64,000 nucleotides of DNA, from positions 62,001-126,000 of the forward strand of contig JAJDDY010000089.1 in NCBI GenBank assembly GCA_029260075.1, given 5' to 3'. The translations under genes were made by a program, and so were the position numbers. The stretch is from Phycisphaerae bacterium (GTDB lineage Bacteria; Planctomycetota; Phycisphaerae; UBA1845). The notes under the pieces are model-generated. The model did no database searches and was not told the DNA's origin. It saw only the letters and a list, made by a program, of their open reading frames with translations. Below, one piece after another: positions 1 through 64,000 of this stretch. Each line of letters begins with the position of its first letter. Position 1 is the first letter of the stretch.

Positions 1-22
1 TGTAACTGGACTCACTGTTTCT

Positions 23-1366
23 CTAATTTGTCTTGATCCAGGCGATCGCCGCCTGCATTACGATATCTTGATTGGCGAGTAAGGACTCACGCGTCAATTC
101 GATCTGAACATCAGGGATCACACCTTTGGCTTCGAGCGTCTCCCCTCCCTCCGAAATGTAGTTCGCAAAAACATACTGAAAACCGTCCTCGTTGGGCAAG
201 CGCTCGACGATTGAAGGAAGAGCCGCCCCCGCAGTCCGCGAGCCGAATATTCTCGCTCGGCCAATATCCTGTAAACCGCCGGCGAAAATCTCAGCCGTCG
301 ACACCGACAGCCCATCAACCAGCACGGCCACAGGTCCGTCATACGTCGTGGCTCTGGGGAACACGACGAATTTCATTTCCTGGTTGCGAAGGTACATGGT
401 GCCGAGTTGTGTGTTTCTTTCGCCGACCATCCAACCAGCCATACCCATGGACAAGGCCCCAATGCCCCCGAAGTTATGGCGAATATCGATGATCACGCCA
501 TCGGCTTCCATGAACGAAGTCATGGCTTGGCCGAATTCCTTCATGAGATAGTTCGGGTGCAAGAACCCGTTGAACGCGATATACCCGATGTTGCCATCGA
601 GCATCCTATGCCGTATTCGAACGACCATCTCAGGCAGACCCATCAGGTGCGTACGTTCGCCCGGCTCTGCTACGAGTACGAGGTCTACTTCTACGGTTCG
701 ACCGTCGCCATCGAGGAGGCGAAGCTTGACTTCGTCACCCACATCCCCGAACAATTTCCGTGCGGTGGCCCGTGAAAGAATGAAATCACGCATGGTGCTG
801 TCGGCGTATTGTTTCATTACCAAATTGATGATTTTCTCAGACTGGCGTCCGTTGACGGCAAGAAGCTCCCAACCGGTTTTGATCCCCTTATCGGCACCGG
901 GATAACCCTCTTCCACCGTCGTGATGATCGCCTTGCCGTTGAGCACGCGGACGTCGAGTCCTGCGTAGCCATGCTCATCCTTCTTGTCGGAAGTGGACGA
1001 ATTATTGCCGCTCGCCTCGTCATCGCCGTCTTCGCCGTCGATACTTTCGTACGCCGACGCAGGAATAATCCCGAAGTGGGACTGCCCAAGCCTATTGAGC
1101 ATCTCTCTCATCGCCTTGCGAACTTCCGGCATCCGTTTGGCCTGCACGACACGCGGGCGATACTCCTCGCGAATCGCATCCCAATCCAAACCGTTGAGGT
1201 CCGCATCATAATGCTTGTCTCGAACCGTCTCCCAGACGACCTGGAACGATTCGAGATTGAGCGCCTTCTGCTCATCCGTCAGCACAGGCGTGCGGTGCGT
1301 GCTGCAGCCGGTCAGAAGCAAGGGAAACACAGCCAGTGACAAGGGATAAGACGCTAGTTTTCTCAT
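23..1366 (-). CDS. S41-family (C-terminal-processing type) peptidase lipoprotein
   Basis: Probable exported periplasmic or membrane-anchored serine peptidase of family S41. From the ATG at 1366, preceded by GAGGAAG, the protein is 447 aa and opens with a lipoprotein signal peptide (MRKLASYPLS, hydrophobic stretch, LLTGC). An earlier in-frame start 12 codons upstream would spoil the signal. An N-terminal helical region is followed by a PDZ-like segment at about residues 130-230 and the S41 core at about 260-430. The nucleophile region reads SVSTAEIFAGG. The segment where Ctp proteases carry the general-base lysine reads GSRTAGAALPS, so no lysine is seen there; the enzyme may use a tricorn-like arrangement or be impaired. 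It is the first gene in the window, and its regulation cannot be read. Confidence 0.8.
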   Translation of the reverse strand: MRKLASYPLSLAVFPLLLTGCSTHRTPVLTDEQKALNLESFQVVWETVRDKHYDADLNGLDWDAIREEYRPRVVQAKRMPEVRKAMREMLNRLGQSHFGIIPASAYESIDGEDGDDEASGNNSSTSDKKDEHGYAGLDVRVLNGKAIITTVEEGYPGADKGIKTGWELLAVNGRQSEKIINLVMKQYADSTMRDFILSRATARKLFGDVGDEVKLRLLDGDGRTVEVDLVLVAEPGERTHLMGLPEMVVRIRHRMLDGNIGYIAFNGFLHPNYLMKEFGQAMTSFMEADGVIIDIRHNFGGIGALSMGMAGWMVGERNTQLGTMYLRNQEMKFVVFPRATTYDGPVAVLVDGLSVSTAEIFAGGLQDIGRARIFGSRTAGAALPSIVERLPNEDGFQYVFANYISEGGETLEAKGVIPDVQIELTRESLLANQDIVMQAAIAWIKTN

Positions 1367-1594
1367 AGAACTTCCTCGTGTTAGATTTCGCGTGACCCAC
1401 ACATCCGTCAGACGTGTCGATGTAACATACGGCCCGATGACGCCGGGAAGGAGACGATCGCACGCGTGTCACGGCGTCCCCCTTTCCTTGCATCATGTTA
1501 GCAGATCGCAACGCCGGATCGATACGGAGGAATGTTGATTGTCGTCGAATTTTGTATACGAACTCCGCAAGCTACGCCGTGCTTGATCCGACGG

Positions 1595-2023
1595 TTAGTC
1601 CTTCGTTTGCAGCAGGTCAGCCATGGTCGTAGCGTCCTCAATCGAACTGACGTTTCCGGCGCCGTCGAAGGTCACCGTAAACGCCTCGCGGTTTGAATAG
1701 TTGTAGGTGATAACGAATCCGTCGGGCAAGCTGTTCTCTGCAAGCCGCTGTACGAGTCGGTCCTTGCTGAACTTGACAAGCGGGCTCGGCACGAGGTATT
1801 CGATGTCCTGACCGCCTACGCGTCGCTTTTTCTTGACCATAATGCGGTACTTCCTCGGCTCGCGGGCGATGTCGAACACCTGCGTCCACGACATGCCCGA
1901 AGTGATAGCCGCCTTGGCCGTACGAGCCTGCTCGTCCGCATCAAACGAGCCGTAGCCGCCACCATAATACAGTGCTGCCCACCCTACGCCGATCACAACA
2001 AACAAACCAAAGATAATCTTCAT
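1595..2023 (-). CDS. Small membrane-anchored protein of unknown function
   Basis: Unrecognised 142-aa protein. The N-terminus (MKIIFGLFVVIGVGWAALYY) is one hydrophobic segment, either a membrane anchor or an uncleaved signal. It is followed by a glycine-rich linker and a soluble domain of about 110 residues with a basic patch (MVKKKRR) near the middle. The ATG at 2023 is the only reasonable start. The gene sits alone between the S41 peptidase and the divergent GH13-like gene. The anchor-plus-small-domain layout resembles small SmpA/OmlA-type or DUF lipoprotein-like proteins, but no specific family can be named. Confidence 0.6.
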   Translation of the reverse strand: MKIIFGLFVVIGVGWAALYYGGGYGSFDADEQARTAKAAITSGMSWTQVFDIAREPRKYRIMVKKKRRVGGQDIEYLVPSPLVKFSKDRLVQRLAENSLPDGFVITYNYSNREAFTVTFDGAGNVSSIEDATTMADLLQTKD

Positions 2024-2302
2024 CTGTGATGTTCCCGATGAGACAGTGTGGCAGCCATGCTATCGAACAACGCCGCCCGCGAGGAAGTCTCGACCCTAGT
2101 TCAAGGGCAGGGATGATGCAAGCAGGGCTTCGCGATGTCGTATCGGCGATGCGTTGTCGGAGCTGGAAACCGAGATACAATGCTCCGGACACAGCTTTCT
2201 CTGAAACAGGCCCCGCCGCGTGCGGAGCCCGTGAAAACTATGAACGCGATGGAAACTCATACGACAATGCGGAGTCGGATTGGCCGCATGGGGAGTAGAC
2301 GC

Positions 2303-4087
2303 ATGATTCGTTCGATACTTACCGTACTTCTCACGACGTCAGTCATGGTCTGTCCAACGACAAGTCGCGCGCAGGCATCGGAAGAAAAAGCGGTAGCCGG
2401 AAAGGACATTGAGCACAAAAAGCCGGGCACGCAGACGGCGATTCCCGGGTGGGCTCGTAGCGCAAGATGGTACCACATCGTCGTGCCGCGATTCGATAAC
2501 GCCGAGCCGAAGAACGATCCGGAGCATACGCTACCGTGGAATAGCGATTGGCCCGTCGGTGACGTGACGCAAGAACAAGCGATCAGGCTCGACGCCCGTT
2601 CCTACGGTGGTGACCTTCAAGGCGTCACGCGCCGTTTGAACTATCTGAAGAGCCTGGGCGTCAACACGCTCCTACTGTCGGGCGTGTTTCGAAGCACCTT
2701 CAAGGAGGAACTTCGGGCCACGAACCACCACCATATTTCAAACGCGGTTGGCACTTCCGAGGTCGTTGCTACTCCGGAGCTAAGAACATTTTCAAATACG
2801 GTCAGTTCTAGTTCGCCGCCGGGAGATTACGGTATCTACACTTGGCCGCTCAACGGCAGCGACCGCCTTTTCATGGACTTGGTGCGGAGGGCGCATGCGA
2901 TGGGTTTTCGCGTTGTGTTGGCCACCGACCTGTCCGATACCTCGGACCCCGATCGCCGTGGCCCCGCCGGAGACGCCAACCAGCGTTTGATCGTACTTCG
3001 CAATTGGCTTGACCCCGACCGTGACGGCGACCTATCCGACGGGATCGACGGTTATGTGTTGCGTGATCCCGGGAAACTGTCCCACGCCTTTTGGAAACGG
3101 CTCCGCACGGAACTCAAGAAGGTCAACGCAGATGTGTTCCTGGTGGCCGACGTGGATGGCGACCCGACGCCGTGGTTACGCGGCGGCGAGTTCGATGTGG
3201 CCGTCGACTACGGTGCGTCGCGGGCTATTCGTCGATGGTTTGTGCCGGGTCGCAAGGGGTACACACTAACGCAATTCGCGGCAGACTTGACCAAGTTGAC
3301 GACGAGCCGATCGGCCGGCGTGCTGGCGTCGTCGCCGATCGCGCTTAGCGCTCATCGATTGGGGCGGTTGCTGTCGGCGATCGAAGGAGACGGCTCGTCA
3401 CAAGCGAGCAAGGATAAGACGACGCCGACGTCGGCCAACGATACTTCGGACGCGAAGTGGCAACTGGCTGTGATCCTGCAACGGTTCGTCGGAGCGCCGA
3501 TGACCTATTACGGCGATGAGTTCGGCGCACGTGGCGTGGCGTGGGCGGCCAGCCGGGGCCCGATGCCCTGGCCAGCGAAACAGGGCACGCGCGACGGGCG
3601 GCGCGGTTTTTTCGCCCCGCTGATTCAGTGGCTTGGTCTAAGAAGTGACACGGATAAGGCACTTTCGATGGGCGAGTTTCGCGTCGTTGCCGTCGACCCA
3701 GACAAGAACACCTTGATCGTGGCCCGCACAATGGTGGACAGCGAAGTGATCGCGGTGTTCAACTTCTCCGAGAAGAAGCGTAACGTTCGCGTGCCGATCG
3801 GTGCGGCCGGGCGAATGGTGGCGTTGATCAACCCGGTGCTGTCGCCGCCGGCGCGGGCGATCCCCCGCCCGGCGCCCGCGATTAAGAGTGACCCCAGCAT
3901 TGCGCCGTTACTCATGGGCGTGAGTAGCAAGTACGCCGACAGCGATGGTAACGTTGCGGCGTGGGTCGGGTCCATGGGCGTGCGCATTATTCTTCACGAA
4001 GACGGACCGGCGCCACAAGCCCCCTCGTTTCGCCCGGCCACGCGTCACAATCAAGATCGCAACGACGCCAAGATTCCCAAGCCGTAG
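2303..4087 (+). CDS. Exported alpha-amylase (GH13)-like protein with degraded catalytic motifs
   Basis: 594-aa protein from the ATG at 2303, preceded by GGGGAG, with a clear signal peptide (MIRSILTVLLTTSVMVCPT...). GH13 features are visible: SYGGDLQGVTRRLNYLKSLG near the N-terminus, a (beta/alpha)8-like middle, GAPMTYYGDEFGARG followed by SRGPMPWP late in the barrel, and a C-terminal beta domain (about 470-560). The acidic catalytic residues look altered. The first conserved motif reads VVLATDLSDTSD instead of D-x-V-x-N-H. The nucleophile region reads DGYVLRDPG instead of GFRLD. The acid/base region reads FLVADVDGD, with Asp rather than Glu. The third-Asp region reads SPIALSAHR. It may therefore be a non-catalytic carbohydrate-binding homologue. 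An ORF extending further upstream is possible but lacks a signal peptide. Confidence 0.7.
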   Translation: MIRSILTVLLTTSVMVCPTTSRAQASEEKAVAGKDIEHKKPGTQTAIPGWARSARWYHIVVPRFDNAEPKNDPEHTLPWNSDWPVGDVTQEQAIRLDARSYGGDLQGVTRRLNYLKSLGVNTLLLSGVFRSTFKEELRATNHHHISNAVGTSEVVATPELRTFSNTVSSSSPPGDYGIYTWPLNGSDRLFMDLVRRAHAMGFRVVLATDLSDTSDPDRRGPAGDANQRLIVLRNWLDPDRDGDLSDGIDGYVLRDPGKLSHAFWKRLRTELKKVNADVFLVADVDGDPTPWLRGGEFDVAVDYGASRAIRRWFVPGRKGYTLTQFAADLTKLTTSRSAGVLASSPIALSAHRLGRLLSAIEGDGSSQASKDKTTPTSANDTSDAKWQLAVILQRFVGAPMTYYGDEFGARGVAWAASRGPMPWPAKQGTRDGRRGFFAPLIQWLGLRSDTDKALSMGEFRVVAVDPDKNTLIVARTMVDSEVIAVFNFSEKKRNVRVPIGAAGRMVALINPVLSPPARAIPRPAPAIKSDPSIAPLLMGVSSKYADSDGNVAAWVGSMGVRIILHEDGPAPQAPSFRPATRHNQDRNDAKIPKP

Positions 4088-4152
4088 CCCGACGCTGGCG
4101 CATGAAGTGGACGTTGTCGTTCCCGCCCGTGGGTGAATCCCACTTCTGCGCC

Positions 4153-4280
4153 GCTGGTGCGTGAATCCCTTCTCGCACCCATCTTCGCCGGAACCGCTAG
4201 TGCGTGAACCTTTCTCGCACCCATGTTCGCCGGAACCGCTGGTGCGTGAATCCTTTCTCGCACCCGTCTTCGCCGGAATC
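4153..4280. repeat. Three tandem copies of a 42-43 bp repeat
   Basis: Three head-to-tail copies begin at 4153, 4196 and 4238. Each starts with GCTGGTGCGTGAA or a near variant and ends with TTCGCCGGAA. The copies differ at a few positions. They lie in the 290-bp gap between the 3' ends of two convergent genes. No coding role is evident. Confidence 0.8.
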
Positions 4281-4317
4281 ACACAGGGCGTGTTCAGAAA
4301 GCACGAGGACCAGCCAT

Positions 4318-4391
4318 GCCGCGACCGTAAGGGAGCGAATTATTCGTGTTCTTCCGTGTGATCTGAAGCAACGCTTCCTTACGGGCGCGGC
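4318..4391. repeat. Dispersed palindromic element (GAGCCGCG family) between convergent genes
   Basis: Left arm 4318-4337 and right arm 4372-4391 are imperfect inverted repeats of the GAGCCGCGACCGTAAGGGAG core with a 34-nt loop. The right arm overlaps the end of the downstream minus-strand gene and supplies its last codons and stop (S-E-P-R-P-stop). The position between two convergent genes suits a bidirectional terminator, but there is no T-run of the classical kind. Confidence 0.7.
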
Positions 4392-6628
4392 TCTGAAAGA
4401 GGCTTCTTAGGCACGCTCTTAACGTCAAGCTGCTTCGCAAGGTCTTTCGATGTGTTGACCGGAAGTTTGCAACGGTATTGCTCGCAAACGTAGGCGGTGG
4501 CTTTCCCGTTTCGCTTCGTCTTGCCTCGAAGCAGCGGAATGATTGATTCCGCACCACCCTCCGCCCGACCGACCACGACCTTGTTGGGTAGATAGCGATC
4601 GTAGACGGTCCGTATCAATGACTTCATGTCGGCGTCGTCCGCATCGCCGACGATAGCGATTTCCTTAATGCGATCGTGGTAAAAGTCCACAGCGCACAGC
4701 AACCGCTCCGACGCACCGGGCGAGTTGGCGACGAGCGGAGCGAACGCTCGAAAGATGGATTCCGCTTTGGCTCGAAGATCCTTGCGGTCCAGAAGAACCG
4801 CCAACCGCAAGAGGTTCATGGCGTGCACGGAGTTGGCGCCGGGAATGGCGCCGTCTTGCGGCTGTTTGGAACGAGCGATCAGCTTTTCGCCGTCGCTAGC
4901 CGTGAAGAAAAATGCCCCGCCCTTGTCATCGTAATAGTGCTCGATCGACGCTTCGGTCAGCGTCAAAGCCGCGTCAAGCCAACGCTGGTCGAACGTGGCT
5001 TCATAGAGATTGAGCAGTCCGTCGATGAGAAAGGCGTAATCGCTGAGATAGGCTGATAGTCGTGCTTGGCCGGTGCGGTACGTCCGCAGAAGTCGCCCGT
5101 CCTTTCGTAGTTTCGTCAGCACGAAATCAGCCGCGTCCACCGCCGCTTTCGCGTACTTGGGTTGATCGAGAACGCGTGCCCCCTTCGCCAACGACGCGAT
5201 CATCAGCCCGTTCCAACCGGTTAGAATCTTGTCGTCGAGACTTGGAGCGGTGCGCTTGGCTCTGGCGGCGACCATCTTCTTCCGCCATCCGGCAAGCCGA
5301 TTCAAGAACTCCGCCGTATCGAGTTCGTGCAATGCCGCAAACGCCGGGGCCGGCTTGTTGATGTGCAGAATGTTCTTCGGGCCGGCGGGCGCGTGGCCCA
5401 TTCGCTCAAACCAGTTCCCCGTTTCGGTCACATCGTAAAATTCACAGAACAGCGCAGCGTCTTCGTTCCCCAGCACCTCCCGTACCTGCTCCACCGTCCA
5501 GATGTAGAACGCCCCCTCCAGCCCGTCGCTGTCCGCGTCGCGCGCCGAGTAGAACCCGCCTTTCGGAGAAGCGAGGTCAGCCATCACGTAGTCGAAAATG
5601 TCAGCCGCGATGGCCGCATACTCCGGCTTATGCGTCAATTGCGCCGCGTCGAGATAAATCGAGCTGACCATGGCCTGGTCGTAGAGCATTTTTTCGAAGT
5701 GCGGAACGAGCCACTGCGTATCGGTGCTATAGCGGCAGATTCCGCCGCCGAGATGATCGTAGATACCGCCGCGGGCCATGTGATCCAATGTGATATCGAC
5801 CGCCTCAAAGAGTTGGGTATCTTGCGTGCGTCGATAAACCCGGAGCAGCAGGTCCATGGCCATACTCGGCGGAAACTTGTTCGTCCCGCTCGAAAGCCCA
5901 CCGAGCGTGCGATCGAAATATCCAGAAAGGAGTTTCGCCGTCCGATCGACGTCAGCCAACGGAATCACGCCCTCCGCAGGCGGAGGCCCGGTCGCCCAGC
6001 TGGCGAAGAAATCTTTGGCGCCCTTGGCACTCTGCTCGATGCGATCGCGATCGTTCGTCCAGGTCGTCGACACGCCGTTGAGAATCTGAAGGAACTGCGC
6101 CGTCGGGAAGTATGTACCGGCGTGGAACGGCGTGCCGTCGGGCGTGAGCCAGACGCTCATGGGCCAACCGCCGCCTTGGGTCAACGCCTGCGTGAACGCC
6201 ATGTAAACCTCATCCACATCAGGCCGCTCCTCTCGATCGACCTTGATGCTTATGAACGATTCGTTTAGCACGGCTGCGACGGCCTCATCCTCGAAACTCT
6301 CATGGGCCATCACGTGACACCAGTGGCATGCGGAATATCCGATGCTCAGGAAGATGGGCTTGTCCTCCGACCGCGCCTTGGCAAAGGCTTCGTCCCCCCA
6401 CTCGTACCACGCCACCGGATTGTGGGCGTGTTGCAAAAGGTACGGACTGGTCGCGTTGATCAACCGATTGGTATGTTTCATTTGGTCCGTCGGTTCCATT
6501 TCCGCGCCTCGCTTAACCTTCTTCTTAGAATCGGGCGGCTTGCAAGAGCCCAACCCGGGACCGGCAACCACCAGGAACGCGGCCACGAACAGATAGCGCA
6601 AAGGGCTGCGGAATCTCGTTATGATCAT
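4379..6628 (-). CDS. DUF255 / YyaL-type thioredoxin-domain lipoprotein
   Basis: 749-aa protein of the YyaL / SSP411 (DUF255) family. It carries a lipoprotein signal (hydrophobic stretch ending GLGSC, then a Lys-rich linker). The N-terminal thioredoxin-like domain begins at about residue 50 with [19 protein letters not shown] and contains the CxxC motif in [14 protein letters not shown]. It is followed by an (alpha/alpha)6-barrel-like region up to about residue 680. The biochemical role of the family is unsettled; a redox or carbohydrate-epimerase-like role has been suggested. The extreme C-terminus (SEPRP) is encoded by a dispersed repeat, so the natural end may have been replaced. The gene is convergent with the GH13-like gene. 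Confidence 0.85.
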
Positions 6629-6886
6629 GTCATTTACCCGAATCTTCGTCGCCCGATCAAGTCAACCCGCCCGCCGCGCGGGATCCGGCTGCCTGTGCGA
6701 AGAGTGTATCACCGGCTCCCCGCTCGTGCCACATTGGTCCGACCCGGGTAAACGGCCTCGGCACACCAACCAGCGCGCCAGTTTCGCCAGACCACCAGAC
6801 GCGACTTCGACCCGCTCGGCGCTTGCCCGCGGAGCGAGTTGTTCGTAAGGTACGCGCTTCATAACGATCTTTCACGGAGCGACATT

Positions 6887-7897
6887 GTGGCAAAACGGTA
6901 CATTGCGGAATTGGGTCCTGGCGAGCGGCTTGAACACGAGGTTTTTCTCGTCAAGTCGAAGGATCTTCGCACGACGACGCAGGGAAGCCTCTATATTCAT
7001 GCGGTTCTTGCGGATCGGACGGGACAGCTCGTCGCCCGCCACTGGCAGGCCACCGAGGGCATCTACAAACAGATCCCCGAGGGCGGATTCATGCGCTTCA
7101 CCGGGCGCGTCGAGAACTACAAGGGCAACCTCCAGTTCATCGTCGACGGTATCGGCATCGCCGACCCGGGAACGTACGACCTGGGCGAATTCCTACCGGC
7201 CACAAGCTGCAACGTCGACCAAATGTGGCAACGCACTCAGGCGATTCTCTCCGAAGTCAAGCATCCACACCTTGCGGAGTTGGTGAAGGAGTACCTGGCT
7301 GACGAGGAGCTCATGGACCGATTCCGCCGCGCTCCCGCCGCCACGACCATGCACCACGCCTATATCGGCGGTCTGCTCGAACACACGCTTAGCGTGCTCG
7401 AAGTCGCCACCAAGGTGATCCCGCATTATCCCAAGCTCAGCCTCGACCTCGTGCTTGTCGGCGTCTTTCTGCATGACATCGGCAAGACCAGCGAGCTAAC
7501 TTTTCAGTCGAACATCGGCTACTCCGATCACGGACAACTCGTCGGGCACATCGCCCTGGCGACCATTTGGGTTGGGCAAAAAGCGGAGGCGGTGGCCGCG
7601 CGAACGGGCATGCCCTTCCCCGACGATCTGCTCTCGGTGCTTCAACACATCATCCTGTCGCACCACGGCCGGTACGAGTATGGCAGCCCCAAGCTCCCGG
7701 CCATTCCCGAGGCCGTCGCCATCCACTACCTGGACAACCTCGACGCCAAGATCAATCAGTTTCTCACTGAAATCGACAAAGACCCCGACACGCAAACGCA
7801 CTGGACGAACTACAATCGTGCGTTGGAAACGAAGATATACAAGCCGGACCTCATGGGTTCGCGTCCGCGTGAAGCGGCTGCGACATCGGCTAAGTAG
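6887..7897 (+). CDS. YhaM-like 3'-5' exoribonuclease (OB-fold + HD domain)
   Basis: 336-aa protein from a GTG at 6887 (GGAG eight bases upstream); an ATG 16 codons earlier has no better signal. An N-terminal OB-fold-like nucleic-acid-binding domain (about 15-95, with RFTGRVENYKGNLQFIV) is followed by an HD phosphohydrolase domain containing HHAYIGGLLEHTLSV and GVFLHDIGKTSEL, then LSHHGRYEYGSP. This is the YhaM/CBF1 architecture, a family of Mn-dependent 3'-5' exonucleases. The next gene, gcvPA, starts 15 bp downstream, so the two may be cotranscribed. Confidence 0.85.
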   Translation: MAKRYIAELGPGERLEHEVFLVKSKDLRTTTQGSLYIHAVLADRTGQLVARHWQATEGIYKQIPEGGFMRFTGRVENYKGNLQFIVDGIGIADPGTYDLGEFLPATSCNVDQMWQRTQAILSEVKHPHLAELVKEYLADEELMDRFRRAPAATTMHHAYIGGLLEHTLSVLEVATKVIPHYPKLSLDLVLVGVFLHDIGKTSELTFQSNIGYSDHGQLVGHIALATIWVGQKAEAVAARTGMPFPDDLLSVLQHIILSHHGRYEYGSPKLPAIPEAVAIHYLDNLDAKINQFLTEIDKDPDTQTHWTNYNRALETKIYKPDLMGSRPREAAATSAK

Positions 7898-7912
7898 AAC
7901 AAACGGTCCACC

Positions 7913-9250
7913 ATGCAGTACACCCAACTAACCGATAGCAACGTCCAAGAGATGCTCCAAGCCATTCCGGCGCGCTCCGTCGATGACTTGTTCAAAACGA
8001 TTCCGGAACGTTTTCGAATGACGGGCGACCTGAACATACCGTCGGGTCTCAGCGAGTTGGAAATCCTACGCGACACCGCAACACTTGCGGCCAAGAACAG
8101 TCACTGCGAACAACTCGCATGTTTTCTCGGTGCCGGCGCTTATGACCACTTTGTGCCTACGGTGGTCGACCACATGGCCGCACAGGGCGCGTTCCTCACC
8201 GGGTATACGCCGTATCAAGCCGAGGCGTCCCAAGGCGTCTTGCAACTCTTCTTCGAGTTTCAGACCATGGTCTGTCAATTGACCGGCATGGACGCAGCCA
8301 ACGCCTCGCTCTATGAAGTCGCCACGGCTGCGTCGGAGGCGGTGGTTATGGCCACGGCTGTCACGCGCCGCAATCGCGTGGTCGTTTCTGGGTCGCTCCA
8401 TCCCGACACGCTTTCCGTACTGAACACCACTGCTCGGTCGCGCGGTATCGAGCTTGTCGTCGTGGCGACGCCCGGCGGTGTCACCGAGATGGACGAGCTA
8501 CGCGGACACCTCAGCGACAAGACCGCCGCCGTCGTCGTTGCATCGCCGAATTTCTTCGGTTGCGTTGAGCGAATCGACCTGATCACCCCCGTCGTGCATG
8601 AGCACGGTGCGTTGATGATCGTTTCGACCGATCCTATCGCCAGCGGCCTGTTGAAGCCGCCCGGAGCGTTCGACGTGGACATCGTCGTGGCTGAGGGTCA
8701 AGCGCTTGGCGTTCCGCTTCAGTACGGCGGTCCCTATCTGGGACTTATGGCCGGCAAGGAGAAGCTACTACGCAAGATGCCGGGGCGAATCGTGGGCATG
8801 GCCCGCGACGCCGAGCGTCGTCGCGGGTTCTGTTTGGTGCTGCAAACGCGTGAGCAACACATCAAGCGCGAGCGTGCCACCAGCAACATCTGCACGAATC
8901 AAGGCCTCCTCGCGGTTCGCGCCGCCATCCACATGGCCGCGCTTGGCCCGAAGGGTCTGGCCGATGTGGCGTCACAATGTTTCGACAAGGCGCACTACGC
9001 CGCGAGCGAGATCACCAAGCTTGATGGATACGAGTTGCGGTTCGACGCGCCGTTCTTCAAGGAATTCACGGTGCGCACCACGCGCGGCGTATCGGAAGCA
9101 CTGAGTGCTTGCCGGCGCGCGGACATCTTGGGCGGCGTACCTTTGGCCAGGCTTGACGATCGCTACGAAGATTGTTTTCTCGTAGCCGTAACAGAAAAAC
9201 GAACGCGAGCGGAAATCGACCGCCTTGCTGAAGCGTTGGATGGTGTGTAG
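7913..9250 (+). CDS. gcvPA: Glycine dehydrogenase (decarboxylating) subunit 1
   Basis: 445 aa, the usual length of the N-terminal half of a split P-protein. It is the non-PLP half-subunit of the glycine cleavage system, which decarboxylates glycine and transfers the aminomethyl group to lipoylated GcvH. Family signatures include CFLGAGAYDHFVPTVVDHM near residue 65, FLTGYTPYQAEASQGVLQ, and SNICTNQGLLAVRAAIHM near 325. The partner subunit GcvPB follows after one small gene. GcvT and GcvH are not in this window, but a lipoate ligase is encoded just downstream, consistent with lipoyl-dependent glycine cleavage. Confidence 0.95.
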   Translation: MQYTQLTDSNVQEMLQAIPARSVDDLFKTIPERFRMTGDLNIPSGLSELEILRDTATLAAKNSHCEQLACFLGAGAYDHFVPTVVDHMAAQGAFLTGYTPYQAEASQGVLQLFFEFQTMVCQLTGMDAANASLYEVATAASEAVVMATAVTRRNRVVVSGSLHPDTLSVLNTTARSRGIELVVVATPGGVTEMDELRGHLSDKTAAVVVASPNFFGCVERIDLITPVVHEHGALMIVSTDPIASGLLKPPGAFDVDIVVAEGQALGVPLQYGGPYLGLMAGKEKLLRKMPGRIVGMARDAERRRGFCLVLQTREQHIKRERATSNICTNQGLLAVRAAIHMAALGPKGLADVASQCFDKAHYAASEITKLDGYELRFDAPFFKEFTVRTTRGVSEALSACRRADILGGVPLARLDDRYEDCFLVAVTEKRTRAEIDRLAEALDGV

Positions 9251-9253
9251 ATC

Positions 9254-9550
9254 GTGGACTGGATCGGCGCCGGCGTCACGTTGCTCCTGCTGTTCTCGCT
9301 CGGCCTGTTGGTCTTCGTGCTGTTTCTCGTTTGGCGTGAAGGTTACAAACGTGGCTGGCGGCGGGCTCGGTCAACGCCGCCGATGTGCCTCAGTTGTGGC
9401 TACAATCTGTCGGGCTTGACGCAGTGTCGATGTCCCGAATGTGGCACTGAGTATCGTATCGATGAGCTATGGCGCAACCCCTTGTTCGGTAGCGCCAACA
9501 AGTCGGCCAGGATGGTCAGGCCGCGTTCAGGAAAGCCCGCCTCGAAGTAG
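9254..9550 (+). CDS. Small membrane protein with cytoplasmic zinc ribbon
   Basis: 98-aa protein starting at a GTG (9254), three bases after gcvPA stops, so probably translationally coupled. One N-terminal transmembrane segment (about residues 4-26, GVTLLLLFSLGLLVFVLFLV) is followed by a basic stretch and a four-cysteine zinc ribbon, CLSCGYNLSGL then CRCPECGTEY. This TM-plus-ribbon pattern is common in planctomycete proteins of unknown function. Its conserved placement between gcvPA and gcvPB would need comparison across genomes. No enzymatic motif is visible. Confidence 0.65.
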   Translation: MDWIGAGVTLLLLFSLGLLVFVLFLVWREGYKRGWRRARSTPPMCLSCGYNLSGLTQCRCPECGTEYRIDELWRNPLFGSANKSARMVRPRSGKPASK

Positions 9551-9574
9551 GCGACCAGCCCTTTGGAACCCCGC

Positions 9575-11131
9575 ATGGATACGAATAGCGTTCTCCAACA
9601 ACCCAGGACCAAGAAAGTGGCTCAGCCAACACCGGGAACAGAGTCGACGCCTTCGCAACCCGATCGTACGCCGGAGCATCACCCGCTTCTCTTCGAGTTG
9701 ACGTCGCCGTCGGCGCGTTGTGCTGTGCTCCCCAAGAGCGACGTGCCAGCCGCTCCGCAGGCCGAACTGTTGCCCGAGGCGCTCATCGCTGACGCGCCGC
9801 CCGCACTCCCCGAGCTTGGTGAACTCGACCTGGTGCGACACTATACGCGCCTCGCCGGCCGCTGCTTCAGCGTCGACGCCAATTTCTACCCGCTCGGTAG
9901 CTGCACAATGAAGTACAACCCACGCATCAACGAGCGCGTAGCCGCCATGCCCGGCTTCGCCCACGTCCATCCCTATCAGGATGAATCTGACGTGCAGGGA
10001 TTACTGGAGCTGCTCTACCGCCTACGCTGCGACCTCGCGGAAATCGCCGGCCTAGCCGAGGTCACACTGCAACCCGCGGCCGGGGCGCATGGCGAGATGA
10101 CCGGACTGATGATCATCAACGCCTTCCACAAGCATCGCGGTGAGCACCGCCCCAAGGTGCTCGCGCCGGACTCGGCGCACGGCACGAACCCAGCCTCCTG
10201 CACCATCTGCGGCGGTCAGTCGGTCAAGATTCGATCCAAGAGCGACGGACGTGTCGACCTTGACGACCTGCGTGCCAACGTTGACGATCAGACCGCCGCA
10301 CTAATGATCACGAACCCCAACACGGTCGGTGTCTTCGATGAGCAAATCGGTGACATTGTGGACATTGTTCACAAACACGGCGCTCAGGTTTACTTCGACG
10401 GCGCCAACATGAACGCCATCCTCGGCGCGGCGCGGCCGGGCGATTTCGGCGTCGACTGCATGCACTTCAATACGCACAAGACATTCAGCACGCCGCACGG
10501 CGGTGGCGGACCGGGCGCAGGACCGGTGGCAGTCGCAGAGCACCTTCGACCGTACCTACCCGTGCCGCAGGTTGTGCGTCGCCCCGACGGCACGTTTTCG
10601 TGGTGCGACGATCGGCCGGACTCGATCGGAAAAGTCCGATCCTTCTACGCCCAAGTCGGTGTGCTCGTACGTGCATACACGTACATCCGCACGTTGGGAA
10701 AAGAAGGATTGTGCGACGCCGCCCACATGGCGGTGCTCTCAGCCAACTACCTTGCCGCACGCTTGAAACACCGGTTCAAGATGCCTTTTCCACCGCCCTA
10801 CGCCCACGAGTTCGTCATGGTTCCGGATTTCGCCGACAAGGCGATCAGTGAAAACGACGTCGCCAAGCGGCTGATCGACTTCGGCATCCACCCACCGACC
10901 ATGAGCTGGCCAATCCACCACTGCCTCATGGTCGAACCGACAGAGACGGAGTCCCTTGCGACACTGGACCAGTTTGTTCGATCCATGTTGACCATCGCCG
11001 ACGAAATTGACACCGACGCCGCCAAGGTAAAATCAGCACCGCACACCACGCCGATCGGTCGCTTGGACGAAGTCACGGCAAGCCGCAAGCCGTGTGTGCG
11101 GTGGAGCGCATCTTGTGAAGGCAATGGCTAG
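9575..11131 (+). CDS. gcvPB: Glycine dehydrogenase (decarboxylating) subunit 2
   Basis: PLP-binding half of the split P-protein, 518 aa from the ATG at 9575 (a TTG four codons earlier is also possible; neither has a strong ribosome site). The family core starts at PLLFELTSPSARCAVLP. The PLP lysine lies in FNTHKTFSTPHGGGGPGAG. Motifs YPLGSCTMKYNPR and SAHGTNPASC are intact. The N-terminal extension of about 30 residues before the core is unusual but low in complexity. It forms the aminomethyl-transferring decarboxylase with GcvPA. Confidence 0.95.
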   Translation: MDTNSVLQQPRTKKVAQPTPGTESTPSQPDRTPEHHPLLFELTSPSARCAVLPKSDVPAAPQAELLPEALIADAPPALPELGELDLVRHYTRLAGRCFSVDANFYPLGSCTMKYNPRINERVAAMPGFAHVHPYQDESDVQGLLELLYRLRCDLAEIAGLAEVTLQPAAGAHGEMTGLMIINAFHKHRGEHRPKVLAPDSAHGTNPASCTICGGQSVKIRSKSDGRVDLDDLRANVDDQTAALMITNPNTVGVFDEQIGDIVDIVHKHGAQVYFDGANMNAILGAARPGDFGVDCMHFNTHKTFSTPHGGGGPGAGPVAVAEHLRPYLPVPQVVRRPDGTFSWCDDRPDSIGKVRSFYAQVGVLVRAYTYIRTLGKEGLCDAAHMAVLSANYLAARLKHRFKMPFPPPYAHEFVMVPDFADKAISENDVAKRLIDFGIHPPTMSWPIHHCLMVEPTETESLATLDQFVRSMLTIADEIDTDAAKVKSAPHTTPIGRLDEVTASRKPCVRWSASCEGNG

Positions 11132-11137
11132 TGCGGT

Positions 11138-11325
11138 GTGTCGACTCGAGTGACGGGTTCGTCCGATCCGAGCCGCGACCGTGAGGGAGCGTTTTTCCAG
11201 CTGTCACGACCGGATTGCAAGCGTCCGCTTCCTTGCGGGCGCGGCTCGGTAAACCCGTCGTTCGAGTGGCGGGTGGCCCATGGCTTTGGCCGTGGGGGAG
11301 TCGAATCGACTATGGATTCGCGTCT
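11138..11325 (+). repeat. Composite dispersed element, copy 1
   Basis: Begins with GACTCGAGTGACGGGTTCG, runs into a palindrome (arms 11168-11191 and 11226-11249, 24 bp each, core GAGCCGCGACCGTGAGGGAG), then a segment GGTGGCCCATGGCTTTGG followed by GTGGGGGAGTCGAATCGAC. The same blocks occur in the opposite orientation at 37.6-37.8 kb, where the right arm and its flank are missing. It lies just after the gcvPB stop and could act as a terminator or a mobile non-coding repeat. Confidence 0.75.
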
Positions 11326-11415
11326 GCAAGATATCGCTGGTATCGCGTTGGGCGGTCTCATCTGGCATCGTCGAAATTATGGGGAAGAAGAGTTTAGTGG
11401 ATCACCGGCTGGAAA

Positions 11416-11530
11416 CCGGTGCCGCACTTTTTGAAACACTGGTGCCACACTTGTTGAAATACCGCCGCCGGACTTTTTGAAACGTCGGGGGCACGTTTGT
11501 TAATACGCCGGTGCCACACCTAGTCAAACG
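11416..11530 (+). repeat. Five 23-bp degenerate tandem repeats
   Basis: Units start at 11416, 11439, 11462, 11485 and 11508, all exactly 23 bp, with the pattern CCGGTGCCACACTTTTTGAAA and variants. The first unit is continuous with a dispersed repeat (GGATCACCGGCTGGAAACC, 11399-11428) also found at 14.6 and 56.7 kb, so the array seems to have grown from its tail. It ends 23 bp before the lipoate-ligase start. Together with the composite element it fills most of the 420-bp gap between gcvPB and the ligase. Confidence 0.8.
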
Positions 11531-11553
11531 CTGATACGATCTACGCGCTCACT

Positions 11554-12306
11554 ATGTCCGAAACGCAAACCATTCGATGCCTCGACGATCCATCGCTGGA
11601 TGGACCGACCAACATGGCCCGCGACGAAGCATTGCTCACAACGATCGGTGACGGTCACGCCCCGCCCACGTTTCGCCTGTATCAATGGAGCGAGCCAACC
11701 ATTTCGTTGGGTTACTTTCAACACTACGCCGACTACACTGCGCTCACTCCGCCGGCCGGCGATCTCCCCGTGGTGCGACGCCTAACCGGCGGCGGCGCCA
11801 TCCTTCACGATCTCGAACTAACCTATTCACTGACCCTACCGACCGGGCACGTGCTCTTGGGTCACCAGCCCAACATGCTTTACGAACGCATGCACGAAGC
11901 CGTCATCGCAGCGCTGGAAACCTGCGACCAAGCGCCCTCGGTTTGTGGAACGTCTGACGATTCCGGCGCCGCGCGAGGCCCCTTCTTTTGCTTCGAGCGA
12001 CGACATCGCTTCGATGTGCTTCTGGGCATGGACAAAATCGTGGGCAGCGCCCAGCGACGAACGACCAAGGCCGTGTTGCAACACGGCTCGATCGTGCTCG
12101 GCAACCGGTTTGAACAACAGTTGACCGCTCAAGTCGATCGACCCTTCGACCAAACCGCCGAAGAAATGCGGCGACTGCTCATGGACCAATTCCAGTCGGT
12201 CATGGACTATCAGTTGACACCGGGGGTGTGGTCAGACGATGAGCAGCACGCCGCCGACAACCTTAAAGAAAAATATTCCGGACCCGACTGGACCCGTCGC
12301 ACCTGA
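11554..12306 (+). CDS. Lipoate-protein ligase A / octanoyltransferase family protein
   Basis: 250-aa member of the biotin/lipoate A/B protein ligase (LplA/LipM) superfamily. The lipoyl/octanoyl-binding motif VVRRLTGGGAILHDLELTYS and the acyl-site lysine region MDKIVGSAQRR are visible, as is the N-terminal MARDEALL with QWSEPTISLGYFQ. It likely attaches lipoate or octanoate to GcvH or 2-oxoacid dehydrogenase E2 domains. The length and lack of an LplA accessory domain favour a LipM-like octanoyltransferase or a short ligase; the sequence alone cannot decide. Its placement after gcvPA/gcvPB fits a glycine cleavage role. Confidence 0.85.
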   Translation: MSETQTIRCLDDPSLDGPTNMARDEALLTTIGDGHAPPTFRLYQWSEPTISLGYFQHYADYTALTPPAGDLPVVRRLTGGGAILHDLELTYSLTLPTGHVLLGHQPNMLYERMHEAVIAALETCDQAPSVCGTSDDSGAARGPFFCFERRHRFDVLLGMDKIVGSAQRRTTKAVLQHGSIVLGNRFEQQLTAQVDRPFDQTAEEMRRLLMDQFQSVMDYQLTPGVWSDDEQHAADNLKEKYSGPDWTRRT

Positions 12307-12385
12307 CGACGACTGTCCGGTTGAGCATCCCACGGAATGGTCACTTCGATATGCATCACTGGGCAACTGCGTGAGAAGCCTCTTG

Positions 12386-12455
12386 CCGAGCCGCGCCCGT
12401 GAGGAAGCGATCTGGCGTCGCGGGCGAAAACCGCTTCCTCGCGGGCGCGGCTCGG
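12386..12455. terminator. Perfect-type GAGCCGCG palindrome between convergent genes
   Basis: Arms 12386-12409 and 12432-12455 (24 bp, a single mismatch that would be a G-U pair) form a strong hairpin with a 22-nt loop. It lies between the 3' ends of the ligase gene and the convergent ABC permease gene, so a bidirectional terminator role is plausible. It belongs to the dispersed repeat family seen at 4.3, 11.2 and 37.7 kb. Confidence 0.6.
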
Positions 12456-12559
12456 TTCATCGCAATCCCTCTTGTATGTCTTCTCACACGCGTTCTAAGA
12501 ACGTCGTTACGCTACGTTGCACTGAGCGAACCGAACGCAAATCCGAGCGCGCTCGCCCC

Positions 12560-13831
12560 CTACCCATGTCGCAACGCTTCGATCGGATTCATGGCCGCCG
12601 CTCGGCGGGCGGGGTAGACACCGAAGACAACGCCGGTGAGACAGGACACGCCCATCGACAGCACCACAGCCCACGGTGTGAGGTCGGCGTGCCATTGCGT
12701 CGTCACCCTCAGCACGTACACACTACCCACACCCAACAATACACCAAGCATGCCGCCGATCGTCGCGAGTGTCACCGTTTCGATCAAGAACTGCCACGTA
12801 ATGTCCCAGCGGCTTGCACCGATCGCTCGACGTATGCCAATCTCCGACGTTCGCTCAACGATGCTGGCCAACATGATGTTCAAGATGCCGATGCCGCCGA
12901 CAAGCAGTGAAATGCCCGCGATGATCGGCAGGACGATGTTGAATACCTGCTGCGCCTTCTGCTTCGACTCGAGCAGCTCGAGCGGCACGGTCATTTCATA
13001 ATCTTTCTTCTTGTGCAACCTGCTGAGAATAGCCTGTATACCTCTAGCGGCGTGGACGACGTTTTCCTCGGTATCGATCGCACACACAATCTGGTGCAAC
13101 TCAACGCGGGTCATTTCGCGGCTTCCGGCGCGCCGGGTATACGTGTCGAGACCGAACCGGTTGATCACCGATTCGTACGGTACATACACCTCCATGGTCC
13201 GGTCTTCGATGCCCAATACCGACTTGCTAAGATCCTGAAACTCGAAGTCGGGCAAGACGCCGACCACGCGGTAATATTCGGTGCCGATCTTCAGATCGAG
13301 CTTGAGCGGATCGCCGACGTACTTGGCTTCATCCAATAGGCGAGCGCGAATCACGCACGCTCGGCGGCGCTCAAGGCTATCTATGTCCTCCAGCGTCCGT
13401 CCAAGAAACGGTATTATCTGTAAGCGCCGAAAATAGTCCGGCGTCACGCCGCGAACGTTGGCCGAAATCCGCCGACTCTTGAACCAAATCCACTTCTCGA
13501 CGTCGTGAACCGGAAGGACGGCTTCGACCATCGGAAGCGTTTCGGCAATCTGTCGTACGTCGTGAAACGTAAGGCCATAGCGAAGCCGGCTGCTTGTATC
13601 TTCGTTATTGACGTTTTCCTCTGCCGGCGGCTTGCGGGCGTTGATGATGATGTTCTTGATGCCCAGTTGTTGAATTTGATCGAGGATGGCGCGGCGAGCG
13701 CCTTCACCAATCGCCACCATCGAGAGCACCGAAGCCACACCGAACACGATACCCAACGTGGTTAGCAGAGAACGCAGCTTGTGTCGCGCCAAGTTACGCA
13801 ACGCCTCGGTACCAAGTTCAAACACGAACAT
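12560..13831 (-). CDS. MacB-type ABC transporter permease
   Basis: 423-aa membrane protein with the MacB/FtsX layout: an N-terminal TM segment (LRSLLTTLGIVFGVASVLSMVAIG), a large periplasmic MacB-PCD-like domain (about 50-275), then three C-terminal TM segments (about 290-410) with the SEIGIRRAIGAS motif between the first two. The start ATG at 13831 overlaps the ATPase stop codon, indicating tight coupling. Last gene of a TolC-adaptor-ATPase-permease operon; likely drives mechanotransmission-type export of a peptide, lipid or antibiotic. Substrate unknown. Permease and ATPase are separate genes, not fused as in E. coli MacB. Confidence 0.9.
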   Translation of the reverse strand: MFVFELGTEALRNLARHKLRSLLTTLGIVFGVASVLSMVAIGEGARRAILDQIQQLGIKNIIINARKPPAEENVNNEDTSSRLRYGLTFHDVRQIAETLPMVEAVLPVHDVEKWIWFKSRRISANVRGVTPDYFRRLQIIPFLGRTLEDIDSLERRRACVIRARLLDEAKYVGDPLKLDLKIGTEYYRVVGVLPDFEFQDLSKSVLGIEDRTMEVYVPYESVINRFGLDTYTRRAGSREMTRVELHQIVCAIDTEENVVHAARGIQAILSRLHKKKDYEMTVPLELLESKQKAQQVFNIVLPIIAGISLLVGGIGILNIMLASIVERTSEIGIRRAIGASRWDITWQFLIETVTLATIGGMLGVLLGVGSVYVLRVTTQWHADLTPWAVVLSMGVSCLTGVVFGVYPARRAAAMNPIEALRHG

Positions 13832-14535
13832 CAGTTCGACGCCTCGCGCAATGTATCATGTTCGATGCGACCATCGCGAAGCGACACACGACGCGGGACC
13901 GAAGCCGCAACCTCATCGTCGTGGGTGATCAGTACGATCGTCCGACCGGAGTCGTTCAACCGCCCCAACAGGCCCATGATGTCTGCCGACGTAACCGAGT
14001 CGAGGTTGCCGGTCGGCTCGTCGGCGAGGATCATGGCTGGATCGTTCGCCAACGAACGAGCAATGGCCACCCGCTGACACTCTCCCCCAGACAACTCGCT
14101 CGGTCGATGACTCTTCCGGTGACTGAGCCCGACTTGCTCAAGAAGTTCGAGGCAACGGCGGTGGCGAATCCGTTTCGGTTTTCGAGCGTAGAAGAGCGGC
14201 ATCTCCACGTTCTCAAGCACCGAAAGATGCGAGATCAACTTGAACGACTGAAAGATAAAGCCCAATCGCGTGTTGCGCACGCTCGAGAGTCTGGGATCGT
14301 CGAAGTGGGCCACATCCTCGCCCATCAGATAGTACGATCCGTTCGTGGGCTGATCGAGACATCCCAGGATGTTCAAGAGCGTCGACTTGCCAGCCCCGGA
14401 AGGACCGACGATGGCGACGTACTCGCCGGCGTCGACCGTCAGGTTGACGTCCCTCAGCACGGGCAGCGGGTTCGCAGCCGTGCCGTAGACTTTCTCAATC
14501 TTTGCGAGCTTGAGTATGGGTTGGTTGGATACCAT
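13831..14535 (-). CDS. MacB/LolD-type ABC transporter ATP-binding protein
   Basis: 234-aa ATPase from the ATG at 14535. Longer reading frames upstream run through a dispersed repeat (14636-14665) and are not credible. Walker A is GPSGAGKST, the Q-loop region is GFIFQSFKLISHLSVLENVEMP, the signature is LSGGECQRVAIARSLAN, Walker B is MILADEPTGNLDS, and the switch histidine is in VLITHDDEVA. It energises the downstream permease. There is a gap of about 150 bp from the adaptor gene, which holds the repeat. Confidence 0.93.
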   Translation of the reverse strand: MVSNQPILKLAKIEKVYGTAANPLPVLRDVNLTVDAGEYVAIVGPSGAGKSTLLNILGCLDQPTNGSYYLMGEDVAHFDDPRLSSVRNTRLGFIFQSFKLISHLSVLENVEMPLFYARKPKRIRHRRCLELLEQVGLSHRKSHRPSELSGGECQRVAIARSLANDPAMILADEPTGNLDSVTSADIMGLLGRLNDSGRTIVLITHDDEVAASVPRRVSLRDGRIEHDTLREASN

Positions 14536-14635
14536 GGTTAGTGGTCTGTTGAATAATGCTTGTATTCGAGCACATTGCCTCATGCGCGTCTGTGACGACG
14601 GGCCACGTCCAGATAAAGAGGCGGAAATCGCTAAT

Positions 14636-14665
14636 GGATCACCGGCTGGAAGCCGGTGCCACACT
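14636..14665 (+). repeat. Dispersed hairpin repeat GGATCACCGGCTGGAAGCC
   Basis: 30-bp copy of a dispersed repeat with an internal 7-bp stem (ACCGGCT, loop GGA, AGCCGGT). The other copies are at 11399-11428 and 56710-56739, all in the same orientation. It interrupts the efflux operon between the adaptor and ATPase genes. Confidence 0.75.
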
Positions 14666-14687
14666 CTTTCAACGAGCTGTTGGAGAT

Positions 14688-16220
14688 TCAATCGCCGCGC
14701 GGTGCCCCGGTGGAAGCCGACAACTCTGACGCGACCGTTAGGGGCTTGTCGCCACGGGCCAGCGCCTCCGTCGCCGCACGGAGTATGGGGTTGTAGAGCA
14801 ACACCCGGTCACCTTCACTCAATCCTTCGGCGATTTGCACGTATGAGTCGTTGCTCAGGTCGGGCTTGACTTCGATTCGCACCGGAGTCGGCCCGTCGCG
14901 CTTGACGAAGCAATAGTGTTTGCCCTCCTCGAAGAACACGCTCTGCATCGGAACGTAAAGAACGTCGTCGCGCTGCTCGATGAAGATTTCCGCCTTGGCG
15001 CTGATGCCCGGTTTCAGGGCCAGTCCTTCGGTCGATTCCATCGTAATGTCCACGGTGAATTTCTTTACCTCGTCACTGCCACCGCGCTCGCGGTTACCCG
15101 CAATGGTCGCGATCTTCGTAACCTCGCCTTCGAGCACGAGACCGGGATAGGTGTCCATGGTCACCGTAACGCGTTGCTTCGTCTTGATCTTGTTGATGTC
15201 GGCCTCGTGAACTTCGACCTGTACTTTCATCACCCGCAGGTCGGGGATGGTGAACAACGTGAATCCGCTCCACACCTGCCCGCCGAGTTTGATGTTGCTG
15301 CGGTACCACGGCTCCTCGGGGTCGCCGTAGATGACGATACCGGGTGATGGCGCGACAAGCGTGAACTTCCCGATCGCCTCCTCAACTTCGTCACGCTTTT
15401 TCTTGAGTTGGGTCAATCGGCTACCGTTGCTCTCGACTCGAACCTCCTTTTGGCGAAGCGTGGACTTCGCGCGCTTTTCGCTGTTGCCCAGCCCGCGCGT
15501 GGCGTCTGAGACTGCGGTGTTCTTGTCGGTCATGGCCATGGGGTAGGTGTACTGATCAAAGATTTCGAGGTCACGCTGCGCTCCGGTCAATTGAATGTCG
15601 GACCGCTCGAACTCGATCTGGTCCTGCTCCACCTGCGACTTGTTGACGTAGTTCTGCTCCAACAGCTTCACGGAATCTTCATGCTTCTTCTTGGCCCGAC
15701 TGTACTTGGTCTGGGCTTCCTTGATGGCCACTTCGGCGTTCCGGCGTTCCTTCGGCGCCGTACCATCCCGATAGCGCTCCAGTTCCTTTTTCGCCTTAGT
15801 CAAAGCGATGCGGGCCTTCTCGATCGTGGCTATGTTTTCGGATTGCTGGATTTCCAACTCGGTCTTGGCCGTGTCGAGGTCGGCCTCCGTTTGGACGATA
15901 TTCAGCTTGAGTTCCTGCAACTCAGCCTCAAGCTTCGTGGTCTCAAGTTTGCAGATGACTTCGCCCTCTTCGACCGTCTTCCCCTCCTCGGCCAACATGG
16001 TGATATTTCCGCTTCGCTGGGCTTCAAACGTGATCTTCTTCGACTTCTTGGCGTTCAATGAGCCATTCTCGGTGATCGTGACGACGAGCTTGCCTTGCTT
16101 GGCTTCGAACAACATATTGTCAGGAACCGTGCTTTGGTCTTTCGATCCGCCGGTACCACGAAGTAGAAATACGCCGCCGCCGAGAACAACGATGATGATG
16201 ATTGCGATGATCGTTTTCAT
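14688..16220 (-). CDS. HlyD/MacA-type membrane fusion protein
   Basis: 510-aa periplasmic adaptor. The start ATG at 16220 overlaps the upstream TolC stop as ATGA and is preceded by GGGGA, so it is preferred over the GTG three codons earlier. One N-terminal membrane anchor (MKTIIAIIIIVVLGGGVFLL) is followed by a split lipoyl-like domain (about 40-95 and 290-330), a long Lys/Glu-rich coiled-coil hairpin (about 95-290), and beta-barrel and membrane-proximal domains to the C-terminus (VYVPMQSVFFEEGKHYCFV). It bridges the inner-membrane ABC pair and the TolC-like duct. Confidence 0.9.
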   Translation of the reverse strand: MKTIIAIIIIVVLGGGVFLLRGTGGSKDQSTVPDNMLFEAKQGKLVVTITENGSLNAKKSKKITFEAQRSGNITMLAEEGKTVEEGEVICKLETTKLEAELQELKLNIVQTEADLDTAKTELEIQQSENIATIEKARIALTKAKKELERYRDGTAPKERRNAEVAIKEAQTKYSRAKKKHEDSVKLLEQNYVNKSQVEQDQIEFERSDIQLTGAQRDLEIFDQYTYPMAMTDKNTAVSDATRGLGNSEKRAKSTLRQKEVRVESNGSRLTQLKKKRDEVEEAIGKFTLVAPSPGIVIYGDPEEPWYRSNIKLGGQVWSGFTLFTIPDLRVMKVQVEVHEADINKIKTKQRVTVTMDTYPGLVLEGEVTKIATIAGNRERGGSDEVKKFTVDITMESTEGLALKPGISAKAEIFIEQRDDVLYVPMQSVFFEEGKHYCFVKRDGPTPVRIEVKPDLSNDSYVQIAEGLSEGDRVLLYNPILRAATEALARGDKPLTVASELSASTGAPRGD

Positions 16221-17890
16221 GGTCCCCACATTCCCTGGTCATTGATAAAAAGGATACCGAGCGTCCGGCGAAGCCGAAGGCTTGCGATGAAGTGGCGCAC
16301 CCTCAGATCGATCAACGCATTCTGAGCGTCGGTCAGCCCCTGCCGCGCGTCAAGGAGATCGCGGTTGTCCGCGTCGCCCGACTCATAGCGAATCTGCGTC
16401 ACCGCGACGGCGCGCTTCTCACGATCAATCTGGTCCTTCTGTAGATTGAGCCGCTTTTCCACTTGCCCCAACTCGCGGAGTTGGTTGAGCACGTCGCGTT
16501 CGACCTCATCGAGCCGACGCTCGAGATTTCGGCGCGACTGGTCCAACAGAATCTGTGCCGAACGATAGGCGTTGCGTTCCGCTTTTCGATCGAGCGGGAT
16601 TTCCAACGACACGCCGACCGACGTCGACCAGCGGCTCGGCGATACCTCCCTGATCGGCGAAGCCTTCGCGTCCGCCACTCCGAAATCCAAGGACAATCCA
16701 AGATCCGGCAACAAACCGTTGCGCGACACGCGGACACGACGCTCGGCGTCGGCGAGGAGACCGCGTTGGGTGCGCAGGTCGAGGCGGTTGAAATGGGCGA
16801 CCTTTACCGCAGACGCGGCTTGAATACGAACAGGCGTGAACTTGGGCTCCTCATCCACGATGGATAGCGGCGTCGCCGTAGGTAGGCCCAAGAGAATCTT
16901 GAAATCGTCCATAGCAAGTTCGTAGTCGGTTCGCGACACAAGCAGCGCGTCCTCGGCATCGATTTCGCGACGGCGAGCCAGGAACACGTCATCGTCCTGA
17001 TTGCGGTCCATTCGACGCAACGCCTCCGCTTTCTTCCGATCGAACACGGCGTCCAGATAGTTCTGCTCGTCGATGGCCAGTCGAGTCTTCTGGCTCACCA
17101 ATCCATAGTAGGCGCTGGCGACGCGGATGCTGAAGTCCTGTCGAAACAGTTCAAAGGAACGGACGGCATCAATCAGATCGCGAACGCTTTGGATGAGTGC
17201 GTCGTGGGAAACCTCGTAACCCACACCGCGAAGAAGCGGCTGCGCTAAACTCACCTGCACCGAGGAGTCGAAGAAAAACGTCCCGTCATCGTCAAGAAAG
17301 CTTGGATTGTCCGTGCGCGCGCCGGACAGGATCGACGAGACCGACAGTCGACCACCGGTGGGAAGTACGTCGGTGACCCCGAGCGTGCCCGTCTGCGTAT
17401 CGTTGGATAGTCCGTCTTGCGAATCGTTCCAGACGTACCCGACGGTCGAGTTGAGGATGGGGCCAAAGTTGTACTGAGTCAGCGTGAGGCCAAGACCCTG
17501 GAGGTAGAGACCCTCCTTGCGATCCAAGTAATCCCGACCGGTCGTGAACGCGACTTCGAGCGCCGTGGTCAAGTCCAGAACCACCGGCTTCAGAGTTTCC
17601 GGCGCTTCGTTCTCATCCACCGACGACGCCGATTCTTCCTTGGAATCTACCGCCGGGTCGACCGTGTCGACCGGCTGTTTCACCCATTGCTCGCGGTCGC
17701 CGAGAATTTGCCGGTCGTAGTCGTGAAGCACGCGCGACACCTCGCGGTCGGCGTCGGCCACATGCCAGGCCGGCGTACATCCGACCAAGACAAGAATTGG
17801 CATGCCGAGCGACCAGTAACGTATGGGTCGACGGCTGCGAACACGGTCGCGCCGTTCGTTATGCCGTGTGGGCGATTGGGAAGTAGGCAT
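16217..17890 (-). CDS. TolC-family outer-membrane efflux lipoprotein
   Basis: 557-aa outer membrane factor starting at the ATG at 17890 (CGAGGGTCA upstream). The signal peptide ends LVLVGC, so it is lipidated like OprM. Coiled-coil helical hairpins with conserved repeat features (GGRLSVSS; ASAYYGLVSQKTRLAIDEQNY; LLDARQGLTDAQNALIDL) are visible. Mature residues 60-110 are acidic and Pro-rich (ESASSVDENEAPETL). First gene of the export operon and the likely site of its promoter. Confidence 0.85.
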   Translation of the reverse strand: MPTSQSPTRHNERRDRVRSRRPIRYWSLGMPILVLVGCTPAWHVADADREVSRVLHDYDRQILGDREQWVKQPVDTVDPAVDSKEESASSVDENEAPETLKPVVLDLTTALEVAFTTGRDYLDRKEGLYLQGLGLTLTQYNFGPILNSTVGYVWNDSQDGLSNDTQTGTLGVTDVLPTGGRLSVSSILSGARTDNPSFLDDDGTFFFDSSVQVSLAQPLLRGVGYEVSHDALIQSVRDLIDAVRSFELFRQDFSIRVASAYYGLVSQKTRLAIDEQNYLDAVFDRKKAEALRRMDRNQDDDVFLARRREIDAEDALLVSRTDYELAMDDFKILLGLPTATPLSIVDEEPKFTPVRIQAASAVKVAHFNRLDLRTQRGLLADAERRVRVSRNGLLPDLGLSLDFGVADAKASPIREVSPSRWSTSVGVSLEIPLDRKAERNAYRSAQILLDQSRRNLERRLDEVERDVLNQLRELGQVEKRLNLQKDQIDREKRAVAVTQIRYESGDADNRDLLDARQGLTDAQNALIDLRVRHFIASLRLRRTLGILFINDQGMWGP

Positions 17891-18442
17891 TGACCCTCGT
17901 TGGACTGGAACAAGCTTCGCCGGTGGGCAGCGCTCGTTCTCCGAAGCAGCGGTGCAAGACCCGCCCATTTCAGCCTGCCTGACGGGGTAGACAAGTGGGT
18001 ACCACGCTGGACGCGCGTAGCAGGGATGCTCGCTACATATAATACCCTTGCCTTTCGAAGATTGCCGCCAGAGTTGTCGAAAACTGTCTGGCCTGCACGA
18101 CTTAGAAACTTCGGCCCGGAGACCGCAGCGCCGCCGACGCCATACTAGACGCCGTGATTCAGCAAGTCCGGCAGTTTGGGGGCACCAGACTCAGCAAGCT
18201 GAACGCGCTAGGGTACGACGGGATTATCGCGCAGCCCGCCATCATGTAAGACGCCCGAAGCCACGAATTGTTAACACTACGACGTAAGGCGATTGCATCT
18301 GCGCAGAAAAACCCGAGAGACACCCTCGTCTTCGGGGTTTTGGATCAGTGCGTCGTCGCGAATCGGCACCCGCGCGGCTCGGGTCGCCACGATCTCCGCC
18401 TTGCGGTACAGTTCGCTCCGATTCCAACAGGAGACGACGCCA
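17891..18442. other. Intergenic region between divergent TolC and UbiD genes
   Basis: About 550 bp with no gene I can support. It must hold the divergent promoters of the efflux operon and the UbiD gene. An AGGAG ribosome site at 18428-18432 marks the UbiD start. Short reading frames here have no family features. Confidence 0.5.
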
Positions 18443-19984
18443 GTGCCGTTTGCAGACCTTCGAAGCTTTCACGATCGCCTTGACGAACAGGGTCAACTCA
18501 AACGCGTCAGCGCGCCGGTCGACCCCATCCTGGAAATCTCCGCGATCGCCGACCGGATGAGCAAGATGCCGGCTGCGGGTACTGATCCCCCACCCGCGAC
18601 CGACCCGGTTCATGGCCGGTGTGGCGGATTTGCCCTGCTCTTCGATGACGTCAAAGGGTCGGACATCCCCGTGGCCATCAACACCTTCGGCAGCTACGCG
18701 CGAATGCGCATGGCCCTTGGCGTATCGGATTTTGAAGAGTTGGCTGCTCGCGTTACGGAACTGATCAAGCCGGAAGTGCCCGCGACGTTGATTGGCAAGA
18801 TGAAGAAGCTCCCGCAGCTCGCCAAGCTGGCCGGGTTTGGTCCGAAGGTCGTCAAGCAGGGCATGTGTCAACAAGTCGTGCGTGATGACAACGCGAGCTT
18901 GCTCGATCTACCGATCATTCAGTGCTGGCCGGACGATGGGCGACCGGGTTATGGTGGGAAGGCGGCGGACGACCTCGCGGGTACGGGTCGCTACATCACG
19001 TTCGCCGGCATCTACACAAAGAACCCCACGACTCAGGTCCGCAACGTGGGCATGTACCGCGTACAAATCTTCGACCGCAAGCTTGCCGCTATCCATTGGC
19101 ACGTACACCACGATGGGGCACGCCATTTTCGCGAGTACCAGCGTCGCGGCGAACGCATGCCGCTTGCGATCGTGTTCGGGGGCGAGCCTGTCTTGCCCTA
19201 CGCAGCCACCTGCCCCCTACCCCCTGACGTCAGCGAACTCTTGTTCGCCGGATTCCTGAACGACCGAGGCGTTTCACTCGTTCCGTGCAAGACGATTCCG
19301 ATCGAGGTGCCGGCCAACGCTGAGATTGTCATCGAAGGCTGGGTCGATCCCAAGCGAACACTCGTAGAGGGACCGTTCGGCGACCACACCGGCTTCTACT
19401 CATTGGCTGATCGATACCCCGCGTTCGAAATGACCACCATCACGCACCGCACCGATCCGATTTTGTCGGCCACGATCGTGGGCGCTCCGCCGCAGGAGGA
19501 CTACTACTTGGGCAAGGCCACGGAACGCGTCTTCCTGCCGCTGCTCAAGATGATCATTCCGGACATCATCGATTACGACCTGCCGATGTTCGGGGCCTTC
19601 CACAACGCGGTGTTCGTGAAGATTCGCAAGGAATATCCCATGCACGCGCGAAAAGTGATACACGGTATCTGGAGCGCGGGGCAGATGATGCTTTCGAAAA
19701 TGATCGTCGTGGTCGACGAGCACGTGAACGTCCACGACGAGCAAGATGTCCTGTTCCACGTCGGGGCCAACGTCGACTGGCGGCGCGATACGGTGATCGT
19801 AGACGGCCCTTGTGACATTCTTGACCACGCGACGCCGTACTACGGCACGGGCGGGAAAATAGGCATAGACGCGACCCGAAAAATCGAAGGCGAGGGTGTG
19901 GTTCGCTCTTGGCCCGATCCGCTTACAATGAGCGATGAGATCGTCCAGCGAATTCGGGATCGCTGGACGAAATACGGGTTGTAG
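18443..19984 (+). CDS. UbiD-family (prenyl-FMN) decarboxylase
   Basis: 513-aa UbiD-like enzyme from a GTG at 18443, chosen for its AGGAG site; the N-terminus then reads PFADLRSFHDRL as in the family. The catalytic region VEGPFGDHTGFYS and the prFMN/metal-site segments (TKNPTTQVRNVGMYR; HWHVHHDGARH) are intact. These enzymes reversibly decarboxylate aromatic or alpha,beta-unsaturated acids using prenylated FMN made by UbiX, which is not seen here. Ubiquinone/menaquinone biosynthesis is the default role. Because the window also carries aromatic-acid catabolism genes, a hydroxybenzoate-type decarboxylase is possible; the 20-kb separation weakens that idea. Confidence 0.88.
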   Translation: MPFADLRSFHDRLDEQGQLKRVSAPVDPILEISAIADRMSKMPAAGTDPPPATDPVHGRCGGFALLFDDVKGSDIPVAINTFGSYARMRMALGVSDFEELAARVTELIKPEVPATLIGKMKKLPQLAKLAGFGPKVVKQGMCQQVVRDDNASLLDLPIIQCWPDDGRPGYGGKAADDLAGTGRYITFAGIYTKNPTTQVRNVGMYRVQIFDRKLAAIHWHVHHDGARHFREYQRRGERMPLAIVFGGEPVLPYAATCPLPPDVSELLFAGFLNDRGVSLVPCKTIPIEVPANAEIVIEGWVDPKRTLVEGPFGDHTGFYSLADRYPAFEMTTITHRTDPILSATIVGAPPQEDYYLGKATERVFLPLLKMIIPDIIDYDLPMFGAFHNAVFVKIRKEYPMHARKVIHGIWSAGQMMLSKMIVVVDEHVNVHDEQDVLFHVGANVDWRRDTVIVDGPCDILDHATPYYGTGGKIGIDATRKIEGEGVVRSWPDPLTMSDEIVQRIRDRWTKYGL

Positions 19985-20000
19985 TCACGGGAACGATTCG

Positions 20001-20576
20001 GTGGATCGAACGACGAACACGGGCTGTGTGACACGGTGGATGGCGGGCGGCGTAGCGTGCGCACTGTCCGTCGTACCGCTGACAAGCTGTCGTCCGGATC
20101 CCCCATCCGCCAGCGCCACAGCCGAGATCGATAGCGAGCCGGAACCGACGCCGCCCACGATTGATTTTCCAACGGACCTGTACACACCCGACGATGCCGT
20201 CAACGCAACGGTCGACGCCTTGTTGTCAGCGCTGGCTGCTCGCGACTACGCACGGGTTCGCGCGCTGTGGACGTTGACGGAGGACCCGCCGAAGACGAAC
20301 GATCTGTCGAATCAGTGGAGCGGTCCGTCTTCGATTTCACTTCTGGCGTTGCAGCCGGTACGAACACTTCGCAGCGAACATGCCGGCGTTGAGGACGCCG
20401 AACCGGGCTACGTCCTGATGCTCGAAGCGGAGCGAGAAGCAGAATCCGGGGAAACGTTAGAGAACGACAACAACCAAGCCATACTGCTCCTCGTGTTCGA
20501 GTCGGATCAGTGGCGACTGTCGCGCACTCCAAAGGTTATTCGGCAGTGGCTACTGAAATCCGTGGCGGGCGGTTGA
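20001..20576 (+). CDS. Putative lipoprotein of unknown function
   Basis: About 191 aa if started at the GTG at 20001 (GGGAA seven bases upstream); a GTG at 20028 and an ATG at 20040 are alternatives. A short hydrophobic segment ending PLTSC suggests a lipoprotein, followed by a Pro/Glu-rich linker (EPEPTPPTIDFP) and a compact domain (about 75-185) resembling small NTF2/SnoaL-like folds (AVNATVDALLSALAARDYAR), although that is only an impression. It begins 16 bp after the UbiD gene and may be cotranscribed with it; its end is close to the convergent kinase gene. Confidence 0.6.
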   Translation: MDRTTNTGCVTRWMAGGVACALSVVPLTSCRPDPPSASATAEIDSEPEPTPPTIDFPTDLYTPDDAVNATVDALLSALAARDYARVRALWTLTEDPPKTNDLSNQWSGPSSISLLALQPVRTLRSEHAGVEDAEPGYVLMLEAEREAESGETLENDNNQAILLLVFESDQWRLSRTPKVIRQWLLKSVAGG

Positions 20577-20581
20577 TAGAC

Positions 20582-23299
20582 TCACTTCTTGCCGTTGGGA
20601 ACTTTGGATTCGAGTTCGCTGAACCAGTTGAATACAAATTGCAAGTGCGACAGTTTGCCTTGTTGACTTTGACGGTCGTCCGTGACCACGACAAAACGCT
20701 TCCCGTCAGGGGAGATGTCATAGTTTCTAGCGCCGTTGTCGTAGCCAAAGGGGGCATCCACCAATAGGGTTGGCCGGCCGGGTATGGGCGCCCCCGACGA
20801 GTGATCGATGGAGACGATCATGATTTTTTTTCCGTCGCGGTAGAACAGTTCTTTGCCGTCCGGTGACCACAGGGCGTTTCGACCGCCGTTGCTGGAAATC
20901 TGCCATTTCCCCGGCGCTTGTGGAAAAGGCCTCAGGTAGATCTCGTCGCGCCCGGATTCGTTAGAGTTGTAAGCCACCCATGCTCCGTCGGGCGACATCA
21001 CTGCGTGGTTTTCGCGAAACGGGGTCACGAGAAACGGCTCTGGTTTGACACCCTCCGTCATAGACATGGACCACAGATCCGCCTTGGTTTCGCTGTTCCA
21101 TTCAAAATAGATTAGCGTTTTCCCATCGGGAGTAAAAGCGAGAGGTATTTGCACGTTGTCGCTTTTCTGCAACCGTTCGACTTCACCCGAACCATCCGCC
21201 CGCCGAACATACATTTGTGGACTAAACCCGTCGCGCTGTGACAGGAAGGCGATTCTTTGGCCATCTGGAGACCAGACTGGTTGGGCATCGGTGGCATCCG
21301 AGAACGTCAAACGCCCCATGATCTTACGCCCTATGTCGTAAAGCCAGATGTCCTCCAACGTCGAATCCTTCCGCAACACCTGTAACGCCAACTGCTTTCC
21401 GTCTGGCGAGAACCTTGGGGCACCATAAGTTTCCCAATCGGAAAGTAATGGTGTCACTGTCCCGTCCCTGGCGATAAGAACGACCGAGTTTGCAGCTATC
21501 AGCGTGCGGCGCGAGTAGGCCATCGTGCCGTTGTCGGCAAAAGCGAACAGTGCGCCGCCGGTTCGGGGATCAAAGCCGACGCTTTCGATGATGGGTGCTG
21601 GAGTTGCCAGAAGTTCCCAAGTTTCGGCGTCTACCCGCACGGCGTACGCCGTGCCTTCCCGAACGAAAACGAGGAACCCGCCCGGTACGAGCTGTGGATA
21701 CGAACCGCCTTTGTGCAAGACCGTGCGCTGCATCGTGTCGAGCGCCAATACTTCGATTGTTGAACTGTTAAAACTATCCGTCGGGGACTGCGATGTGAAT
21801 AAAATATGTTGACCGTCCGGAGTGAAGCGTGGCCAGCGATGAGAACGCTCCGTACCCTTTACGCGCTGCGTTAGTTCTTCACGGGCACCGCCTGCCGATT
21901 GGACGCGAAACAATCCGGTTTCGGTACTCGGTGTGAATACGATGGTCCCGTCGATGCCCCATGTTCCGCCGCGTTGATCATTGTCCACCGCACACAGCGT
22001 AATGGGTGTTCCGCCGGATACGGATATTTTCTTGAGGTGTCGATCCGTGAAAAACGCGACCCATTGTCCGTCGGGTGAGAAGAAGGGATTCTCGGCACCA
22101 ATGGTACCGGACAGTTCGGTGGGCTCCATCCGGTCCAGTCGGCGTAGCAACAACTTGCGCTCTTGCGGCAGACCGGCGACATAGGCGATCCGAGATCCGT
22201 CCGGAGAAAAGGCATACTGCGCTCCCGCGCCCAGGAACAACGGCCGATCGGGACTCAATTCTACGCTCACTTGGATCGGGGTTCGCGCTTCGGGTTCTAT
22301 TGTGTTCGGGAAGATCCAAGCCGAAGCGACGAACACGCAAGCGAATAGGGCGCACAATACCCACGGTAACACTTGGCGTAGTCCAGATGGCTGAGACGCG
22401 GCGTCATATCCGGTAAGCGCGAGCCCGCTCGCTTCTCCAGTCAACACACCATTGAGCACGACCCAAGCCTCACCGATGTCCCGCAGGCGTTCCCTCCGGT
22501 CCTTCCGAAAGCATCGCTGGACCAGCGCCGTCACCACCGGTGGCGTACTGGCCGGAAGACTGTCCCAGTCCGGGTCGCGTTCAAGGATTTTGGCAATCAG
22601 GTCGGTGGCGGTCTCACCTTCGAAGGGTCTTCGACCACCGAGGCATTCGTACAAGACGCAACCGAAGCTCCAAATATCGGTGCGCTTGTCGAGCGGTTTC
22701 CCGCGAGCCTGCTCGGGGCTCATGTACGCGGCGGTTCCGAGGATTGTTCCCACGCGCGTGAAGTCTGCGGTGATCGTCGGCGAATTGGCGATTTCGGCCT
22801 GAGAGCGATCGTCGGCTGGTCCCATGGCCTTCGCCAGGCCAAAGTCGAGCACCTTCACGATTCCTTCCGGCGTAATGATGACATTGGCCGGTTTGAGGTC
22901 TCGATGAATCACGCCGCGTTCGTGCGCAGCCTCCAACGCTTCGGACATCTGCTTGCCGACGGACTGTGCTTCCTCGACCGGCATCGAGCCGGCTTTCAGA
23001 CGTCCGCTTAGCGTGTCTCCCTCGACGAGTTCCATGACCAGGAAGTTTTTCTCGTCGGCCACCTCAAACCCGTAGATCGCCGCGATGTTGGGATGGTTAA
23101 GCGACGCGAGCACCTTGGCTTCGCGCTGGAAACGGGCCACACGCTCCGGGTCACGCGTCATGGTGTCGGGGAGCACCTTGATCGCAACGCGTCGATCCAA
23201 CTTGGAATCATTCGCAAGGTAGACCTCACCCATGCCGCCCGCGCCGAGGGGGGAGAGAATGTCGTAGGGACCAAGTTTCGTACCGGTGGCGAGGGTCAT
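20582..23299 (-). CDS. Transmembrane Ser/Thr protein kinase with PD40/TolB sensor domain (paralogue 1)
   Basis: 905 aa from the ATG at 23299, with a perfect GGAGGAA site. The Hanks-type kinase domain (about 10-275) has LGAGGMGEVYLANDSKL with the lysine in VAIKVL, IHRDLKPANVI, DFG, and MSPEQARGKPLDKRTDIWSF. One transmembrane helix (VLPWVLCALFACVFVASAW) follows at about 310. The C-terminal 570 residues are a series of PD40 beta-propeller repeats (FSPDGSRIAYV, WSPDGQRIAFL, SPDGAWVAYNS, WSPDGKELFY), probably outside the membrane. ATGA overlap with the upstream paralogue shows cotranscription. The substrate and stimulus are unknown. Confidence 0.92.
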   Translation of the reverse strand: MTLATGTKLGPYDILSPLGAGGMGEVYLANDSKLDRRVAIKVLPDTMTRDPERVARFQREAKVLASLNHPNIAAIYGFEVADEKNFLVMELVEGDTLSGRLKAGSMPVEEAQSVGKQMSEALEAAHERGVIHRDLKPANVIITPEGIVKVLDFGLAKAMGPADDRSQAEIANSPTITADFTRVGTILGTAAYMSPEQARGKPLDKRTDIWSFGCVLYECLGGRRPFEGETATDLIAKILERDPDWDSLPASTPPVVTALVQRCFRKDRRERLRDIGEAWVVLNGVLTGEASGLALTGYDAASQPSGLRQVLPWVLCALFACVFVASAWIFPNTIEPEARTPIQVSVELSPDRPLFLGAGAQYAFSPDGSRIAYVAGLPQERKLLLRRLDRMEPTELSGTIGAENPFFSPDGQWVAFFTDRHLKKISVSGGTPITLCAVDNDQRGGTWGIDGTIVFTPSTETGLFRVQSAGGAREELTQRVKGTERSHRWPRFTPDGQHILFTSQSPTDSFNSSTIEVLALDTMQRTVLHKGGSYPQLVPGGFLVFVREGTAYAVRVDAETWELLATPAPIIESVGFDPRTGGALFAFADNGTMAYSRRTLIAANSVVLIARDGTVTPLLSDWETYGAPRFSPDGKQLALQVLRKDSTLEDIWLYDIGRKIMGRLTFSDATDAQPVWSPDGQRIAFLSQRDGFSPQMYVRRADGSGEVERLQKSDNVQIPLAFTPDGKTLIYFEWNSETKADLWSMSMTEGVKPEPFLVTPFRENHAVMSPDGAWVAYNSNESGRDEIYLRPFPQAPGKWQISSNGGRNALWSPDGKELFYRDGKKIMIVSIDHSSGAPIPGRPTLLVDAPFGYDNGARNYDISPDGKRFVVVTDDRQSQQGKLSHLQFVFNWFSELESKVPNGKK

Positions 23300-25998
23300 C
23301 GATTCCTCCGATCGGACAACCAGTTGACGACGACGTGGATGGGTGACGCGTTCAGGTCCGACGTAGGTACGGTAACGAGAAAACGCTGGCCATCCGACGC
23401 GACGTCGTACCGCCAAGTGTCTCCGATCCTGCGAGCCTCGAACAACTTCTTCGTGGTGCCGATCGTGAATCTCGATTCTTCGAATGAAACTTCGGTAACG
23501 TTCAGCCAATCCTCGGGGTCGACGAAGTAAAGTTCCGTACCGTCCGATCGCCATCGCGGTTCCGTTCCGCCGCGCGTGGAGACTTGCCATTCACCGTCGC
23601 GATCTGGGAAGGTTGCAACATAGACTTCGTTTCGACCGGAGACATCCGACACGAACGCGACGAACTTCCCGTCGGGCGAAAACTGCCCAAAAAACTCTCT
23701 CGCGGGCGAGACCGCGAAAGGATCGGGTTTCTTATCGTCGCCGAGCGTGAGAACGAGAATATCCACGCCGGTCTCGACGGACTCAGGCTCGAACAGGAGG
23801 AGTTTTCCATCCGGAGAAAAGCTACGTGGTTGGGCAAAGCCGCCGGGCCCCTTCAGCAGCATCTCGGCGACTCCCGTAACGAGTGCGGGCTTGCGAATCA
23901 GATCGCTGACACGTCCGGACAGACTTCCATAGACGACATGCGTGCCTTCCGGGGACCATACGGCACCGTACGAGCCCGCTGATCTTCCGTCCACGTGCCC
24001 GAAGGTGAAGCGGACCTGCATGTCACGAGCAAGGTCGCGTATCCATACATCCTCGTTGCCTGTATCCATGTCCTGGATCGAAAAGAGAACCTTGGTGCCA
24101 TCCGGTGAGAGTTGCGCCCCGGATAGGTTTTGGTAGTATTCCGGATCGCCGACCAAGTCTACTTGCTCCCCGCGTCGGTCGATCCACGTTAGCTGCCCGA
24201 GCGACAAAGCCTCCCCAGTCTGGTATGCGATCGTTCCGTTTTGCGACGCGGAAAAGATCGCAAGACTGTATCGCTCATCAACAAGTAGATCGCCTGCGAT
24301 GGGAAAAGGATCACCGACAATAGCGAGTCGGTTCGTGTCGAACTGGACTGCCATTAGGGTATGTTGCCGAGAGAACAGAATGTGTCCCAAGGCGTAGGTT
24401 ACCGAGGAGGCGGCACTCAGAATCGTGCGTCGTTCGGTGGAATCGAGAGACGCAAGAACGATGGCGGGTCCGGTCCCAGACCCGGTGCCGGAACGGCGTG
24501 CCAGATACAGAAAACTTCGCCCGTCCGGCAGGAAGCAGGGGTACCGATGCGTGCTTTCTTCACCGGCGTCATCGAGTCTCGTGGCCATCGCCACCGGACC
24601 TCCCGATGCCGACACACGCGACAACCCGACATTCCAGTTCGGCGCGAAGAGGATGGTGCCCTCCTGATTCCAAGTTCCCCCGCGAGATTCGGGCGCATCG
24701 GCCAGCGAAAAGGTTGGGCCGCCATCGGCGTCGATGGTCAGTAGTTTCTTGTCCGCGAAGAAACCGAGCTTGCGTCCGTCGGGAGACCAAAACAATCGTT
24801 CGGCGTCCTCGGTTCCGGCTAGTGGTGCCGCGTCAAACTTGTCCAAGGATCTGACCCAAATACGCTGCCGATCCTCTCCGGCTCTCGCCACGAATGCCAT
24901 CCGCGTCCCGTCCGGCGATAGCACCACGGGACCGGCGTGCGCACCAATTGAGACCAGCGTGGTACCTTCCGGCGGAAGTACGTTCATGCGGTAGGTCCGT
25001 GCGTCCTCATCCGTCGTACGCAAGTTCCACACACCCAGCGTGACGGAAAGAACGAGTCCGACGACGACCAGACCCCACGCGATTCTCTCTGTACCACGCC
25101 GAGTCGATGCAACCACGGCTGGCACACCGAGTTGCGATCCGCCCTCGGCGATCCATTGCAGTTGAAGCTTCACGTCGTGCGCGGTTCGGATGCGGTCTTC
25201 CGGGTCCTTCGCGAGGCAAGTCCGAACAAGATATTCGAGCGAGGGAGGCGTCATCGGCTGAATCTCCGAAATCGCCCGCGGTTGCGACGACATGATGGAC
25301 GCGATCAAGCTCGCCCGACTGCTGCCCTCGAACGCTCGCTGGCCGGTGGCCATTTCATATAGCACGGCGCCAAACGCGAAAATGTCGGTTGGCTGATCCG
25401 CCTCCTTGCCTTCGAGTTGCTCGGGGGCCATGTACTGGAACGTGCCAACGATGGTCCCCTTGCCGGTCAGCGGCTCCGTGACAGTCACAGCGTTGGGAGT
25501 CGTGGAGAGTCCGGATTGCCCCGGCGTGGCCTTAGCCAGTCCGAAATCGAGGAGCTTGGCTCCGGACTTGGTCAGCATGATGTTACCCGGCTTCAGGTCG
25601 CGATGAACGATGCCCGCCCGGTGTGCCTTGTCCAAGGCGGAGGCGATTTCGATGCCGTATTGGAGCACCTCCTCGATCGCCAGGCGGCGCTTGCTCAGAC
25701 GTTGCGCGAGCGTATCTCCCTCGAGATACTCCATCACCAGGAAATCGATGCCGTCTTCATTGCCAATGTCATGTAGCGTGCAGATGTTGGGATGCGAAAG
25801 CTGCGAAATCGTCTTGGCTTCACGCTCGAATCGTTGCTTGAATTCGCTGTTGGCGGTCAGGTGTGATGGCAAGACCTTAATCGCAACGTCGCGGTCCAGC
25901 CGCGTATCCTTGGCAAGGTAGACCTCACCCATGCCGCCCGCCCCAAGGGGCGAGAGAATTTCGTAGGGACCGAGTTTGGTTCCCGCTTTCAAACTCAT
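23296..25998 (-). CDS. Transmembrane Ser/Thr protein kinase with PD40/TolB sensor domain (paralogue 2)
   Basis: 900 aa from the ATG at 25998 (MSLKAGTKLGPYEILSP). Kinase motifs are intact: LGAGGMGEVYLAKDTRLD, VHRDLKPGNIMLTKSG, DFGLAK and MAPEQLEGKEADQPTDI. A membrane helix near 310 (IAWGLVVVGLVLSVTLGVW) separates the cytoplasmic kinase from an extended PD40 propeller region. The C-terminus (VVVNWLSDRRNR) matches the end of paralogue 1 and a gene remnant at 56.4 kb. The N-terminal 40 residues are nearly identical in wording to paralogue 1, so the pair probably arose by tandem duplication. Confidence 0.92.
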   Translation of the reverse strand: MSLKAGTKLGPYEILSPLGAGGMGEVYLAKDTRLDRDVAIKVLPSHLTANSEFKQRFEREAKTISQLSHPNICTLHDIGNEDGIDFLVMEYLEGDTLAQRLSKRRLAIEEVLQYGIEIASALDKAHRAGIVHRDLKPGNIMLTKSGAKLLDFGLAKATPGQSGLSTTPNAVTVTEPLTGKGTIVGTFQYMAPEQLEGKEADQPTDIFAFGAVLYEMATGQRAFEGSSRASLIASIMSSQPRAISEIQPMTPPSLEYLVRTCLAKDPEDRIRTAHDVKLQLQWIAEGGSQLGVPAVVASTRRGTERIAWGLVVVGLVLSVTLGVWNLRTTDEDARTYRMNVLPPEGTTLVSIGAHAGPVVLSPDGTRMAFVARAGEDRQRIWVRSLDKFDAAPLAGTEDAERLFWSPDGRKLGFFADKKLLTIDADGGPTFSLADAPESRGGTWNQEGTILFAPNWNVGLSRVSASGGPVAMATRLDDAGEESTHRYPCFLPDGRSFLYLARRSGTGSGTGPAIVLASLDSTERRTILSAASSVTYALGHILFSRQHTLMAVQFDTNRLAIVGDPFPIAGDLLVDERYSLAIFSASQNGTIAYQTGEALSLGQLTWIDRRGEQVDLVGDPEYYQNLSGAQLSPDGTKVLFSIQDMDTGNEDVWIRDLARDMQVRFTFGHVDGRSAGSYGAVWSPEGTHVVYGSLSGRVSDLIRKPALVTGVAEMLLKGPGGFAQPRSFSPDGKLLLFEPESVETGVDILVLTLGDDKKPDPFAVSPAREFFGQFSPDGKFVAFVSDVSGRNEVYVATFPDRDGEWQVSTRGGTEPRWRSDGTELYFVDPEDWLNVTEVSFEESRFTIGTTKKLFEARRIGDTWRYDVASDGQRFLVTVPTSDLNASPIHVVVNWLSDRRNR

Positions 25999-26160
25999 GA
26001 TTTGTCGATGCTCTGATCCATTGGCCGAACAGGGTCTATTATGTCGCAATATGCCGGCGCGACAAACTGTCACGATCGGAATTGTCGGCGACGCCGAGAT
26101 TCCTGTGCGGTGTCGGCCGCGCACGGTCCTTGCGAATCGAATGCTTGCGGGGTTGTGGGG

Positions 26161-26577
26161 TTAGCCGATGGGAATGAATACGATCCGGTTGGACGGGGGG
26201 CTGGTGCCGTTGTCGCTCGTGGCCGTACACGTAAACTCGAACTCGGTGCCAAGGTCGGACGTGTCCACGACGAACGTCGCCCGCCCTCGGACCGTATCGA
26301 CGATCAGCCGGGCGGCGTTGGATTGGAAAGCGAACGATACGTCAGAAGGATCGCCGTCGACGACCGCGCACGCCAAGATGACTTGCTCATTCACTTGCGG
26401 GACGGAATTCGATATGTCGAGTCCTACGGTTAGATCGCTCGTCGGCGAACCGTCGCCCCGGTCGAGCGGGCTCGTCGGATCTGCCAAGCCACCGGTTTCG
26501 TCCGGCACTACAGTCCCAAGGTCCACACACCCACCGACAGCCAATAACGCAACGACAATGATCAGGCGTGGCCACAT
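26161..26577 (-). CDS. Putative secreted lipoprotein, unknown function
   Basis: 138-aa protein with a clear lipobox signal (MWPRLIIVVALLAVGGC). After a Gly/Asp-rich linker of about 35 residues comes a single domain of about 85 residues with alternating hydrophobics (VILACAVVDGDPSDVSFAF; RATFVVDTSDLGTEFEFTC), reminiscent of an immunoglobulin- or PKD-like beta-sandwich; it has two cysteines that could pair. No family can be named with certainty. It lies upstream of the kinases on the same strand with a 160-bp gap. Confidence 0.6.
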   Translation of the reverse strand: MWPRLIIVVALLAVGGCVDLGTVVPDETGGLADPTSPLDRGDGSPTSDLTVGLDISNSVPQVNEQVILACAVVDGDPSDVSFAFQSNAARLIVDTVRGRATFVVDTSDLGTEFEFTCTATSDNGTSPPSNRIVFIPIG

Positions 26578-27574
26578 GGTTTCTGCTCCGATGCTCTGGA
26601 CAACGATCGCGAGCCTTCGACCATTATATCCGAATCGGCCGGCGAAGTGTCACGCCCACGAATGAGATCGAAGACATTTTTCGTGCCGACCAGCTTCAAC
26701 TCGCACCGGCGATCAGCAGTAAATTGGCTGCGGGTTGGTCTATCGGACTTGATCGGGTTGTGGCCGTCCATGACCCGCGATTACGACGTAGGCACGAGGT
26801 CTGCGCCGCGCGTTCACGGCGACTTTGCGTCGTAGTGTTAGATGCGTGATTGACATTGGTTCCATCCGGGAAATCGAACGATGGAGCGCGGAGCGGAGTT
26901 TGGATGCAGCGCCGGCGCTGGACCACACACCGAGGGCGCCGCCCGTGTCGAAGCACGCCGCACGGACGGAACACGCCGCGTCGCGGTTTCGCTGCCGCCG
27001 AGAGGCGACGTGCAAAGATGATTGCACAGAAGGCAAGCAACCGTGCCGGGTACTGGCCCACTTGGGCTGGCCGGCATGGTTGTCGGGTCTGTGGGCCGAT
27101 CTCCAACGCGTCAAAAATTGGTCAAACCTGCCGACTCCCAATCGGTCTCGTGTGACGCGAAGGGTGGGGAACTGCTGGTCTTCTCATGAGCCAGCCGCCC
27201 CCACCCTTCGCCTACGGCGAAGAATGGGGCACCCGCCGCCTCGCGCCAGCGGGTTGGTTCGCAGTCCGACACACCTACCGAAGACGGCGGACACCGAACT
27301 TCGGCGTTCCTGCTTGACAGCAAGCTGTACGAATTTGTGCTCGCGCCGATGGCCTCCTTGCCGCAATTAAGGCCGTTATCGGAACCGTTTCGCCTTCGCC
27401 ATGCCGAATTCTATCACGTACACGGCGGGATTTTGAGGAAGAAACTAGAGCATTCCAGCATCTAATACTATGATCGGTGCCGGGGCGCCGCTAAAGAACT
27501 GTCTTCGGTGGCACCCGCACCACGAGCAAGGCTCGCCGTTGGCCGACGGCGTCGACAGCTCGGGAGGTAACATC
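26578..27574. other. Gene-poor kilobase with an inverted repeat
   Basis: No coding region here is convincing; the longest open frame (26825-27370, plus strand) is Arg-rich and lacks any ribosome site or domain. A 13-bp inverted repeat (GCGAAGGGTGGGG at 27157-27169 and its complement at 27199-27211) forms a hairpin and looks like a dispersed-repeat remnant. The promoter for the Gly-rich protein must lie near the right edge; GGGAGGTAA at 27562 is its ribosome site. Confidence 0.5.
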
Positions 27575-28912
27575 ATGCGATGCATATCACGTCTTAGCAC
27601 ATTGCTTGCCGTCGTATCGATTATCAGCTTCTCGCTCGGTGGCTCAACGTTCGCATGGGCGCAGCACGGTCACGGCGGTGGCGGACACAGAGGCGGTGGT
27701 CATCGTGGCGGTGGCCACAGCGGCGGTAGTCACGGCGGCAGAGGTTTCAGCCGAGGAGGTCACAGCGGCGGACGCTCGTCTGCGCACCGTGGCGGAGGTT
27801 CACGTGGACATGCATCGAGAAGCTCCAGTCGTGGTCACTTGGCCGGTCGTAGTAGCTCATCTCGATATTCCAGCGGGTTCGGTTCACGCGGCACCTCCCA
27901 TCGCGGTGTAAGTCGTGGACACAGCGGACGTAGCGCCGGTCGAACCGGGCATTCGCGATCCAGCTACGCGCGAAGTGGCGGCCACAGTTCTCTTGGGCGA
28001 GGTGGACACAGTAGTTTCAGCGGCCGCAGTCACCAATCCTATGGGCGCGGCGGACATGGCGGCTCGCTGGGAACATCGCACGGCACTTCCGGCGGTCATT
28101 CCTCGTACGGATCACGCGGATCTTCGCACGGCGGTTTCGGGCGTGGTCACGCTGGATCAAACAGGTTTGGCTCTGGCGCCGGTCACGGTCTTGGTTACGG
28201 CGTCGGCCACGGAATCGTTAACGGCGTCGGTCATGGGATCGGTTACGGCGGCGGCTATGGATATGGTCACGGCTCCTACGGCGTTGGGCATGGGTACGGA
28301 TACGGTCACGGTTCGTACGGGTATGGACATGGTTACGGGCTCGGGTATGGCTACGGCCACGGGTACGGGTACGGGTTCGGACTCGGGATTGGGATCGGGT
28401 ACGGTGTCGGACTCGGTTTTGGTTACGGGCACGGTTATGGACACTACGGCTATGGACATTATGGTGACTATGGCGGTTACGGTTACGGGTACTACGGTGT
28501 AGGCCTGTACTTGGGAGCCGGCTACTACGATTATCCGTACTACGGCTCGTATGGAGCGTACGGCTATCCCTCGTACTACGGTGGCGGCTATAGCGCGCCC
28601 GTATACTACGACGATTCGTACACCTACGCCCCGGTCTTCATCGATGATTCGGACGCGGTTGAGACAGATGATGGCGGTGCCTATCCGGCGATCAACAACC
28701 AAACGTCGCGTGACAACAAAGAGCATGTGGAAGACAATCGCCCCAATCGGGAGGTCTTGGTAATGCCACTTCCGGTAGGCATTCCGGCTGAAGCACCCGA
28801 AGAGCTGCCTCCCCTGAACAAGGACGAGTCGCCGGATCATTCCCACGATCACAACAAGGACGACGCGAAGGATCAGCACGGCGGGTCTACCGAAGGGACA
28901 ACAGGGACATGA
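27575..28912 (+). CDS. Secreted Gly/His/Ser/Tyr-rich low-complexity protein
   Basis: 445 aa from the ATG at 27575 with a strong GGGAGGTAA site. The signal peptide (LLAVVSIISFSLGGSTFAWA) is followed by a Gly-His-Ser-Arg-rich region (about 27-215), a Gly-Tyr-His repeat region (about 215-350, with runs such as GYGHGYG), a Tyr-rich segment, and an acidic Pro-rich tail ending in a His/Asp-rich stretch (DHSHDHNKDD). The composition suggests an extracellular structural, adhesive or metal-binding protein. The stop overlaps the next gene's start (ATGA), tying it to a VWA lipoprotein. Regular codon repeats make the opposite strand open as well. Confidence 0.75.
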   Translation: MRCISRLSTLLAVVSIISFSLGGSTFAWAQHGHGGGGHRGGGHRGGGHSGGSHGGRGFSRGGHSGGRSSAHRGGGSRGHASRSSSRGHLAGRSSSSRYSSGFGSRGTSHRGVSRGHSGRSAGRTGHSRSSYARSGGHSSLGRGGHSSFSGRSHQSYGRGGHGGSLGTSHGTSGGHSSYGSRGSSHGGFGRGHAGSNRFGSGAGHGLGYGVGHGIVNGVGHGIGYGGGYGYGHGSYGVGHGYGYGHGSYGYGHGYGLGYGYGHGYGYGFGLGIGIGYGVGLGFGYGHGYGHYGYGHYGDYGGYGYGYYGVGLYLGAGYYDYPYYGSYGAYGYPSYYGGGYSAPVYYDDSYTYAPVFIDDSDAVETDDGGAYPAINNQTSRDNKEHVEDNRPNREVLVMPLPVGIPAEAPEELPPLNKDESPDHSHDHNKDDAKDQHGGSTEGTTGT

Positions 28913-30426
28913 AGATCGTTGAATCGGGGAGACGGAATCCATTGCTCGTGGTTCTCGTGCCACTCTTGCTTGTCGGTTGCCGGACGGGAGATGGACGTGA
29001 CGCCAGCCTGATGGCGAGCCCGCCACCTGTGGTGTCCGAAGGCGCATTGGCGGCGTTCGATGACAGCGACGATGCACACGAGCACGACGCCTCGACTCCG
29101 CCGGGGGCCGAGGTCGCGGCCGGCGCCGTCACGTTGCGGGCGACGTTGAGTCACTCGTTCTACAGTAAGTCCGTTCCCGATCGCCTCACGCTCAAAGTCG
29201 ATCTAAGCGCCGCGGATACGCAACCGACGAAACGGCGGCCGCTGAACTTGGCGTTGGTGTTCGATCGGTCCGGATCGATGGCCGACGAACAAAAGTTCAT
29301 GCACTCCATGCAAGCGGCCAACATTGTGTTCGAGAACCTTTCGGAACACGATATCGTTTCCTTGATCGCATTCAATGACGCAGCCGTCGTCTTGTCTCCG
29401 GCGGGCCGAGCGGTCAACAAAGATTTCCTTCGTTATCGTCTCGGACAAGTCGGTCCCACTGGTAACACGAACCTGAGCGCCGCGTTACTGGAGGCGTTTG
29501 CCCAAATCGATAGCAAGAGCGCCGACGGGCAGTTGAAGAGAGTCATTGTCCTGACAGACGGGCTAGCCAACCGGGGGGTCACGAATCCCGAAAAGCTACG
29601 CAAGCTGGTGGCCGCAGCACACACCCGCGGCATTGGTGTGTCGACACTTGGATGCGGCACCGATTTTAGCGAGAAAGTGCTTACCAATCTCGCCAAAGCC
29701 GGCGGTGGCCGCTACACCTACGTTCGCTCGGGCGAATTGATTCCCGACGCTGTGTCCGCAGAGTTGGACGGTCTACTTGATGTCATTGCGCAAAACGCCA
29801 AGCTGGAAATCCGCGTGACGTCCGGGGCGGCCATTACGCATGTGTACGGACGCCTCGTTCGTGATCCTGTGCCTAATTTCAGGTTCGAACTCGGCGACAT
29901 TCGCATCGGTGAACGGGGCTCGTTTCTTGTCGAGCTCGCACCCAACACCTTCGCCAAAGGGGCCACCGTTGGCGTGGACGTGACGATAACGCTAGACAGC
30001 CCGGAGACGGGTACGCGAGATCAATACACCGTTCGGAGCGAGGCCCGGTTCTCAAGAAGCGTCGACGAAGTACAGAAAAGCCGAAACAAGAACGTGTTGG
30101 TATACGCCAACGTGCTCAACGCTATGGAAAAGGCAGAGGAGGCCATGCAGGGGTTGGACATCGAACGATTCAAGGAAGCCAACGCCCTATTCGAACGCTT
30201 CTATGCGGACGCGCATCAACACGCGATCGACACCCGGGATCAGCAACTACTGAATCAGACTTTCCTGTTGAGGCATTTCATGGCTGAGCTGTCGTCTATC
30301 AGCGAGCGGACGTTGATCCACGACCACGATAAGGCGCGGCAGCAGATCAAGAAGGAGGCGGACTACCGGCGGTATCTGCTGGAGCACCATCGATCGGACC
30401 ATCCGTCCGGCGGTCATTCCTCATAA
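28909..30426 (+). CDS. VWA-domain lipoprotein
   Basis: 505-aa protein with a lipoprotein signal (LLVVLVPLLLVGC). The von Willebrand factor A domain (about 105-275) has a complete MIDAS: DRSGSM, the threonine in TGNTNLS, and the aspartate in VLTDGLAN. A beta-rich segment follows (about 285-375), then a C-terminal helical region (390-500). This matches bacterial surface VWA proteins that bind protein partners through Mg. Overlap with the low-complexity protein by 4 nt suggests the two act together at the cell surface. No enzymatic role is visible. Confidence 0.88.
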   Translation: MKIVESGRRNPLLVVLVPLLLVGCRTGDGRDASLMASPPPVVSEGALAAFDDSDDAHEHDASTPPGAEVAAGAVTLRATLSHSFYSKSVPDRLTLKVDLSAADTQPTKRRPLNLALVFDRSGSMADEQKFMHSMQAANIVFENLSEHDIVSLIAFNDAAVVLSPAGRAVNKDFLRYRLGQVGPTGNTNLSAALLEAFAQIDSKSADGQLKRVIVLTDGLANRGVTNPEKLRKLVAAAHTRGIGVSTLGCGTDFSEKVLTNLAKAGGGRYTYVRSGELIPDAVSAELDGLLDVIAQNAKLEIRVTSGAAITHVYGRLVRDPVPNFRFELGDIRIGERGSFLVELAPNTFAKGATVGVDVTITLDSPETGTRDQYTVRSEARFSRSVDEVQKSRNKNVLVYANVLNAMEKAEEAMQGLDIERFKEANALFERFYADAHQHAIDTRDQQLLNQTFLLRHFMAELSSISERTLIHDHDKARQQIKKEADYRRYLLEHHRSDHPSGGHSS

Positions 30427-30489
30427 CACCATCGCCTGCATCGGCGCGACGGGGTCAAGTGCAGTGTACTACGGACTACTATGGCGGGG

Positions 30490-31101
30490 CTACAAATTGA
30501 GCTTGTCATAGTCTTCCCGCGTATCGACATCGTTCAAAATGGCCACGTCGTCGATAGCGACTTCGCACACCACGTCGGCACACAATAGCGGAAGTTCGTT
30601 CAATCCACCGTCCAATTCGTTGAGCGTTTTACGAAGCGATACCGGGAACAGTATGGGGTGCCCCCGTTTCCCGTTGCAAGTTGCAATGATGATGCTCGAG
30701 GGGCTATCGCGAAACGCAGCGATACATCGTCGACATGCGTCTTGGGGAACCGTCGGCATGTCGGCAGGGATCACGAGAACGCCGGCGTCGAGTGATGGGC
30801 CGAACATGTCGTCCAAACGGACCAACCCAAGTCGGATCGAGTCGATCATTTGACTTGACGGATCGTCGTTGATCGCGATGACCAAACGGTCATCTTGGGG
30901 AAGTTTGATCGCCTCGACAAGCTCCGTTCTTGTAACAACCACAGCAGCATCTACACCCGCGTCGAGCATGGTTTGCGCCGTGCGCGCCGCCATCGTTCCC
31001 CCACTGATCGGCAACGACTGCTTGGGAACGCCCATTCGCCGACTCATGCCCGCAGCCGGAAGGATTCCGTACACCCGAACTTGCGAAGTCGTCGGTGTCA
31101 T
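30490..31101 (-). CDS. mocA: Molybdenum cofactor cytidylyltransferase-like NTP transferase
   Basis: 203-aa MobA/MocA-type nucleotidyltransferase. The nucleotide-binding motif is ILPAAGMSRRMGVPKQSLP; further motifs are VIPADMPTV and GHPILFP. MocA forms molybdopterin cytosine dinucleotide for xanthine-dehydrogenase-family enzymes. The start overlaps the xdhC stop by 4 nt (31098-31101), and a molybdenum hydroxylase lies upstream on the same strand, which supports MCD synthesis rather than MobA or another sugar/CDP transferase role. Confidence 0.85.
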   Translation of the reverse strand: MTPTTSQVRVYGILPAAGMSRRMGVPKQSLPISGGTMAARTAQTMLDAGVDAAVVVTRTELVEAIKLPQDDRLVIAINDDPSSQMIDSIRLGLVRLDDMFGPSLDAGVLVIPADMPTVPQDACRRCIAAFRDSPSSIIIATCNGKRGHPILFPVSLRKTLNELDGGLNELPLLCADVVCEVAIDDVAILNDVDTREDYDKLNL

Positions 31102-32039
31102 GGCGTTGGTACCGGCGTCGGTCCTTCGATCGCTTGGTGTTGATTCGCGCGGCGGACGCTGACCAACTCAGCCGCAATGCTCACAGCAATCTCGTCGGTG
31201 GTTACGGCGCCGATCTTCAAACCGATCGGCGCATGGACTTCGGCCAGCAACGCCTCGCTGGCGCCCGCTTGCCGCAAGTCGTCGAAGATGACTTTGATCT
31301 TGCGCCGACTCCCGATCATGCCAATATATTGGGCTTGCGATCCGAGCACGGCGCTGAGCGCGGCTTCGTCATGCTTGTGCCCGCGCGTGACGATGACGAC
31401 ATACGTTGCGCCCGCCCGCACCTGCTTCTTGAGCAGTTCGGCGATGTCACCAACATGTACGATGACGGGTGGTGGAAAACGGCGTTCGTTCGCATAGTCA
31501 ACCCGTTCGTCGATGACGTTCACTTCGAACCCGACCCGCAGGGCAACCTCGGCGAGCACGCGACTGATATGCCCGGCGCCGGCGATCAATAGCCTGGGTG
31601 CAGCCTCCAGGCGCACGCGGTATTCCACTAGCTGTTCGTCGTGTTCAACACGGATGGGAATGGTCGCGGCGCCGGACTCAAGCGCCCCTGCGGCTTCTAG
31701 ATACGATCCGAGGTCGTCGCTGGGGTTGAGCGGGCAGATAGCGACGTCCATCTCGCCGCCGCAAATCATACCGTCGTCATATCCAAAGTCGGCGTCGAGC
31801 TTGAAGGTCACGAGTCGCCCAGTCTGGGCACCGAGCTGCTGATGTGCTTGACGGCGCACGTCCGCTTCAACACAACCGCCGCCGAGCGTGCCGATGATGG
31901 TAGCGCTCTGGTCAACACAAATCATGACCCCGGCTGGTTGCGGGGTCGATCCGCGCGTGGCGACCACAACGCAAAACGCAACGCATCGACCTGCGTCGTG
32001 CTCGGATAGGACGGTGCGTAGTACATCTCGCGGCGTCAT
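31098..32039 (-). CDS. xdhC: XdhC/CoxI-family molybdenum hydroxylase maturation factor
   Basis: 313-aa XdhC-like protein. The N-terminal XdhC_CoxI domain contains VVVATRGSTPQPAGVM and IGTLGGGCVEADVRRQ. The C-terminal Rossmann-like domain begins with LLIAGAGHISRVLAEVA and includes VVIVTRGHKHDEAAL and YIGMIGSRRKI. XdhC proteins bind Moco, promote its sulfuration and insert it into xanthine-dehydrogenase-type enzymes. It is coupled to mocA and is downstream of the molybdenum hydroxylase, separated by the radical-SAM gene and an inverted repeat. Confidence 0.93.
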   Translation of the reverse strand: MTPRDVLRTVLSEHDAGRCVAFCVVVATRGSTPQPAGVMICVDQSATIIGTLGGGCVEADVRRQAHQQLGAQTGRLVTFKLDADFGYDDGMICGGEMDVAICPLNPSDDLGSYLEAAGALESGAATIPIRVEHDEQLVEYRVRLEAAPRLLIAGAGHISRVLAEVALRVGFEVNVIDERVDYANERRFPPPVIVHVGDIAELLKKQVRAGATYVVIVTRGHKHDEAALSAVLGSQAQYIGMIGSRRKIKVIFDDLRQAGASEALLAEVHAPIGLKIGAVTTDEIAVSIAAELVSVRRANQHQAIEGPTPVPTP

Positions 32040-32131
32040 GCGTCCATCATAGCTGATCGGCGCGCACCGATACAGTCGGACCGCGGCGACGGGTGGCTAC
32101 GGTGTGCCTGACAGAATCGGCGGTCATTTAT

Positions 32132-32225
32132 CAGAGCATAGGGCGCAAGCCCTGTGACCAGTCTGGTATCGAAGCAGCGCAGTACTCGCTCGTATTAGGT
32201 CTGTGGGCTTGCGCCCACAGCTCTG
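32132..32225. repeat. 21-bp inverted repeat (GGGCGCAAGCCC core)
   Basis: Arms 32132-32152 and 32205-32225 (18 of 21 positions pair, with a perfect 12-bp core GGGCGCAAGCCC) enclose a 52-nt loop, between the radical-SAM gene and xdhC. It may terminate the upstream transcript or be a dispersed repeat remnant; there is no T-run. Confidence 0.6.
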
Positions 32226-32286
32226 ACAGGGCGTGCAGCCTTCAAACATTGTTGTACGACCCGCCTAATCTGTCACACACCCACGG

Positions 32287-33630
32287 CTACGCGTATCCGG
32301 CGTCGCGATGACCGGGTAGGTAGAACATGGGGAGGAATCGATCTACTCGTAACAGGCCGTCGCGCGTTAGGGTCACGCCGTTCACGTCAACTTGAATCTC
32401 ACCGTCGCGTTGAAGCTCTTGCAATGCGTCGGCGAATCGATGCAGCGGGTCAACGCAGAAGCGGTCGCGAAGTCTGTCCACATCGACGTGCCCGAGTTTC
32501 AGTTGCAAAACGAACTCGCGGATCAGACGCTCATCGTTGTTCAGCTCATAGGCTCGCCGGATCGGCAACGCCTGGCCGCGAACGTGTTCAAAGTAGCGCT
32601 CGTCTGAGGCGATGTTTTGGAAATGCACGCCATCGAGATACGAAAACGAAGCCACACCAAGCCCTACGAGATCAGCGCCGTGATACTGTGCATCTTGATA
32701 GACAAAGGTGTGTTCCTTTTCGTCGCGCACCGCAGAGTAGGCGCTGCGAACGGTGTATCCCGCCGCTTCGAGTCGATCGAAAGCGATACCGAGGCGTCTC
32801 CGTTTTTCCGGCCATGATATGAGGTCGACGTCTACACCACCCGCGTCCAACTCATGACATAGCGGCGTATTGACCGGTATCTCAAGCTGATAGATTGTGA
32901 CACTCTCGGGTGCCATGGCGATGACACGATCGACGCTTTCGAAAAATGATGCTTCCGTTTCACCGACGAGGCCAACGATAAGATCGATGTTGACCAAGGG
33001 AAACCCTGCGATGCGGATGGCTTCGTATGCCCTGTCTACGTCTGCGGCGAGATGAACGCGCCCGTTTTGCCGAAGCACGTCGTCGTTGAACGACTGCACG
33101 CCGAGGTTGACTCGCGTCACGCCGTTGTCGCGGAGGATACTTAGCTTGGATCCCGTCGCGGTCTTCGGCGCACACTCGAAGCACACCTCTTCGGCAGCAG
33201 TCCACGGCGCGATCGATTGCAAGCGGTCCATCACTCGCGCGAGCGTTTTGTTGGGCAGCAGCGACGGCGTGCCCCCGCCAAAGTAGACGAACGAAGGGTC
33301 TCGTCCCGCCATGGCTGGAGTGTTGCGATAGAGACGCCATTCGTCGGCCACCGCGTCGACATATACGTCCATGTCTCGGAGAGACTTGCCGGCATGTGAG
33401 AGGTAGTAGCAGTACTGACACCGCTCGACGCAAAACGGAATGTGAACGTATAGCCCAAGCGGCGCGTCCGAACAGGCTTGCGGCTTTTCGAGCAGCCGCG
33501 ACACGGCGCCCACCGTCTCTGGCGTCCACGTGGCAAACGGCGGATAGGTCGCGACAAAATAGTTCCCCGTTTGCGGCTCCTCGTCGCCGCATCCGACATG
33601 ACCTCCACTGTGATTCGGCTCAACATTCAT
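32287..33630 (-). CDS. HemN/HemW-family radical SAM protein
   Basis: 447-aa radical SAM protein. The cluster motif is CVERCQYCYY (C-x3-C-x2-C) near residue 62, preceded by LYVHIPF, and YFGGGTPSLLP follows, as in coproporphyrinogen III dehydrogenase and HemW. The C-terminal winged-helix-like part (about 345-440) is present. The CYY ending, instead of the CDF usual in HemW, and a 35-residue N-terminal extension suggest a divergent subgroup. It lies 51 bp after the molybdenum hydroxylase and in the same orientation; whether it serves that enzyme, haem chaperoning or haem synthesis cannot be decided. Confidence 0.8.
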   Translation of the reverse strand: MNVEPNHSGGHVGCGDEEPQTGNYFVATYPPFATWTPETVGAVSRLLEKPQACSDAPLGLYVHIPFCVERCQYCYYLSHAGKSLRDMDVYVDAVADEWRLYRNTPAMAGRDPSFVYFGGGTPSLLPNKTLARVMDRLQSIAPWTAAEEVCFECAPKTATGSKLSILRDNGVTRVNLGVQSFNDDVLRQNGRVHLAADVDRAYEAIRIAGFPLVNIDLIVGLVGETEASFFESVDRVIAMAPESVTIYQLEIPVNTPLCHELDAGGVDVDLISWPEKRRRLGIAFDRLEAAGYTVRSAYSAVRDEKEHTFVYQDAQYHGADLVGLGVASFSYLDGVHFQNIASDERYFEHVRGQALPIRRAYELNNDERLIREFVLQLKLGHVDVDRLRDRFCVDPLHRFADALQELQRDGEIQVDVNGVTLTRDGLLRVDRFLPMFYLPGHRDAGYA

Positions 33631-33681
33631 CTTGGTATGCGTGGTGTCGCTACTTCAGATCGCATAGTAGGGTTGGCGCAC

Positions 33682-36609
33682 TCAGGCCGACGCGGGCTCT
33701 TGGACGCGTTTCTTTGCGTTAAGCGCATTGAGGATCTTCTCCGGCGTGATTGGCAAATCCTTGATCCAAACACCCGTGGCGTTGGCGATGGCGTGCGCCA
33801 CGGCGCCGAGCACCGGAAGCGTACTTCCCTCACCGATTTCCTTCGCACCAAACGGACCGCGCGGTTCGTATGAGTCAACGAGGCCGCTGAATATTTCGGG
33901 AGCATCTTTGATCGTCATGGTAAGATAGCCGTGCAAGTTGGGATTGAGGATGCGGCCCTTCTCGTCGAACTGAACGTCTTCGAGAACGGTCTCGCTCGCG
34001 CCCATCACCACGGCACCCTCGACCTGACCGTGAACAGCCAGCGGGTTGATGGGGGTGCCGCAATCGTGATAGTCGGTGAACTTGTCGATCTTGACCTTGC
34101 CGGTCTCGAGATCGACCGAGACTTCGCACACCGCGCTTCCGAACGAGTAGGCTGGGCTCGTGCCCACGGTCGCCCCTTTGTAGCTGCCGCCAAGCCCGTC
34201 GGGCGGCTTGTACGCACCGGTCCCCACCAGCGGTCCATTGTCGTTGAAGTATTTACGTGCCACTTCTTCCCACGCTACACTGTTGGACGGAACGCTATCG
34301 ACGCTAACACCCTCTGGTTCGGCGTCGCGTGCGAACATCAGCCCGTTATGCGCTTCGACCATCGACTCGTCGCAGCCAAGGAGGCCCGCCGCGTAGGGTC
34401 TTAGCTTTTCAACGATCGCGACGCCGGCGCGCGACACGGCATGACCGGCCATCAACGTGACCCGCGACGAATAGGCGCCGAGGTCAAGAGGAGAGATGTC
34501 ACTGTCTTCGCTACGAATACGCAACCGCGAAGCCGGAATGCCCAGCGATTCCGCGCACATCTGCGTTAAGACGGTATCGCTTCCCTGACCGATCTCGGCG
34601 GCACCGATCATCAAGACAGCCGCCATACCGTCCTCGCTGATTTTCACGATCGCGTTGGCGTGCGGGAAGATCGACTTCTTCTGGAACGACTCGCGACCCT
34701 TCTCGTGTGAAAGCTGAACCTGCCCTCGGTAGATGCAATAGCCCGCGCCGGAGACGAACCCGCCGCATCCAATGCCGATACCCTTGCCCTTGGGAAGTTT
34801 GTTGTACTTCTGATCCCACTTCGCTTTTTCAGAGACAGCCTCCAGCGTACGCAGGAACTCGCAGCTTCCGACGTCCATCTCATTGACGGTCATCGAGTTC
34901 GACGTCATGGCGTTGCGCCGGCGAATCTCCACGGGGTCGATGCCAAGATCGTCCGCGACCATGCTGAGCAAACACTCAAACGCAAACCGCGGTTGCGGTA
35001 CGCCGTGACCGCGCATCGCACCGGCGGCGGGCTTGTTCGTCATCATCCGATAGCCGTCATACTTGTACGCCGGAAAACGATAGAGGGTTGGCAGCACACT
35101 TCCTGCGTAGTACGCGGTGGCTACGCCGAAGGAAGAATAGGCACCGCCGTCCAAGTAAATTTCGCTGGCGAACGAGCGGATGATTCCGTCGCGGTCCACG
35201 CCGATCTTGAACTTCATGTGTTGCTTGTGTCGACCGCGTCCGTGGTGAAACATCTCCTCTCGCGAGTAGACCATCTTGACCGGGCGGCCGAGCTTTTTGC
35301 TGAACAGCGCGGCGCACAGATCGAGCGGTGTGGTTTCGGCCTTGCCACCGAAGCCGCCGCCGACGGTCGGACGGATCACGCGAATCTTTCCGAGCGGAAT
35401 GTGCAGCACGTGGGCCATCATGTACTGCACGTAGTGTGGAACCTGCGTCGAAGAATAGAGCACAAGCGTACCGTCGTGATCCCACGTGGCGATCGATGCG
35501 TGTGGCTCGAGCGGCGACTGGTAGATATGGTTTCCGGTAAACGTTTCCTCACGTACGTGAAACGATTCTGCGAATCCCTGCTCGACGTCGCCAAAACTCT
35601 GCGCCACGTGCGTGTTGATGTTGCGCTCGTAGCGGTCGTGAATCTGCGGTGCGTCTTCTTCGGCGGCCAAATAGGGATCGAGCACGCAGGGTAACTCTTC
35701 GTATTCGACTTCAATGAGTTCGAGCGCAGCCTCCGCAGTACGTTCATCGATCGCCGCCACAGCCGCCACCTCGTCCTCGACGTGGCGCACTTTATCGCGG
35801 GCGAGCACGTACTCGTCGTATCGCGCGGGCGACACGCCATACTGCGTATCGGGAACGTCCTTTCCGGTAATGACCGCCAACACGCCGGGAAGGGCTTCCG
35901 CCTTCGACGTGTCGATGCGTTTGACGCGGCCATGCGCGATCGGCGACCCTAGGATTTTTCCGTAGACCATGTTGGGAAGCGTGATATCGTCCGTGTATAT
36001 CGCCCGCCCGGTAACTTTGTCGCCCGCGTCCACGCGTGGCATGGGTACACCAACGCTGGTGGCGGCACGCGAGCTTGGTCGGTAGTCGGATCGACCGTCT
36101 TGTTTTTCGCCGAGTGAATGGTTGGTCTTGGCGCAGGTGCCGTTGTCGCGGTAGTTCTCGCAGCGCGATACGGAGCGCATAATTCCGGAATACCCGGTGC
36201 AACGGCAGAGGTTGCCCGCGAGGGCGTCTTTGATTTCGTCGGACGTAGGATTGGGACGGCGATCGAGCAACGCGGTTGCGGAAAGCACCATACCGGGCGT
36301 GCAATATCCACATTGGACGCCCCCTTCGTGGACAAACGACTTCTGTAAAGGGGTCATCTGACCTTCGCAAGCAACGCCTTCGATCGTCGTGATTTTTCGA
36401 TCCGCGACGTCCGCCGCAAGCATAAGACACGCGTTCATCGGCCGACCGTCGATAAGCACCGTGCAGACTCCACAGTCTCCGACGCTGCATCCTTTCTTGG
36501 TCCCAGTGAGACGCAGCTTGTCGCGCAGTACGTCTACGAGCGTATCGTATGAATCGACAGCCACGGCGTACGTTTGCCCGTTGACGGATAGGTTGGCTAC
36601 GCTGCTCAT
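33682..36609 (-). CDS. Fused [2Fe-2S] + molybdopterin subunit, 4-hydroxybenzoyl-CoA reductase-like (HcrC-HcrA fusion)
   Basis: 975-aa xanthine-dehydrogenase-family protein. The N-terminal ferredoxin domain has ligands C41, C46, C49, C61; the second [2Fe-2S] domain has C100, C103, C135, C137 (GGVQCGYCTPGM, LCRCTGY). After a short linker the molybdopterin part runs from about 190 to 960: GGGFGGKAETTP, GAMRGHGVPQPRF, AEIGQGSDTVLTQMCAESL, LGAYSSRVTLMAGHA, and the catalytic-glutamate segment GAKEIGEGSTLPV. In Thauera these two parts are separate genes (hcrC, hcrA). The context (benzoyl-CoA pathway across the TetR gene) favours 4-hydroxybenzoyl-CoA dehydroxylation; other hydroxylase substrates remain possible. 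Confidence 0.8.
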   Translation of the reverse strand: MSSVANLSVNGQTYAVAVDSYDTLVDVLRDKLRLTGTKKGCSVGDCGVCTVLIDGRPMNACLMLAADVADRKITTIEGVACEGQMTPLQKSFVHEGGVQCGYCTPGMVLSATALLDRRPNPTSDEIKDALAGNLCRCTGYSGIMRSVSRCENYRDNGTCAKTNHSLGEKQDGRSDYRPSSRAATSVGVPMPRVDAGDKVTGRAIYTDDITLPNMVYGKILGSPIAHGRVKRIDTSKAEALPGVLAVITGKDVPDTQYGVSPARYDEYVLARDKVRHVEDEVAAVAAIDERTAEAALELIEVEYEELPCVLDPYLAAEEDAPQIHDRYERNINTHVAQSFGDVEQGFAESFHVREETFTGNHIYQSPLEPHASIATWDHDGTLVLYSSTQVPHYVQYMMAHVLHIPLGKIRVIRPTVGGGFGGKAETTPLDLCAALFSKKLGRPVKMVYSREEMFHHGRGRHKQHMKFKIGVDRDGIIRSFASEIYLDGGAYSSFGVATAYYAGSVLPTLYRFPAYKYDGYRMMTNKPAAGAMRGHGVPQPRFAFECLLSMVADDLGIDPVEIRRRNAMTSNSMTVNEMDVGSCEFLRTLEAVSEKAKWDQKYNKLPKGKGIGIGCGGFVSGAGYCIYRGQVQLSHEKGRESFQKKSIFPHANAIVKISEDGMAAVLMIGAAEIGQGSDTVLTQMCAESLGIPASRLRIRSEDSDISPLDLGAYSSRVTLMAGHAVSRAGVAIVEKLRPYAAGLLGCDESMVEAHNGLMFARDAEPEGVSVDSVPSNSVAWEEVARKYFNDNGPLVGTGAYKPPDGLGGSYKGATVGTSPAYSFGSAVCEVSVDLETGKVKIDKFTDYHDCGTPINPLAVHGQVEGAVVMGASETVLEDVQFDEKGRILNPNLHGYLTMTIKDAPEIFSGLVDSYEPRGPFGAKEIGEGSTLPVLGAVAHAIANATGVWIKDLPITPEKILNALNAKKRVQEPASA

Positions 36610-37487
36610 CGGTCTTCCTTCCTCGCTCGCCCCACGGCCTTGGTCAACGCTCGCGCGGTGAGCACGCCGACCAGCTCACGGCGAAACGCAGCCGACCCAC
36701 GAACGTCAGTGATGGGGTCAGCTTCGGCGGTGGCGAGTTCGGCGACCTTTGCGAACAGGTCGTCCGTAGGCTGCGAACCCAATAGGGCATCGGACGCGTT
36801 GGTGGCCAGTTTGGGAATGGGCGAAACGGCGCCGAGCACCACTCGGGCATCCTCGATCGCTCCGTCGCCGTCAAGCTGCACGCTCGCGGCCACCGCTGCC
36901 ACAGCGATGGCATTCCCCTCGCGGAGACCGAAACGCACGTAGGCTGCACCGAACGCGGGCGACGCTTTGGGGATTCCGACGCCGGTCAATATCTCGTCGT
37001 CTCGTCGCGCCGTCCGGCGCGCCCCCAAGAAAAACTGCTCAAGGGGTAGCACGCGCTCGCCGTTGGGCGACCAAAGCAGTGCAGTCGCGTGAAGGGCTAC
37101 AAAAACAGGGGGAAGATCAGCACAGGGCACGGCGCTGGCGAGGTTGCCGCCGACGGTGGCCAGATTGCGCACCTGCCGCACCGCCATACTCTGCGTCGCA
37201 TCGATAATGGCTGGGTAATGCTCGCGGACCGCCACCTCTTCGTCCAACTCGGTGATGGTAACCAGAGCGCCGATACGCAACGACTCCGCCTCCAGGGTCA
37301 CACCCTTCAGATCGGCTATGCGATTGATGGAAATAATGTGGTCGACCGAAACGCGTTTAGCCTTAAGGTCGACGAGAAGATCGGTTCCACCGGCGAGTAG
37401 TCTGGCGGTCGAGCCAAAGCGCTGAAGCAACTTGGACGCTTTCGCGAGGGTCGTCGCTTGGTGAAGCTGTGCGGTCGGTAAATACAT
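36606..37487 (-). CDS. FAD-binding subunit of molybdenum hydroxylase (CoxM/HcrB-like)
   Basis: 293 aa from the ATG at 37487 (GGAGAA upstream). FAD-binding motifs ARLLAGGTDLLVDLKAK near the N-terminus and RNLATVGGNLASAVPCADL at about 110-130 are intact, and a C-terminal CO-dehydrogenase-flavoprotein-like domain follows. The protein has one cysteine only, so it lacks the extra [4Fe-4S]-carrying insertion reported for the HcrB subunit of Thauera 4-hydroxybenzoyl-CoA reductase. Its stop overlaps the next gene's start as ATGA, so the two subunits are cotranslated. Electron flow could therefore differ from the classical enzyme. Confidence 0.88.
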   Translation of the reverse strand: MYLPTAQLHQATTLAKASKLLQRFGSTARLLAGGTDLLVDLKAKRVSVDHIISINRIADLKGVTLEAESLRIGALVTITELDEEVAVREHYPAIIDATQSMAVRQVRNLATVGGNLASAVPCADLPPVFVALHATALLWSPNGERVLPLEQFFLGARRTARRDDEILTGVGIPKASPAFGAAYVRFGLREGNAIAVAAVAASVQLDGDGAIEDARVVLGAVSPIPKLATNASDALLGSQPTDDLFAKVAELATAEADPITDVRGSAAFRRELVGVLTARALTKAVGRARKEDR

Positions 37488-37598
37488 CGTCGATTCTCCG
37501 ATGCGACGGGTTCTGTTGATGAACCAAAACGTCGGCAAATCGTCTTATGGTCATGTCAGCGGTCAGTTGACAGCTTGGGGGCCCATCTCTTTAGAGGT

Positions 37599-37810
37599 GG
37601 GGGAGTCGAATCCGGTGTCGATTCGACTCCCCCAAGGCTCAAGCCATGGGCCGCCCAGACACTCCCTCACGGTCGCGGCTCGGATCGGATCGAATCGGAT
37701 CGGATCGGATCGGATCGGATCGAATCGGATCGGATCGGATCGGATCGAATCGAATCGAATCGAATCGAATCGAATCGGACGAACCCGTCACTTGAGTCGC
37801 GACAAAGCAC
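37599..37810 (-). repeat. Composite dispersed element, copy 2
   Basis: Read on the minus strand it has the same blocks as copy 1 at 11.1-11.3 kb: GTGACGGGTTCGTCC, then GAGCCGCGACCGTGAGGGAG, then GGCCCATGGCTT, then GGGGGAGTCGAAT. Here the second arm of the GAGCCGCG palindrome is missing and a pentanucleotide array has expanded at the GATCC site. A 13-bp perfect hairpin (37599-37611 with 37621-37633) closes the element. It separates the FAD subunit gene from the TetR gene. Confidence 0.7.
37681..37775. repeat. Pentanucleotide microsatellite, 19 units of CGGAT/CGAAT
   Basis: Nineteen consecutive 5-bp units, in order two CGGAT, CGAAT, five CGGAT, CGAAT, four CGGAT, six CGAAT. It begins exactly where the composite element's single CGGAT occurs in copy 1. 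Such arrays can change length by slippage. Confidence 0.9.
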
Positions 37811-37820
37811 AAGCGTACCC

Positions 37821-38483
37821 CTATGACTGCGTCTCTGATGTCTTGATCGATCCGAGCATGCCATGAAGAAACTGATCCGCAATCTGATTGGCCACCGTGT
37901 TCACAGCCGGACCGCGCTGCGGATCGTACCAGCGATATAACCAGTTCAGTGTGCCGAACAGGGCCATCGTGGCTACATGTCGGTCAATCCTTCCGTTGCC
38001 GCCATGCGAGTCGAGCAAACGATCGAGAATGCCGCGTGCGACACCGTAGTATTCATGTCGAACTTGACGCGTCTCGGAGTAGGCGCTACCCGAAAGCGAG
38101 TCCAACTCGTGCGAGCACACCTTGAGTGCCGACATGTTGGACGCGAAGTACGCAAAATGCTCTCGAATCATGACCCGTAGCTGCGCCTCCGGGTCATCCA
38201 CGCCGCAGATTTTCTCGCGAAGGTTGCTGAGTAGCGACCCGAAAGCACGAAACTGGATGAGAAAAAGAATCCGCTCCTTGCTATCGAAGTAGTGGTACAG
38301 CCCGGCGAGGCTGACACCGGAGGCCTTGGCGACTTCACGCATCGACGCCTTCCCATAGCCCAAACGGGCGATGGTGTCGGTGGCGGCCGAGAGGATGTGG
38401 TCCAGCCGTTCGTCGTAACTACCACGACCGTCAGAGGTTGCGGCCGCCGGCTTACTACCGAACGCTTGTTCTGCTTTGTTCAT
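37821..38483 (-). CDS. TetR-family transcriptional regulator
   Basis: 220 aa from the ATG at 38483 (a GTG three codons earlier is also possible). The N-terminal helix-turn-helix (about 25-70) reads ILSAATDTIARLGYGKAS then REVAKASGVSLAGLYHYFDSKE, typical of TetR. The C-terminal ligand domain resembles acyl-CoA-responsive members (TetR_C, FadR/AcnR type). It is divergent from the benzoyl-CoA cluster and in line with the molybdenum hydroxylase genes. It very likely represses the adjacent promoters and may respond to an aromatic or alicyclic CoA thioester; the ligand is inference. Confidence 0.88.
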   Translation of the reverse strand: MNKAEQAFGSKPAAATSDGRGSYDERLDHILSAATDTIARLGYGKASMREVAKASGVSLAGLYHYFDSKERILFLIQFRAFGSLLSNLREKICGVDDPEAQLRVMIREHFAYFASNMSALKVCSHELDSLSGSAYSETRQVRHEYYGVARGILDRLLDSHGGNGRIDRHVATMALFGTLNWLYRWYDPQRGPAVNTVANQIADQFLHGMLGSIKTSETQS

Positions 38484-38530
38484 ACCTACCACACGAAATC
38501 TTAGCTATCAGCGAACAATCGTGACAAACA

Positions 38531-38559
38531 AGTATCGCTCGGGTTTGCAGCCCTGTCAA
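38531..38559 (-). promoter_or_regulatory. Predicted sigma-70 promoter for the TetR gene
   Basis: On the minus strand TTGACA (38559-38554) and GATACT (38536-38531) are 17 bp apart, about 50 bp before the regulator's ATG. The -35 box is one of the TGTCAA half-sites described below. Consensus match only; no experimental support. Confidence 0.5.
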
Positions 38560-38565
38560 GATAAT

Positions 38566-38588
38566 TTGTCAATAATATTGCTTGACAA
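38566..38588. promoter_or_regulatory. Candidate operator: TTGTCAA-N9-TTGACAA inverted repeat
   Basis: A perfect 7-bp inverted repeat overlapping the forward -35 box, with a further TGTCAAG half-site at 38554-38560 that covers the reverse -35 box. Placement between divergent promoters suits autoregulation, but TTGACA is also the -35 consensus, so the symmetry could be coincidental. Confidence 0.4.
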
Positions 38589-38609
38589 CGGCCTGATATT
38601 GGCGATAAT
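38582..38609 (+). promoter_or_regulatory. Predicted sigma-70 promoter for the benzoyl-CoA cluster
   Basis: TTGACA at 38582-38587 and GATAAT at 38604-38609, 16-bp spacer, AT-rich surroundings unlike the rest of the region. It would give a leader of about 115 nt before the bamA-like gene. Near-consensus in both boxes. Confidence 0.55.
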
Positions 38610-38677
38610 TAGACTGCGCGGCCACATCCCGCTTCCGTATCGACGGATTGGTCGCGATTCGCTTTGCTTTGTAATAC

Positions 38678-38693
38678 GATCGAACGTTCGTTC
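38678..38693. promoter_or_regulatory. Candidate TetR operator GATCGAACGTTCGTTC
   Basis: A perfect 10-bp palindrome (CGAACGTTCG, 38681-38690) extended to 14 of 16 symmetric positions, in the leader between the predicted start point and the ATG at 38730. Palindromes of this GAACG-CGTTC type are common TetR-family operators. Confidence 0.5.
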
Positions 38694-38729
38694 TAATAAT
38701 TTCATCTTTTGGTCTTAAGGAGACCCAGG

Positions 38730-39866
38730 ATGGCCATGTTCCCGCCGAGATCGGCCACGTCGTTGGACCTGCACGAGGTTCGTTACGAAAAAAAAGGATG
38801 GGTCGCCCACATCGCGATCGATCGTCCCCACAACTACAACGCCTACAGCACGCCCGCTCTCACGGAGTTGGCGTCGGCTTTTCAGGACGCATCCTGGGAT
38901 GATCGGGTGGCGGTGGTCGTGTTCACCGGCGTCGGCGACCGCGCGTTTTGCACGGGCGGTGACGTCAAGGAATATCAGGAGTCCTACACCCAGAAGCCGC
39001 GCGACTACTGGAAGTACATGTCGTGCTTCAAGGCGTACATCGAGTCGATCACCAACTGCTCCAAGCCGGTGATCGCGCGACTGAATGGGATGGCTGTCGG
39101 CGGCGGAAACGAAAGTCAACTGGCGTGCGACCTTTCCGTCATGGGCGAACATGCGTTCATCGCGCAGGTCGGCACGAACGTCGGTTCCGTCGCGTGCGGC
39201 GGATCGACACAGTGGCTTCCTATTCACGTTGGTGATCGCAAGGCGAGGGGAATTCTCTTTCTCAACCAGCGGTACGGCGCGTTCACATCACTCGCGATGG
39301 GATTGGTGAACGTCGTCGCCCCAACAGTTCAAGGACCGGACGGTAGATTCGTCACGAAGTTCACCGGTGGTCGATCCTATCTTGCCGATTGGAACACGGA
39401 CCCGTGGGATCAACCTTTCGAGTCACGCGCCACGCCTGAACAAATCAAGAAGGCGCAAAAAGGTGTCGACGGGTTCTCGCTCGACTTCCGTTGCGTTGAC
39501 GAAGCCGTTGCCGAACTGTGCGAGCAGATCGTTCACAAGTTTCCGGAATGCACTAGATACACTAAGGCGCAGGTCAACTTTTGGAAGGACGCCGCTTGGC
39601 ATGCCACAGTGGGGCACGCGCGCGACTGGCTTTCCATCCACTATACAAGCCTCGAACCGCACGAGGGCATGACGGCGTTCGTCGAAAAGCGCAACGCTGA
39701 CTATGTCGGGATGCGCGAGCGCGCGGCCGACCCAACCGGATCGAGCGAGTTCCTCTGGGGCCCGTACGCCAACATGTGTGCGGAGTGCGGCGCTAAGGGG
39801 ATCCCTCGCGACTTCGAGTTCTGTGGCAAGTGCGGCGCGGCGCTAACGGCCACCGTAACCACCTGA
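38730..39866 (+). CDS. bamA: 6-oxocyclohex-1-ene-1-carbonyl-CoA hydrolase (BamA/Oah)
   Basis: 378 aa from the ATG at 38730 (AAGGAG eight bases upstream). The length matches BamA, and the crotonase-fold core carries GDRAFCTGGDVKEYQESY, NGMAVGGGNESQLACDLSV and AQVGTNVGSVACGG. BamA adds water twice to 6-oxocyclohex-1-ene-1-carbonyl-CoA and opens the ring to 3-hydroxypimeloyl-CoA; it is the diagnostic gene of the anaerobic benzoyl-CoA pathway. The last 40 residues hold a four-cysteine zinc-ribbon-like tail (CAECGAKG then CGKCGAAL). First gene of the 14-gene cluster, behind a strong predicted promoter. Confidence 0.9.
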   Translation: MAMFPPRSATSLDLHEVRYEKKGWVAHIAIDRPHNYNAYSTPALTELASAFQDASWDDRVAVVVFTGVGDRAFCTGGDVKEYQESYTQKPRDYWKYMSCFKAYIESITNCSKPVIARLNGMAVGGGNESQLACDLSVMGEHAFIAQVGTNVGSVACGGSTQWLPIHVGDRKARGILFLNQRYGAFTSLAMGLVNVVAPTVQGPDGRFVTKFTGGRSYLADWNTDPWDQPFESRATPEQIKKAQKGVDGFSLDFRCVDEAVAELCEQIVHKFPECTRYTKAQVNFWKDAAWHATVGHARDWLSIHYTSLEPHEGMTAFVEKRNADYVGMRERAADPTGSSEFLWGPYANMCAECGAKGIPRDFEFCGKCGAALTATVTT

Positions 39867-39888
39867 CGTGATCCGTAGGGAGCGGCGT

Positions 39889-40629
39889 ATGCCCTCAGTT
39901 CGACGAGCCTTGGTGACCGGCGGCGCTCGCGGAATCGGTCGTTGCATTGTGGAAACGCTGGCGCGCGACGGGTGCGATGTCTGCGTGTTCGACAGCAAAC
40001 TGCCGGACGATGCGGATCAGCTCAGTGCCGCGATCGAGTCTCGCGATCGCCGATCCATGATGCTGTCCGGGGACGTACGCGACGCTGCGGCTGTGGGTAA
40101 CGCCATCGAATCCGTCGTAGGGCGCTGGGGCGGGCTCGATATTCTCGTCAACAACGCCGGCATCGTGCGAGATCAAGTCAGTTGGAAGATGAGCGACGAA
40201 CAATGGCGCGACGTCATTGATGTCAATTTGACCGGGGCTTTTCATGCGTGTCGGGCTGCCATTCCCTGTATGCGCGAAGTTGGATGGGGCGCGATCGTGA
40301 ACCTTGCGAGCATCAACGGCATGCGCGGGAAGTTCGGTCAGTCGAACTACGCTGCGTCCAAAGCGGGCTTGATCGGGTTGACGAAGTCGCTGGCGAAGGA
40401 AGTCGCACGGTTTGGCATTACCGCCAACGCCGTAGCGCCGGGGCTGATCGAGACCGACATTGTGCGATCCATGTCGGATGAAGCACTCAAACAAGCGGTG
40501 GGCGAAGTTCTCTTGAACCGTCCGGGGCAGGTGGAAGACGTGGCTGAGGCGGTGTCGTTTCTTGCGGGCGATCGCGCCCGGTTCATCACCGGCGAGGTGC
40601 TACGCGTCGACGGCGGGCAATACATCTAG
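39889..40629 (+). CDS. SDR-family 3-hydroxyacyl-CoA dehydrogenase / oxidoreductase
   Basis: 246 aa from the ATG at 39889 (GGGAG upstream). Short-chain dehydrogenase with TGGARGIGR, NNAG, catalytic Ser in NLASINGMRG, YAASK, and the FabG-like C-terminal substrate loop (VAPGLIETDI; VDGGQYI). In this cluster it could oxidise 3-hydroxypimeloyl-CoA to 3-oxopimeloyl-CoA, the step after BamA, competing with the fused dehydrogenase at 49.2 kb. FabG-type enzymes are too general to exclude another 3-hydroxyacyl substrate. Confidence 0.85.
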   Translation: MPSVRRALVTGGARGIGRCIVETLARDGCDVCVFDSKLPDDADQLSAAIESRDRRSMMLSGDVRDAAAVGNAIESVVGRWGGLDILVNNAGIVRDQVSWKMSDEQWRDVIDVNLTGAFHACRAAIPCMREVGWGAIVNLASINGMRGKFGQSNYAASKAGLIGLTKSLAKEVARFGITANAVAPGLIETDIVRSMSDEALKQAVGEVLLNRPGQVEDVAEAVSFLAGDRARFITGEVLRVDGGQYI

Positions 40630-40642
40630 AGGTAAAGGTACG

Positions 40643-41413
40643 ATGAGCGCGTACGAACATTTCGACGTAAGCGTAGACGAAGGCATAGCCACGCTGACGA
40701 TGCAGCGTGAGCCGCTCAATGTGCTCCACAATCCGATGATGGCCGAGTTTAACTCGATTTTGGAAGCAACGCTTTCCGGATCAAACCTGGCTGCCGTTGT
40801 GATCCGGGCGACGGGTCGGGCGTTCAGCGCCGGGGTGGACGTCGGAGATCACGCGCCGGACCAAGTCGCCGAGATGATCCATCAATTCCACGGTATTTTC
40901 AGAAAACTGGCTTCGACTGATGCGTTGACCATCGCCGCAGTCCAGGGGGCGGCGCTCGGCGGCGGATGTGAGCTGGCGTGTTTTTGTGACATCGTATTGG
41001 CATCCGAAAGAGCGAAGTTCGGTCAACCGGAGGTTCAGGTCGGCGTATTTCCGCCGGTGGCGGCGTGCGTGTTTCCTGCACAGGTGGGCATCAAGAAGGC
41101 CATCGAGTTGAACGCGCTAGGCAAGACCATCGGCGCGGTGGAGGCTTATCGAATCGGTCTCGTCAATGAAGTCTTTCCCGTGGAGTCGTTTGAAGCAAGC
41201 GTAGACGAGTACCTAAGTGACATCCGCAAGCTGTCGCGTCCGGTCGTGCGTTTGTCGAAGCGGGCGACCTGTATGGTGTCGCGTGAACAGGTGCTCGCCC
41301 AATTGGATCGGACGGAAGCCCTATACCTCGACGAACTGATGAAGCTCGAAGACGCGAGCGAGGGAATCGCAGCCTTCATGGAAAAACGAAGCCCCAAATG
41401 GCGGCACGCATAA
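40643..41413 (+). CDS. dch: Cyclohexa-1,5-diene-1-carbonyl-CoA hydratase (Dch/BamR)
   Basis: 256 aa from the ATG at 40643 (AGAGGTAAAGG upstream). Crotonase fold with FSAGVDVGDHAPDQVAEMI, GAALGGGCELACFCDIVLA and FGQPEVQVGVFPPVAA; both catalytic glutamates (GGCEL and QPE) are present. The GVDVGDH signature and the C-terminal EGIAAFMEKRSPKW are typical of the dienoyl-CoA hydratases that add water to the benzoyl-CoA reductase product to give 6-hydroxycyclohex-1-ene-1-carbonyl-CoA. It sits between the SDR and Had genes, as in other benzoyl-CoA clusters. Confidence 0.88.
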   Translation: MSAYEHFDVSVDEGIATLTMQREPLNVLHNPMMAEFNSILEATLSGSNLAAVVIRATGRAFSAGVDVGDHAPDQVAEMIHQFHGIFRKLASTDALTIAAVQGAALGGGCELACFCDIVLASERAKFGQPEVQVGVFPPVAACVFPAQVGIKKAIELNALGKTIGAVEAYRIGLVNEVFPVESFEASVDEYLSDIRKLSRPVVRLSKRATCMVSREQVLAQLDRTEALYLDELMKLEDASEGIAAFMEKRSPKWRHA

Positions 41414-41436
41414 CGCGTCGCAAAGGATAATCAGCA

Positions 41437-42459
41437 ATGAAAGCGGTAGTTTTTCACGGCGGCGATACGGGATTGAAAATCGAAGACGTTCCGATGCCAA
41501 CGATCGGCGCGCACGAAATCCTCGTGAAAGTCGCGGCGTGCGGCGTGTGTCATACCGACCTGCACTACATCGAACATGGCGTACCGACGTTCAAGAAACC
41601 ACCCATCATTTTGGGGCACGAAGCGTCGGGTGTTGTCGAACGGGTCGGCGCTGACGTCAAGAACCTCACCGAGGGACAGCGCGTGCTCATCCCGGCGGTG
41701 TTGACTTGTGGTCAGTGCATGTTCTGCCGCATGGGGCGTGAGAATATCTGCAGCGACATGACCATGCTAGGCAACCACATCAATGGTGCCTACGCGGAGT
41801 ATGTGGCTGTTCCCGCTAAGGACGTACTGGACCTCCCTGAATCAATCCCGCTGAAAGAGGCGTCGATTATCGCGGACGCGATCTCGACTCCATACCACGC
41901 CGTCAAGAACCGTGCACAGGTTCGCCCCGGCGACAGCCTTGTGGTCTTCGGGTGCGGTGGCGTGGGGATGGGCGCGGTGCAAGTTGCGGTGGCCAGCGGC
42001 GCGTATGTCATCGCGGTTGACGTGAACGAACGCAAGTTGCAATGGGCGTCGGACTTTGGTGCGGCCAAGACCATCAACGCTTCGAAGGTTGAACGGGTCA
42101 GCAAGGAAGTCAAGAAACTCACGGGTGGCGGCGCGGATATTGCCATGGAAGTGATCGGCAACCCACGGACGATCGAAGAAGCTTTCGAGTGTGTCCGCGT
42201 CGGCGGTCGACTCTGCGTCGTCGGCTATACGCACGAGAAGATATCTGTGGTGGCGGGCAAGATCATGTTCAAGGAAATCGAGGTAGTCGGTTCCCTCGGG
42301 TGTCGACCGCTCGATTACAAGCCTTTGATTCGGATGGTGGAGTCCGGCGCGATCGACGTGAAGCGCCAGGTGACGCATCAGTTCCAACTGGAAGAGTTGG
42401 AAGAAGCTTTCGCCGTGATGAAGGAAGGTGTGTCGTTGCGATCCATCGTAACGCCATAG
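41437..42459 (+). CDS. had: 6-hydroxycyclohex-1-ene-1-carbonyl-CoA dehydrogenase (Had/BamQ)
   Basis: 340-aa zinc alcohol dehydrogenase. Catalytic zinc site CGVCHTDLHY and GHEASG; structural zinc site CGQCMFCRMGRENIC; NAD-binding GCGGVGMGAVQVA. LGNHINGAYAEYVAVPAKDV and IADAISTPYHAVKNR match the Had/BamQ subgroup rather than general alcohol dehydrogenases. It oxidises the hydratase product to 6-oxocyclohex-1-ene-1-carbonyl-CoA, the BamA substrate, with NAD. With BamA and Dch it completes the conversion of the dienoyl-CoA to the ring-opened product. Confidence 0.9.
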   Translation: MKAVVFHGGDTGLKIEDVPMPTIGAHEILVKVAACGVCHTDLHYIEHGVPTFKKPPIILGHEASGVVERVGADVKNLTEGQRVLIPAVLTCGQCMFCRMGRENICSDMTMLGNHINGAYAEYVAVPAKDVLDLPESIPLKEASIIADAISTPYHAVKNRAQVRPGDSLVVFGCGGVGMGAVQVAVASGAYVIAVDVNERKLQWASDFGAAKTINASKVERVSKEVKKLTGGGADIAMEVIGNPRTIEEAFECVRVGGRLCVVGYTHEKISVVAGKIMFKEIEVVGSLGCRPLDYKPLIRMVESGAIDVKRQVTHQFQLEELEEAFAVMKEGVSLRSIVTP

Positions 42460-42472
42460 TAGCGAGCTAAAC

Positions 42473-43717
42473 ATGAGCGCGACCGCCGCCAAACGAATCA
42501 AGATCAAGTCGCAAGAGCGTCTTGGTGCGCTCATGCGCGAGCACTTTCTCGATCTCGATGAGGCGGCGCGTGATCCACAGCGCCGCGTGGCGTGGTGTAC
42601 GAGTGTCGGTCCGTGCGAAATCCTTACAGCTATGGGGTTCGAGACGTATTTCCCTGAAAACCACGGGGCGCTACTCGGTGCGCGTCGCGTCAGTCACGAA
42701 CTCATTCCCCGGGCGGTGGCCATCGGATATTGCGCGGAGTCGTGCTCCTACATGACCAGTGACATCGGTTCGACACTGGCGGGCGTGAGTCCGCTCACCG
42801 AAGCGTTTGGCATCGACGGTCCGCCGAACCCGGATCTTCTTGTGTACAGCACGAACCAATGCCGCGAGGTACAGGATTGGTGGGGTTTCCACGGACGGCG
42901 CACCGATGCCGCGGTGATGGGTGTGTGTCCACCTTCACACTTGGGCGAAGTGACCCGCGAGCACGTCGCTTTCGTATCCGGCCTGCTCGAACGATTGGTC
43001 GAGAAAATCGAACATCGATTCGGCGCCACACTCGATCGCGATCGCCTCAAAGAAGTCGTAGCGCTCTCTAGCCGGGCAAGTGCCCTATGGCGTCAGGTGC
43101 TCGACACCGCTCGTGCGCGACCGGCTGCGCTCACGTTCTTCGACGGCGTGATCCACATGGCGCCGGTGATTCTGATGCGCGGTTCCCAGAAAGCGATAGA
43201 TTACTACGAGACGCTGCTTGCTGAGTTGAATCAACGGATCGCAGACGGCGTCGGCGGCATCCCCGAAGAGCGTTTTCGCATCTATTGGGAGGGCATGCCG
43301 ATCTGGCCCAAGGTTCGGGAGTTGGCGGAGAAGTTCTTTGACCTGCGCACAGTCGTGGCTGCGAGCACGTACTGCAATTCCTGGGCGTTCGACGAGTACG
43401 ACGGCGGCGATCCGATCGAGTGGATGGCGCGAACCAGCATCGAAATCTTCATCAATCGCGACGAGGTCAGCAAGCAGAAATTCCTCAGCGAAATGTTCAA
43501 TCGATTCGAGATCGACGGTGCGATTTTCCACAACGCGCGCACTTGCCCTAACAATACGAACTCCCGTTTCGGTATGGCCCAGCGCGTTCGCGATGAAATG
43601 GACATGCCGGTACTGGTGCTGGACGGCGACCTCAGCGACGTGCGGTTCTTCTCGACCGCACAAACCATGACCAACATTGAGGCGTTCATCGAACAGCTTG
43701 AGGAGTGCAAGCGATGA
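42473..43717 (+). CDS. 2-hydroxyacyl-CoA dehydratase D-component / BcrC-like protein with extra cysteines (DCCP-like)
   Basis: 414-aa member of the HgdB/BcrC superfamily (FeS component). C91 (CSYMTSDIGS), C130 (STNQCREV) and C358 (ARTCPNN) line up with the three cluster ligands seen in the BcrC-like protein at 51.8 kb. Additional cysteines occur at C42, C48, C87, C152 and C301. Six conserved ligands are characteristic of double-cubane cluster proteins, so this may be such a protein rather than a dehydratase, which needs two different D-subunits. It overlaps its own ATPase gene (ATGA). Substrate unknown; perhaps an accessory reductase for the aromatic pathway. Confidence 0.7.
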   Translation: MSATAAKRIKIKSQERLGALMREHFLDLDEAARDPQRRVAWCTSVGPCEILTAMGFETYFPENHGALLGARRVSHELIPRAVAIGYCAESCSYMTSDIGSTLAGVSPLTEAFGIDGPPNPDLLVYSTNQCREVQDWWGFHGRRTDAAVMGVCPPSHLGEVTREHVAFVSGLLERLVEKIEHRFGATLDRDRLKEVVALSSRASALWRQVLDTARARPAALTFFDGVIHMAPVILMRGSQKAIDYYETLLAELNQRIADGVGGIPEERFRIYWEGMPIWPKVRELAEKFFDLRTVVAASTYCNSWAFDEYDGGDPIEWMARTSIEIFINRDEVSKQKFLSEMFNRFEIDGAIFHNARTCPNNTNSRFGMAQRVRDEMDMPVLVLDGDLSDVRFFSTAQTMTNIEAFIEQLEECKR

Positions 43718-44532
43718 GCGGTGCGCTCTACGTCGGCGTTGACCTCGGATCATCCGCGACGAAGTGCGTCGTGCTCGATGAGACGACGACGTTGGTGGGC
43801 TATCACGTGGTTAAGTCGGGTTTCGATTACGTCGAGGCGGGCCAAGTTGCACTGCACCATGCCCTGGCCAAGGCAGAGGGGGAGCCTGCGGACGTTGCAT
43901 ACTGCGTGTCCACCGGATACGGACGCGAGCGCGTCGCGCTGGCGAACCGTCGTGTTACCGAAATCACCTGTCATGCGCGCGGCGCGCGCGAGTGGTACCC
44001 CGCGGTGCGGAACATTATCGACGTGGGTGGTCAGGACACGAAGGTCATTCGTCTGAGCGAAGGCGGGCGTATGGCTGACTACCGGATGAACGCCAAGTGT
44101 GCCGCCGGCACGGGGACGTTTCTCGAATCGACGGCGCACAAGCTGGACTTGTCGCTTCAGCAATTGGACGAACTGGCGATGACGTCGACCGAGCCGGCTG
44201 TGGTCAACAGCTACTGCACGGTGTTCGCCGGAACGGAAGTGATCGAGCGCATCAAAGAGGGTCAGCCGGCAAGGGACATTGCGATGGGACTGTTTCGTTC
44301 GATCGCTACGCGCGTGTCGGAGATGCTGGCTGTTCGTGATGGTGCTGTCGCGGTCACAGGAGGGGTCGCAGCCCACTGTCGCGCGTTGGTGCGAGCGCTT
44401 GAAGAAGTTCTGGAGACTGAGGTTTTGCTGCCCCCGATGCCGCAATACGCCGGCGCTTTTGGTGCGGCGCTGCTTGCTACTGAAACGAACGATGCCGAAA
44501 GGAGCTCAACCAGCCATGTTGCGCACCGGTGA
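43714..44532 (+). CDS. Activator ATPase (BcrA/BadF/HgdC family) cognate to the upstream D-component
   Basis: 272 aa, ATG at 43714. ASKHA-fold ATPase: VGVDLGSSATKCVVL at the N-terminus, VGGQDTKVIRL, and the intersubunit [4Fe-4S] cysteines in NAKCAAGTGTFLE and NSYCTVFAGTEV. A second nucleotide motif GGVAAHCRAL is near the C-terminus. It would hydrolyse ATP to push low-potential electrons into the preceding FeS protein. Together they form a free-standing D-component/activator pair, separate from the four-subunit benzoyl-CoA reductase 8 kb downstream, which has its own two ATPase subunits. Confidence 0.85.
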   Translation: MSGALYVGVDLGSSATKCVVLDETTTLVGYHVVKSGFDYVEAGQVALHHALAKAEGEPADVAYCVSTGYGRERVALANRRVTEITCHARGAREWYPAVRNIIDVGGQDTKVIRLSEGGRMADYRMNAKCAAGTGTFLESTAHKLDLSLQQLDELAMTSTEPAVVNSYCTVFAGTEVIERIKEGQPARDIAMGLFRSIATRVSEMLAVRDGAVAVTGGVAAHCRALVRALEEVLETEVLLPPMPQYAGAFGAALLATETNDAERSSTSHVAHR

Positions 44533-47500
44533 TCTAGGGGTCCATCCGCCCGGCGCCTTGGGCGTCGCGTTCTTTGTCCATGCGCGCGCGGAGTGTTTCG
44601 TGGGACGCGGCGGTGACGGCATTACTCAAACACTCAAGGACGCGGGAATACTCAATCTTCTGGACGATGGTCGGCAGCGGGCGATTGATCTTGACGGCAA
44701 CATCTTGGCCAATCTTCTCGAAGCCGACGCGTTGGATCGTATGCCCGAGCTTCTTTTTGTCTGTTGTAACCCAAGCCAATTGGGTCTTTTTACCGGGGAG
44801 CTGGTGCGTTTCCTTGAGAATCTGGCCGGGCGCGGGCGTTTGGCTTCGATCGAAGAGATTCGCCAGCGCGTACCGATTCTGTTCGTGCTGCCCAACGGCG
44901 TGCTCATGGAGCAAACCGTCTCAACCTACGAAGATCAAATCAACGAATCGATGCTCATGGAACGCCTTCCGGGCGTGGACGAGTCGATGGTGACGGCGCT
45001 GATCGATCGGGTCGTACGAGGAATATCATTACAGGCTGGCGGACGTCGAGGGATGGGGCGTGACACGGTGTACCTTCTTCAGAAGAAGGGCTCAGTGGTG
45101 TTTGCGGGCGGCGGCGACGGCGAGCGGCAACGCGTCGAGACGATCCTTGCAGCGCACGACTACCCGTTTCACCACGCGAAGGGCATGTCCGGTACGCGTA
45201 TCGAATTCGACAAGGCCATGATATCCATCGTGCTCAACGTCGGTGGGTTGATTCACACTGTCAAACCAAGCGGCGAGCTGATCGATCTTCGTATGGGCGA
45301 TCTTTGCAAGGATTCGACCAAAGCGGATTTCGTCGATCGCATCGGACGCGCCGTGTTTGATGTGGGACAGGCTGTCGGTGCCTATCCGAACGATGTGACC
45401 TATGAAGAAATTTGGGCGAAGCATCGTGCCATTATCTTGTCCTTCGCCGGACACATGACCAGCTCAGTCAAGACCCTGCGCGACACGCTGGCCAACGGTC
45501 TAAATAGTGTCGCGCTGTTCTCAAATGAGGAATGGATTCTTACGCCGCTGGGTCGCTATGCCGCCAAAGCCGGTCTCGCCGAGGCGGAATCGCTGTTCAA
45601 ATCACTCAAGCGTGAGGTTCAAGCATCTATGGCGCGAGCGATTCGCTATCGCGATCACGCCGACAACGGTGGACAACCCGGAGCTATGGATATGGAGCTA
45701 ACCGCTCAGCGCAACATCAGTGTGGAACTATTCGACGCGGGCTCCGACCATGTAACAGTGGTTGGCACGATGCTCGACAATGAGCACCTGATCAAGCTCG
45801 ACGTCAAGATTTACCTGCCCGACGAACAGATTGTCAGCAGTCGGTTGAACATGATTCGTGTGCCGTTTCCCGTCTGTCGAGAAGTGGAGGGTGCGGCGGA
45901 GCGTCTTGTGGGTCTGCGGATCGAGCGTGGGGTGCTAGCGGAAATCACTCGCCGCGTAGGTGGTCGCGTGGGGTGTTCGCACATCAGGGAACTGGCTACG
46001 AACATTGTTTACTTCGTGGCGTCCGATCTGGTGCGTCGGCGTGCCGGCTTGGATCCAGCGAGCCCGGGCTTCGCACAGAAATCGCCCGACGAACGATTCG
46101 TGCTGACCAAAGATCTTCTGCGCGATACATGCCTAGCGTATTGCCAAACGACGTCGCAAGGCTTGGACGAGCAAATCGGTATCAAGCGCGTGGGCGAAGT
46201 CTATGAAAGCAAGATCCCGCTGGGCGACTATGAACCGTCGCTGGGTGTCGTTCTGCGACAACGTGCCGAGCGTTGGGGCGACAAGCCATTCGTGCGCACG
46301 CGTAAGGGCGATGACGACGTAACGATATCGTGGTCGCAGTTCTCCACCGCCGTGCGCACGATCGCACGAAAATTGATCGATATCGGCGTGCGCCCCGGCG
46401 ACCGCATAGGGATGATCTCGGAAAACCGATCGGAGATGTTCGAAGCCGATCTGGCGATTATGGCCATCGGCGCCGTAACCGTACCCGTGTTCGCCGGATA
46501 TCCTCGACGTCAAGTCGCGTATGTTCTAGGTCACGCCAAGCCGGCGTTCGTCATTGTCTCTGGAATGCACCAGCTAAGAAAGATTGAGGCCGATCGTCAC
46601 CCCTGGGTCAAGAAATATCTCGTGATGGACCACGATGCTGATTGCGAGAACTGGGGTGCGGTCCCCTTCTCGGAGTTGCTCGAACCACCCGATACAAGCG
46701 AAACGCAACTCGACGAGAGAATCAACGCGGTGCAACCGGACGAAATGTGTCTCATCATGTATACGTCTGGAACCACGGGACCACCCAAGGGCGTCCGCCT
46801 TTCTCACCGCAACATCATTTCACAACAACAGGCCGTGGGACTCATCTGGGACGTCTCGGACAAAGACGTCTTAATGAGCTACCTGCCTTGGCACCACAGC
46901 TTCGGCGGCATCTTCGAGCGATTCCTCGCGTTGTTTCACGGTTGCGAACTTTGCCTCGACGATTCTTGCGGACGTAACCTCGACCGCATGATCGCCAACT
47001 GGAAGGCGTTCGATCCGACACTGTTCCTGAGCGTGCCGCGTGTGCATGACATGGTCGTGTCCGGAAGCCGTACACGTCCGGACGTCGATCGCATCGTTTT
47101 CGGCGGGCGGCTTCGCTTCGTGTTCACCGCCGGAGCTTCGCTGCCCGCACCGGTGGCGGCCATCTATCGTGAGCATGGCATTCCCGTCCTCGAAGGCTGG
47201 GGCCTGACCGAAACCGCCCCGAGTGTCACCCTTACGACACTGGATCATTCGTGGCGAAGCGGCTTCGTCGGGTTCCCGATCCCGGGCGTTTCGATTCGCA
47301 TCGATGACGGTCAGGAAATCCTCGTCCGCGGCCCCAACGTGATGAGCGGCTACCTCGACGACGAAGAGGCGACGGCGTACGTGCTCACCGCAGACGGTTG
47401 GTTCAAGACCGGTGACCTCGGTGAGTTTTCCAAGAACGGTCTTCGCGTGCTTGGGCGCAAGGACGGCGCCTTCAAGCTTACCACGGGTGAAAAGGTACAC

Positions 47501-47923
47501 CCGCAACGACTCGAAACGGTGTTGGTCAACGAGTCTCATTTCATCAGCCAGGCCGTAGCCTTGGGTAGTGGGAAAGACTTTGTCGCCGCGCTCGTCTATC
47601 CGGCCATGAGTGCGCTGACTCAGTGGGCCGCCGAACAAGGCATCGAGACCGACGACCTTCTAAGCGATCCAGAGGTTCGTGCGCTGATGGGCGCGGAAGT
47701 TGGGCGACTCAATGCGCTGATCGAGGTGAAGTTTCAGCGCATTCATCGCGTAATCTTGACCGATCGAGAGCCGACGCTCGCGAACGGGGAACTTACACCG
47801 TCGGGCAAGCTGGTTCGCAAGACGGTAATCGCCAACCACAAGACCGTATTGGATGACCTGTTCGCCGATGCGTCCAGCGATCGCGTCATCCAGATTCGAC
47901 AGCCGCAGCTACAAAAGGCATAA
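44516..47923 (+). CDS. Fusion of an unknown domain, a DUF2889-like domain and an AMP-forming acyl-CoA ligase
   Basis: 1135 aa from the ATG at 44516 (AAGGAG 12 bases upstream; overlaps the ATPase gene by 17 nt). Residues 1-385 are unrecognised; parts (GHMTSSVKTLRD, NEEWILTPLGRYAAKAG) faintly recall the helical half of ketopantoate/6-phosphogluconate-type dehydrogenases, but no clear Rossmann motif is seen. Residues 390-505 (ELTAQRNISVELFDAGSDHV ... GCSHIRELATNIVYF) look like DUF2889. Residues 565-1135 are a FadD15-type AMP ligase: MYTSGTTGPPKGVRLSH, WGLTETAPSVTLTT, GDLGEFSKNGLRVLGRKDG, and the lysine in TPSGKLVRK. It may activate benzoate, 4-hydroxybenzoate or a ring-cleavage acid. The fusion is continuous, with no internal stop. 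Confidence 0.8.
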   Translation: MLRTGDLGVHPPGALGVAFFVHARAECFVGRGGDGITQTLKDAGILNLLDDGRQRAIDLDGNILANLLEADALDRMPELLFVCCNPSQLGLFTGELVRFLENLAGRGRLASIEEIRQRVPILFVLPNGVLMEQTVSTYEDQINESMLMERLPGVDESMVTALIDRVVRGISLQAGGRRGMGRDTVYLLQKKGSVVFAGGGDGERQRVETILAAHDYPFHHAKGMSGTRIEFDKAMISIVLNVGGLIHTVKPSGELIDLRMGDLCKDSTKADFVDRIGRAVFDVGQAVGAYPNDVTYEEIWAKHRAIILSFAGHMTSSVKTLRDTLANGLNSVALFSNEEWILTPLGRYAAKAGLAEAESLFKSLKREVQASMARAIRYRDHADNGGQPGAMDMELTAQRNISVELFDAGSDHVTVVGTMLDNEHLIKLDVKIYLPDEQIVSSRLNMIRVPFPVCREVEGAAERLVGLRIERGVLAEITRRVGGRVGCSHIRELATNIVYFVASDLVRRRAGLDPASPGFAQKSPDERFVLTKDLLRDTCLAYCQTTSQGLDEQIGIKRVGEVYESKIPLGDYEPSLGVVLRQRAERWGDKPFVRTRKGDDDVTISWSQFSTAVRTIARKLIDIGVRPGDRIGMISENRSEMFEADLAIMAIGAVTVPVFAGYPRRQVAYVLGHAKPAFVIVSGMHQLRKIEADRHPWVKKYLVMDHDADCENWGAVPFSELLEPPDTSETQLDERINAVQPDEMCLIMYTSGTTGPPKGVRLSHRNIISQQQAVGLIWDVSDKDVLMSYLPWHHSFGGIFERFLALFHGCELCLDDSCGRNLDRMIANWKAFDPTLFLSVPRVHDMVVSGSRTRPDVDRIVFGGRLRFVFTAGASLPAPVAAIYREHGIPVLEGWGLTETAPSVTLTTLDHSWRSGFVGFPIPGVSIRIDDGQEILVRGPNVMSGYLDDEEATAYVLTADGWFKTGDLGEFSKNGLRVLGRKDGAFKLTTGEKVHPQRLETVLVNESHFISQAVALGSGKDFVAALVYPAMSALTQWAAEQGIETDDLLSDPEVRALMGAEVGRLNALIEVKFQRIHRVILTDREPTLANGELTPSGKLVRKTVIANHKTVLDDLFADASSDRVIQIRQPQLQKA

Positions 47924-49174
47924 ATGGTGACCACAAACGGACATCCAAGAATCGTAATCGTCGACGGCGCGCGAACGCCGATCGGAGTCAAGTGTGGCGC
48001 GCTTCGGCACTTTGCGCCCGAAGACTTGGCTACGTTTGCGTGCGAAGAGGCCATCCGCCGCAGCGGCGTCGCCCGCGAGCAAATTGATACGGCGGTCGGT
48101 GCCAATGTCTATCAGTACACGGCGCCGGGCGTGCAGGACATCTACTTCCCCCGCAACGTCGGGTTGCGCTGTCGACTGAGGGTGGAAACGCCTGCCCTCA
48201 TGGTGCAGCGCATTTGCGGCTCGGGTTTGCAAACGGTCGTCAGCGCCATGCAACAACTCGCCGTGCCAGACGTCATGGACGATTCGAAGACGGCGCTCTG
48301 CTTTGGCGGCGAAGTCATGTCGCGCACGCCGAAGGTGCTTCGTGCTCCGCGCAGCGCTACCAACTTCTGGGAATTCGAAGAAGGTGGCGCCGTCGAAGAC
48401 ACGCTGCTCGCCGGGCTGAATCACGACCTGGCCAATACGAGCATGATGCTCACCGCTGATGAATACGGTCATCAAACCGGCGTGACACGTAACGAATGCG
48501 ACGCCTTCGCGGCCGAATCGCACGAGCGCGCTCGGGCGGCCTATCGCAACAGTTATCTCAACGGCGGCGATGCCTTGCGTGGAATGTTTGCGATCGACGC
48601 CACGGATTTGAATGGGCAACCCGTACACCTAGCGCGGGATGAATGTACCCGTAACACGTCTGTCGAAGCGCTGGCCAAGCTGCGCGGCATTACACCCAAC
48701 AATCTTGTGTCTGCCGGAAACGCCAGCGAACTCAGCGACGGGGCGGCGGCGGTCGTGCTCGCCAATCGCGACGTCGCGAGGCAACACGGGTGGTCCACGC
48801 AATTCGAAATCGTCGGCTATGGCGTTTGTGGTGTCGATCCGCGCATCATGGGTAGTGGCCCGGTACCGTCAATCAACAAGGCCCTCGGTCGCGCCGGGCT
48901 TGAGCAACGCGACATCGCCCTTTGGGAAATCAACGAAGCCTTCGCCGCGCAATATCTAGGCGTGGAGAAACAACTCGGTCTTCCGCGAGAACACGTCAAC
49001 ATCAACGGAGGCGCCATCGCACTGGGTCATCCGCTGGCCGCAACCGGCGTGCGATTGATCGTCGACCTGATGTACGAAATGAAACGCCGCGACGTCGAAC
49101 ACGGCTGTGCTTCGGCCTGCATCGGTGGTGGTCAGGGCATGGCCGTCATCCTACGAAACACGGAATCGACATAA
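47924..49174 (+). CDS. Thiolase (acetyl-CoA acyltransferase)
   Basis: 416 aa starting immediately after the ligase stop. The active site is complete: nucleophilic Cys in VQRICGSGLQTVV, His in INGGAIALGHPLAATG and the second Cys in ASACIGGGQGMAV. In this pathway it would cleave 3-oxopimeloyl-CoA into glutaryl-CoA and acetyl-CoA after ring opening. The subfamily (acetoacetyl- versus longer-chain thiolase) cannot be fixed from motifs alone. Confidence 0.92.
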   Translation: MVTTNGHPRIVIVDGARTPIGVKCGALRHFAPEDLATFACEEAIRRSGVAREQIDTAVGANVYQYTAPGVQDIYFPRNVGLRCRLRVETPALMVQRICGSGLQTVVSAMQQLAVPDVMDDSKTALCFGGEVMSRTPKVLRAPRSATNFWEFEEGGAVEDTLLAGLNHDLANTSMMLTADEYGHQTGVTRNECDAFAAESHERARAAYRNSYLNGGDALRGMFAIDATDLNGQPVHLARDECTRNTSVEALAKLRGITPNNLVSAGNASELSDGAAAVVLANRDVARQHGWSTQFEIVGYGVCGVDPRIMGSGPVPSINKALGRAGLEQRDIALWEINEAFAAQYLGVEKQLGLPREHVNINGGAIALGHPLAATGVRLIVDLMYEMKRRDVEHGCASACIGGGQGMAVILRNTEST

Positions 49175-49202
49175 ACCGTTGGCCAGGTAATGGAATCGTC
49201 CA

Positions 49203-51704
49203 ATGAAGCACGCATTTTCCTTCGGTGATAAGTCAATCGAACCGGCCGTCCGCCGCATCAACGAGATGCGCTGTGTGGCCGTCATCGGTGCAGGCACCAT
49301 GGGGCAAGGGATCGTCATCGACCTGCTCAGAAAAACCGATTACGCCATCCTACTCGTGGACGTGAAGCAAGAGGCCCTCGACGCTGCCCGCGCTCGGTTC
49401 GAAACGATCTGGCATCAAGATGTCGCTACATTTCGGATGCGCGAAGACGAGGCCGCGAACTGTGACGCGCGGATGACGTTTACGTGCGACTACGACTCGC
49501 TCGATGAGGCCGACATCATCTGGGAGGTCGCCACCGAACGCGACGACGTGAAGGCCAGCATCTTCGCACAGATCGAGGAAGCGGCCGATCCCACGCGCCT
49601 CGCGGCGATCTTTTCGAACACGTCTTCGCATACGACAGCCGAACTGGCTGAACTGTTCAACTCCGAGGCGTTTCGCGAAAAGTTCCTGACCGTACACGGA
49701 TACTTCCCGTTCGAGGCCAACCGCCTTATCGACGTCATGAAGGGCAAGTATGCGTCACAAGCAACGTTTCAGCTTGGCATTGTGTTCGCCGATCAGATTC
49801 TGGAAAAAACGGTCATCGCCCTGCCGATCGATCATCACGGCTACATTACTGATCCGATCTTTCAGGCGATGGGCGCCATTATTTCCTGGGACGTCAAAAC
49901 CTCGCGCGACATCGTCGAGCTTGGCGGACTTTGGGACCGCTTCACGGCCAATCCTTTCGTCGTGCTCGATCAAACCGGCCATATGCCCTACACGGAGTCG
50001 TCGAGACACTTCGGCAAGGCGCTACCGGAAACTGATCGCCTGCGTAGTCTGTACCAACGCGACGGGGCGTTTTATCCGGCATGGATCGAGCGTCTCGAAA
50101 AGCAGGGCTGCACGGGCGTGGCGTCGCGCGAGCGGTGCGGCTTCTACAAGTGGAGCGACGGCGATCGGCCGAAACCGACTGCGGTGCTCGATCCGGCGAG
50201 AGGCGAATACGTTCCGATCGGGGAAGTGTCGCGAAAAGACTACTGGTCGTACTACGAAGCCGCGGAGCAGGATCGACTCACCGGCCGAATCAAGAGTGCC
50301 GAATCGCTCGTCCACGTGGCGTGCGCTGACGACGCCGGTGGGAGAGCCTTTAGACGCTACGCACTACCGATCTGCCTCTACGCCATGGACATGATTCAGG
50401 ATCGCGCAGCCACACCGGGGCAAATTAATATCGCTACGCGTGCGGGACTTCGATTTAAGGTCGGATTGATTGAACTGATCGACACGCTCATCGCTCGTCT
50501 GACGATCGACGGATTGATCGAGCTGATTCGCAGGGCGCGCGACGAGAACGCCGACGATCCGTTCATGGTAGAGATGCTCGACGTAGACGGAACCTGCGGG
50601 CCACGCAAGAACCGACCCTGCCTGCTGTGGGAAATGAAGCGTCGAAACCTCCCGGCACTGCTTGGCTATGGCAAGTACTATCGAACGCCGGTCGCGGAAC
50701 TCGATTTCGAAACCGGTACCTACCGAGGTTCCTATCTCGATCTCAAGACGGTCGCGCCTTCATCAAAGGATCGCGTCGCGAGCATCGTGTTTCATAGTCC
50801 GTTGCGCGGCAACGTGTTCAACAAGGCCGTAATCGATCAACTTGCCCATGCGTTCAGCAGTGTTCTTACGCTTCATCAAAAGGGGGCGTGTGGCGCGGTG
50901 ATGTTCACCGCCGCCGGCGGCGGGATGCGCATGCTCGGCGCCGACGCTCGGGAGTTCAATCGCGGATGGTTCCAGCGCGAGCAAGGCTACGCCCCGCTTG
51001 ATGAAGCCGACGCTGCGGCGTCAAGTCGCAACGCGGTCAGCCTGTTCCGCTTGATTCAACAAAGCCCGGTGGCCTCGATCGGTGTGTTCGGTGAAAAGTG
51101 GGGTGGCGGAGCGGAATTCACGTATTTTCTAGACCTTCGCTACGATGTTCGCGCTTACGGCTTCGCGTTCGACTCGCTCGAACGAGAAACGCTTTGGGCG
51201 CAGAAGAACACCTACAACCAACCGGAACTCGACTTCGCGATTCTTCCCGGCTTCGGCGCCGTGGGCGAACTCCGACGCCTTGGCATGGGCGATTCCGCCA
51301 TCTTCGAAGTGTTCGATCAGGGCATGACCGCAGACCGAGCGTTTCAAATTGGCCTGAGCAACGCCGTGTTCAACGACGAACAGACGGCGCTGAGTCGGGG
51401 GTTCGAGCGCACGCGTCAGATGGCCAAAGATGCGCCGTACTCGCGGGCTTTGTTCAAACAGGAACTCGCTCGCGGCGCGGACGATGAGTCGCTCGCCTCG
51501 GAAACAGGCGCCACGTTCAACCCGAAGAAGAACCCCTTTATTCGCGTCGGCTTGCTCTCCCTACTCGATCGCGGGCAACGCACACCGAAGATGGATTATT
51601 CGTGCATCGGTGTACAGCTTCCCGGATGGGATTATCCGACGGAGAACGGAACGGCAGAGATTGATGTCGCCGGGCGTGCGACAGACTGCGAGGCTACGAA
51701 GTGA
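49203..51704 (+). CDS. 3-hydroxyacyl-CoA dehydrogenase / enoyl-CoA hydratase fusion, divergent
   Basis: 833 aa. An N-terminal NAD-binding dehydrogenase (VIGAGTMGQGIVIDLL at about 24-40) comes first and a C-terminal crotonase domain (about 520-760) last, the reverse order of FadB. In the dehydrogenase the catalytic His is in TVHGYFPFEANRLIDVM; the residue 12 positions on is Asp where FadB-type enzymes have Glu. The crotonase glutamates are kept in GGGAEFTYFLDL and QPELDFAILPGFG. It could oxidise 3-hydroxypimeloyl-CoA and related acyl-CoAs. An extra C-terminal dehydrogenase-like segment lies between the two parts (about 345-500). Confidence 0.85.
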   Translation: MKHAFSFGDKSIEPAVRRINEMRCVAVIGAGTMGQGIVIDLLRKTDYAILLVDVKQEALDAARARFETIWHQDVATFRMREDEAANCDARMTFTCDYDSLDEADIIWEVATERDDVKASIFAQIEEAADPTRLAAIFSNTSSHTTAELAELFNSEAFREKFLTVHGYFPFEANRLIDVMKGKYASQATFQLGIVFADQILEKTVIALPIDHHGYITDPIFQAMGAIISWDVKTSRDIVELGGLWDRFTANPFVVLDQTGHMPYTESSRHFGKALPETDRLRSLYQRDGAFYPAWIERLEKQGCTGVASRERCGFYKWSDGDRPKPTAVLDPARGEYVPIGEVSRKDYWSYYEAAEQDRLTGRIKSAESLVHVACADDAGGRAFRRYALPICLYAMDMIQDRAATPGQINIATRAGLRFKVGLIELIDTLIARLTIDGLIELIRRARDENADDPFMVEMLDVDGTCGPRKNRPCLLWEMKRRNLPALLGYGKYYRTPVAELDFETGTYRGSYLDLKTVAPSSKDRVASIVFHSPLRGNVFNKAVIDQLAHAFSSVLTLHQKGACGAVMFTAAGGGMRMLGADAREFNRGWFQREQGYAPLDEADAAASSRNAVSLFRLIQQSPVASIGVFGEKWGGGAEFTYFLDLRYDVRAYGFAFDSLERETLWAQKNTYNQPELDFAILPGFGAVGELRRLGMGDSAIFEVFDQGMTADRAFQIGLSNAVFNDEQTALSRGFERTRQMAKDAPYSRALFKQELARGADDESLASETGATFNPKKNPFIRVGLLSLLDRGQRTPKMDYSCIGVQLPGWDYPTENGTAEIDVAGRATDCEATK

Positions 51705-51759
51705 CAGCGCTCGAATGTATTGAGTACACGAATGTCTCCGTAGACGGTTGGAGAGACCG

Positions 51760-52926
51760 ATGAGCGAACTTGTTTTTCCAGAATGGCGCGGTACGCCGCT
51801 GGACGAGATACTCTACGCATGTCGCGAGCTTGTAGAGGATCCGACGTTTCCAACCGTCAAGCGCTGGCGCGAGGCTGGCGGGAAAGTCTGCGGTCATTTC
51901 CAGGTCTACTTCCCGGAAGAAATCGCTCACGCCGCCGGCATGCTCCCCGTGAAGTTGCGCGGCGTGCCGGTCGATCCAACACACGCGGATTCGCACTTCG
52001 GTTCGTATCTGTGTTCTATCCTAAAGTCGTCACTCGAAGTCGTGCTGAGCGGCGAGCTTCAGTTGGATATGTTTGTGTCGCATCCCATCTGCGATGCGGC
52101 GCGCAATCTCGCAGCCATCTGGGGACGCAACTTCGACTACCCCTGCCAGATTCTCTATCTGCCGCAGAACGCAAACTCATCACACAGCGTCGCATACCTG
52201 GCCGACGAGTACAACCGCCTCAGGCGCACGGTCGAGGAGGTGACCGGTGCGGAGGTTTCCGAGGCGGCGATACAACGCTCTGTCGCCGTGTTCAATGAGA
52301 ACCGCCGGTTGCTACGCGAGCTGTATGAAATCAAACGCACCACACCCTGGCTCGTAGCTGCCGAGGACGCCTACAGTCTTGTTTCCGTAGGAGCCATGAT
52401 CCCGCGCGAGGAGCACAACGAGCTTCTCCGCGCGGTGCTTCCGCAGTTGACCGAGCGCGACGCCAAGCAGCAGGACCGCATCCGCGTCGTGTTCGAGGGG
52501 GGATTCTGCGAACAACCGCCACTCGATATGATTCGCATGCTGGGACGAACGTGCTACCTCGTAGACGATGATCTGCTGATCGGGCTGCGCTGGATTGTCG
52601 AAGATGTTCCGACCGACGGCGATCCCGTCGCGAATCTTGCCCACGCCTACGTGCATCGATCCTCGTACAGCCCCGTCCAACATGACGACCGTAAGCTCAA
52701 GGAAGAAATGCTGCTGAAGCGCATGAAGCGTTGCCACGCCGACGCCGCCATCATCACAGCCGCCAAAATGTGTGAGCCGGGTTTGGAAGAACAAGTGGCC
52801 TATACGAACGCGCTGGATGAACAGAAGATCCCATACTTCGTAAGTGAGTTCGAAGAGAACATGACATCGTTCGACCATCTGGAATTGCAGGTCGAAACGT
52901 TTATGGAAAACCTGCTCTTCGCTTGA
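51760..52926 (+). CDS. bcrC: Benzoyl-CoA reductase, gamma subunit (BcrC/BzdN)
   Basis: 388 aa from the ATG at 51760 (GGAGAG upstream). D-component family protein; the three cluster cysteines are in SYLCSILKSS, HPICDAARNL and AAKMCEPGLEEQ. GKVCGHFQVYFPEEIAHAAG matches the family N-terminal motif. The length and the neighbours bcrB and two ATPases show it is the gamma subunit of ATP-dependent (class I) benzoyl-CoA reductase, which holds part of the catalytic [4Fe-4S] site and dearomatises benzoyl-CoA to cyclohexa-1,5-diene-1-carbonyl-CoA. Confidence 0.92.
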   Translation: MSELVFPEWRGTPLDEILYACRELVEDPTFPTVKRWREAGGKVCGHFQVYFPEEIAHAAGMLPVKLRGVPVDPTHADSHFGSYLCSILKSSLEVVLSGELQLDMFVSHPICDAARNLAAIWGRNFDYPCQILYLPQNANSSHSVAYLADEYNRLRRTVEEVTGAEVSEAAIQRSVAVFNENRRLLRELYEIKRTTPWLVAAEDAYSLVSVGAMIPREEHNELLRAVLPQLTERDAKQQDRIRVVFEGGFCEQPPLDMIRMLGRTCYLVDDDLLIGLRWIVEDVPTDGDPVANLAHAYVHRSSYSPVQHDDRKLKEEMLLKRMKRCHADAAIITAAKMCEPGLEEQVAYTNALDEQKIPYFVSEFEENMTSFDHLELQVETFMENLLFA

Positions 52927-52943
52927 GCATAGCGAGTATTCCT

Positions 52944-54239
52944 ATGAAAACTGTAGAAAAAGAAAACGGGTTGGTCGGACGTGGTAACCGCGACGGAGCC
53001 CAGCTCTTCCGCGATTGGTTTTCGTCGCTATCCGAAGCGGCCGACGAAGGTCGACGGGCTGCGTATGTCTTCGTGATGGGGAGTCTCAACGAGATTCTCA
53101 TGTGTTTCGACCTTCCTGTCGTTTTTCCTGAGATCAACTCCCTGCAAACCGCCGTGCGCCGTGTCGCGCACGAGTACTTGGACGAGGCGGAAGATTACGG
53201 CTATTCACCCGACATCTGCGGCTACGTCAAGGCAGACGTCGCGCTCCAACTTCGCGGCGGCGCCCACCCCATGGGTAACATTCCCAAACCGAAAATCGCC
53301 GTGGCCACCAATGCGTGCAACACCTACATCAAATGGGCCGAGATATGGCAGCGTATGTACGACGTCCCCGTATTCGTCATGGACGTCCCAGGGTCGCGAG
53401 AGGCCGGCGATTCGACACAGCGCGGTGAGCGCGATTTCGAGAACGACCGCCGTTACGTCGAGGCGCAGCTCAAGGAACTAATCGCAATCTGCGAAAAGGT
53501 CACCGGCCGTAAGTTCGATGTGGACCGGCTGCGTGAGGTGCTGGGCTACACCAACGAAATGAACGTCGGATGGAAGAGGGTTCTTGAGCTCAATAAAGCC
53601 CGCCCCGCGCCGTTCAATGCACTGACAGACGGAACAATCTACCTCGGTGTGGCCAATGGATTTCGCGGAACCAAGATAGGGGGACGCTACTTCACGGAAT
53701 TGGTTGAGGAGATGGAATACAAGGTTGAGCACCACATCGGGTCGTTGACGGAGGAGGAGTACAGGTTGATCTTTGTCGGCGTACCTTGCTATCCGATCTT
53801 CCGCCGCTTCAACGAACTGTTCACCGACTGGCAAGGCACGTTTATCAATTCCACCTACTTGTGGTTCGCATCGGGCGGAGCCAATAGAGGGTTCGAGTAC
53901 GACATCAACAGGCCCATCGAAAGCTTGGCGGAGGGCGTGCTCATTAGCGTACGTGACGCCATGGACAGCATGTTCTACCAGGAGAAGGCGCTTGGCGGCA
54001 TGATCGACGACTACCACGTCGACGGGATCATTTACCATCCGATCAAGAGTTGCCGCACGGTTTCGACAGGGTTGGCTGATAGCCGGCGATATATGGCGGA
54101 AAAATACGACATCCCCAGTCTCTTCGTTGAATCGGACATGATGGATAGGCGGGTCATTTCGGAGGCACAAATGAAGAACCGGATCGACGCATTCTTCGAA
54201 GGCCTGGATTCACGCCGACGACGCAGCGGCGTTCATTAG
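52944..54239 (+). CDS. bcrB: Benzoyl-CoA reductase, beta subunit (BcrB/BzdO)
   Basis: 431 aa from the ATG at 52944 (a TTG overlapping the upstream stop is an alternative start). Second D-component subunit: [50 protein letters not shown] and [13 protein letters not shown]. Cys residues in NACNTY and KSCRTV are likely cluster ligands. It pairs with BcrC to form the substrate-binding heterodimer. The length is like BcrB/BzdO (about 430-450 aa). Confidence 0.92.
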
Positions 54240-54252
54240 AGAAAGGTACACA

Positions 54253-55071
54253 ATGGCTTATGCAGCGGGCGTTGATGTGGGTTCGACGCAAACAAAAGCG
54301 GTCATCATCGACGAGAAGCGCCGGATCGTCGGCCGCTCATTGATCGACACCGGAGCCAACGTCGTCCTTGCGGCGGAGAACGCCCACGCCGGCGCGCTGA
54401 AAGACGCCGGTCTGCGCGAGATGGAAGTCGAGTACGTCGTGGGCACCGGCTACGGGCGCTATCGAGTCACGTTCGGAAACACACAGGTTACGGAAATTAG
54501 CTGCCACGGACGCGGCGCCGTACACATGTTCCCCGGCACGCGCACGGTCGTAGATATGGGCGGGCAGGACACCAAGGCTATTCGCGTCGGGTCGTCCGGT
54601 GAAATCGTAGACTTCTGTATGAATGACAAGTGTGCTGCGGGTACGGGCCGTTTTCTCGGAGCCGCCGCGGCAGCTCTCGAAATTCCGCTCAGCGATTTGG
54701 GCTCCCGGGCGCTGCAGTTCCAGAAACCCGTGCGCATTAGCACGACCTGCACCGTGTTCGCCGAGTCCGAGGTGCTGTCGTGGCTCGGGAAGGGTAAGAA
54801 AATCGAGGATATTCTCTGGGGCGTGCATCAGTCGATCGCCAGCCGATCGGCAGGCCTGCTTCGCCGCGTAGGGATTGAAGACGAGGTCACGTTCACCGGT
54901 GGAGTGACCCGAAACATTGCGATGATCCGAGCGCTTGAAGAGAAGGTTGAACGGCAACTGAACGTCAGTGACGACTCCCATTACATGGGCGCTTTGGGGG
55001 CAGCGCTCTTTGCGCTCGATCACATCGTGTCCAGCAGAAGCCCACGCGAAGCGGTGGAGACTAGAGAATGA
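54253..55071 (+). CDS. bzdP: Benzoyl-CoA reductase ATPase subunit (BzdP-like)
   Basis: 272-aa ASKHA ATPase with [27 protein letters not shown] and cluster cysteines C127 ([13 protein letters not shown]) and C166 ([11 protein letters not shown]). It shares a bridging [4Fe-4S] cluster with its partner and couples ATP hydrolysis to electron transfer into BcrBC. Both ATPase subunits here are about 275 aa. In Thauera BcrA is much longer, so the enzyme resembles the Azoarcus (bzd) type; P or Q naming follows gene order only. Confidence 0.88.
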
Positions 55072-55913
55072 CGATCACGGCCGGTATCGACGTAGGATCC
55101 ACATACATCAAGGCGATCCTTCTGGACGAACGTACGCAGATACTCAGTCGCAATATCAGACCGACCGGATTCAAGCTGGCCGAGTCCGCACAATCCGCAT
55201 TCCAGGATTGTCTGAAGGAAGCCGGTCTTGAAGAGGACGATGTCCGCTATGTCGTAGCCACAGGAATCGGTCGCCACCAAGTCCAGTTCAAAGATATCCA
55301 TGTGACCGACCTCACCGCAACCGCGCGCGGCGCCGGGTTCCTATTCCCCGGGACACGCACCGTGCTCGACGTGGGTGGGCAGACCATGAAAGCGAGCCGC
55401 GTCGACGACAAGTTCCAGGTGGTGTCGTTTCGACTGAATGATAAATGTGCCGCCGGAACTGGCGCATTTCTGGAAAAGACCGCCCGATACATGGGGTTCA
55501 CGACGGAAGAAATCGGGCCGTTGGTACTCACTTCCAAGGAACCGGTTCCCATTTCCGGAGTGTGCGCCGTGTTCGCCGAATCGGAAGTCATCAACCATCT
55601 TTCCCTTGGCACGTCGCCATCGGACATTATGCAGGGGGCGATCGAATCACTGACCGGCCGCTCCGTGCAATTAATGAAACGGGTCAAGGGTGAAGCCGAG
55701 TACACACTCATCGGCGGCATTCTACGCTTCGAGACAATGGCGCGCGCCGTGCGCGAGCAACTGAAGAGCGAGGTCAACGTGCCGGAACCGGGAACGGTTC
55801 AGTATGTGGCCGCCCTCGGAGCGGCTATTCTGGGACACCGACGACTTGACATGCTCAAACGAGATTGCGTCGCGGATACGGCGAGCGTAGTACAGAGTCA
55901 AGGACGAGGATGA
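55068..55913 (+). CDS. bzdQ: Benzoyl-CoA reductase ATPase subunit (BzdQ-like)
   Basis: 281-aa ASKHA ATPase overlapping the previous gene by 4 nt (ATGA). [15 protein letters not shown], cysteines C127 ([14 protein letters not shown]) and C166 ([12 protein letters not shown]) are intact, but the second nucleotide motif reads [10 protein letters not shown], with Thr-Met where its partner has Asp-Thr. That difference distinguishes the two ATPases and fits an asymmetric heterodimer. It completes the four-subunit class I benzoyl-CoA reductase (order gamma-beta-ATPase-ATPase, as in bcrCBAD and bzdNOPQ). Confidence 0.88.
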
Positions 55914-56239
55914 TCGTGGCGTCGGACTTTGTCATTCTCGCGTCGGGCTCGAACCCAGCGCCACGCACCGGAGTGGAAGTCGAGGACGAGCGACTGGCCG
56001 CAGAGGGTTGGGTGCGCCGACACACGGCGGATGCGAATCGCGTCGCGGAGTGGCTGGAGTTATACCGGTCCCTTGGATTCGAAGTGTTCACACGGGAACT
56101 AACAATCGCGGACCATGATCCGCAATGCCGGGACTGCGTCATAAGCGCCTGCACGTCGTATGTTCTGATCTATACACGGAAATCCGCTCGTCAACCCGAC
56201 GGCGAAAGTCACAATCAACGCAACCCGCCGATCGACTAA
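55910..56239 (+). CDS. Small cysteine-containing protein at the end of the benzoyl-CoA reductase operon
   Basis: 109 aa starting at the ATG that overlaps the ATPase stop (ATGA, 55910), so it is translated with the reductase. Not recognised. Features: WLELYRSLGFEVFTREL in the middle and a cysteine cluster CRDCVISACTSYVLIYTR (three cysteines) near residue 70-88, then a basic hydrophilic tail. It has no ferredoxin CxxCxxC set and no transmembrane segment. A metal-binding assembly or regulatory factor for the reductase is a guess from position only. Confidence 0.65.
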   Translation: MIVASDFVILASGSNPAPRTGVEVEDERLAAEGWVRRHTADANRVAEWLELYRSLGFEVFTRELTIADHDPQCRDCVISACTSYVLIYTRKSARQPDGESHNQRNPPID

Positions 56240-56381
56240 TGCTTCATCGTCAAGTCCTCCTGCCCGATCAACGGGCCGCAGGGACTCTCATAACGCCTGG
56301 CTCAGCTTTTGTGTAGCAGGTCACCAGCACTCAGCTCAGCGACGATGCTAGACATGTTACGCCTTTCCCCGTCACGCAGAA

Positions 56382-56709
56382 TCAGCTGCCCTCCGCCGTG
56401 GCCATTTTTTCTCTCAATTCCTTAAACCAGTTGACCACGACGGTCGGCTGGATTCGCATACCGCCGTTCTTTTCCGGCAACATGCCGAATAGGAAACGCT
56501 GACCGTCCGGGGCGACGTCGAAGAAGTCTGAATATGCTGCATCTTGAAGCTTGAACATGAGCTTGGGCGTGCCTGGGATCAGCACGTCGTCTTGCACCGT
56601 GATGGCTACCGAGTAGTACTCACTGCCGTCGTTTGTGTAGAAGAGTTCAGTTCCATCGCGTGACCACTTGGGATACCGCCAGCCACGGCAAGAGGGGAAC
56701 AACGTGAAC
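56382..56709 (-). pseudogene. Remnant of a kinase/PD40 gene, C-terminal end only
   Basis: The reading frame encodes about 100 residues like the last PD40 repeats and C-terminus of the kinase-sensor proteins at 20.6-26 kb: PKWSRDGTELFYTNDGSEYY, DVAPDGQRFLF, VVVNWFKELREKM. The open frame's start codon and first 14 residues come from a dispersed repeat (56710-56739), so the 5' part is lost. No kinase domain is nearby. Confidence 0.7.
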
Positions 56710-56739
56710 GGATCACCGGCTGGAAGCCGCTGCCATACT
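56710..56739 (+). repeat. Dispersed hairpin repeat GGATCACCGGCTGGAAGCC, third copy
   Basis: Third copy of the element at 11399 and 14636, with one arm slightly changed (GCTGCC for GGTGCC). It marks the break point of the kinase remnant. Confidence 0.7.
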
Positions 56740-56781
56740 TTTTGCACAGAAGAGTGTTAGCCTTGTGTCACCGCATGCGTC

Positions 56782-57942
56782 TTACTGGTGGTGGTGCAGG
56801 CTTGCCTCAAGCATGGGGTCAGCCACAGGTACGGGTGCTGCGGATCGGAACCTGCGAACGAAGACCAACATGAAGAGACCGGGAGCGCCAATGGCCATCC
56901 CCAACTCCCAGATTCCGAACGTCACGGACTCGAATCCGACAGTCGAGGGGTAAATCAGGATGTAGAGGTCAAGCCACCGGCCAACCAAGATCAGACAACA
57001 AACCTTGACGAGCATGCGCGGACTGCGCTTGACCGGCTTGGGAAGGAGAATGAAAAACGGTAGCAGCCACGTGACACACATGTTGGCGACGAAAAGCGGT
57101 GCCCATGCCCCTGTTTGCCGGCGAATGAAATGCCCGGTTTCCTCGGCAAAGTTGGCGTACCAGATGAGCATGTATTCGCTAAACCAGATGTACACCCAAA
57201 ACGCACTGAACCCAAACAACATTTTCCCGAGGTCGTGAAGGTGTTCGTGCGTAAGGACGTCGCGCAAAGGGCCTTCATACTGCAACCAGATCACCAATAA
57301 TGTGATCAGGGCGAGCGCACCGAGAAAGAGTCCGGAGAAATGATAAACGCCGTACATCGTGCTGAACCATTCGGGTTCCAAAGACATCACCCAATCAAAG
57401 GTGGCCATCCAGAACGTCAGACCGAAGAGCACTACGAATCCGGCCGACGACCTCTTGTTGCGGGCCGAGAGCGCGGGGTCCGCCGTTCGATCCTGAAGTC
57501 TCGATCGTGCAACGATGGTTCTGATCAACCACAACCAAAGCCCGAGGAACACGACGGCCCGCCCAATGACGAACGTGTAGTCGAGAATGATTCCCTTCAT
57601 TCCATGAGGGGGTTTGGCTATCCAAGGGTATAGAGATTTTCCTGCGAGCAGAGAAAGCAAGACGCCGGCGGCGGCCCATGGCAGAATCGCGCACATTGCT
57701 TCAGGGACTCGACGAATAGCGACGGCCCAGTGGGCGCCGCAAATGTATTGGAACGCAATGAATAGAGCGGCACCCAGTCCCATCCCGAGCATACCGATGT
57801 TCACGAGTAGGAAGCTCGACCACGCACGCTGCGGCGCGAACACCAATCCGAGGACAAAGCTCGCTCCGCCGATGACGGCAAGCCACTTGAATATTGCGAG
57901 TGTGCGGTCTGGCAGGTTGAGTTGTTCGTATTGACGCGGCAT
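56782..57942 (-). CDS. actF: Alternative Complex III, ActF (NrfD/PsrC-type membrane subunit)
   Basis: 386-aa integral membrane protein with about ten hydrophobic segments (for example WSSFLLVNIGMLGMGLGAALFIAF and LFVANMCVTWLLPFFILL). It is the second NrfD-like quinol-site subunit of ACIII, which oxidises menaquinol or ubiquinol and reduces cytochrome c or an attached oxidase. The start ATG directly follows the actE stop (TAGATG). Last gene of the operon here; no cytochrome oxidase gene follows. Confidence 0.9.
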   Translation of the reverse strand: MPRQYEQLNLPDRTLAIFKWLAVIGGASFVLGLVFAPQRAWSSFLLVNIGMLGMGLGAALFIAFQYICGAHWAVAIRRVPEAMCAILPWAAAGVLLSLLAGKSLYPWIAKPPHGMKGIILDYTFVIGRAVVFLGLWLWLIRTIVARSRLQDRTADPALSARNKRSSAGFVVLFGLTFWMATFDWVMSLEPEWFSTMYGVYHFSGLFLGALALITLLVIWLQYEGPLRDVLTHEHLHDLGKMLFGFSAFWVYIWFSEYMLIWYANFAEETGHFIRRQTGAWAPLFVANMCVTWLLPFFILLPKPVKRSPRMLVKVCCLILVGRWLDLYILIYPSTVGFESVTFGIWELGMAIGAPGLFMLVFVRRFRSAAPVPVADPMLEASLHHHQ

Positions 57943-58584
57943 CTATGGCTGCGCTCCTTCCGGAGTCTTGTCGGACGTGGGCGATTCTTCGGGCGGTGTT
58001 CGTGCCAGTTCTTCTTGGGCAGCGTCCTGCAGGGATCTAATGTGGTTAATGACGTCCCAACGGTCTTGGCGAGAAACCTGTCCGGCGTGCCCGGGCATGT
58101 TGCCTTGCCCCAGTGTGGTCACATGGAACATTTGACCGTCTTTCATCTTGATCGCATGCTCCAGCAACAACGACGGCGGAGGCGGAAAACCACGATTGGC
58201 GATCATTCCATCACCCGCGCCACCAGGTCCATGGCAGTGTTGGCAGAAGATGGAGTACGCGGTTGCACCGCGTGCGAGCGAGCGTGCGTCGTCTCGAGGT
58301 CTCGGGTTCGCAAGCTCTTCACCGGCTCTGAGCGCATCCACCTCCGTTCGCTCATACTCGAAAGGCATCATTCCCCGGGGAATGGCACCCGGTGCGGGCT
58401 GGCGCAGGGTTCTGCCGTTTGGCATGTTGGAATTCTGCTCGAACGCTTGATACGAAGGAGCATGGACCATATCCGGCATGACCTCGTAGTGCGGTTTGGC
58501 AAAATCCCGCGTCGCAGTGAAGCTCAGCAAGATGGCCATCGCCATAATGGACCCGAAAATGATGTTGAGCACCTTGGCTGACAT
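57943..58584 (-). CDS. actE: Alternative Complex III, ActE (monohaem cytochrome c)
   Basis: 213 aa with an N-terminal membrane anchor (VLNIIFGSIMAMAILLSF), and a c-type haem site FCQHCHGPGGAGDG with methionine ligand candidates downstream (MIANRG, QGNMPGHAG). ActE is the periplasmic cytochrome that links the complex to electron acceptors. The ActD stop and ActE start overlap by one base (TAATG). The acidic Pro-rich C-terminus (PPEESPTSDKTPEG) is probably flexible. Confidence 0.92.
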   Translation of the reverse strand: MSAKVLNIIFGSIMAMAILLSFTATRDFAKPHYEVMPDMVHAPSYQAFEQNSNMPNGRTLRQPAPGAIPRGMMPFEYERTEVDALRAGEELANPRPRDDARSLARGATAYSIFCQHCHGPGGAGDGMIANRGFPPPPSLLLEHAIKMKDGQMFHVTTLGQGNMPGHAGQVSRQDRWDVINHIRSLQDAAQEELARTPPEESPTSDKTPEGAQP

Positions 58585-59141
58585 TAGACTGATTCCTGCT
58601 CGACGCGTTCCTCGACAGACGTCGCCCCCATGACACGCAGGCGCGCCGTCACTTCATCCAAACAGAACGTGGCGTCCGTCTCCTCGATAACCAATGCGAA
58701 CTCGTTATCTGTGACACCGGGCGACGCGAGCTTGGCGCGACGACCGGGCAAGAGCCCCCTGCCGAGCAAGAACGCAGCGACCGTGCTTAGCGAGGCGAAG
58801 AGCACCATGACTTCGAAAGTGACCGGAAAGAACGCCGGCAGTGAGTTCCACGGCTTTCCGCCCACGTTGATAGGCCAATCGGTGGCCGAGGTCCAAAACT
58901 CAAACCAAACCTTGAACCCGGCGCCGGCAAACCCGAGGGCAAAACAAACCCACGGCAGACGGGACGGTCTGAGGTCCATCGCTTTGTCTAGTCCGTGAAC
59001 CGCATAGGGCGTGTAGACGTCTGCAATGCTAAGTCCACGATCACGTGCATCCGCTGTTGCGGCGAGGATATCGTTCTCGCTCGAAAATATCGCGAGCAAG
59101 AACCTACGATTGGAGGCCAATCTATTGATTCTTTCTGCCAT
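58584..59141 (-). CDS. actD: Alternative Complex III, ActD (DUF3341 membrane subunit)
   Basis: 185-aa protein with an N-terminal soluble domain (SNRRFLLAIFSSENDILAAT; VYTPYAVHGLDKAM), and two TM helices (about 60-82 and 98-122), as in DUF3341 ActD. The N-terminus overlaps actC by 20 nt. The YTPYAVHGL motif is a family hallmark. It is thought to hold the complex together in the membrane; no cofactor site is visible. Confidence 0.9.
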   Translation of the reverse strand: MAERINRLASNRRFLLAIFSSENDILAATADARDRGLSIADVYTPYAVHGLDKAMDLRPSRLPWVCFALGFAGAGFKVWFEFWTSATDWPINVGGKPWNSLPAFFPVTFEVMVLFASLSTVAAFLLGRGLLPGRRAKLASPGVTDNEFALVIEETDATFCLDEVTARLRVMGATSVEERVEQESV

Positions 59142-60483
59142 GACTCAAAACGCCCTTAACCTCAGCCATCGCAATGACCGGAATAAACCTGCAGAACATC
59201 AAAAACAGTGTCAAGAACAGTCCGAAGCTTCCCACCAACGTAGCGATTTCAATCCAAGTCGGAGAATACCCCGTCCAGTTCGACGGCAGATAGTCGCGGT
59301 GCAGTGACGTTACGATTATGACAAATCGCTCGAACCACATGCCGATGTTAATGAAGATCGTGACAACGAAAACGACAAGCATGTTCGACCGGGCCCGTTT
59401 GAACCACAATATCTGCGGGCTGAGAATGTTGCAGCCAACCATGATCCAATAAGCCCAACTAAACGGACCAAATGCGCGGTTCATAAAGGCGAATTGCTCG
59501 TACGGACTGTTCGAGTAGAGCGCCGTCACGAATTCGGTCAGGTAGGCCATGGCCACCATGCCACCGGTCGCAATGAGCATCTTGCACATCGCGCCAACGT
59601 GCTGCTCTGTGATGTAATCCTCAAGCCGCATTGTCTTGCGAGCGATCAGCATGAGTGTGAGCACCATCGACATACCAGAGAAAATCGCACCGGCCACAAA
59701 ATACGGCGGAAGAAGCGTTGTATGCCATCCCGGGATGACCGACGTCGCAAAGTCCCAACTAACGATCGTATGTACCGACAAGACGAGCGGCGTGGCGAGT
59801 CCGGCGAGCAGAAGATAGACGGTTTCATAATGAAGCCACGTTCTGAACGATCCGTTCCACCCAAGACTGAGAAAACCCGCCGTCGTCTTGCGCCAGCCGG
59901 CTTTCAGGCGGTCGCGGAGTGTGGCCAGGTCGGGAATCATTCCGACATACCAAAAGACGAACGATATCGTGAAATAGGTCGAAATCGCGAAGAAATCCCA
60001 CACGAGAGGGGAGCGGAAATTGATCCAGAGTGGACCTCGTGTATTGGGGTATGGCGCCATCCAATGAGCGAGCCAAGGACGGCCCATGTGAATCAGTGGG
60101 AAAATCCCAGCACACATGACTGCAATGATGGTCATTGCTTCGGCTGCCCGGTTGACGGACGTACGCCACTTTTGGCGGAACAAGAAGAGCACGGCGGAAA
60201 TCAGCGTACCCGCATGTCCAATACCTACCCAGAAAACAAAATTCGTAATGTCGAACGCCCATCCAACCGTGTTATTGAGTCCCCATGTTCCGATTCCCGT
60301 CATGATTTGGTAAGCGACGGAAATCAAACCGAGCAGCAACATCGACGACGAGATCGAAATCGCAACCCACCACGATAACGACGGGCCCCGTTCGACCGAC
60401 GCGCAGATGTCGTTGGTGACGTCGCTCGGGTTCTTGTCACCAAGAATGAGGGGGCTATGGATGGTCGACGGCATGCTAGCCAT
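59122..60483 (-). CDS. actC: Alternative Complex III, ActC (NrfD-type membrane subunit)
   Basis: About 453 aa from the ATG at 60483 (an ATG at 60501 and one at 60474 are alternatives; all sit at or over the actB stop). Family N-terminus HSPLILGDKNPSDVT; ten TM segments; QMTG-type quinol site region around GIGTWGLNNTVGWAFDITNF. It forms the quinol-binding, proton-path subunit next to ActB. Confidence 0.93.
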   Translation of the reverse strand: MASMPSTIHSPLILGDKNPSDVTNDICASVERGPSLSWWVAISISSSMLLLGLISVAYQIMTGIGTWGLNNTVGWAFDITNFVFWVGIGHAGTLISAVLFLFRQKWRTSVNRAAEAMTIIAVMCAGIFPLIHMGRPWLAHWMAPYPNTRGPLWINFRSPLVWDFFAISTYFTISFVFWYVGMIPDLATLRDRLKAGWRKTTAGFLSLGWNGSFRTWLHYETVYLLLAGLATPLVLSVHTIVSWDFATSVIPGWHTTLLPPYFVAGAIFSGMSMVLTLMLIARKTMRLEDYITEQHVGAMCKMLIATGGMVAMAYLTEFVTALYSNSPYEQFAFMNRAFGPFSWAYWIMVGCNILSPQILWFKRARSNMLVVFVVTIFINIGMWFERFVIIVTSLHRDYLPSNWTGYSPTWIEIATLVGSFGLFLTLFLMFCRFIPVIAMAEVKGVLSHGRKNQ

Positions 60484-63400
60484 GGTGAGTTGGGTCCTCA
60501 TTTTCGTCCCGGTTGCGCACCAGGCCTAGATATCCCACGGAAGGTTTGACATTGGTTTCTTCAAGCATCCGATAGTGTCGCCCGCTTTTGATCAACTTCG
60601 ACACAGCGCTCTTCGGGTCGTTCATGTCGCCGAAAACGATGGAACCAGCCGGGCAGGACTGCTGACACGCTGTCTTAATGTCGCCGTCGGCGATCGGTAT
60701 TCCTTGCTTCTTAGCTTCGATCCGCGCTTCTTCGATTCGCTGCACGCAGAGGGAGCATTTTTCCATCACGCCGCGCGTCCGGACGGTGATGTCCGGGTTG
60801 AGCGCCATGTTGGCAAGCGTGTCCTCATGGGCATAGTCGAACCAGTTGAATCGGCGAACCTTATATGGACAGTTGTTGGCACAATATCGCGTTCCGACAC
60901 ACCGATTGTAGGTCTGCATATTGAGACCCTCCTCGCTGTGGGCCGTCGCGAGAACCGGGCAGACCGTTTCACATGGAGCGTTGTCACAATGCTGGCACAT
61001 CACCGGCTGGTGGAGAATGTCGGTGGTGCCCTCACTATCACTGTAGTATCGATCGATGCGAAGCCAATGCATGATGCGCTTGCGGGCCACCTCGTCGCGC
61101 CCGACAACCGGCACGTTATTCTCAACCTGGCAGGAGACCACGCACGCCGAACATCCGGTACACGTCGTCAAGTCGATGGCCATGCCCCAATGGTAACCCT
61201 CATATTTATGATCGTCCGGCCAGAGGTCGCCCAGGTCTTTGTGGTGAGCGTCGTATCCATGACTCGGAAGTGTTCCATCGCGTTCGTATGCGGCGAGGGT
61301 CGTCTCTTGAATCATCGGGCGGCGACGGTCCATCCCCGGAAGAACAAGCGACGCAGGGATTTCGATATTGTGATAGTCCTGAGTACACGCAAGGGAATGT
61401 GTTCGATTGGTCTTCGCGATCGAAACGTGCTCACCGGAGAGACGGAGCGTTCCGTCGCGATAGGTCAGAAGCTTCGCCGCATTGGTTCCGACCAAACCAT
61501 TGTCACCCAGCGTCGGTTTGCCTTCCAGCCAAGCGGGGCCAACTTGTTTGAAGCGCGCACTTTCTGGATGGCCATAACCCAACGCGATAGCTACGACTTG
61601 GTCGTGCTGGGCTGGTTGAACGAGCGCAGGCAACTCGATAGCCGGGGACTTCCCGTCAGCAAGCGTGACCCTAACGACGTCGCCAGTTTCAATACCAAGC
61701 TTGCCGGCGGTGTCCTCTGCGATACTCGCATAGTTGTCCCAAACGACTTTCGTAATGGGGTCTGGCATTTCATGGAGCCACGGATTCGATGCATGTCGTC
61801 CGTCGCGCATGGCCACTTTCGGGTAAAGAACCAACGCCAACTCCTGGCCAGAGGGTCGTCCGGCATCGACAATCGGTTTGACCGCAGCGTTTCGAAATGT
61901 TGCCGATGCGACCCGTAGTTCTGAAATTCTCGCAAAGCCATCGTGGATGGCCATATTCCAGGCCACTTGGTCGCCCCAAGTCTCACGAACGAGTGCTTGG
62001 TCCGACTTGTGTGATCCCGACGCCGACCAGATCGATAGACTCTCCAAAACAGATCGGGTATCGAACAGGGCCCGCATGACAGGTTGCTGAAACCCCACAA
62101 ATCCGCCGCCGAGTGTCACATCCCCCCAAGACTCAAGGTAGTGGTGATCCGGACAGACATAGGTCGCGAGCTTCGACGTATCGTTGATGCGATCGGCGAC
62201 GCTGACCACGAGCCCAGCCTGCTTGATAGCGGCTTCGAATTCCGCACCGTTGGGCAAATCGTAGACCGGATCGACGTTGTCGATGATCAGTGCATCGACG
62301 GAGCCGGATTGAAGTTCCCGAAGTAGCTCTTGAGCGCCAGTATCGCTAGCCTCGCCCTCGGCGAACGGCCGTGCGATATCAAGCGTGGCTCCGTAGTTGC
62401 CGAGCATGTGGTTGATGAAGTTGCATACGATTTGAGTCGCCACGTCTTGACTACCGCAGACAACAAGCGACTTGCCCCGTGCGTGCCACAGTCTGGCGGC
62501 GAGGCCTTCGATGACCGGCGCATGGACATCGGTGTCGTCGCCTGTTGCGCCGAATGCAACACCAGCTCTAGTTGCGAGCAAGGACGCCAGCCGGTTCATG
62601 ACCGAACCGAGCTGCGCGGGCGCGATCGCTACACGCCGATCCGCTTTTCCGCCGGTTACTGTTAGGCGACTCTCGAACTGCGCGTGGTACGAAAAGTTCT
62701 TAGTGTCGACGTCTGCACGGCGGCCCTTCGACCACCCCGCAGTGAACGCGACCGGTGAAAGCCATGTGCCGAGAAAGTCCGCGTCGAATCCGACGATGAC
62801 CGCGGCTTTGTCGAACGAATACCGAGGCACAACAGATTGGCCGTGCGTCTTCCTGTGCGCTCCGCAGATGGCGGACGTAGAAAGCATTGCATATTCAATG
62901 TGCTTGGCGTTAGGGAAGCTCTTGAGGAACGCCTGAATAACACGCCGCTTCGTCGGACTGGTGACCGTACCGGTTAAGAGGCGAACCGCGGCTCCGCTCT
63001 TGCGCATCGCATCGAACCGGTGCGTCACCTCACTGTCCACGACCTCCCAAGTCGCCTCCTGGCCGTCTTGCAACGGGTGCTCAAGTCGATGGCTGTCGTA
63101 GAGCCCCAGCACTGACGCCTGCCCTACAGCGCAGAGTCCACCGTGGGAGACGGGATGTTCCGCGTTACCTTCCACCTTGATCGCGCGCCCGTCGCGATTC
63201 TTCACGACCATCCCGCACCCGGCACTGCAGGCTCCACAGGTTGATGCGTAGTAGGTGGCGCGTCCGGGTACGATCGTCTCGGGGGCGACCAGATAGGGAA
63301 TCGCCTTTTCTACAGGAGCGCGTGCGCACCCGCTGAGCGTCGCGCTGCCGAGCACAAAGCCGGCGGCTGCTAGGAAATCACGGCGGCGCAACTCGACGCC

Positions 63401-63526
63401 CTTTCGCTCTCCCCCTGGCGCATCGGGTACGCTGGCAAACTCGTCACCGGCAACGGGCAGCGGCCGCACGCCGTCGCTTCGGCGCTCCAAACTCTTCCAA
63501 TACTCTTTTGAGCTGTTGTCGCTCAT
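60476..63526 (-). CDS. actB: Alternative Complex III, ActB (molybdopterin-like + FeS protein)
   Basis: 1016 aa. A Tat-type signal with RRDFL and a lipobox (SGC) at about residues 47-66 exports it folded. The first two thirds resemble a molybdopterin oxidoreductase, in which ACIII proteins normally lack the cofactor. The C-terminal third is a PsrB/HybA-type domain with FeS cysteines: CTGCSACVVSC (about 787), CQHCDNAPCETVC (about 850), CVGTRYCANNCP (about 880) and CSLC (about 924). It carries electrons from the quinol subunit to the cytochromes ActA and ActE. Gap of 15 bp from actA. Confidence 0.93.
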   Translation of the reverse strand: MSDNSSKEYWKSLERRSDGVRPLPVAGDEFASVPDAPGGERKGVELRRRDFLAAAGFVLGSATLSGCARAPVEKAIPYLVAPETIVPGRATYYASTCGACSAGCGMVVKNRDGRAIKVEGNAEHPVSHGGLCAVGQASVLGLYDSHRLEHPLQDGQEATWEVVDSEVTHRFDAMRKSGAAVRLLTGTVTSPTKRRVIQAFLKSFPNAKHIEYAMLSTSAICGAHRKTHGQSVVPRYSFDKAAVIVGFDADFLGTWLSPVAFTAGWSKGRRADVDTKNFSYHAQFESRLTVTGGKADRRVAIAPAQLGSVMNRLASLLATRAGVAFGATGDDTDVHAPVIEGLAARLWHARGKSLVVCGSQDVATQIVCNFINHMLGNYGATLDIARPFAEGEASDTGAQELLRELQSGSVDALIIDNVDPVYDLPNGAEFEAAIKQAGLVVSVADRINDTSKLATYVCPDHHYLESWGDVTLGGGFVGFQQPVMRALFDTRSVLESLSIWSASGSHKSDQALVRETWGDQVAWNMAIHDGFARISELRVASATFRNAAVKPIVDAGRPSGQELALVLYPKVAMRDGRHASNPWLHEMPDPITKVVWDNYASIAEDTAGKLGIETGDVVRVTLADGKSPAIELPALVQPAQHDQVVAIALGYGHPESARFKQVGPAWLEGKPTLGDNGLVGTNAAKLLTYRDGTLRLSGEHVSIAKTNRTHSLACTQDYHNIEIPASLVLPGMDRRRPMIQETTLAAYERDGTLPSHGYDAHHKDLGDLWPDDHKYEGYHWGMAIDLTTCTGCSACVVSCQVENNVPVVGRDEVARKRIMHWLRIDRYYSDSEGTTDILHQPVMCQHCDNAPCETVCPVLATAHSEEGLNMQTYNRCVGTRYCANNCPYKVRRFNWFDYAHEDTLANMALNPDITVRTRGVMEKCSLCVQRIEEARIEAKKQGIPIADGDIKTACQQSCPAGSIVFGDMNDPKSAVSKLIKSGRHYRMLEETNVKPSVGYLGLVRNRDENEDPTHHG

Positions 63527-63541
63527 AACGTCCGCTGGCTC

Positions 63542-64000
63542 CTAGTAGTGGCAAGCCGCACAATCAAGCGAAGCGTCAACCGGCGTTCCGGCGATTCCCG
63601 TGTGATTGACCGTCCGATGACAATTCACGCACCACCCCATACTTAGGTCTTCAACCTGCCTGACTCGTTCCATCGTTTCGACGGCGCCGTGGCACCGATC
63701 GCACGCAACATTCATACTGACGTGCGCGCTGTGGTTGAAATAGACAAAGTCGGGAAGATTGTGAACCTTGATCCACTCGATTGGCTTGGGCACTTTGCCC
63801 GGTTTGGTTTTCATTTCCTCGTCGAGGGCAAGCGAGTCGTAGATTTTCTGCAATTCACCAGAGACCATGCGGCGGGCCGTGCGTTTCTCTTCTTTGGCCA
63901 GCTCATCCTCAGCGCGTATTGAACCAAGCGTGTCCGTCACAATCGAATGGCAATTCATGCATACGCTTGTTGCCGGAATTCCCGCGTGACGACTGGTTTC
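63542..64000 (-). CDS. actA: Alternative Complex III, ActA (multihaem cytochrome c), partial
   Basis: The C-terminal 152 residues are in the window; the gene runs off the right edge. Four haem motifs are visible: CMNCH (whose first Cys lies before the first in-window methionine), CDRCH, CVNCH and CAACH. ActA normally has five haems, so at least one more lies outside. First gene of the act operon; its promoter is not in view. Confidence 0.9.
   Translation of the reverse strand, partial: ETSRHAGIPATSVCMNCHSIVTDTLGSIRAEDELAKEEKRTARRMVSGELQKIYDSLALDEEMKTKPGKVPKPIEWIKVHNLPDFVYFNHSAHVSMNVACDRCHGAVETMERVRQVEDLSMGWCVNCHRTVNHTGIAGTPVDASLDCAACHY

Follow-up and report, generated by a model that had tools for sequence, protein, structure and literature searches.

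A planctomycete operon joining a class I aryl-CoA reductase of the MBR type to a dehydratase-like gene set

The MBR subclass of class I aryl-CoA reductases is known from a few proteobacterial degraders of substituted benzoates. Thauera chlorobenzoica and Azoarcus sp. CIB figure in published accounts (PMC11971306, PMC4424350), and the latter account places MbdR, of the Azoarcus mbd pathway, in the TetR family.

The window examined here, a stretch of DNA of 64,000 nucleotides, carries fourteen co-directional genes (g01 to g14), all present on the plus strand by a six-frame listing and a codon-usage gene call, as a preliminary description had proposed (Table 1). Its central claim of a four-subunit class I reductase together with Oah-, Dch- and Had-type enzymes in a planctomycete is borne out by gene calls, protein families and an rpoB tree. 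We give a probability of roughly 0.75 to the reading that these genes serve a planctomycete, probably a facultative anaerobe that respires nitrate, as a catabolic operon for breaking down aromatic acyl-CoAs reductively. What the sequences establish is family, clade, catalytic residues, gene order and host lineage; every reaction, every substrate and expression itself we infer.

Table 1. Features of the locus. Positions are those of the window; coordinates of g01 to g14 include stop codons; paired scores are bits obtained/curated cut-off.
Feature	Position	Strand	Basis
MobA-like, XdhC-like, radical SAM (HemN-like) genes	30490..33630	-	Pfam
Molybdenum enzyme, [2Fe-2S] and MoCo domains fused	33685..36609	-	TIGR03194 877/994.6; XdhA 595
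FAD subunit of molybdenum enzyme	36606..37538	-	XdhB 204/310; HBCR beta 112/404.6
TetR regulator (FadR-like), divergent from operon	37821..38492	-	Pfam TetR_N and TetR_C_24; NCBIfam FadR-like 70/200
g01-g14, run of fourteen genes	38730-56239	+	Six-frame listing and codon-usage gene call agree
g01, Oah/BamA-like ring hydrolase, C-terminal zinc-ribbon-like tail (CxxCG...CGxCG)	38730..39866	+	TIGR03200 215/464
g02, SDR dehydrogenase (FabG-like)	39913..40629	+	NCBIfam, Pfam
g03, Dch-like cyclohexadienoyl-CoA hydratase	40643..41413	+	TIGR03189 best, 165/292
g04, Had-like 6-hydroxycyclohex-1-enecarbonyl-CoA dehydrogenase	41437..42459	+	TIGR03201 best, 254/339
g05, HGD-D protein, HadB-like (R)-2-hydroxyacyl-CoA dehydratase alpha	42473..43717	+	PF06050
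g06, acyl-CoA dehydratase activase (BcrAD_BadFG ATPase)	43714..44532	+	TIGR00241 226/125; PF01869
g07, 1135-aa fusion: predicted ketopantoate-reductase-fold domain (aa 1-388), DUF2889, AMP-forming CoA ligase	44516..47923	+	Pfam; AlphaFold with Foldseek/VIA
g08, acyl-CoA thiolase	47924..49174	+	TIGR01930 336/241
g09, 3-hydroxyacyl-CoA dehydrogenase fused to weak enoyl-CoA hydratase domain, 833 aa	49203..51704	+	PF02737, PF00378
g10, BcrC/MbdN subunit, MBR type	51760..52926	+	PDB 9g87_B 549 bits
g11, BcrB/MbdO catalytic subunit, MBR type	52944..54239	+	PDB 9g87_A 551 bits
g12, BcrA-like ATPase subunit	54253..55071	+	TIGR00241 252/125; TIGR02259 225/578
g13, BcrD-like ATPase subunit	55068..55913	+	TIGR00241 210/125; TIGR02261 162/313
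g14, small conserved protein	55910..56239	+	Motif GW.RR...ELY..LGFEV...C.DC...YTRK

Two HGD-D and two ATPase subunits are encoded together in g10 to g13, the arrangement expected of class I. The protein encoded by g10 is 59.2% identical to MbdN of 3-methylbenzoyl-CoA reductase (PDB 9g87). It falls with MbdN inside a 91-row MBR (methyl-BCR) clade in a quick tree of BcrC sequences (SH-aLRT 100), and inside a 20-row MBR clade in a second tree of 41 hand-chosen rows (100/100); the clade excludes the BCR, BZD and HAD types. Tree evidence covers BcrC, and the type of BcrB is assigned by score and motif. By alignment, g11 keeps the three active-site cluster cysteines, the Glu column and the motif KSCRTVSTG as in MbdO; cysteine numbering follows BzdO (PMC11971306), and the Glu column is read from MbdO and HadB because the aligned BzdO pieces begin at residue 75, leaving Glu65 outside. 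Judged by sequence, g10 to g13 encode a class I aryl-CoA reductase of the MBR/Mbd type rather than the Thauera type.

The preliminary description had allowed that BcrB and BcrC might instead group with 2-hydroxyacyl-CoA dehydratases. The scores far favor class I aryl-CoA reductases, as does the tree for BcrC: g10 and g11 reach 549 and 551 bits against MbdN and MbdO versus 142 and 127 bits against HadC and HadB. These scores, the adjoining Oah/Dch/Had-like genes and the respiratory genes of the genome make it very improbable that the locus is a fermentative 2-hydroxyacyl-CoA dehydratase system for amino-acid fermentation that carries out no ring reduction, even though g05 is HadB-like.

For Oah, Dch, Had, BcrC and BcrB, the best NCBIfam match is the family expected for the benzoyl-CoA pathway. 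For g12 and g13, the general family TIGR00241 ranks first and the BcrA and BcrD models second. All seven of these diagnostic proteins lie far under the curated equivalog cut-offs; among the canonical BCR-type models (TIGR02259-02261, TIGR02263), BcrB scores 223/487 and BcrC 264/421 bits, and BcrA and BcrD also miss (Table 1). Because the weakest of the seven E-values are 1.5e-48 (Dch) and 1.4e-47 (BcrD), and because gene order is kept in other genomes, chance matches are excluded. Thus the earlier claim of a benzoyl-CoA pathway is right at the level of families, whereas canonical (Thauera-type) orthology is not established. The Oah, Dch and Had families are present as described, but the ring-opening set is divergent, and the operon further encodes a HadB-like subunit, an activase and a KPR-fold/DUF2889/ligase fusion. 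Since every ring-pathway protein falls under its equivalog cut-off, benzoyl-CoA may not be the actual substrate. Benzoate breakdown by the canonical route, just as Thauera or Rhodopseudomonas carries it out, would account for finding the same families within one operon. It is nonetheless improbable given these cut-offs, the extra genes g05 to g07 and the position of BcrC, which lies apart from the clade formed by sequences over the TIGR02263 cut-off (e.g., L117, 720 bits), a placement that already weakens it.

The ring hydrolase g01 is 34% identical to the canonical Oah of locus L040 and is without the N-terminal insert of that protein. A CxxC...CxxC tail occurs in all 18 Oah proteins of the window type (window included) versus none of the 14 canonical ones, although Pfam ribbon models match the g01 tail under cut-off. 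By sequence comparison, then, g01 belongs to a separate Oah branch with a zinc-ribbon-like tail. The small protein g14 matched no family in a Pfam search; its motif was drawn from an alignment with 17 homologues, and of 57 evaluable MBR loci, 33 have a homologue that BLAST places immediately 3' of bcrD. None of g01 to g14 was recognized as an acyl-CoA dehydrogenase gene.

The MBR reductase type occurs at 80 further loci, spread over uncultured members of about 12 bacterial phyla. Portions of the window's gene run, reaching as far as the bcr genes, recur in seven named Planctomycetota loci; in two loci (L037, L101), no g08 turned up between g07 and g09. In genome G706, of the same class, g01 to g13 are co-linear on a 130-kb contig with the TetR, FAD and molybdenum genes upstream, and the class I reductase encoded in this operon is a different one, which suggests that the reductase slot is exchangeable. 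Genome G050 has g07, Dch, SDR and molybdenum genes, with no BcrC match at E 1e-30.

The host genome is 96.9% complete, and its estimated contamination is 3.45%. In the rpoB tree it groups with cluster-bearing MAGs named as Planctomycetota; rpoB sits on contig C20 rather than on cluster contig C88, which means that the tree assigns a position to the bin and not to the cluster contig. A misbinned or misassembled contig of proteobacterial source could be reconciled with that separation and with the contamination estimate. It is strongly disfavored, indeed scarcely credible, given the rpoB grouping, the operon with another reductase in G706, the operon parts in the seven Planctomycetota loci and a g05-g07 run that recurs only as a distant arrangement in L060 and L096 among 73 other named loci. 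The misassembly envisaged in the preliminary description is not borne out; the cluster is genuine and its planctomycete origin holds. The proposed extension of ring reduction to planctomycetes stands, but the reductase type reaches well beyond them.

The canonical benzoyl-CoA pathway is not known to include genes such as g05 to g07, which the preliminary description had not singled out. They bring the HGD-D proteins and the activases of the operon to three each and add the three-part fusion protein. The g05 product scores 150 bits against PDB 3o3m_A and 95 bits against MbdO, and it retains three cluster cysteines and the Glu column by alignment. A HadBC-type system comprises alpha, beta and activase; only alpha (g05) and activase (g06) are present here. 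No beta partner was found, the HGD-D genes found in the whole genome being g05, g10 and g11 only, and 96.9% completeness leaves slight room for an absent beta-subunit gene.

The g07 fusion is encoded from end to end in five MAGs of Planctomycetota (60-65%). Its first 388 residues are predicted, from AlphaFold models with pLDDT of 56-57, to adopt the ketopantoate-reductase (KPR)/D-mandelate dehydrogenase family fold. The top ten Foldseek matches are all KPR (E 7e-6 to 3e-3, probability 1.00, TM 0.26-0.32 on the query), and VIA gives Z of 12.5-15.9 for the top 27 rows and 10.8 for the next. For the N-terminal part alone, Z reaches 14.7, with a small lead of KPR over mannitol-phosphate dehydrogenases (11.8 versus 11.5 at the boundary). 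Sequence methods found nothing in this part: ApbA domains are absent, and no Pfam family matched at E up to 5. As we read the alignment, the KPR Lys and NG motif are kept, and one catalytic Glu of KPR is without a clear counterpart. In L060 (Fidelibacterota) and L096 (titled Parcubacteria), HadB-like, ligase-like and stand-alone KPR-family genes follow the MBR reductase.

Upstream, the molybdenum enzyme is closest to 4-hydroxybenzoyl-CoA reductase (HBCR) alpha yet under the curated cut-off; a counterpart gene accompanies the cluster in G706 (68%) and a portion of the cluster in G050 (72%). The Cys-rich insert of HBCR beta holds an extra [4Fe-4S] cluster. In alignments, this insert is absent from the FAD subunits of the window and L060 and present in those of L077, L092 and L073. 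The MobA-like, XdhC-like and radical SAM genes are possibly molybdenum-cofactor accessories of the molybdenum and FAD genes. L047 and L101 also have XdhC and MobA close to the cluster, L047 with radical SAM as well; none of the three was found within the available stretches of L036, L037, L038, L041, L058 and L059. The TetR gene has the same position in G706 (46%) and adjoins the FAD and molybdenum genes in G050 (63%).

This regulator, as in mbd, together with a reductase nearest 3-methylbenzoyl-CoA reductase and off-canonical Oah and Dch, would suit a pathway resembling mbd that handles benzoates with methyl or other substituents. In such a pathway, the g07 ligase would activate the acid, the reductase and divergent Oah/Dch/Had would process the substituted ring, and g05, g06 and the KPR-fold domain would serve another step. 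We regard this as unlikely, if worth serious consideration. ABC transporter genes like mbdB1-5 were not identified among g01 to g14. Oah proteins beside MBR-type reductases divide into 14 of canonical and 18 of window type, and because the reductase adjoins an over-cut-off Oah in L040 (572/464 bits) and HBCR-like genes in L077, a methyl substrate does not follow from the MBR type.

As for lifestyle, the window contig encodes NarG, NarH and NarI over cut-off, and the host genome has COX1-family genes and a 2-oxoacid:acceptor oxidoreductase alpha subunit (666/483 bits). Among the planctomycete carriers tested, only two, G326 and the window genome, have NarG over cut-off. Heme-copper oxidase family proteins occur in 34 of 36 carrier genomes tested; G299, which carries L041, gave no COX1 match.

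Under our reading of reductive aromatic acyl-CoA degradation, reduced ferredoxin would supply electrons to g10 to g13, and the BcrA/BcrD dimer would raise them with ATP. With g10 as electron relay, the aryl-CoA ring would be reduced at the g11 [4Fe-4S] site. The products of g03, g04 and g01 would then hydrate, oxidize and hydrolyze the ring to a hydroxypimelyl-CoA-type product for beta-oxidation by g09 and g08. Tentatively, and with less than even confidence, we take g05 to g07 to suggest entry from amino-acid-like precursors: the g07 KPR-fold domain and ligase would convert arylpyruvate to aryllactyl-CoA, g05 and g06 would dehydrate this to cinnamoyl-CoA, and g09 and g08 would trim the cinnamoyl-CoA to benzoyl-CoA, with a para-hydroxyl possibly removed by the linked molybdenum enzyme. 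That all of this forms one complete and hitherto undescribed route, in a single operon, by which arylpyruvates (phenylalanine/tyrosine type) reach ring cleavage is a more doubtful proposal. It would unite (R)-aryllactyl-CoA formation by g07, a single-subunit g05 that borrows g10 as electron partner to yield cinnamoyl-CoA, beta-oxidation to benzoyl-CoA or, through the molybdenum enzyme, to its dehydroxylated form, the MBR reductase, the zinc-ribbon hydrolase and an exchangeable reductase slot.

New here are the proposed dehydratase-alpha/activase/fusion front end, the linked HBCR-like molybdenum enzyme and the co-linear operon of G706 in which the class I reductase differs. Surveys relying on the curated cut-offs of the NCBIfam bcr and oah models would overlook the window cluster. 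Because the MBR type spans about 12 phyla and heme-copper oxidases are so frequent in its carriers, ATP-driven ring reduction may reach far outside the usual lineages. With a 2-hydroxyacyl-CoA dehydratase subunit tied to a ring reductase, access to benzoyl-CoA by way of cinnamoyl-CoA can be tested directly, and differing reductases in otherwise co-linear operons are a natural experiment on the determinants of substrate range.

Among known systems, mbd of Azoarcus/Aromatoleum sp. CIB shares with the window an MBR-type class I reductase (g10 59% identity, g11 551 bits), a TetR regulator and ring-cleavage and lower-pathway genes inside the reductase operon (PMC4424350). The window operon differs in host phylum, in its fused KPR/DUF2889/ligase, HadB-like subunit with activase and linked molybdenum enzyme, and probably in its zinc-ribbon Oah branch. 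Thauera aromatica Bcr/Dch/Had/Oah correspond in reaction type by family, but the seven window proteins are under curated cut-offs and BcrC lies in another clade. As for HadBC/FldBC (PDB 3o3m), g05 resembles HadB and g06 an activase, whereas the window genome has no HadC-like partner found, a ring reductase in the operon and respiratory genes in the host. Ketopantoate reductase and D-mandelate dehydrogenase share the predicted fold, Lys and NG motif of the g07 N-terminal part, which is without detectable sequence similarity to them and continues into DUF2889 and a CoA ligase. Finally, HcrABC resembles the window molybdenum enzyme, whose alpha part scores best against TIGR03194; the window enzyme differs in being under cut-off, in its [2Fe-2S] domain fused to alpha and in an FAD subunit free of the Cys-rich insert.

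Both a listing of all six frames and gene calling by codon usage recover the fourteen co-directional genes of the preliminary description (g01 to g14), in which g05/g06, g06/g07, g12/g13 and g13/g14 overlap and g07 and g08 abut. The window corresponds to bases 62001-126000 of contig C88 (163,653 bases), in a genome of 4.92 Mb and 93 contigs that is estimated to be 96.9% complete and 3.45% contaminated. All families named earlier for a benzoyl-CoA pathway are present, but Oah (g01), Dch (g03), Had (g04) and the four reductase subunits (BcrC, BcrB, BcrA and BcrD, g10-g13) fall below the curated cut-offs. These missed cut-offs, together with the clade placement of BcrC, make a Thauera-type pathway unlikely.

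Three types of class I enzyme, BCR, MBR (the methyl-BCR or Mbd type) and BZD, are distinguished in the excerpted text of PMC11971306. Among PDB sequences, the best match of g10 is MbdN of 3-methylbenzoyl-CoA reductase (549 bits, then HadC at 142 and BzdN at 105), to which it is 59.2% identical, versus 28.4% for HadC and 27.4% for BzdN. A BcrC tree with 125 rows, built by a quick method with SH-aLRT support only and carrying a long-branch warning, places the window protein and MbdN within a 91-row clade with a support of 100; the BZD type and the proteins that pass the canonical BcrC model (at loci L117, 720 bits, and L025, 475 bits; cut-off 421) form clades apart from it. When 40 of those 125 rows were picked by hand and joined by the sequence of genome G706, a careful tree of the resulting 41 returned the window/MbdN clade at 100/100. 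By trees and identity, BcrC groups with MbdN and not with 2-hydroxyacyl-CoA dehydratases. The trees are of BcrC; for BcrB (g11) the same distinction is drawn by score, with 551 bits to its best PDB sequence match, MbdO, versus 127 to HadB and 97 to BzdO.

In alignments, g11 keeps the three Cys that ligate the active-site cluster of BzdO (residues from the excerpt of PMC11971306). The Glu column is also kept, its position being inferred via MbdO and HadB; the BzdO sequence used begins at residue 75. The position of BzdO His131 is occupied by Tyr in g11 and by Phe in MbdO, and the third-Cys motif reads KSCRTVSTG in g11 and MbdO and KSCNSFSAG in the canonical type. A plasmid search for named Bcr references gave 23 records with a best identity of 31% and was set aside, and a family-level search for betaproteobacterial mbd clusters around genome G342 covered one genome only.

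Scanning genome contigs with g10 returned 205 relatives, the best 80 of which are 65-78% identical to it. By NCBI ranks and tree labels, these best 80 of 205 include Planctomycetota, Pseudomonadota, Gemmatimonadota, Acidobacteriota, Chloroflexota, Bdellovibrionota, Fidelibacterota, Zixiibacteriota, Actinomycetota, Eiseniibacteriota, Calditrichota and Myxococcota, these being MAG labels of which single ones may be misbinned; locus L096, titled Parcubacteria, groups with Fidelibacterota. No cultured strain is named in the record titles of the best 80 of the 205. A g10 match of at least 62% occurs in 9 of the 294 genomes sampled from the window's phylum, counting its own, and any match at E 1e-30 in 77 of the 294. 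In the class of genome G297, 11 of 369 sampled genomes match at E 1e-30, with identity above 40% in G297 alone. The literature matches listed, consisting of titles and abstract beginnings with subscription journals largely uncovered, hold no description of an MBR-type reductase in Planctomycetota; excerpts of PMC8329499, PMC12869995 and PMC10116835 assign BCR genes to other groups. One Gemmatimonadota MAG (L083) has a BZD-type reductase (BzdN 490 bits, cut-off 454) beside an MBR-type one.

The run towards the bcr genes is partly kept in seven of the 80 named loci, all in Planctomycetota, and its extent there is limited by contig or locus ends. It begins at g04 or earlier in L036, L041, L047 and L101, at g06 in L037, at the ligase end of g07 in L059 and at g08 in L038. 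Two pieces represent g09 in L041 and L101; searches of the named loci did not find g08 in L037 or L101, or g14 in L037, L041 or L059. An eighth Planctomycetota locus, L058, has the bcr genes only, among the genes looked for. Among related genomes, a counterpart of the cluster is in G706, of the window genome's class and another family, where the Mo enzyme, FAD subunit, TetR gene and g01-g09 are co-linear with the window at 46-77% identity. Its reductase differs from the window's (BcrC 39%, BcrB 42%, BcrA 63% and BcrD 41% identical), its BcrB motif is KSCRLFSAG, and g14 was not found at this operon. The G706 BcrC forms a clade (96/98) with six sequences, one of them long-branched, that come from other genomes in this phylum. 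Because this operon is otherwise co-linear, the reductase type can differ while the rest stays, either through exchange of the reductase or through a very old divergence.

Mixed sets occur elsewhere: L178 (G244) combines a KSCRLFSAG-type reductase with window-type Oah (53%) and Had (48%), and L180 (G207) has a further reductase variant with a canonical-type Oah (61% to that of L040). In genome G050, g07 and the Mo genes are present but no BcrC match was obtained at E 1e-30, so parts of the cluster can occur apart, or this genome (90%) is incomplete. Genomes of the window's phylum also hold, at L171, L175-L178, L015, L017-L019, L021 and L029, class I reductases of one more clade, which stands apart from BCR, MBR and BZD in the BcrC tree, with KSCRLFSAG in those members whose BcrB motif was checked; two more motif variants are KSCRAFSMG (L179) and KSCRSFSVG (L180).

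The planctomycete host proposed at the outset is borne out by a marker gene. In an rpoB tree (22 rows, from matches in 27 of 30 genomes; rows G212, G034 and G178 are wrong-frame ORFs and were disregarded), the window genome forms a group with the L047 and L059 MAGs at 99/100. This group joins L038, L101 and L037 at 84/99; all of these are Planctomycetota with the whole or part of the cluster. The L036 MAG, named Planctomycetota, falls with G127, of the same class, outside the window's group; the L041 MAG gave fragments and the L058 MAG no match, and neither is in the tree. The rpoB placement, the seven Planctomycetota loci and the co-linear operon in G706 make a proteobacterial origin of the cluster very unlikely.

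Coordinates of the cluster and of other features in the window, its genome and other loci
Feature	Location	Coordinates	Strand	Remarks
UbiD-family decarboxylase	window	18293-19981	+	~19 kb upstream of cluster
Two serine/threonine kinases, WD40-like (PD40) repeats	window	20582-26124	-	tandem
Cluster g01-g14	window	38730-56239	+	
Small uncharacterised protein g14	window	55910-56239		directly after bcrD; two invariant Cys (homologue alignment)
Alternative complex III: ActD, NrfD-like, MoCo/4Fe-4S fusion, cytochrome c	window	56782-63526	-	3' of cluster, opposite strand; one protein without family beside these genes
NarG, NarH, NarI; two NarK-like genes	contig C88	~126.2-136.3 kb		begin ~8 kb past cluster
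Very long ORF, two BcrAD_BadFG ATPase domains	L162 (G000:C48)	9377-13486		elsewhere in window genome
BZD-type beside MBR-type reductase	L083	2716-6843 and 9989-14121		
Further reductase clade	L171 (G706:C39)	66.5-71 kb		
Stand-alone homologue of g07 KPR-fold part	L168 (G283)	9218-10390		
Hemerythrin-domain protein	L077	8709-9272	-	Pfam match; adjoins MBR reductase
Hemerythrin-domain family	L036	14506-15066		

The large gene upstream of the cluster on the opposite strand is nearest to the alpha subunit of 4-hydroxybenzoyl-CoA reductase (HBCR; 877 bits, cut-off 994.6). A xanthine dehydrogenase is a candidate alternative from sequence comparison: the FAD subunit matches that enzyme more strongly than HBCR, but the alpha part gives XdhA 595 bits against 877. 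The Mo enzyme is linked to the cluster in G706 and to part of it in G050. In both L047 and L101, XdhC and MobA lie 3' of the reductase, and L047 also has a radical SAM gene; none of the three was found in the examined stretches of the six other Planctomycetota loci. The FAD subunit is without the Cys-rich insert present in L077, L092 and L073, and HBCR-like genes in L077 (Acidimicrobiales) and L092 (titled Microthrix) adjoin canonical-type Oah, Dch-like and Had-like genes.

The COX1 family also takes in nitric-oxide reductases. A match over its cut-off occurs in 34 of 36 genomes (35 reached through loci hand-picked from the 80, plus the window's), the two without being G299 (L041, Planctomycetota) and G323 (L096). 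NarG exceeds its cut-off in 7 of 22 genomes (21 of those 35, plus the window's), namely the window's, G326 (L101, Planctomycetota) and five not titled Planctomycetota, and fragments of 525-1042 bits occur in three more. On the window's contig, NarG, NarH and NarI are each over cut-off and the NarK-like genes below. A possible source of reduced ferredoxin is a 2-oxoacid:acceptor oxidoreductase, whose alpha subunit scores over cut-off in the genome. The hemerythrin-domain family, seen in nine loci, could be oxygen-related where it adjoins an MBR reductase.

Oah-like proteins of two kinds occur with MBR-type reductases: among called proteins above 180 bits in the 80 named loci and the window, 18 (window included) are nearer g01 and 14 nearer the protein of L040, whose 572 bits exceed the Oah model's cut-off of 464. 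A C-terminal CxxC...CxxC tail is found in 18/18 of the former and 0/14 of the latter, one of the 14 being a fragment. BLAST found g14 in 33 of 57 evaluable loci; in 7 of the other 24 a loose motif scan gave a possible copy. It has no Pfam family, and the Pfam match of one homologue (E 0.22) was ignored as chance.

The genes ahead of the thiolase (g08) and the 3-hydroxyacyl-CoA dehydrogenase fusion (g09) suggest how benzoyl-CoA might be supplied. An HGD-D protein nearest HadB, g05 keeps the three cluster Cys and the Glu column in alignment, and g06 is an activase. The genome search found three HGD-D genes, all in the cluster, so no HadC-like partner for g05 was found. The g07 fusion is conserved along its length in five other MAGs. 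Of 392 genomes of the phylum, five, counting the window's own, have its N-terminal part, which belongs to a long ORF in both G706 and G050 and to a short one in G283 and G724. The last two are near-complete genomes in which a free-standing gene encodes a homologue (29%) of the KPR-fold part (KPR, ketopantoate reductase); in G283 it adjoins an ACT-domain protein, with no aromatic cluster in the 20 kb examined.

This N-terminal part has no Pfam match. Its profile against PDB sequences and phmmer with the KPR proteins of L060 and L096 gave nothing meaningful, and profile-profile comparison with those proteins gave nothing. Modelled by AlphaFold from six sequences (pLDDT 55.9 and 57.4), the N-terminal part matches KPR and D-mandelate dehydrogenases above other folds. 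The Foldseek top 10 for the predicted structure have TM 0.26-0.32 on the query, and VIA on the model gives Z 12.5-15.9 for KPR-type proteins and 10.8 for the next kind; for the modelled N-terminal part alone, 25 rows have Z 11.8-14.7, mannitol-1-phosphate dehydrogenase 11.5 and one more KPR 10.4. In our reading of the alignment, a Lys at a KPR-like position and an NG motif are kept.

L060 and L096 each have, 3' of an MBR reductase, genes for a HadB-like protein (32% and 29% identical to g05), for a ligase-like protein and for a KPR-family protein that stands alone (in L060, TIGR00745 178 bits, cut-off 141; the L096 protein is 52% identical to it). (R)-2-Hydroxyacids are formed from 2-oxoacids by reductases of the KPR family, and their CoA thioesters are dehydrated by HadBC-type enzymes. 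Together, the fold, these gene sets and the two reactions suggest that KPR-type reduction and HadB-type dehydration would convert a 2-oxoacid to a 2-enoyl-CoA, and that g09 and g08 would then carry an arylpyruvate to benzoyl-CoA. We give this predicted front end, g05-g09, a probability of about 0.35. A route from 2-oxo-3-phenylpropanoate through cinnamoyl-CoA to benzoyl-CoA appears, as a hypothetical proposal for benzene degradation, in the excerpted text of PMC13416013.
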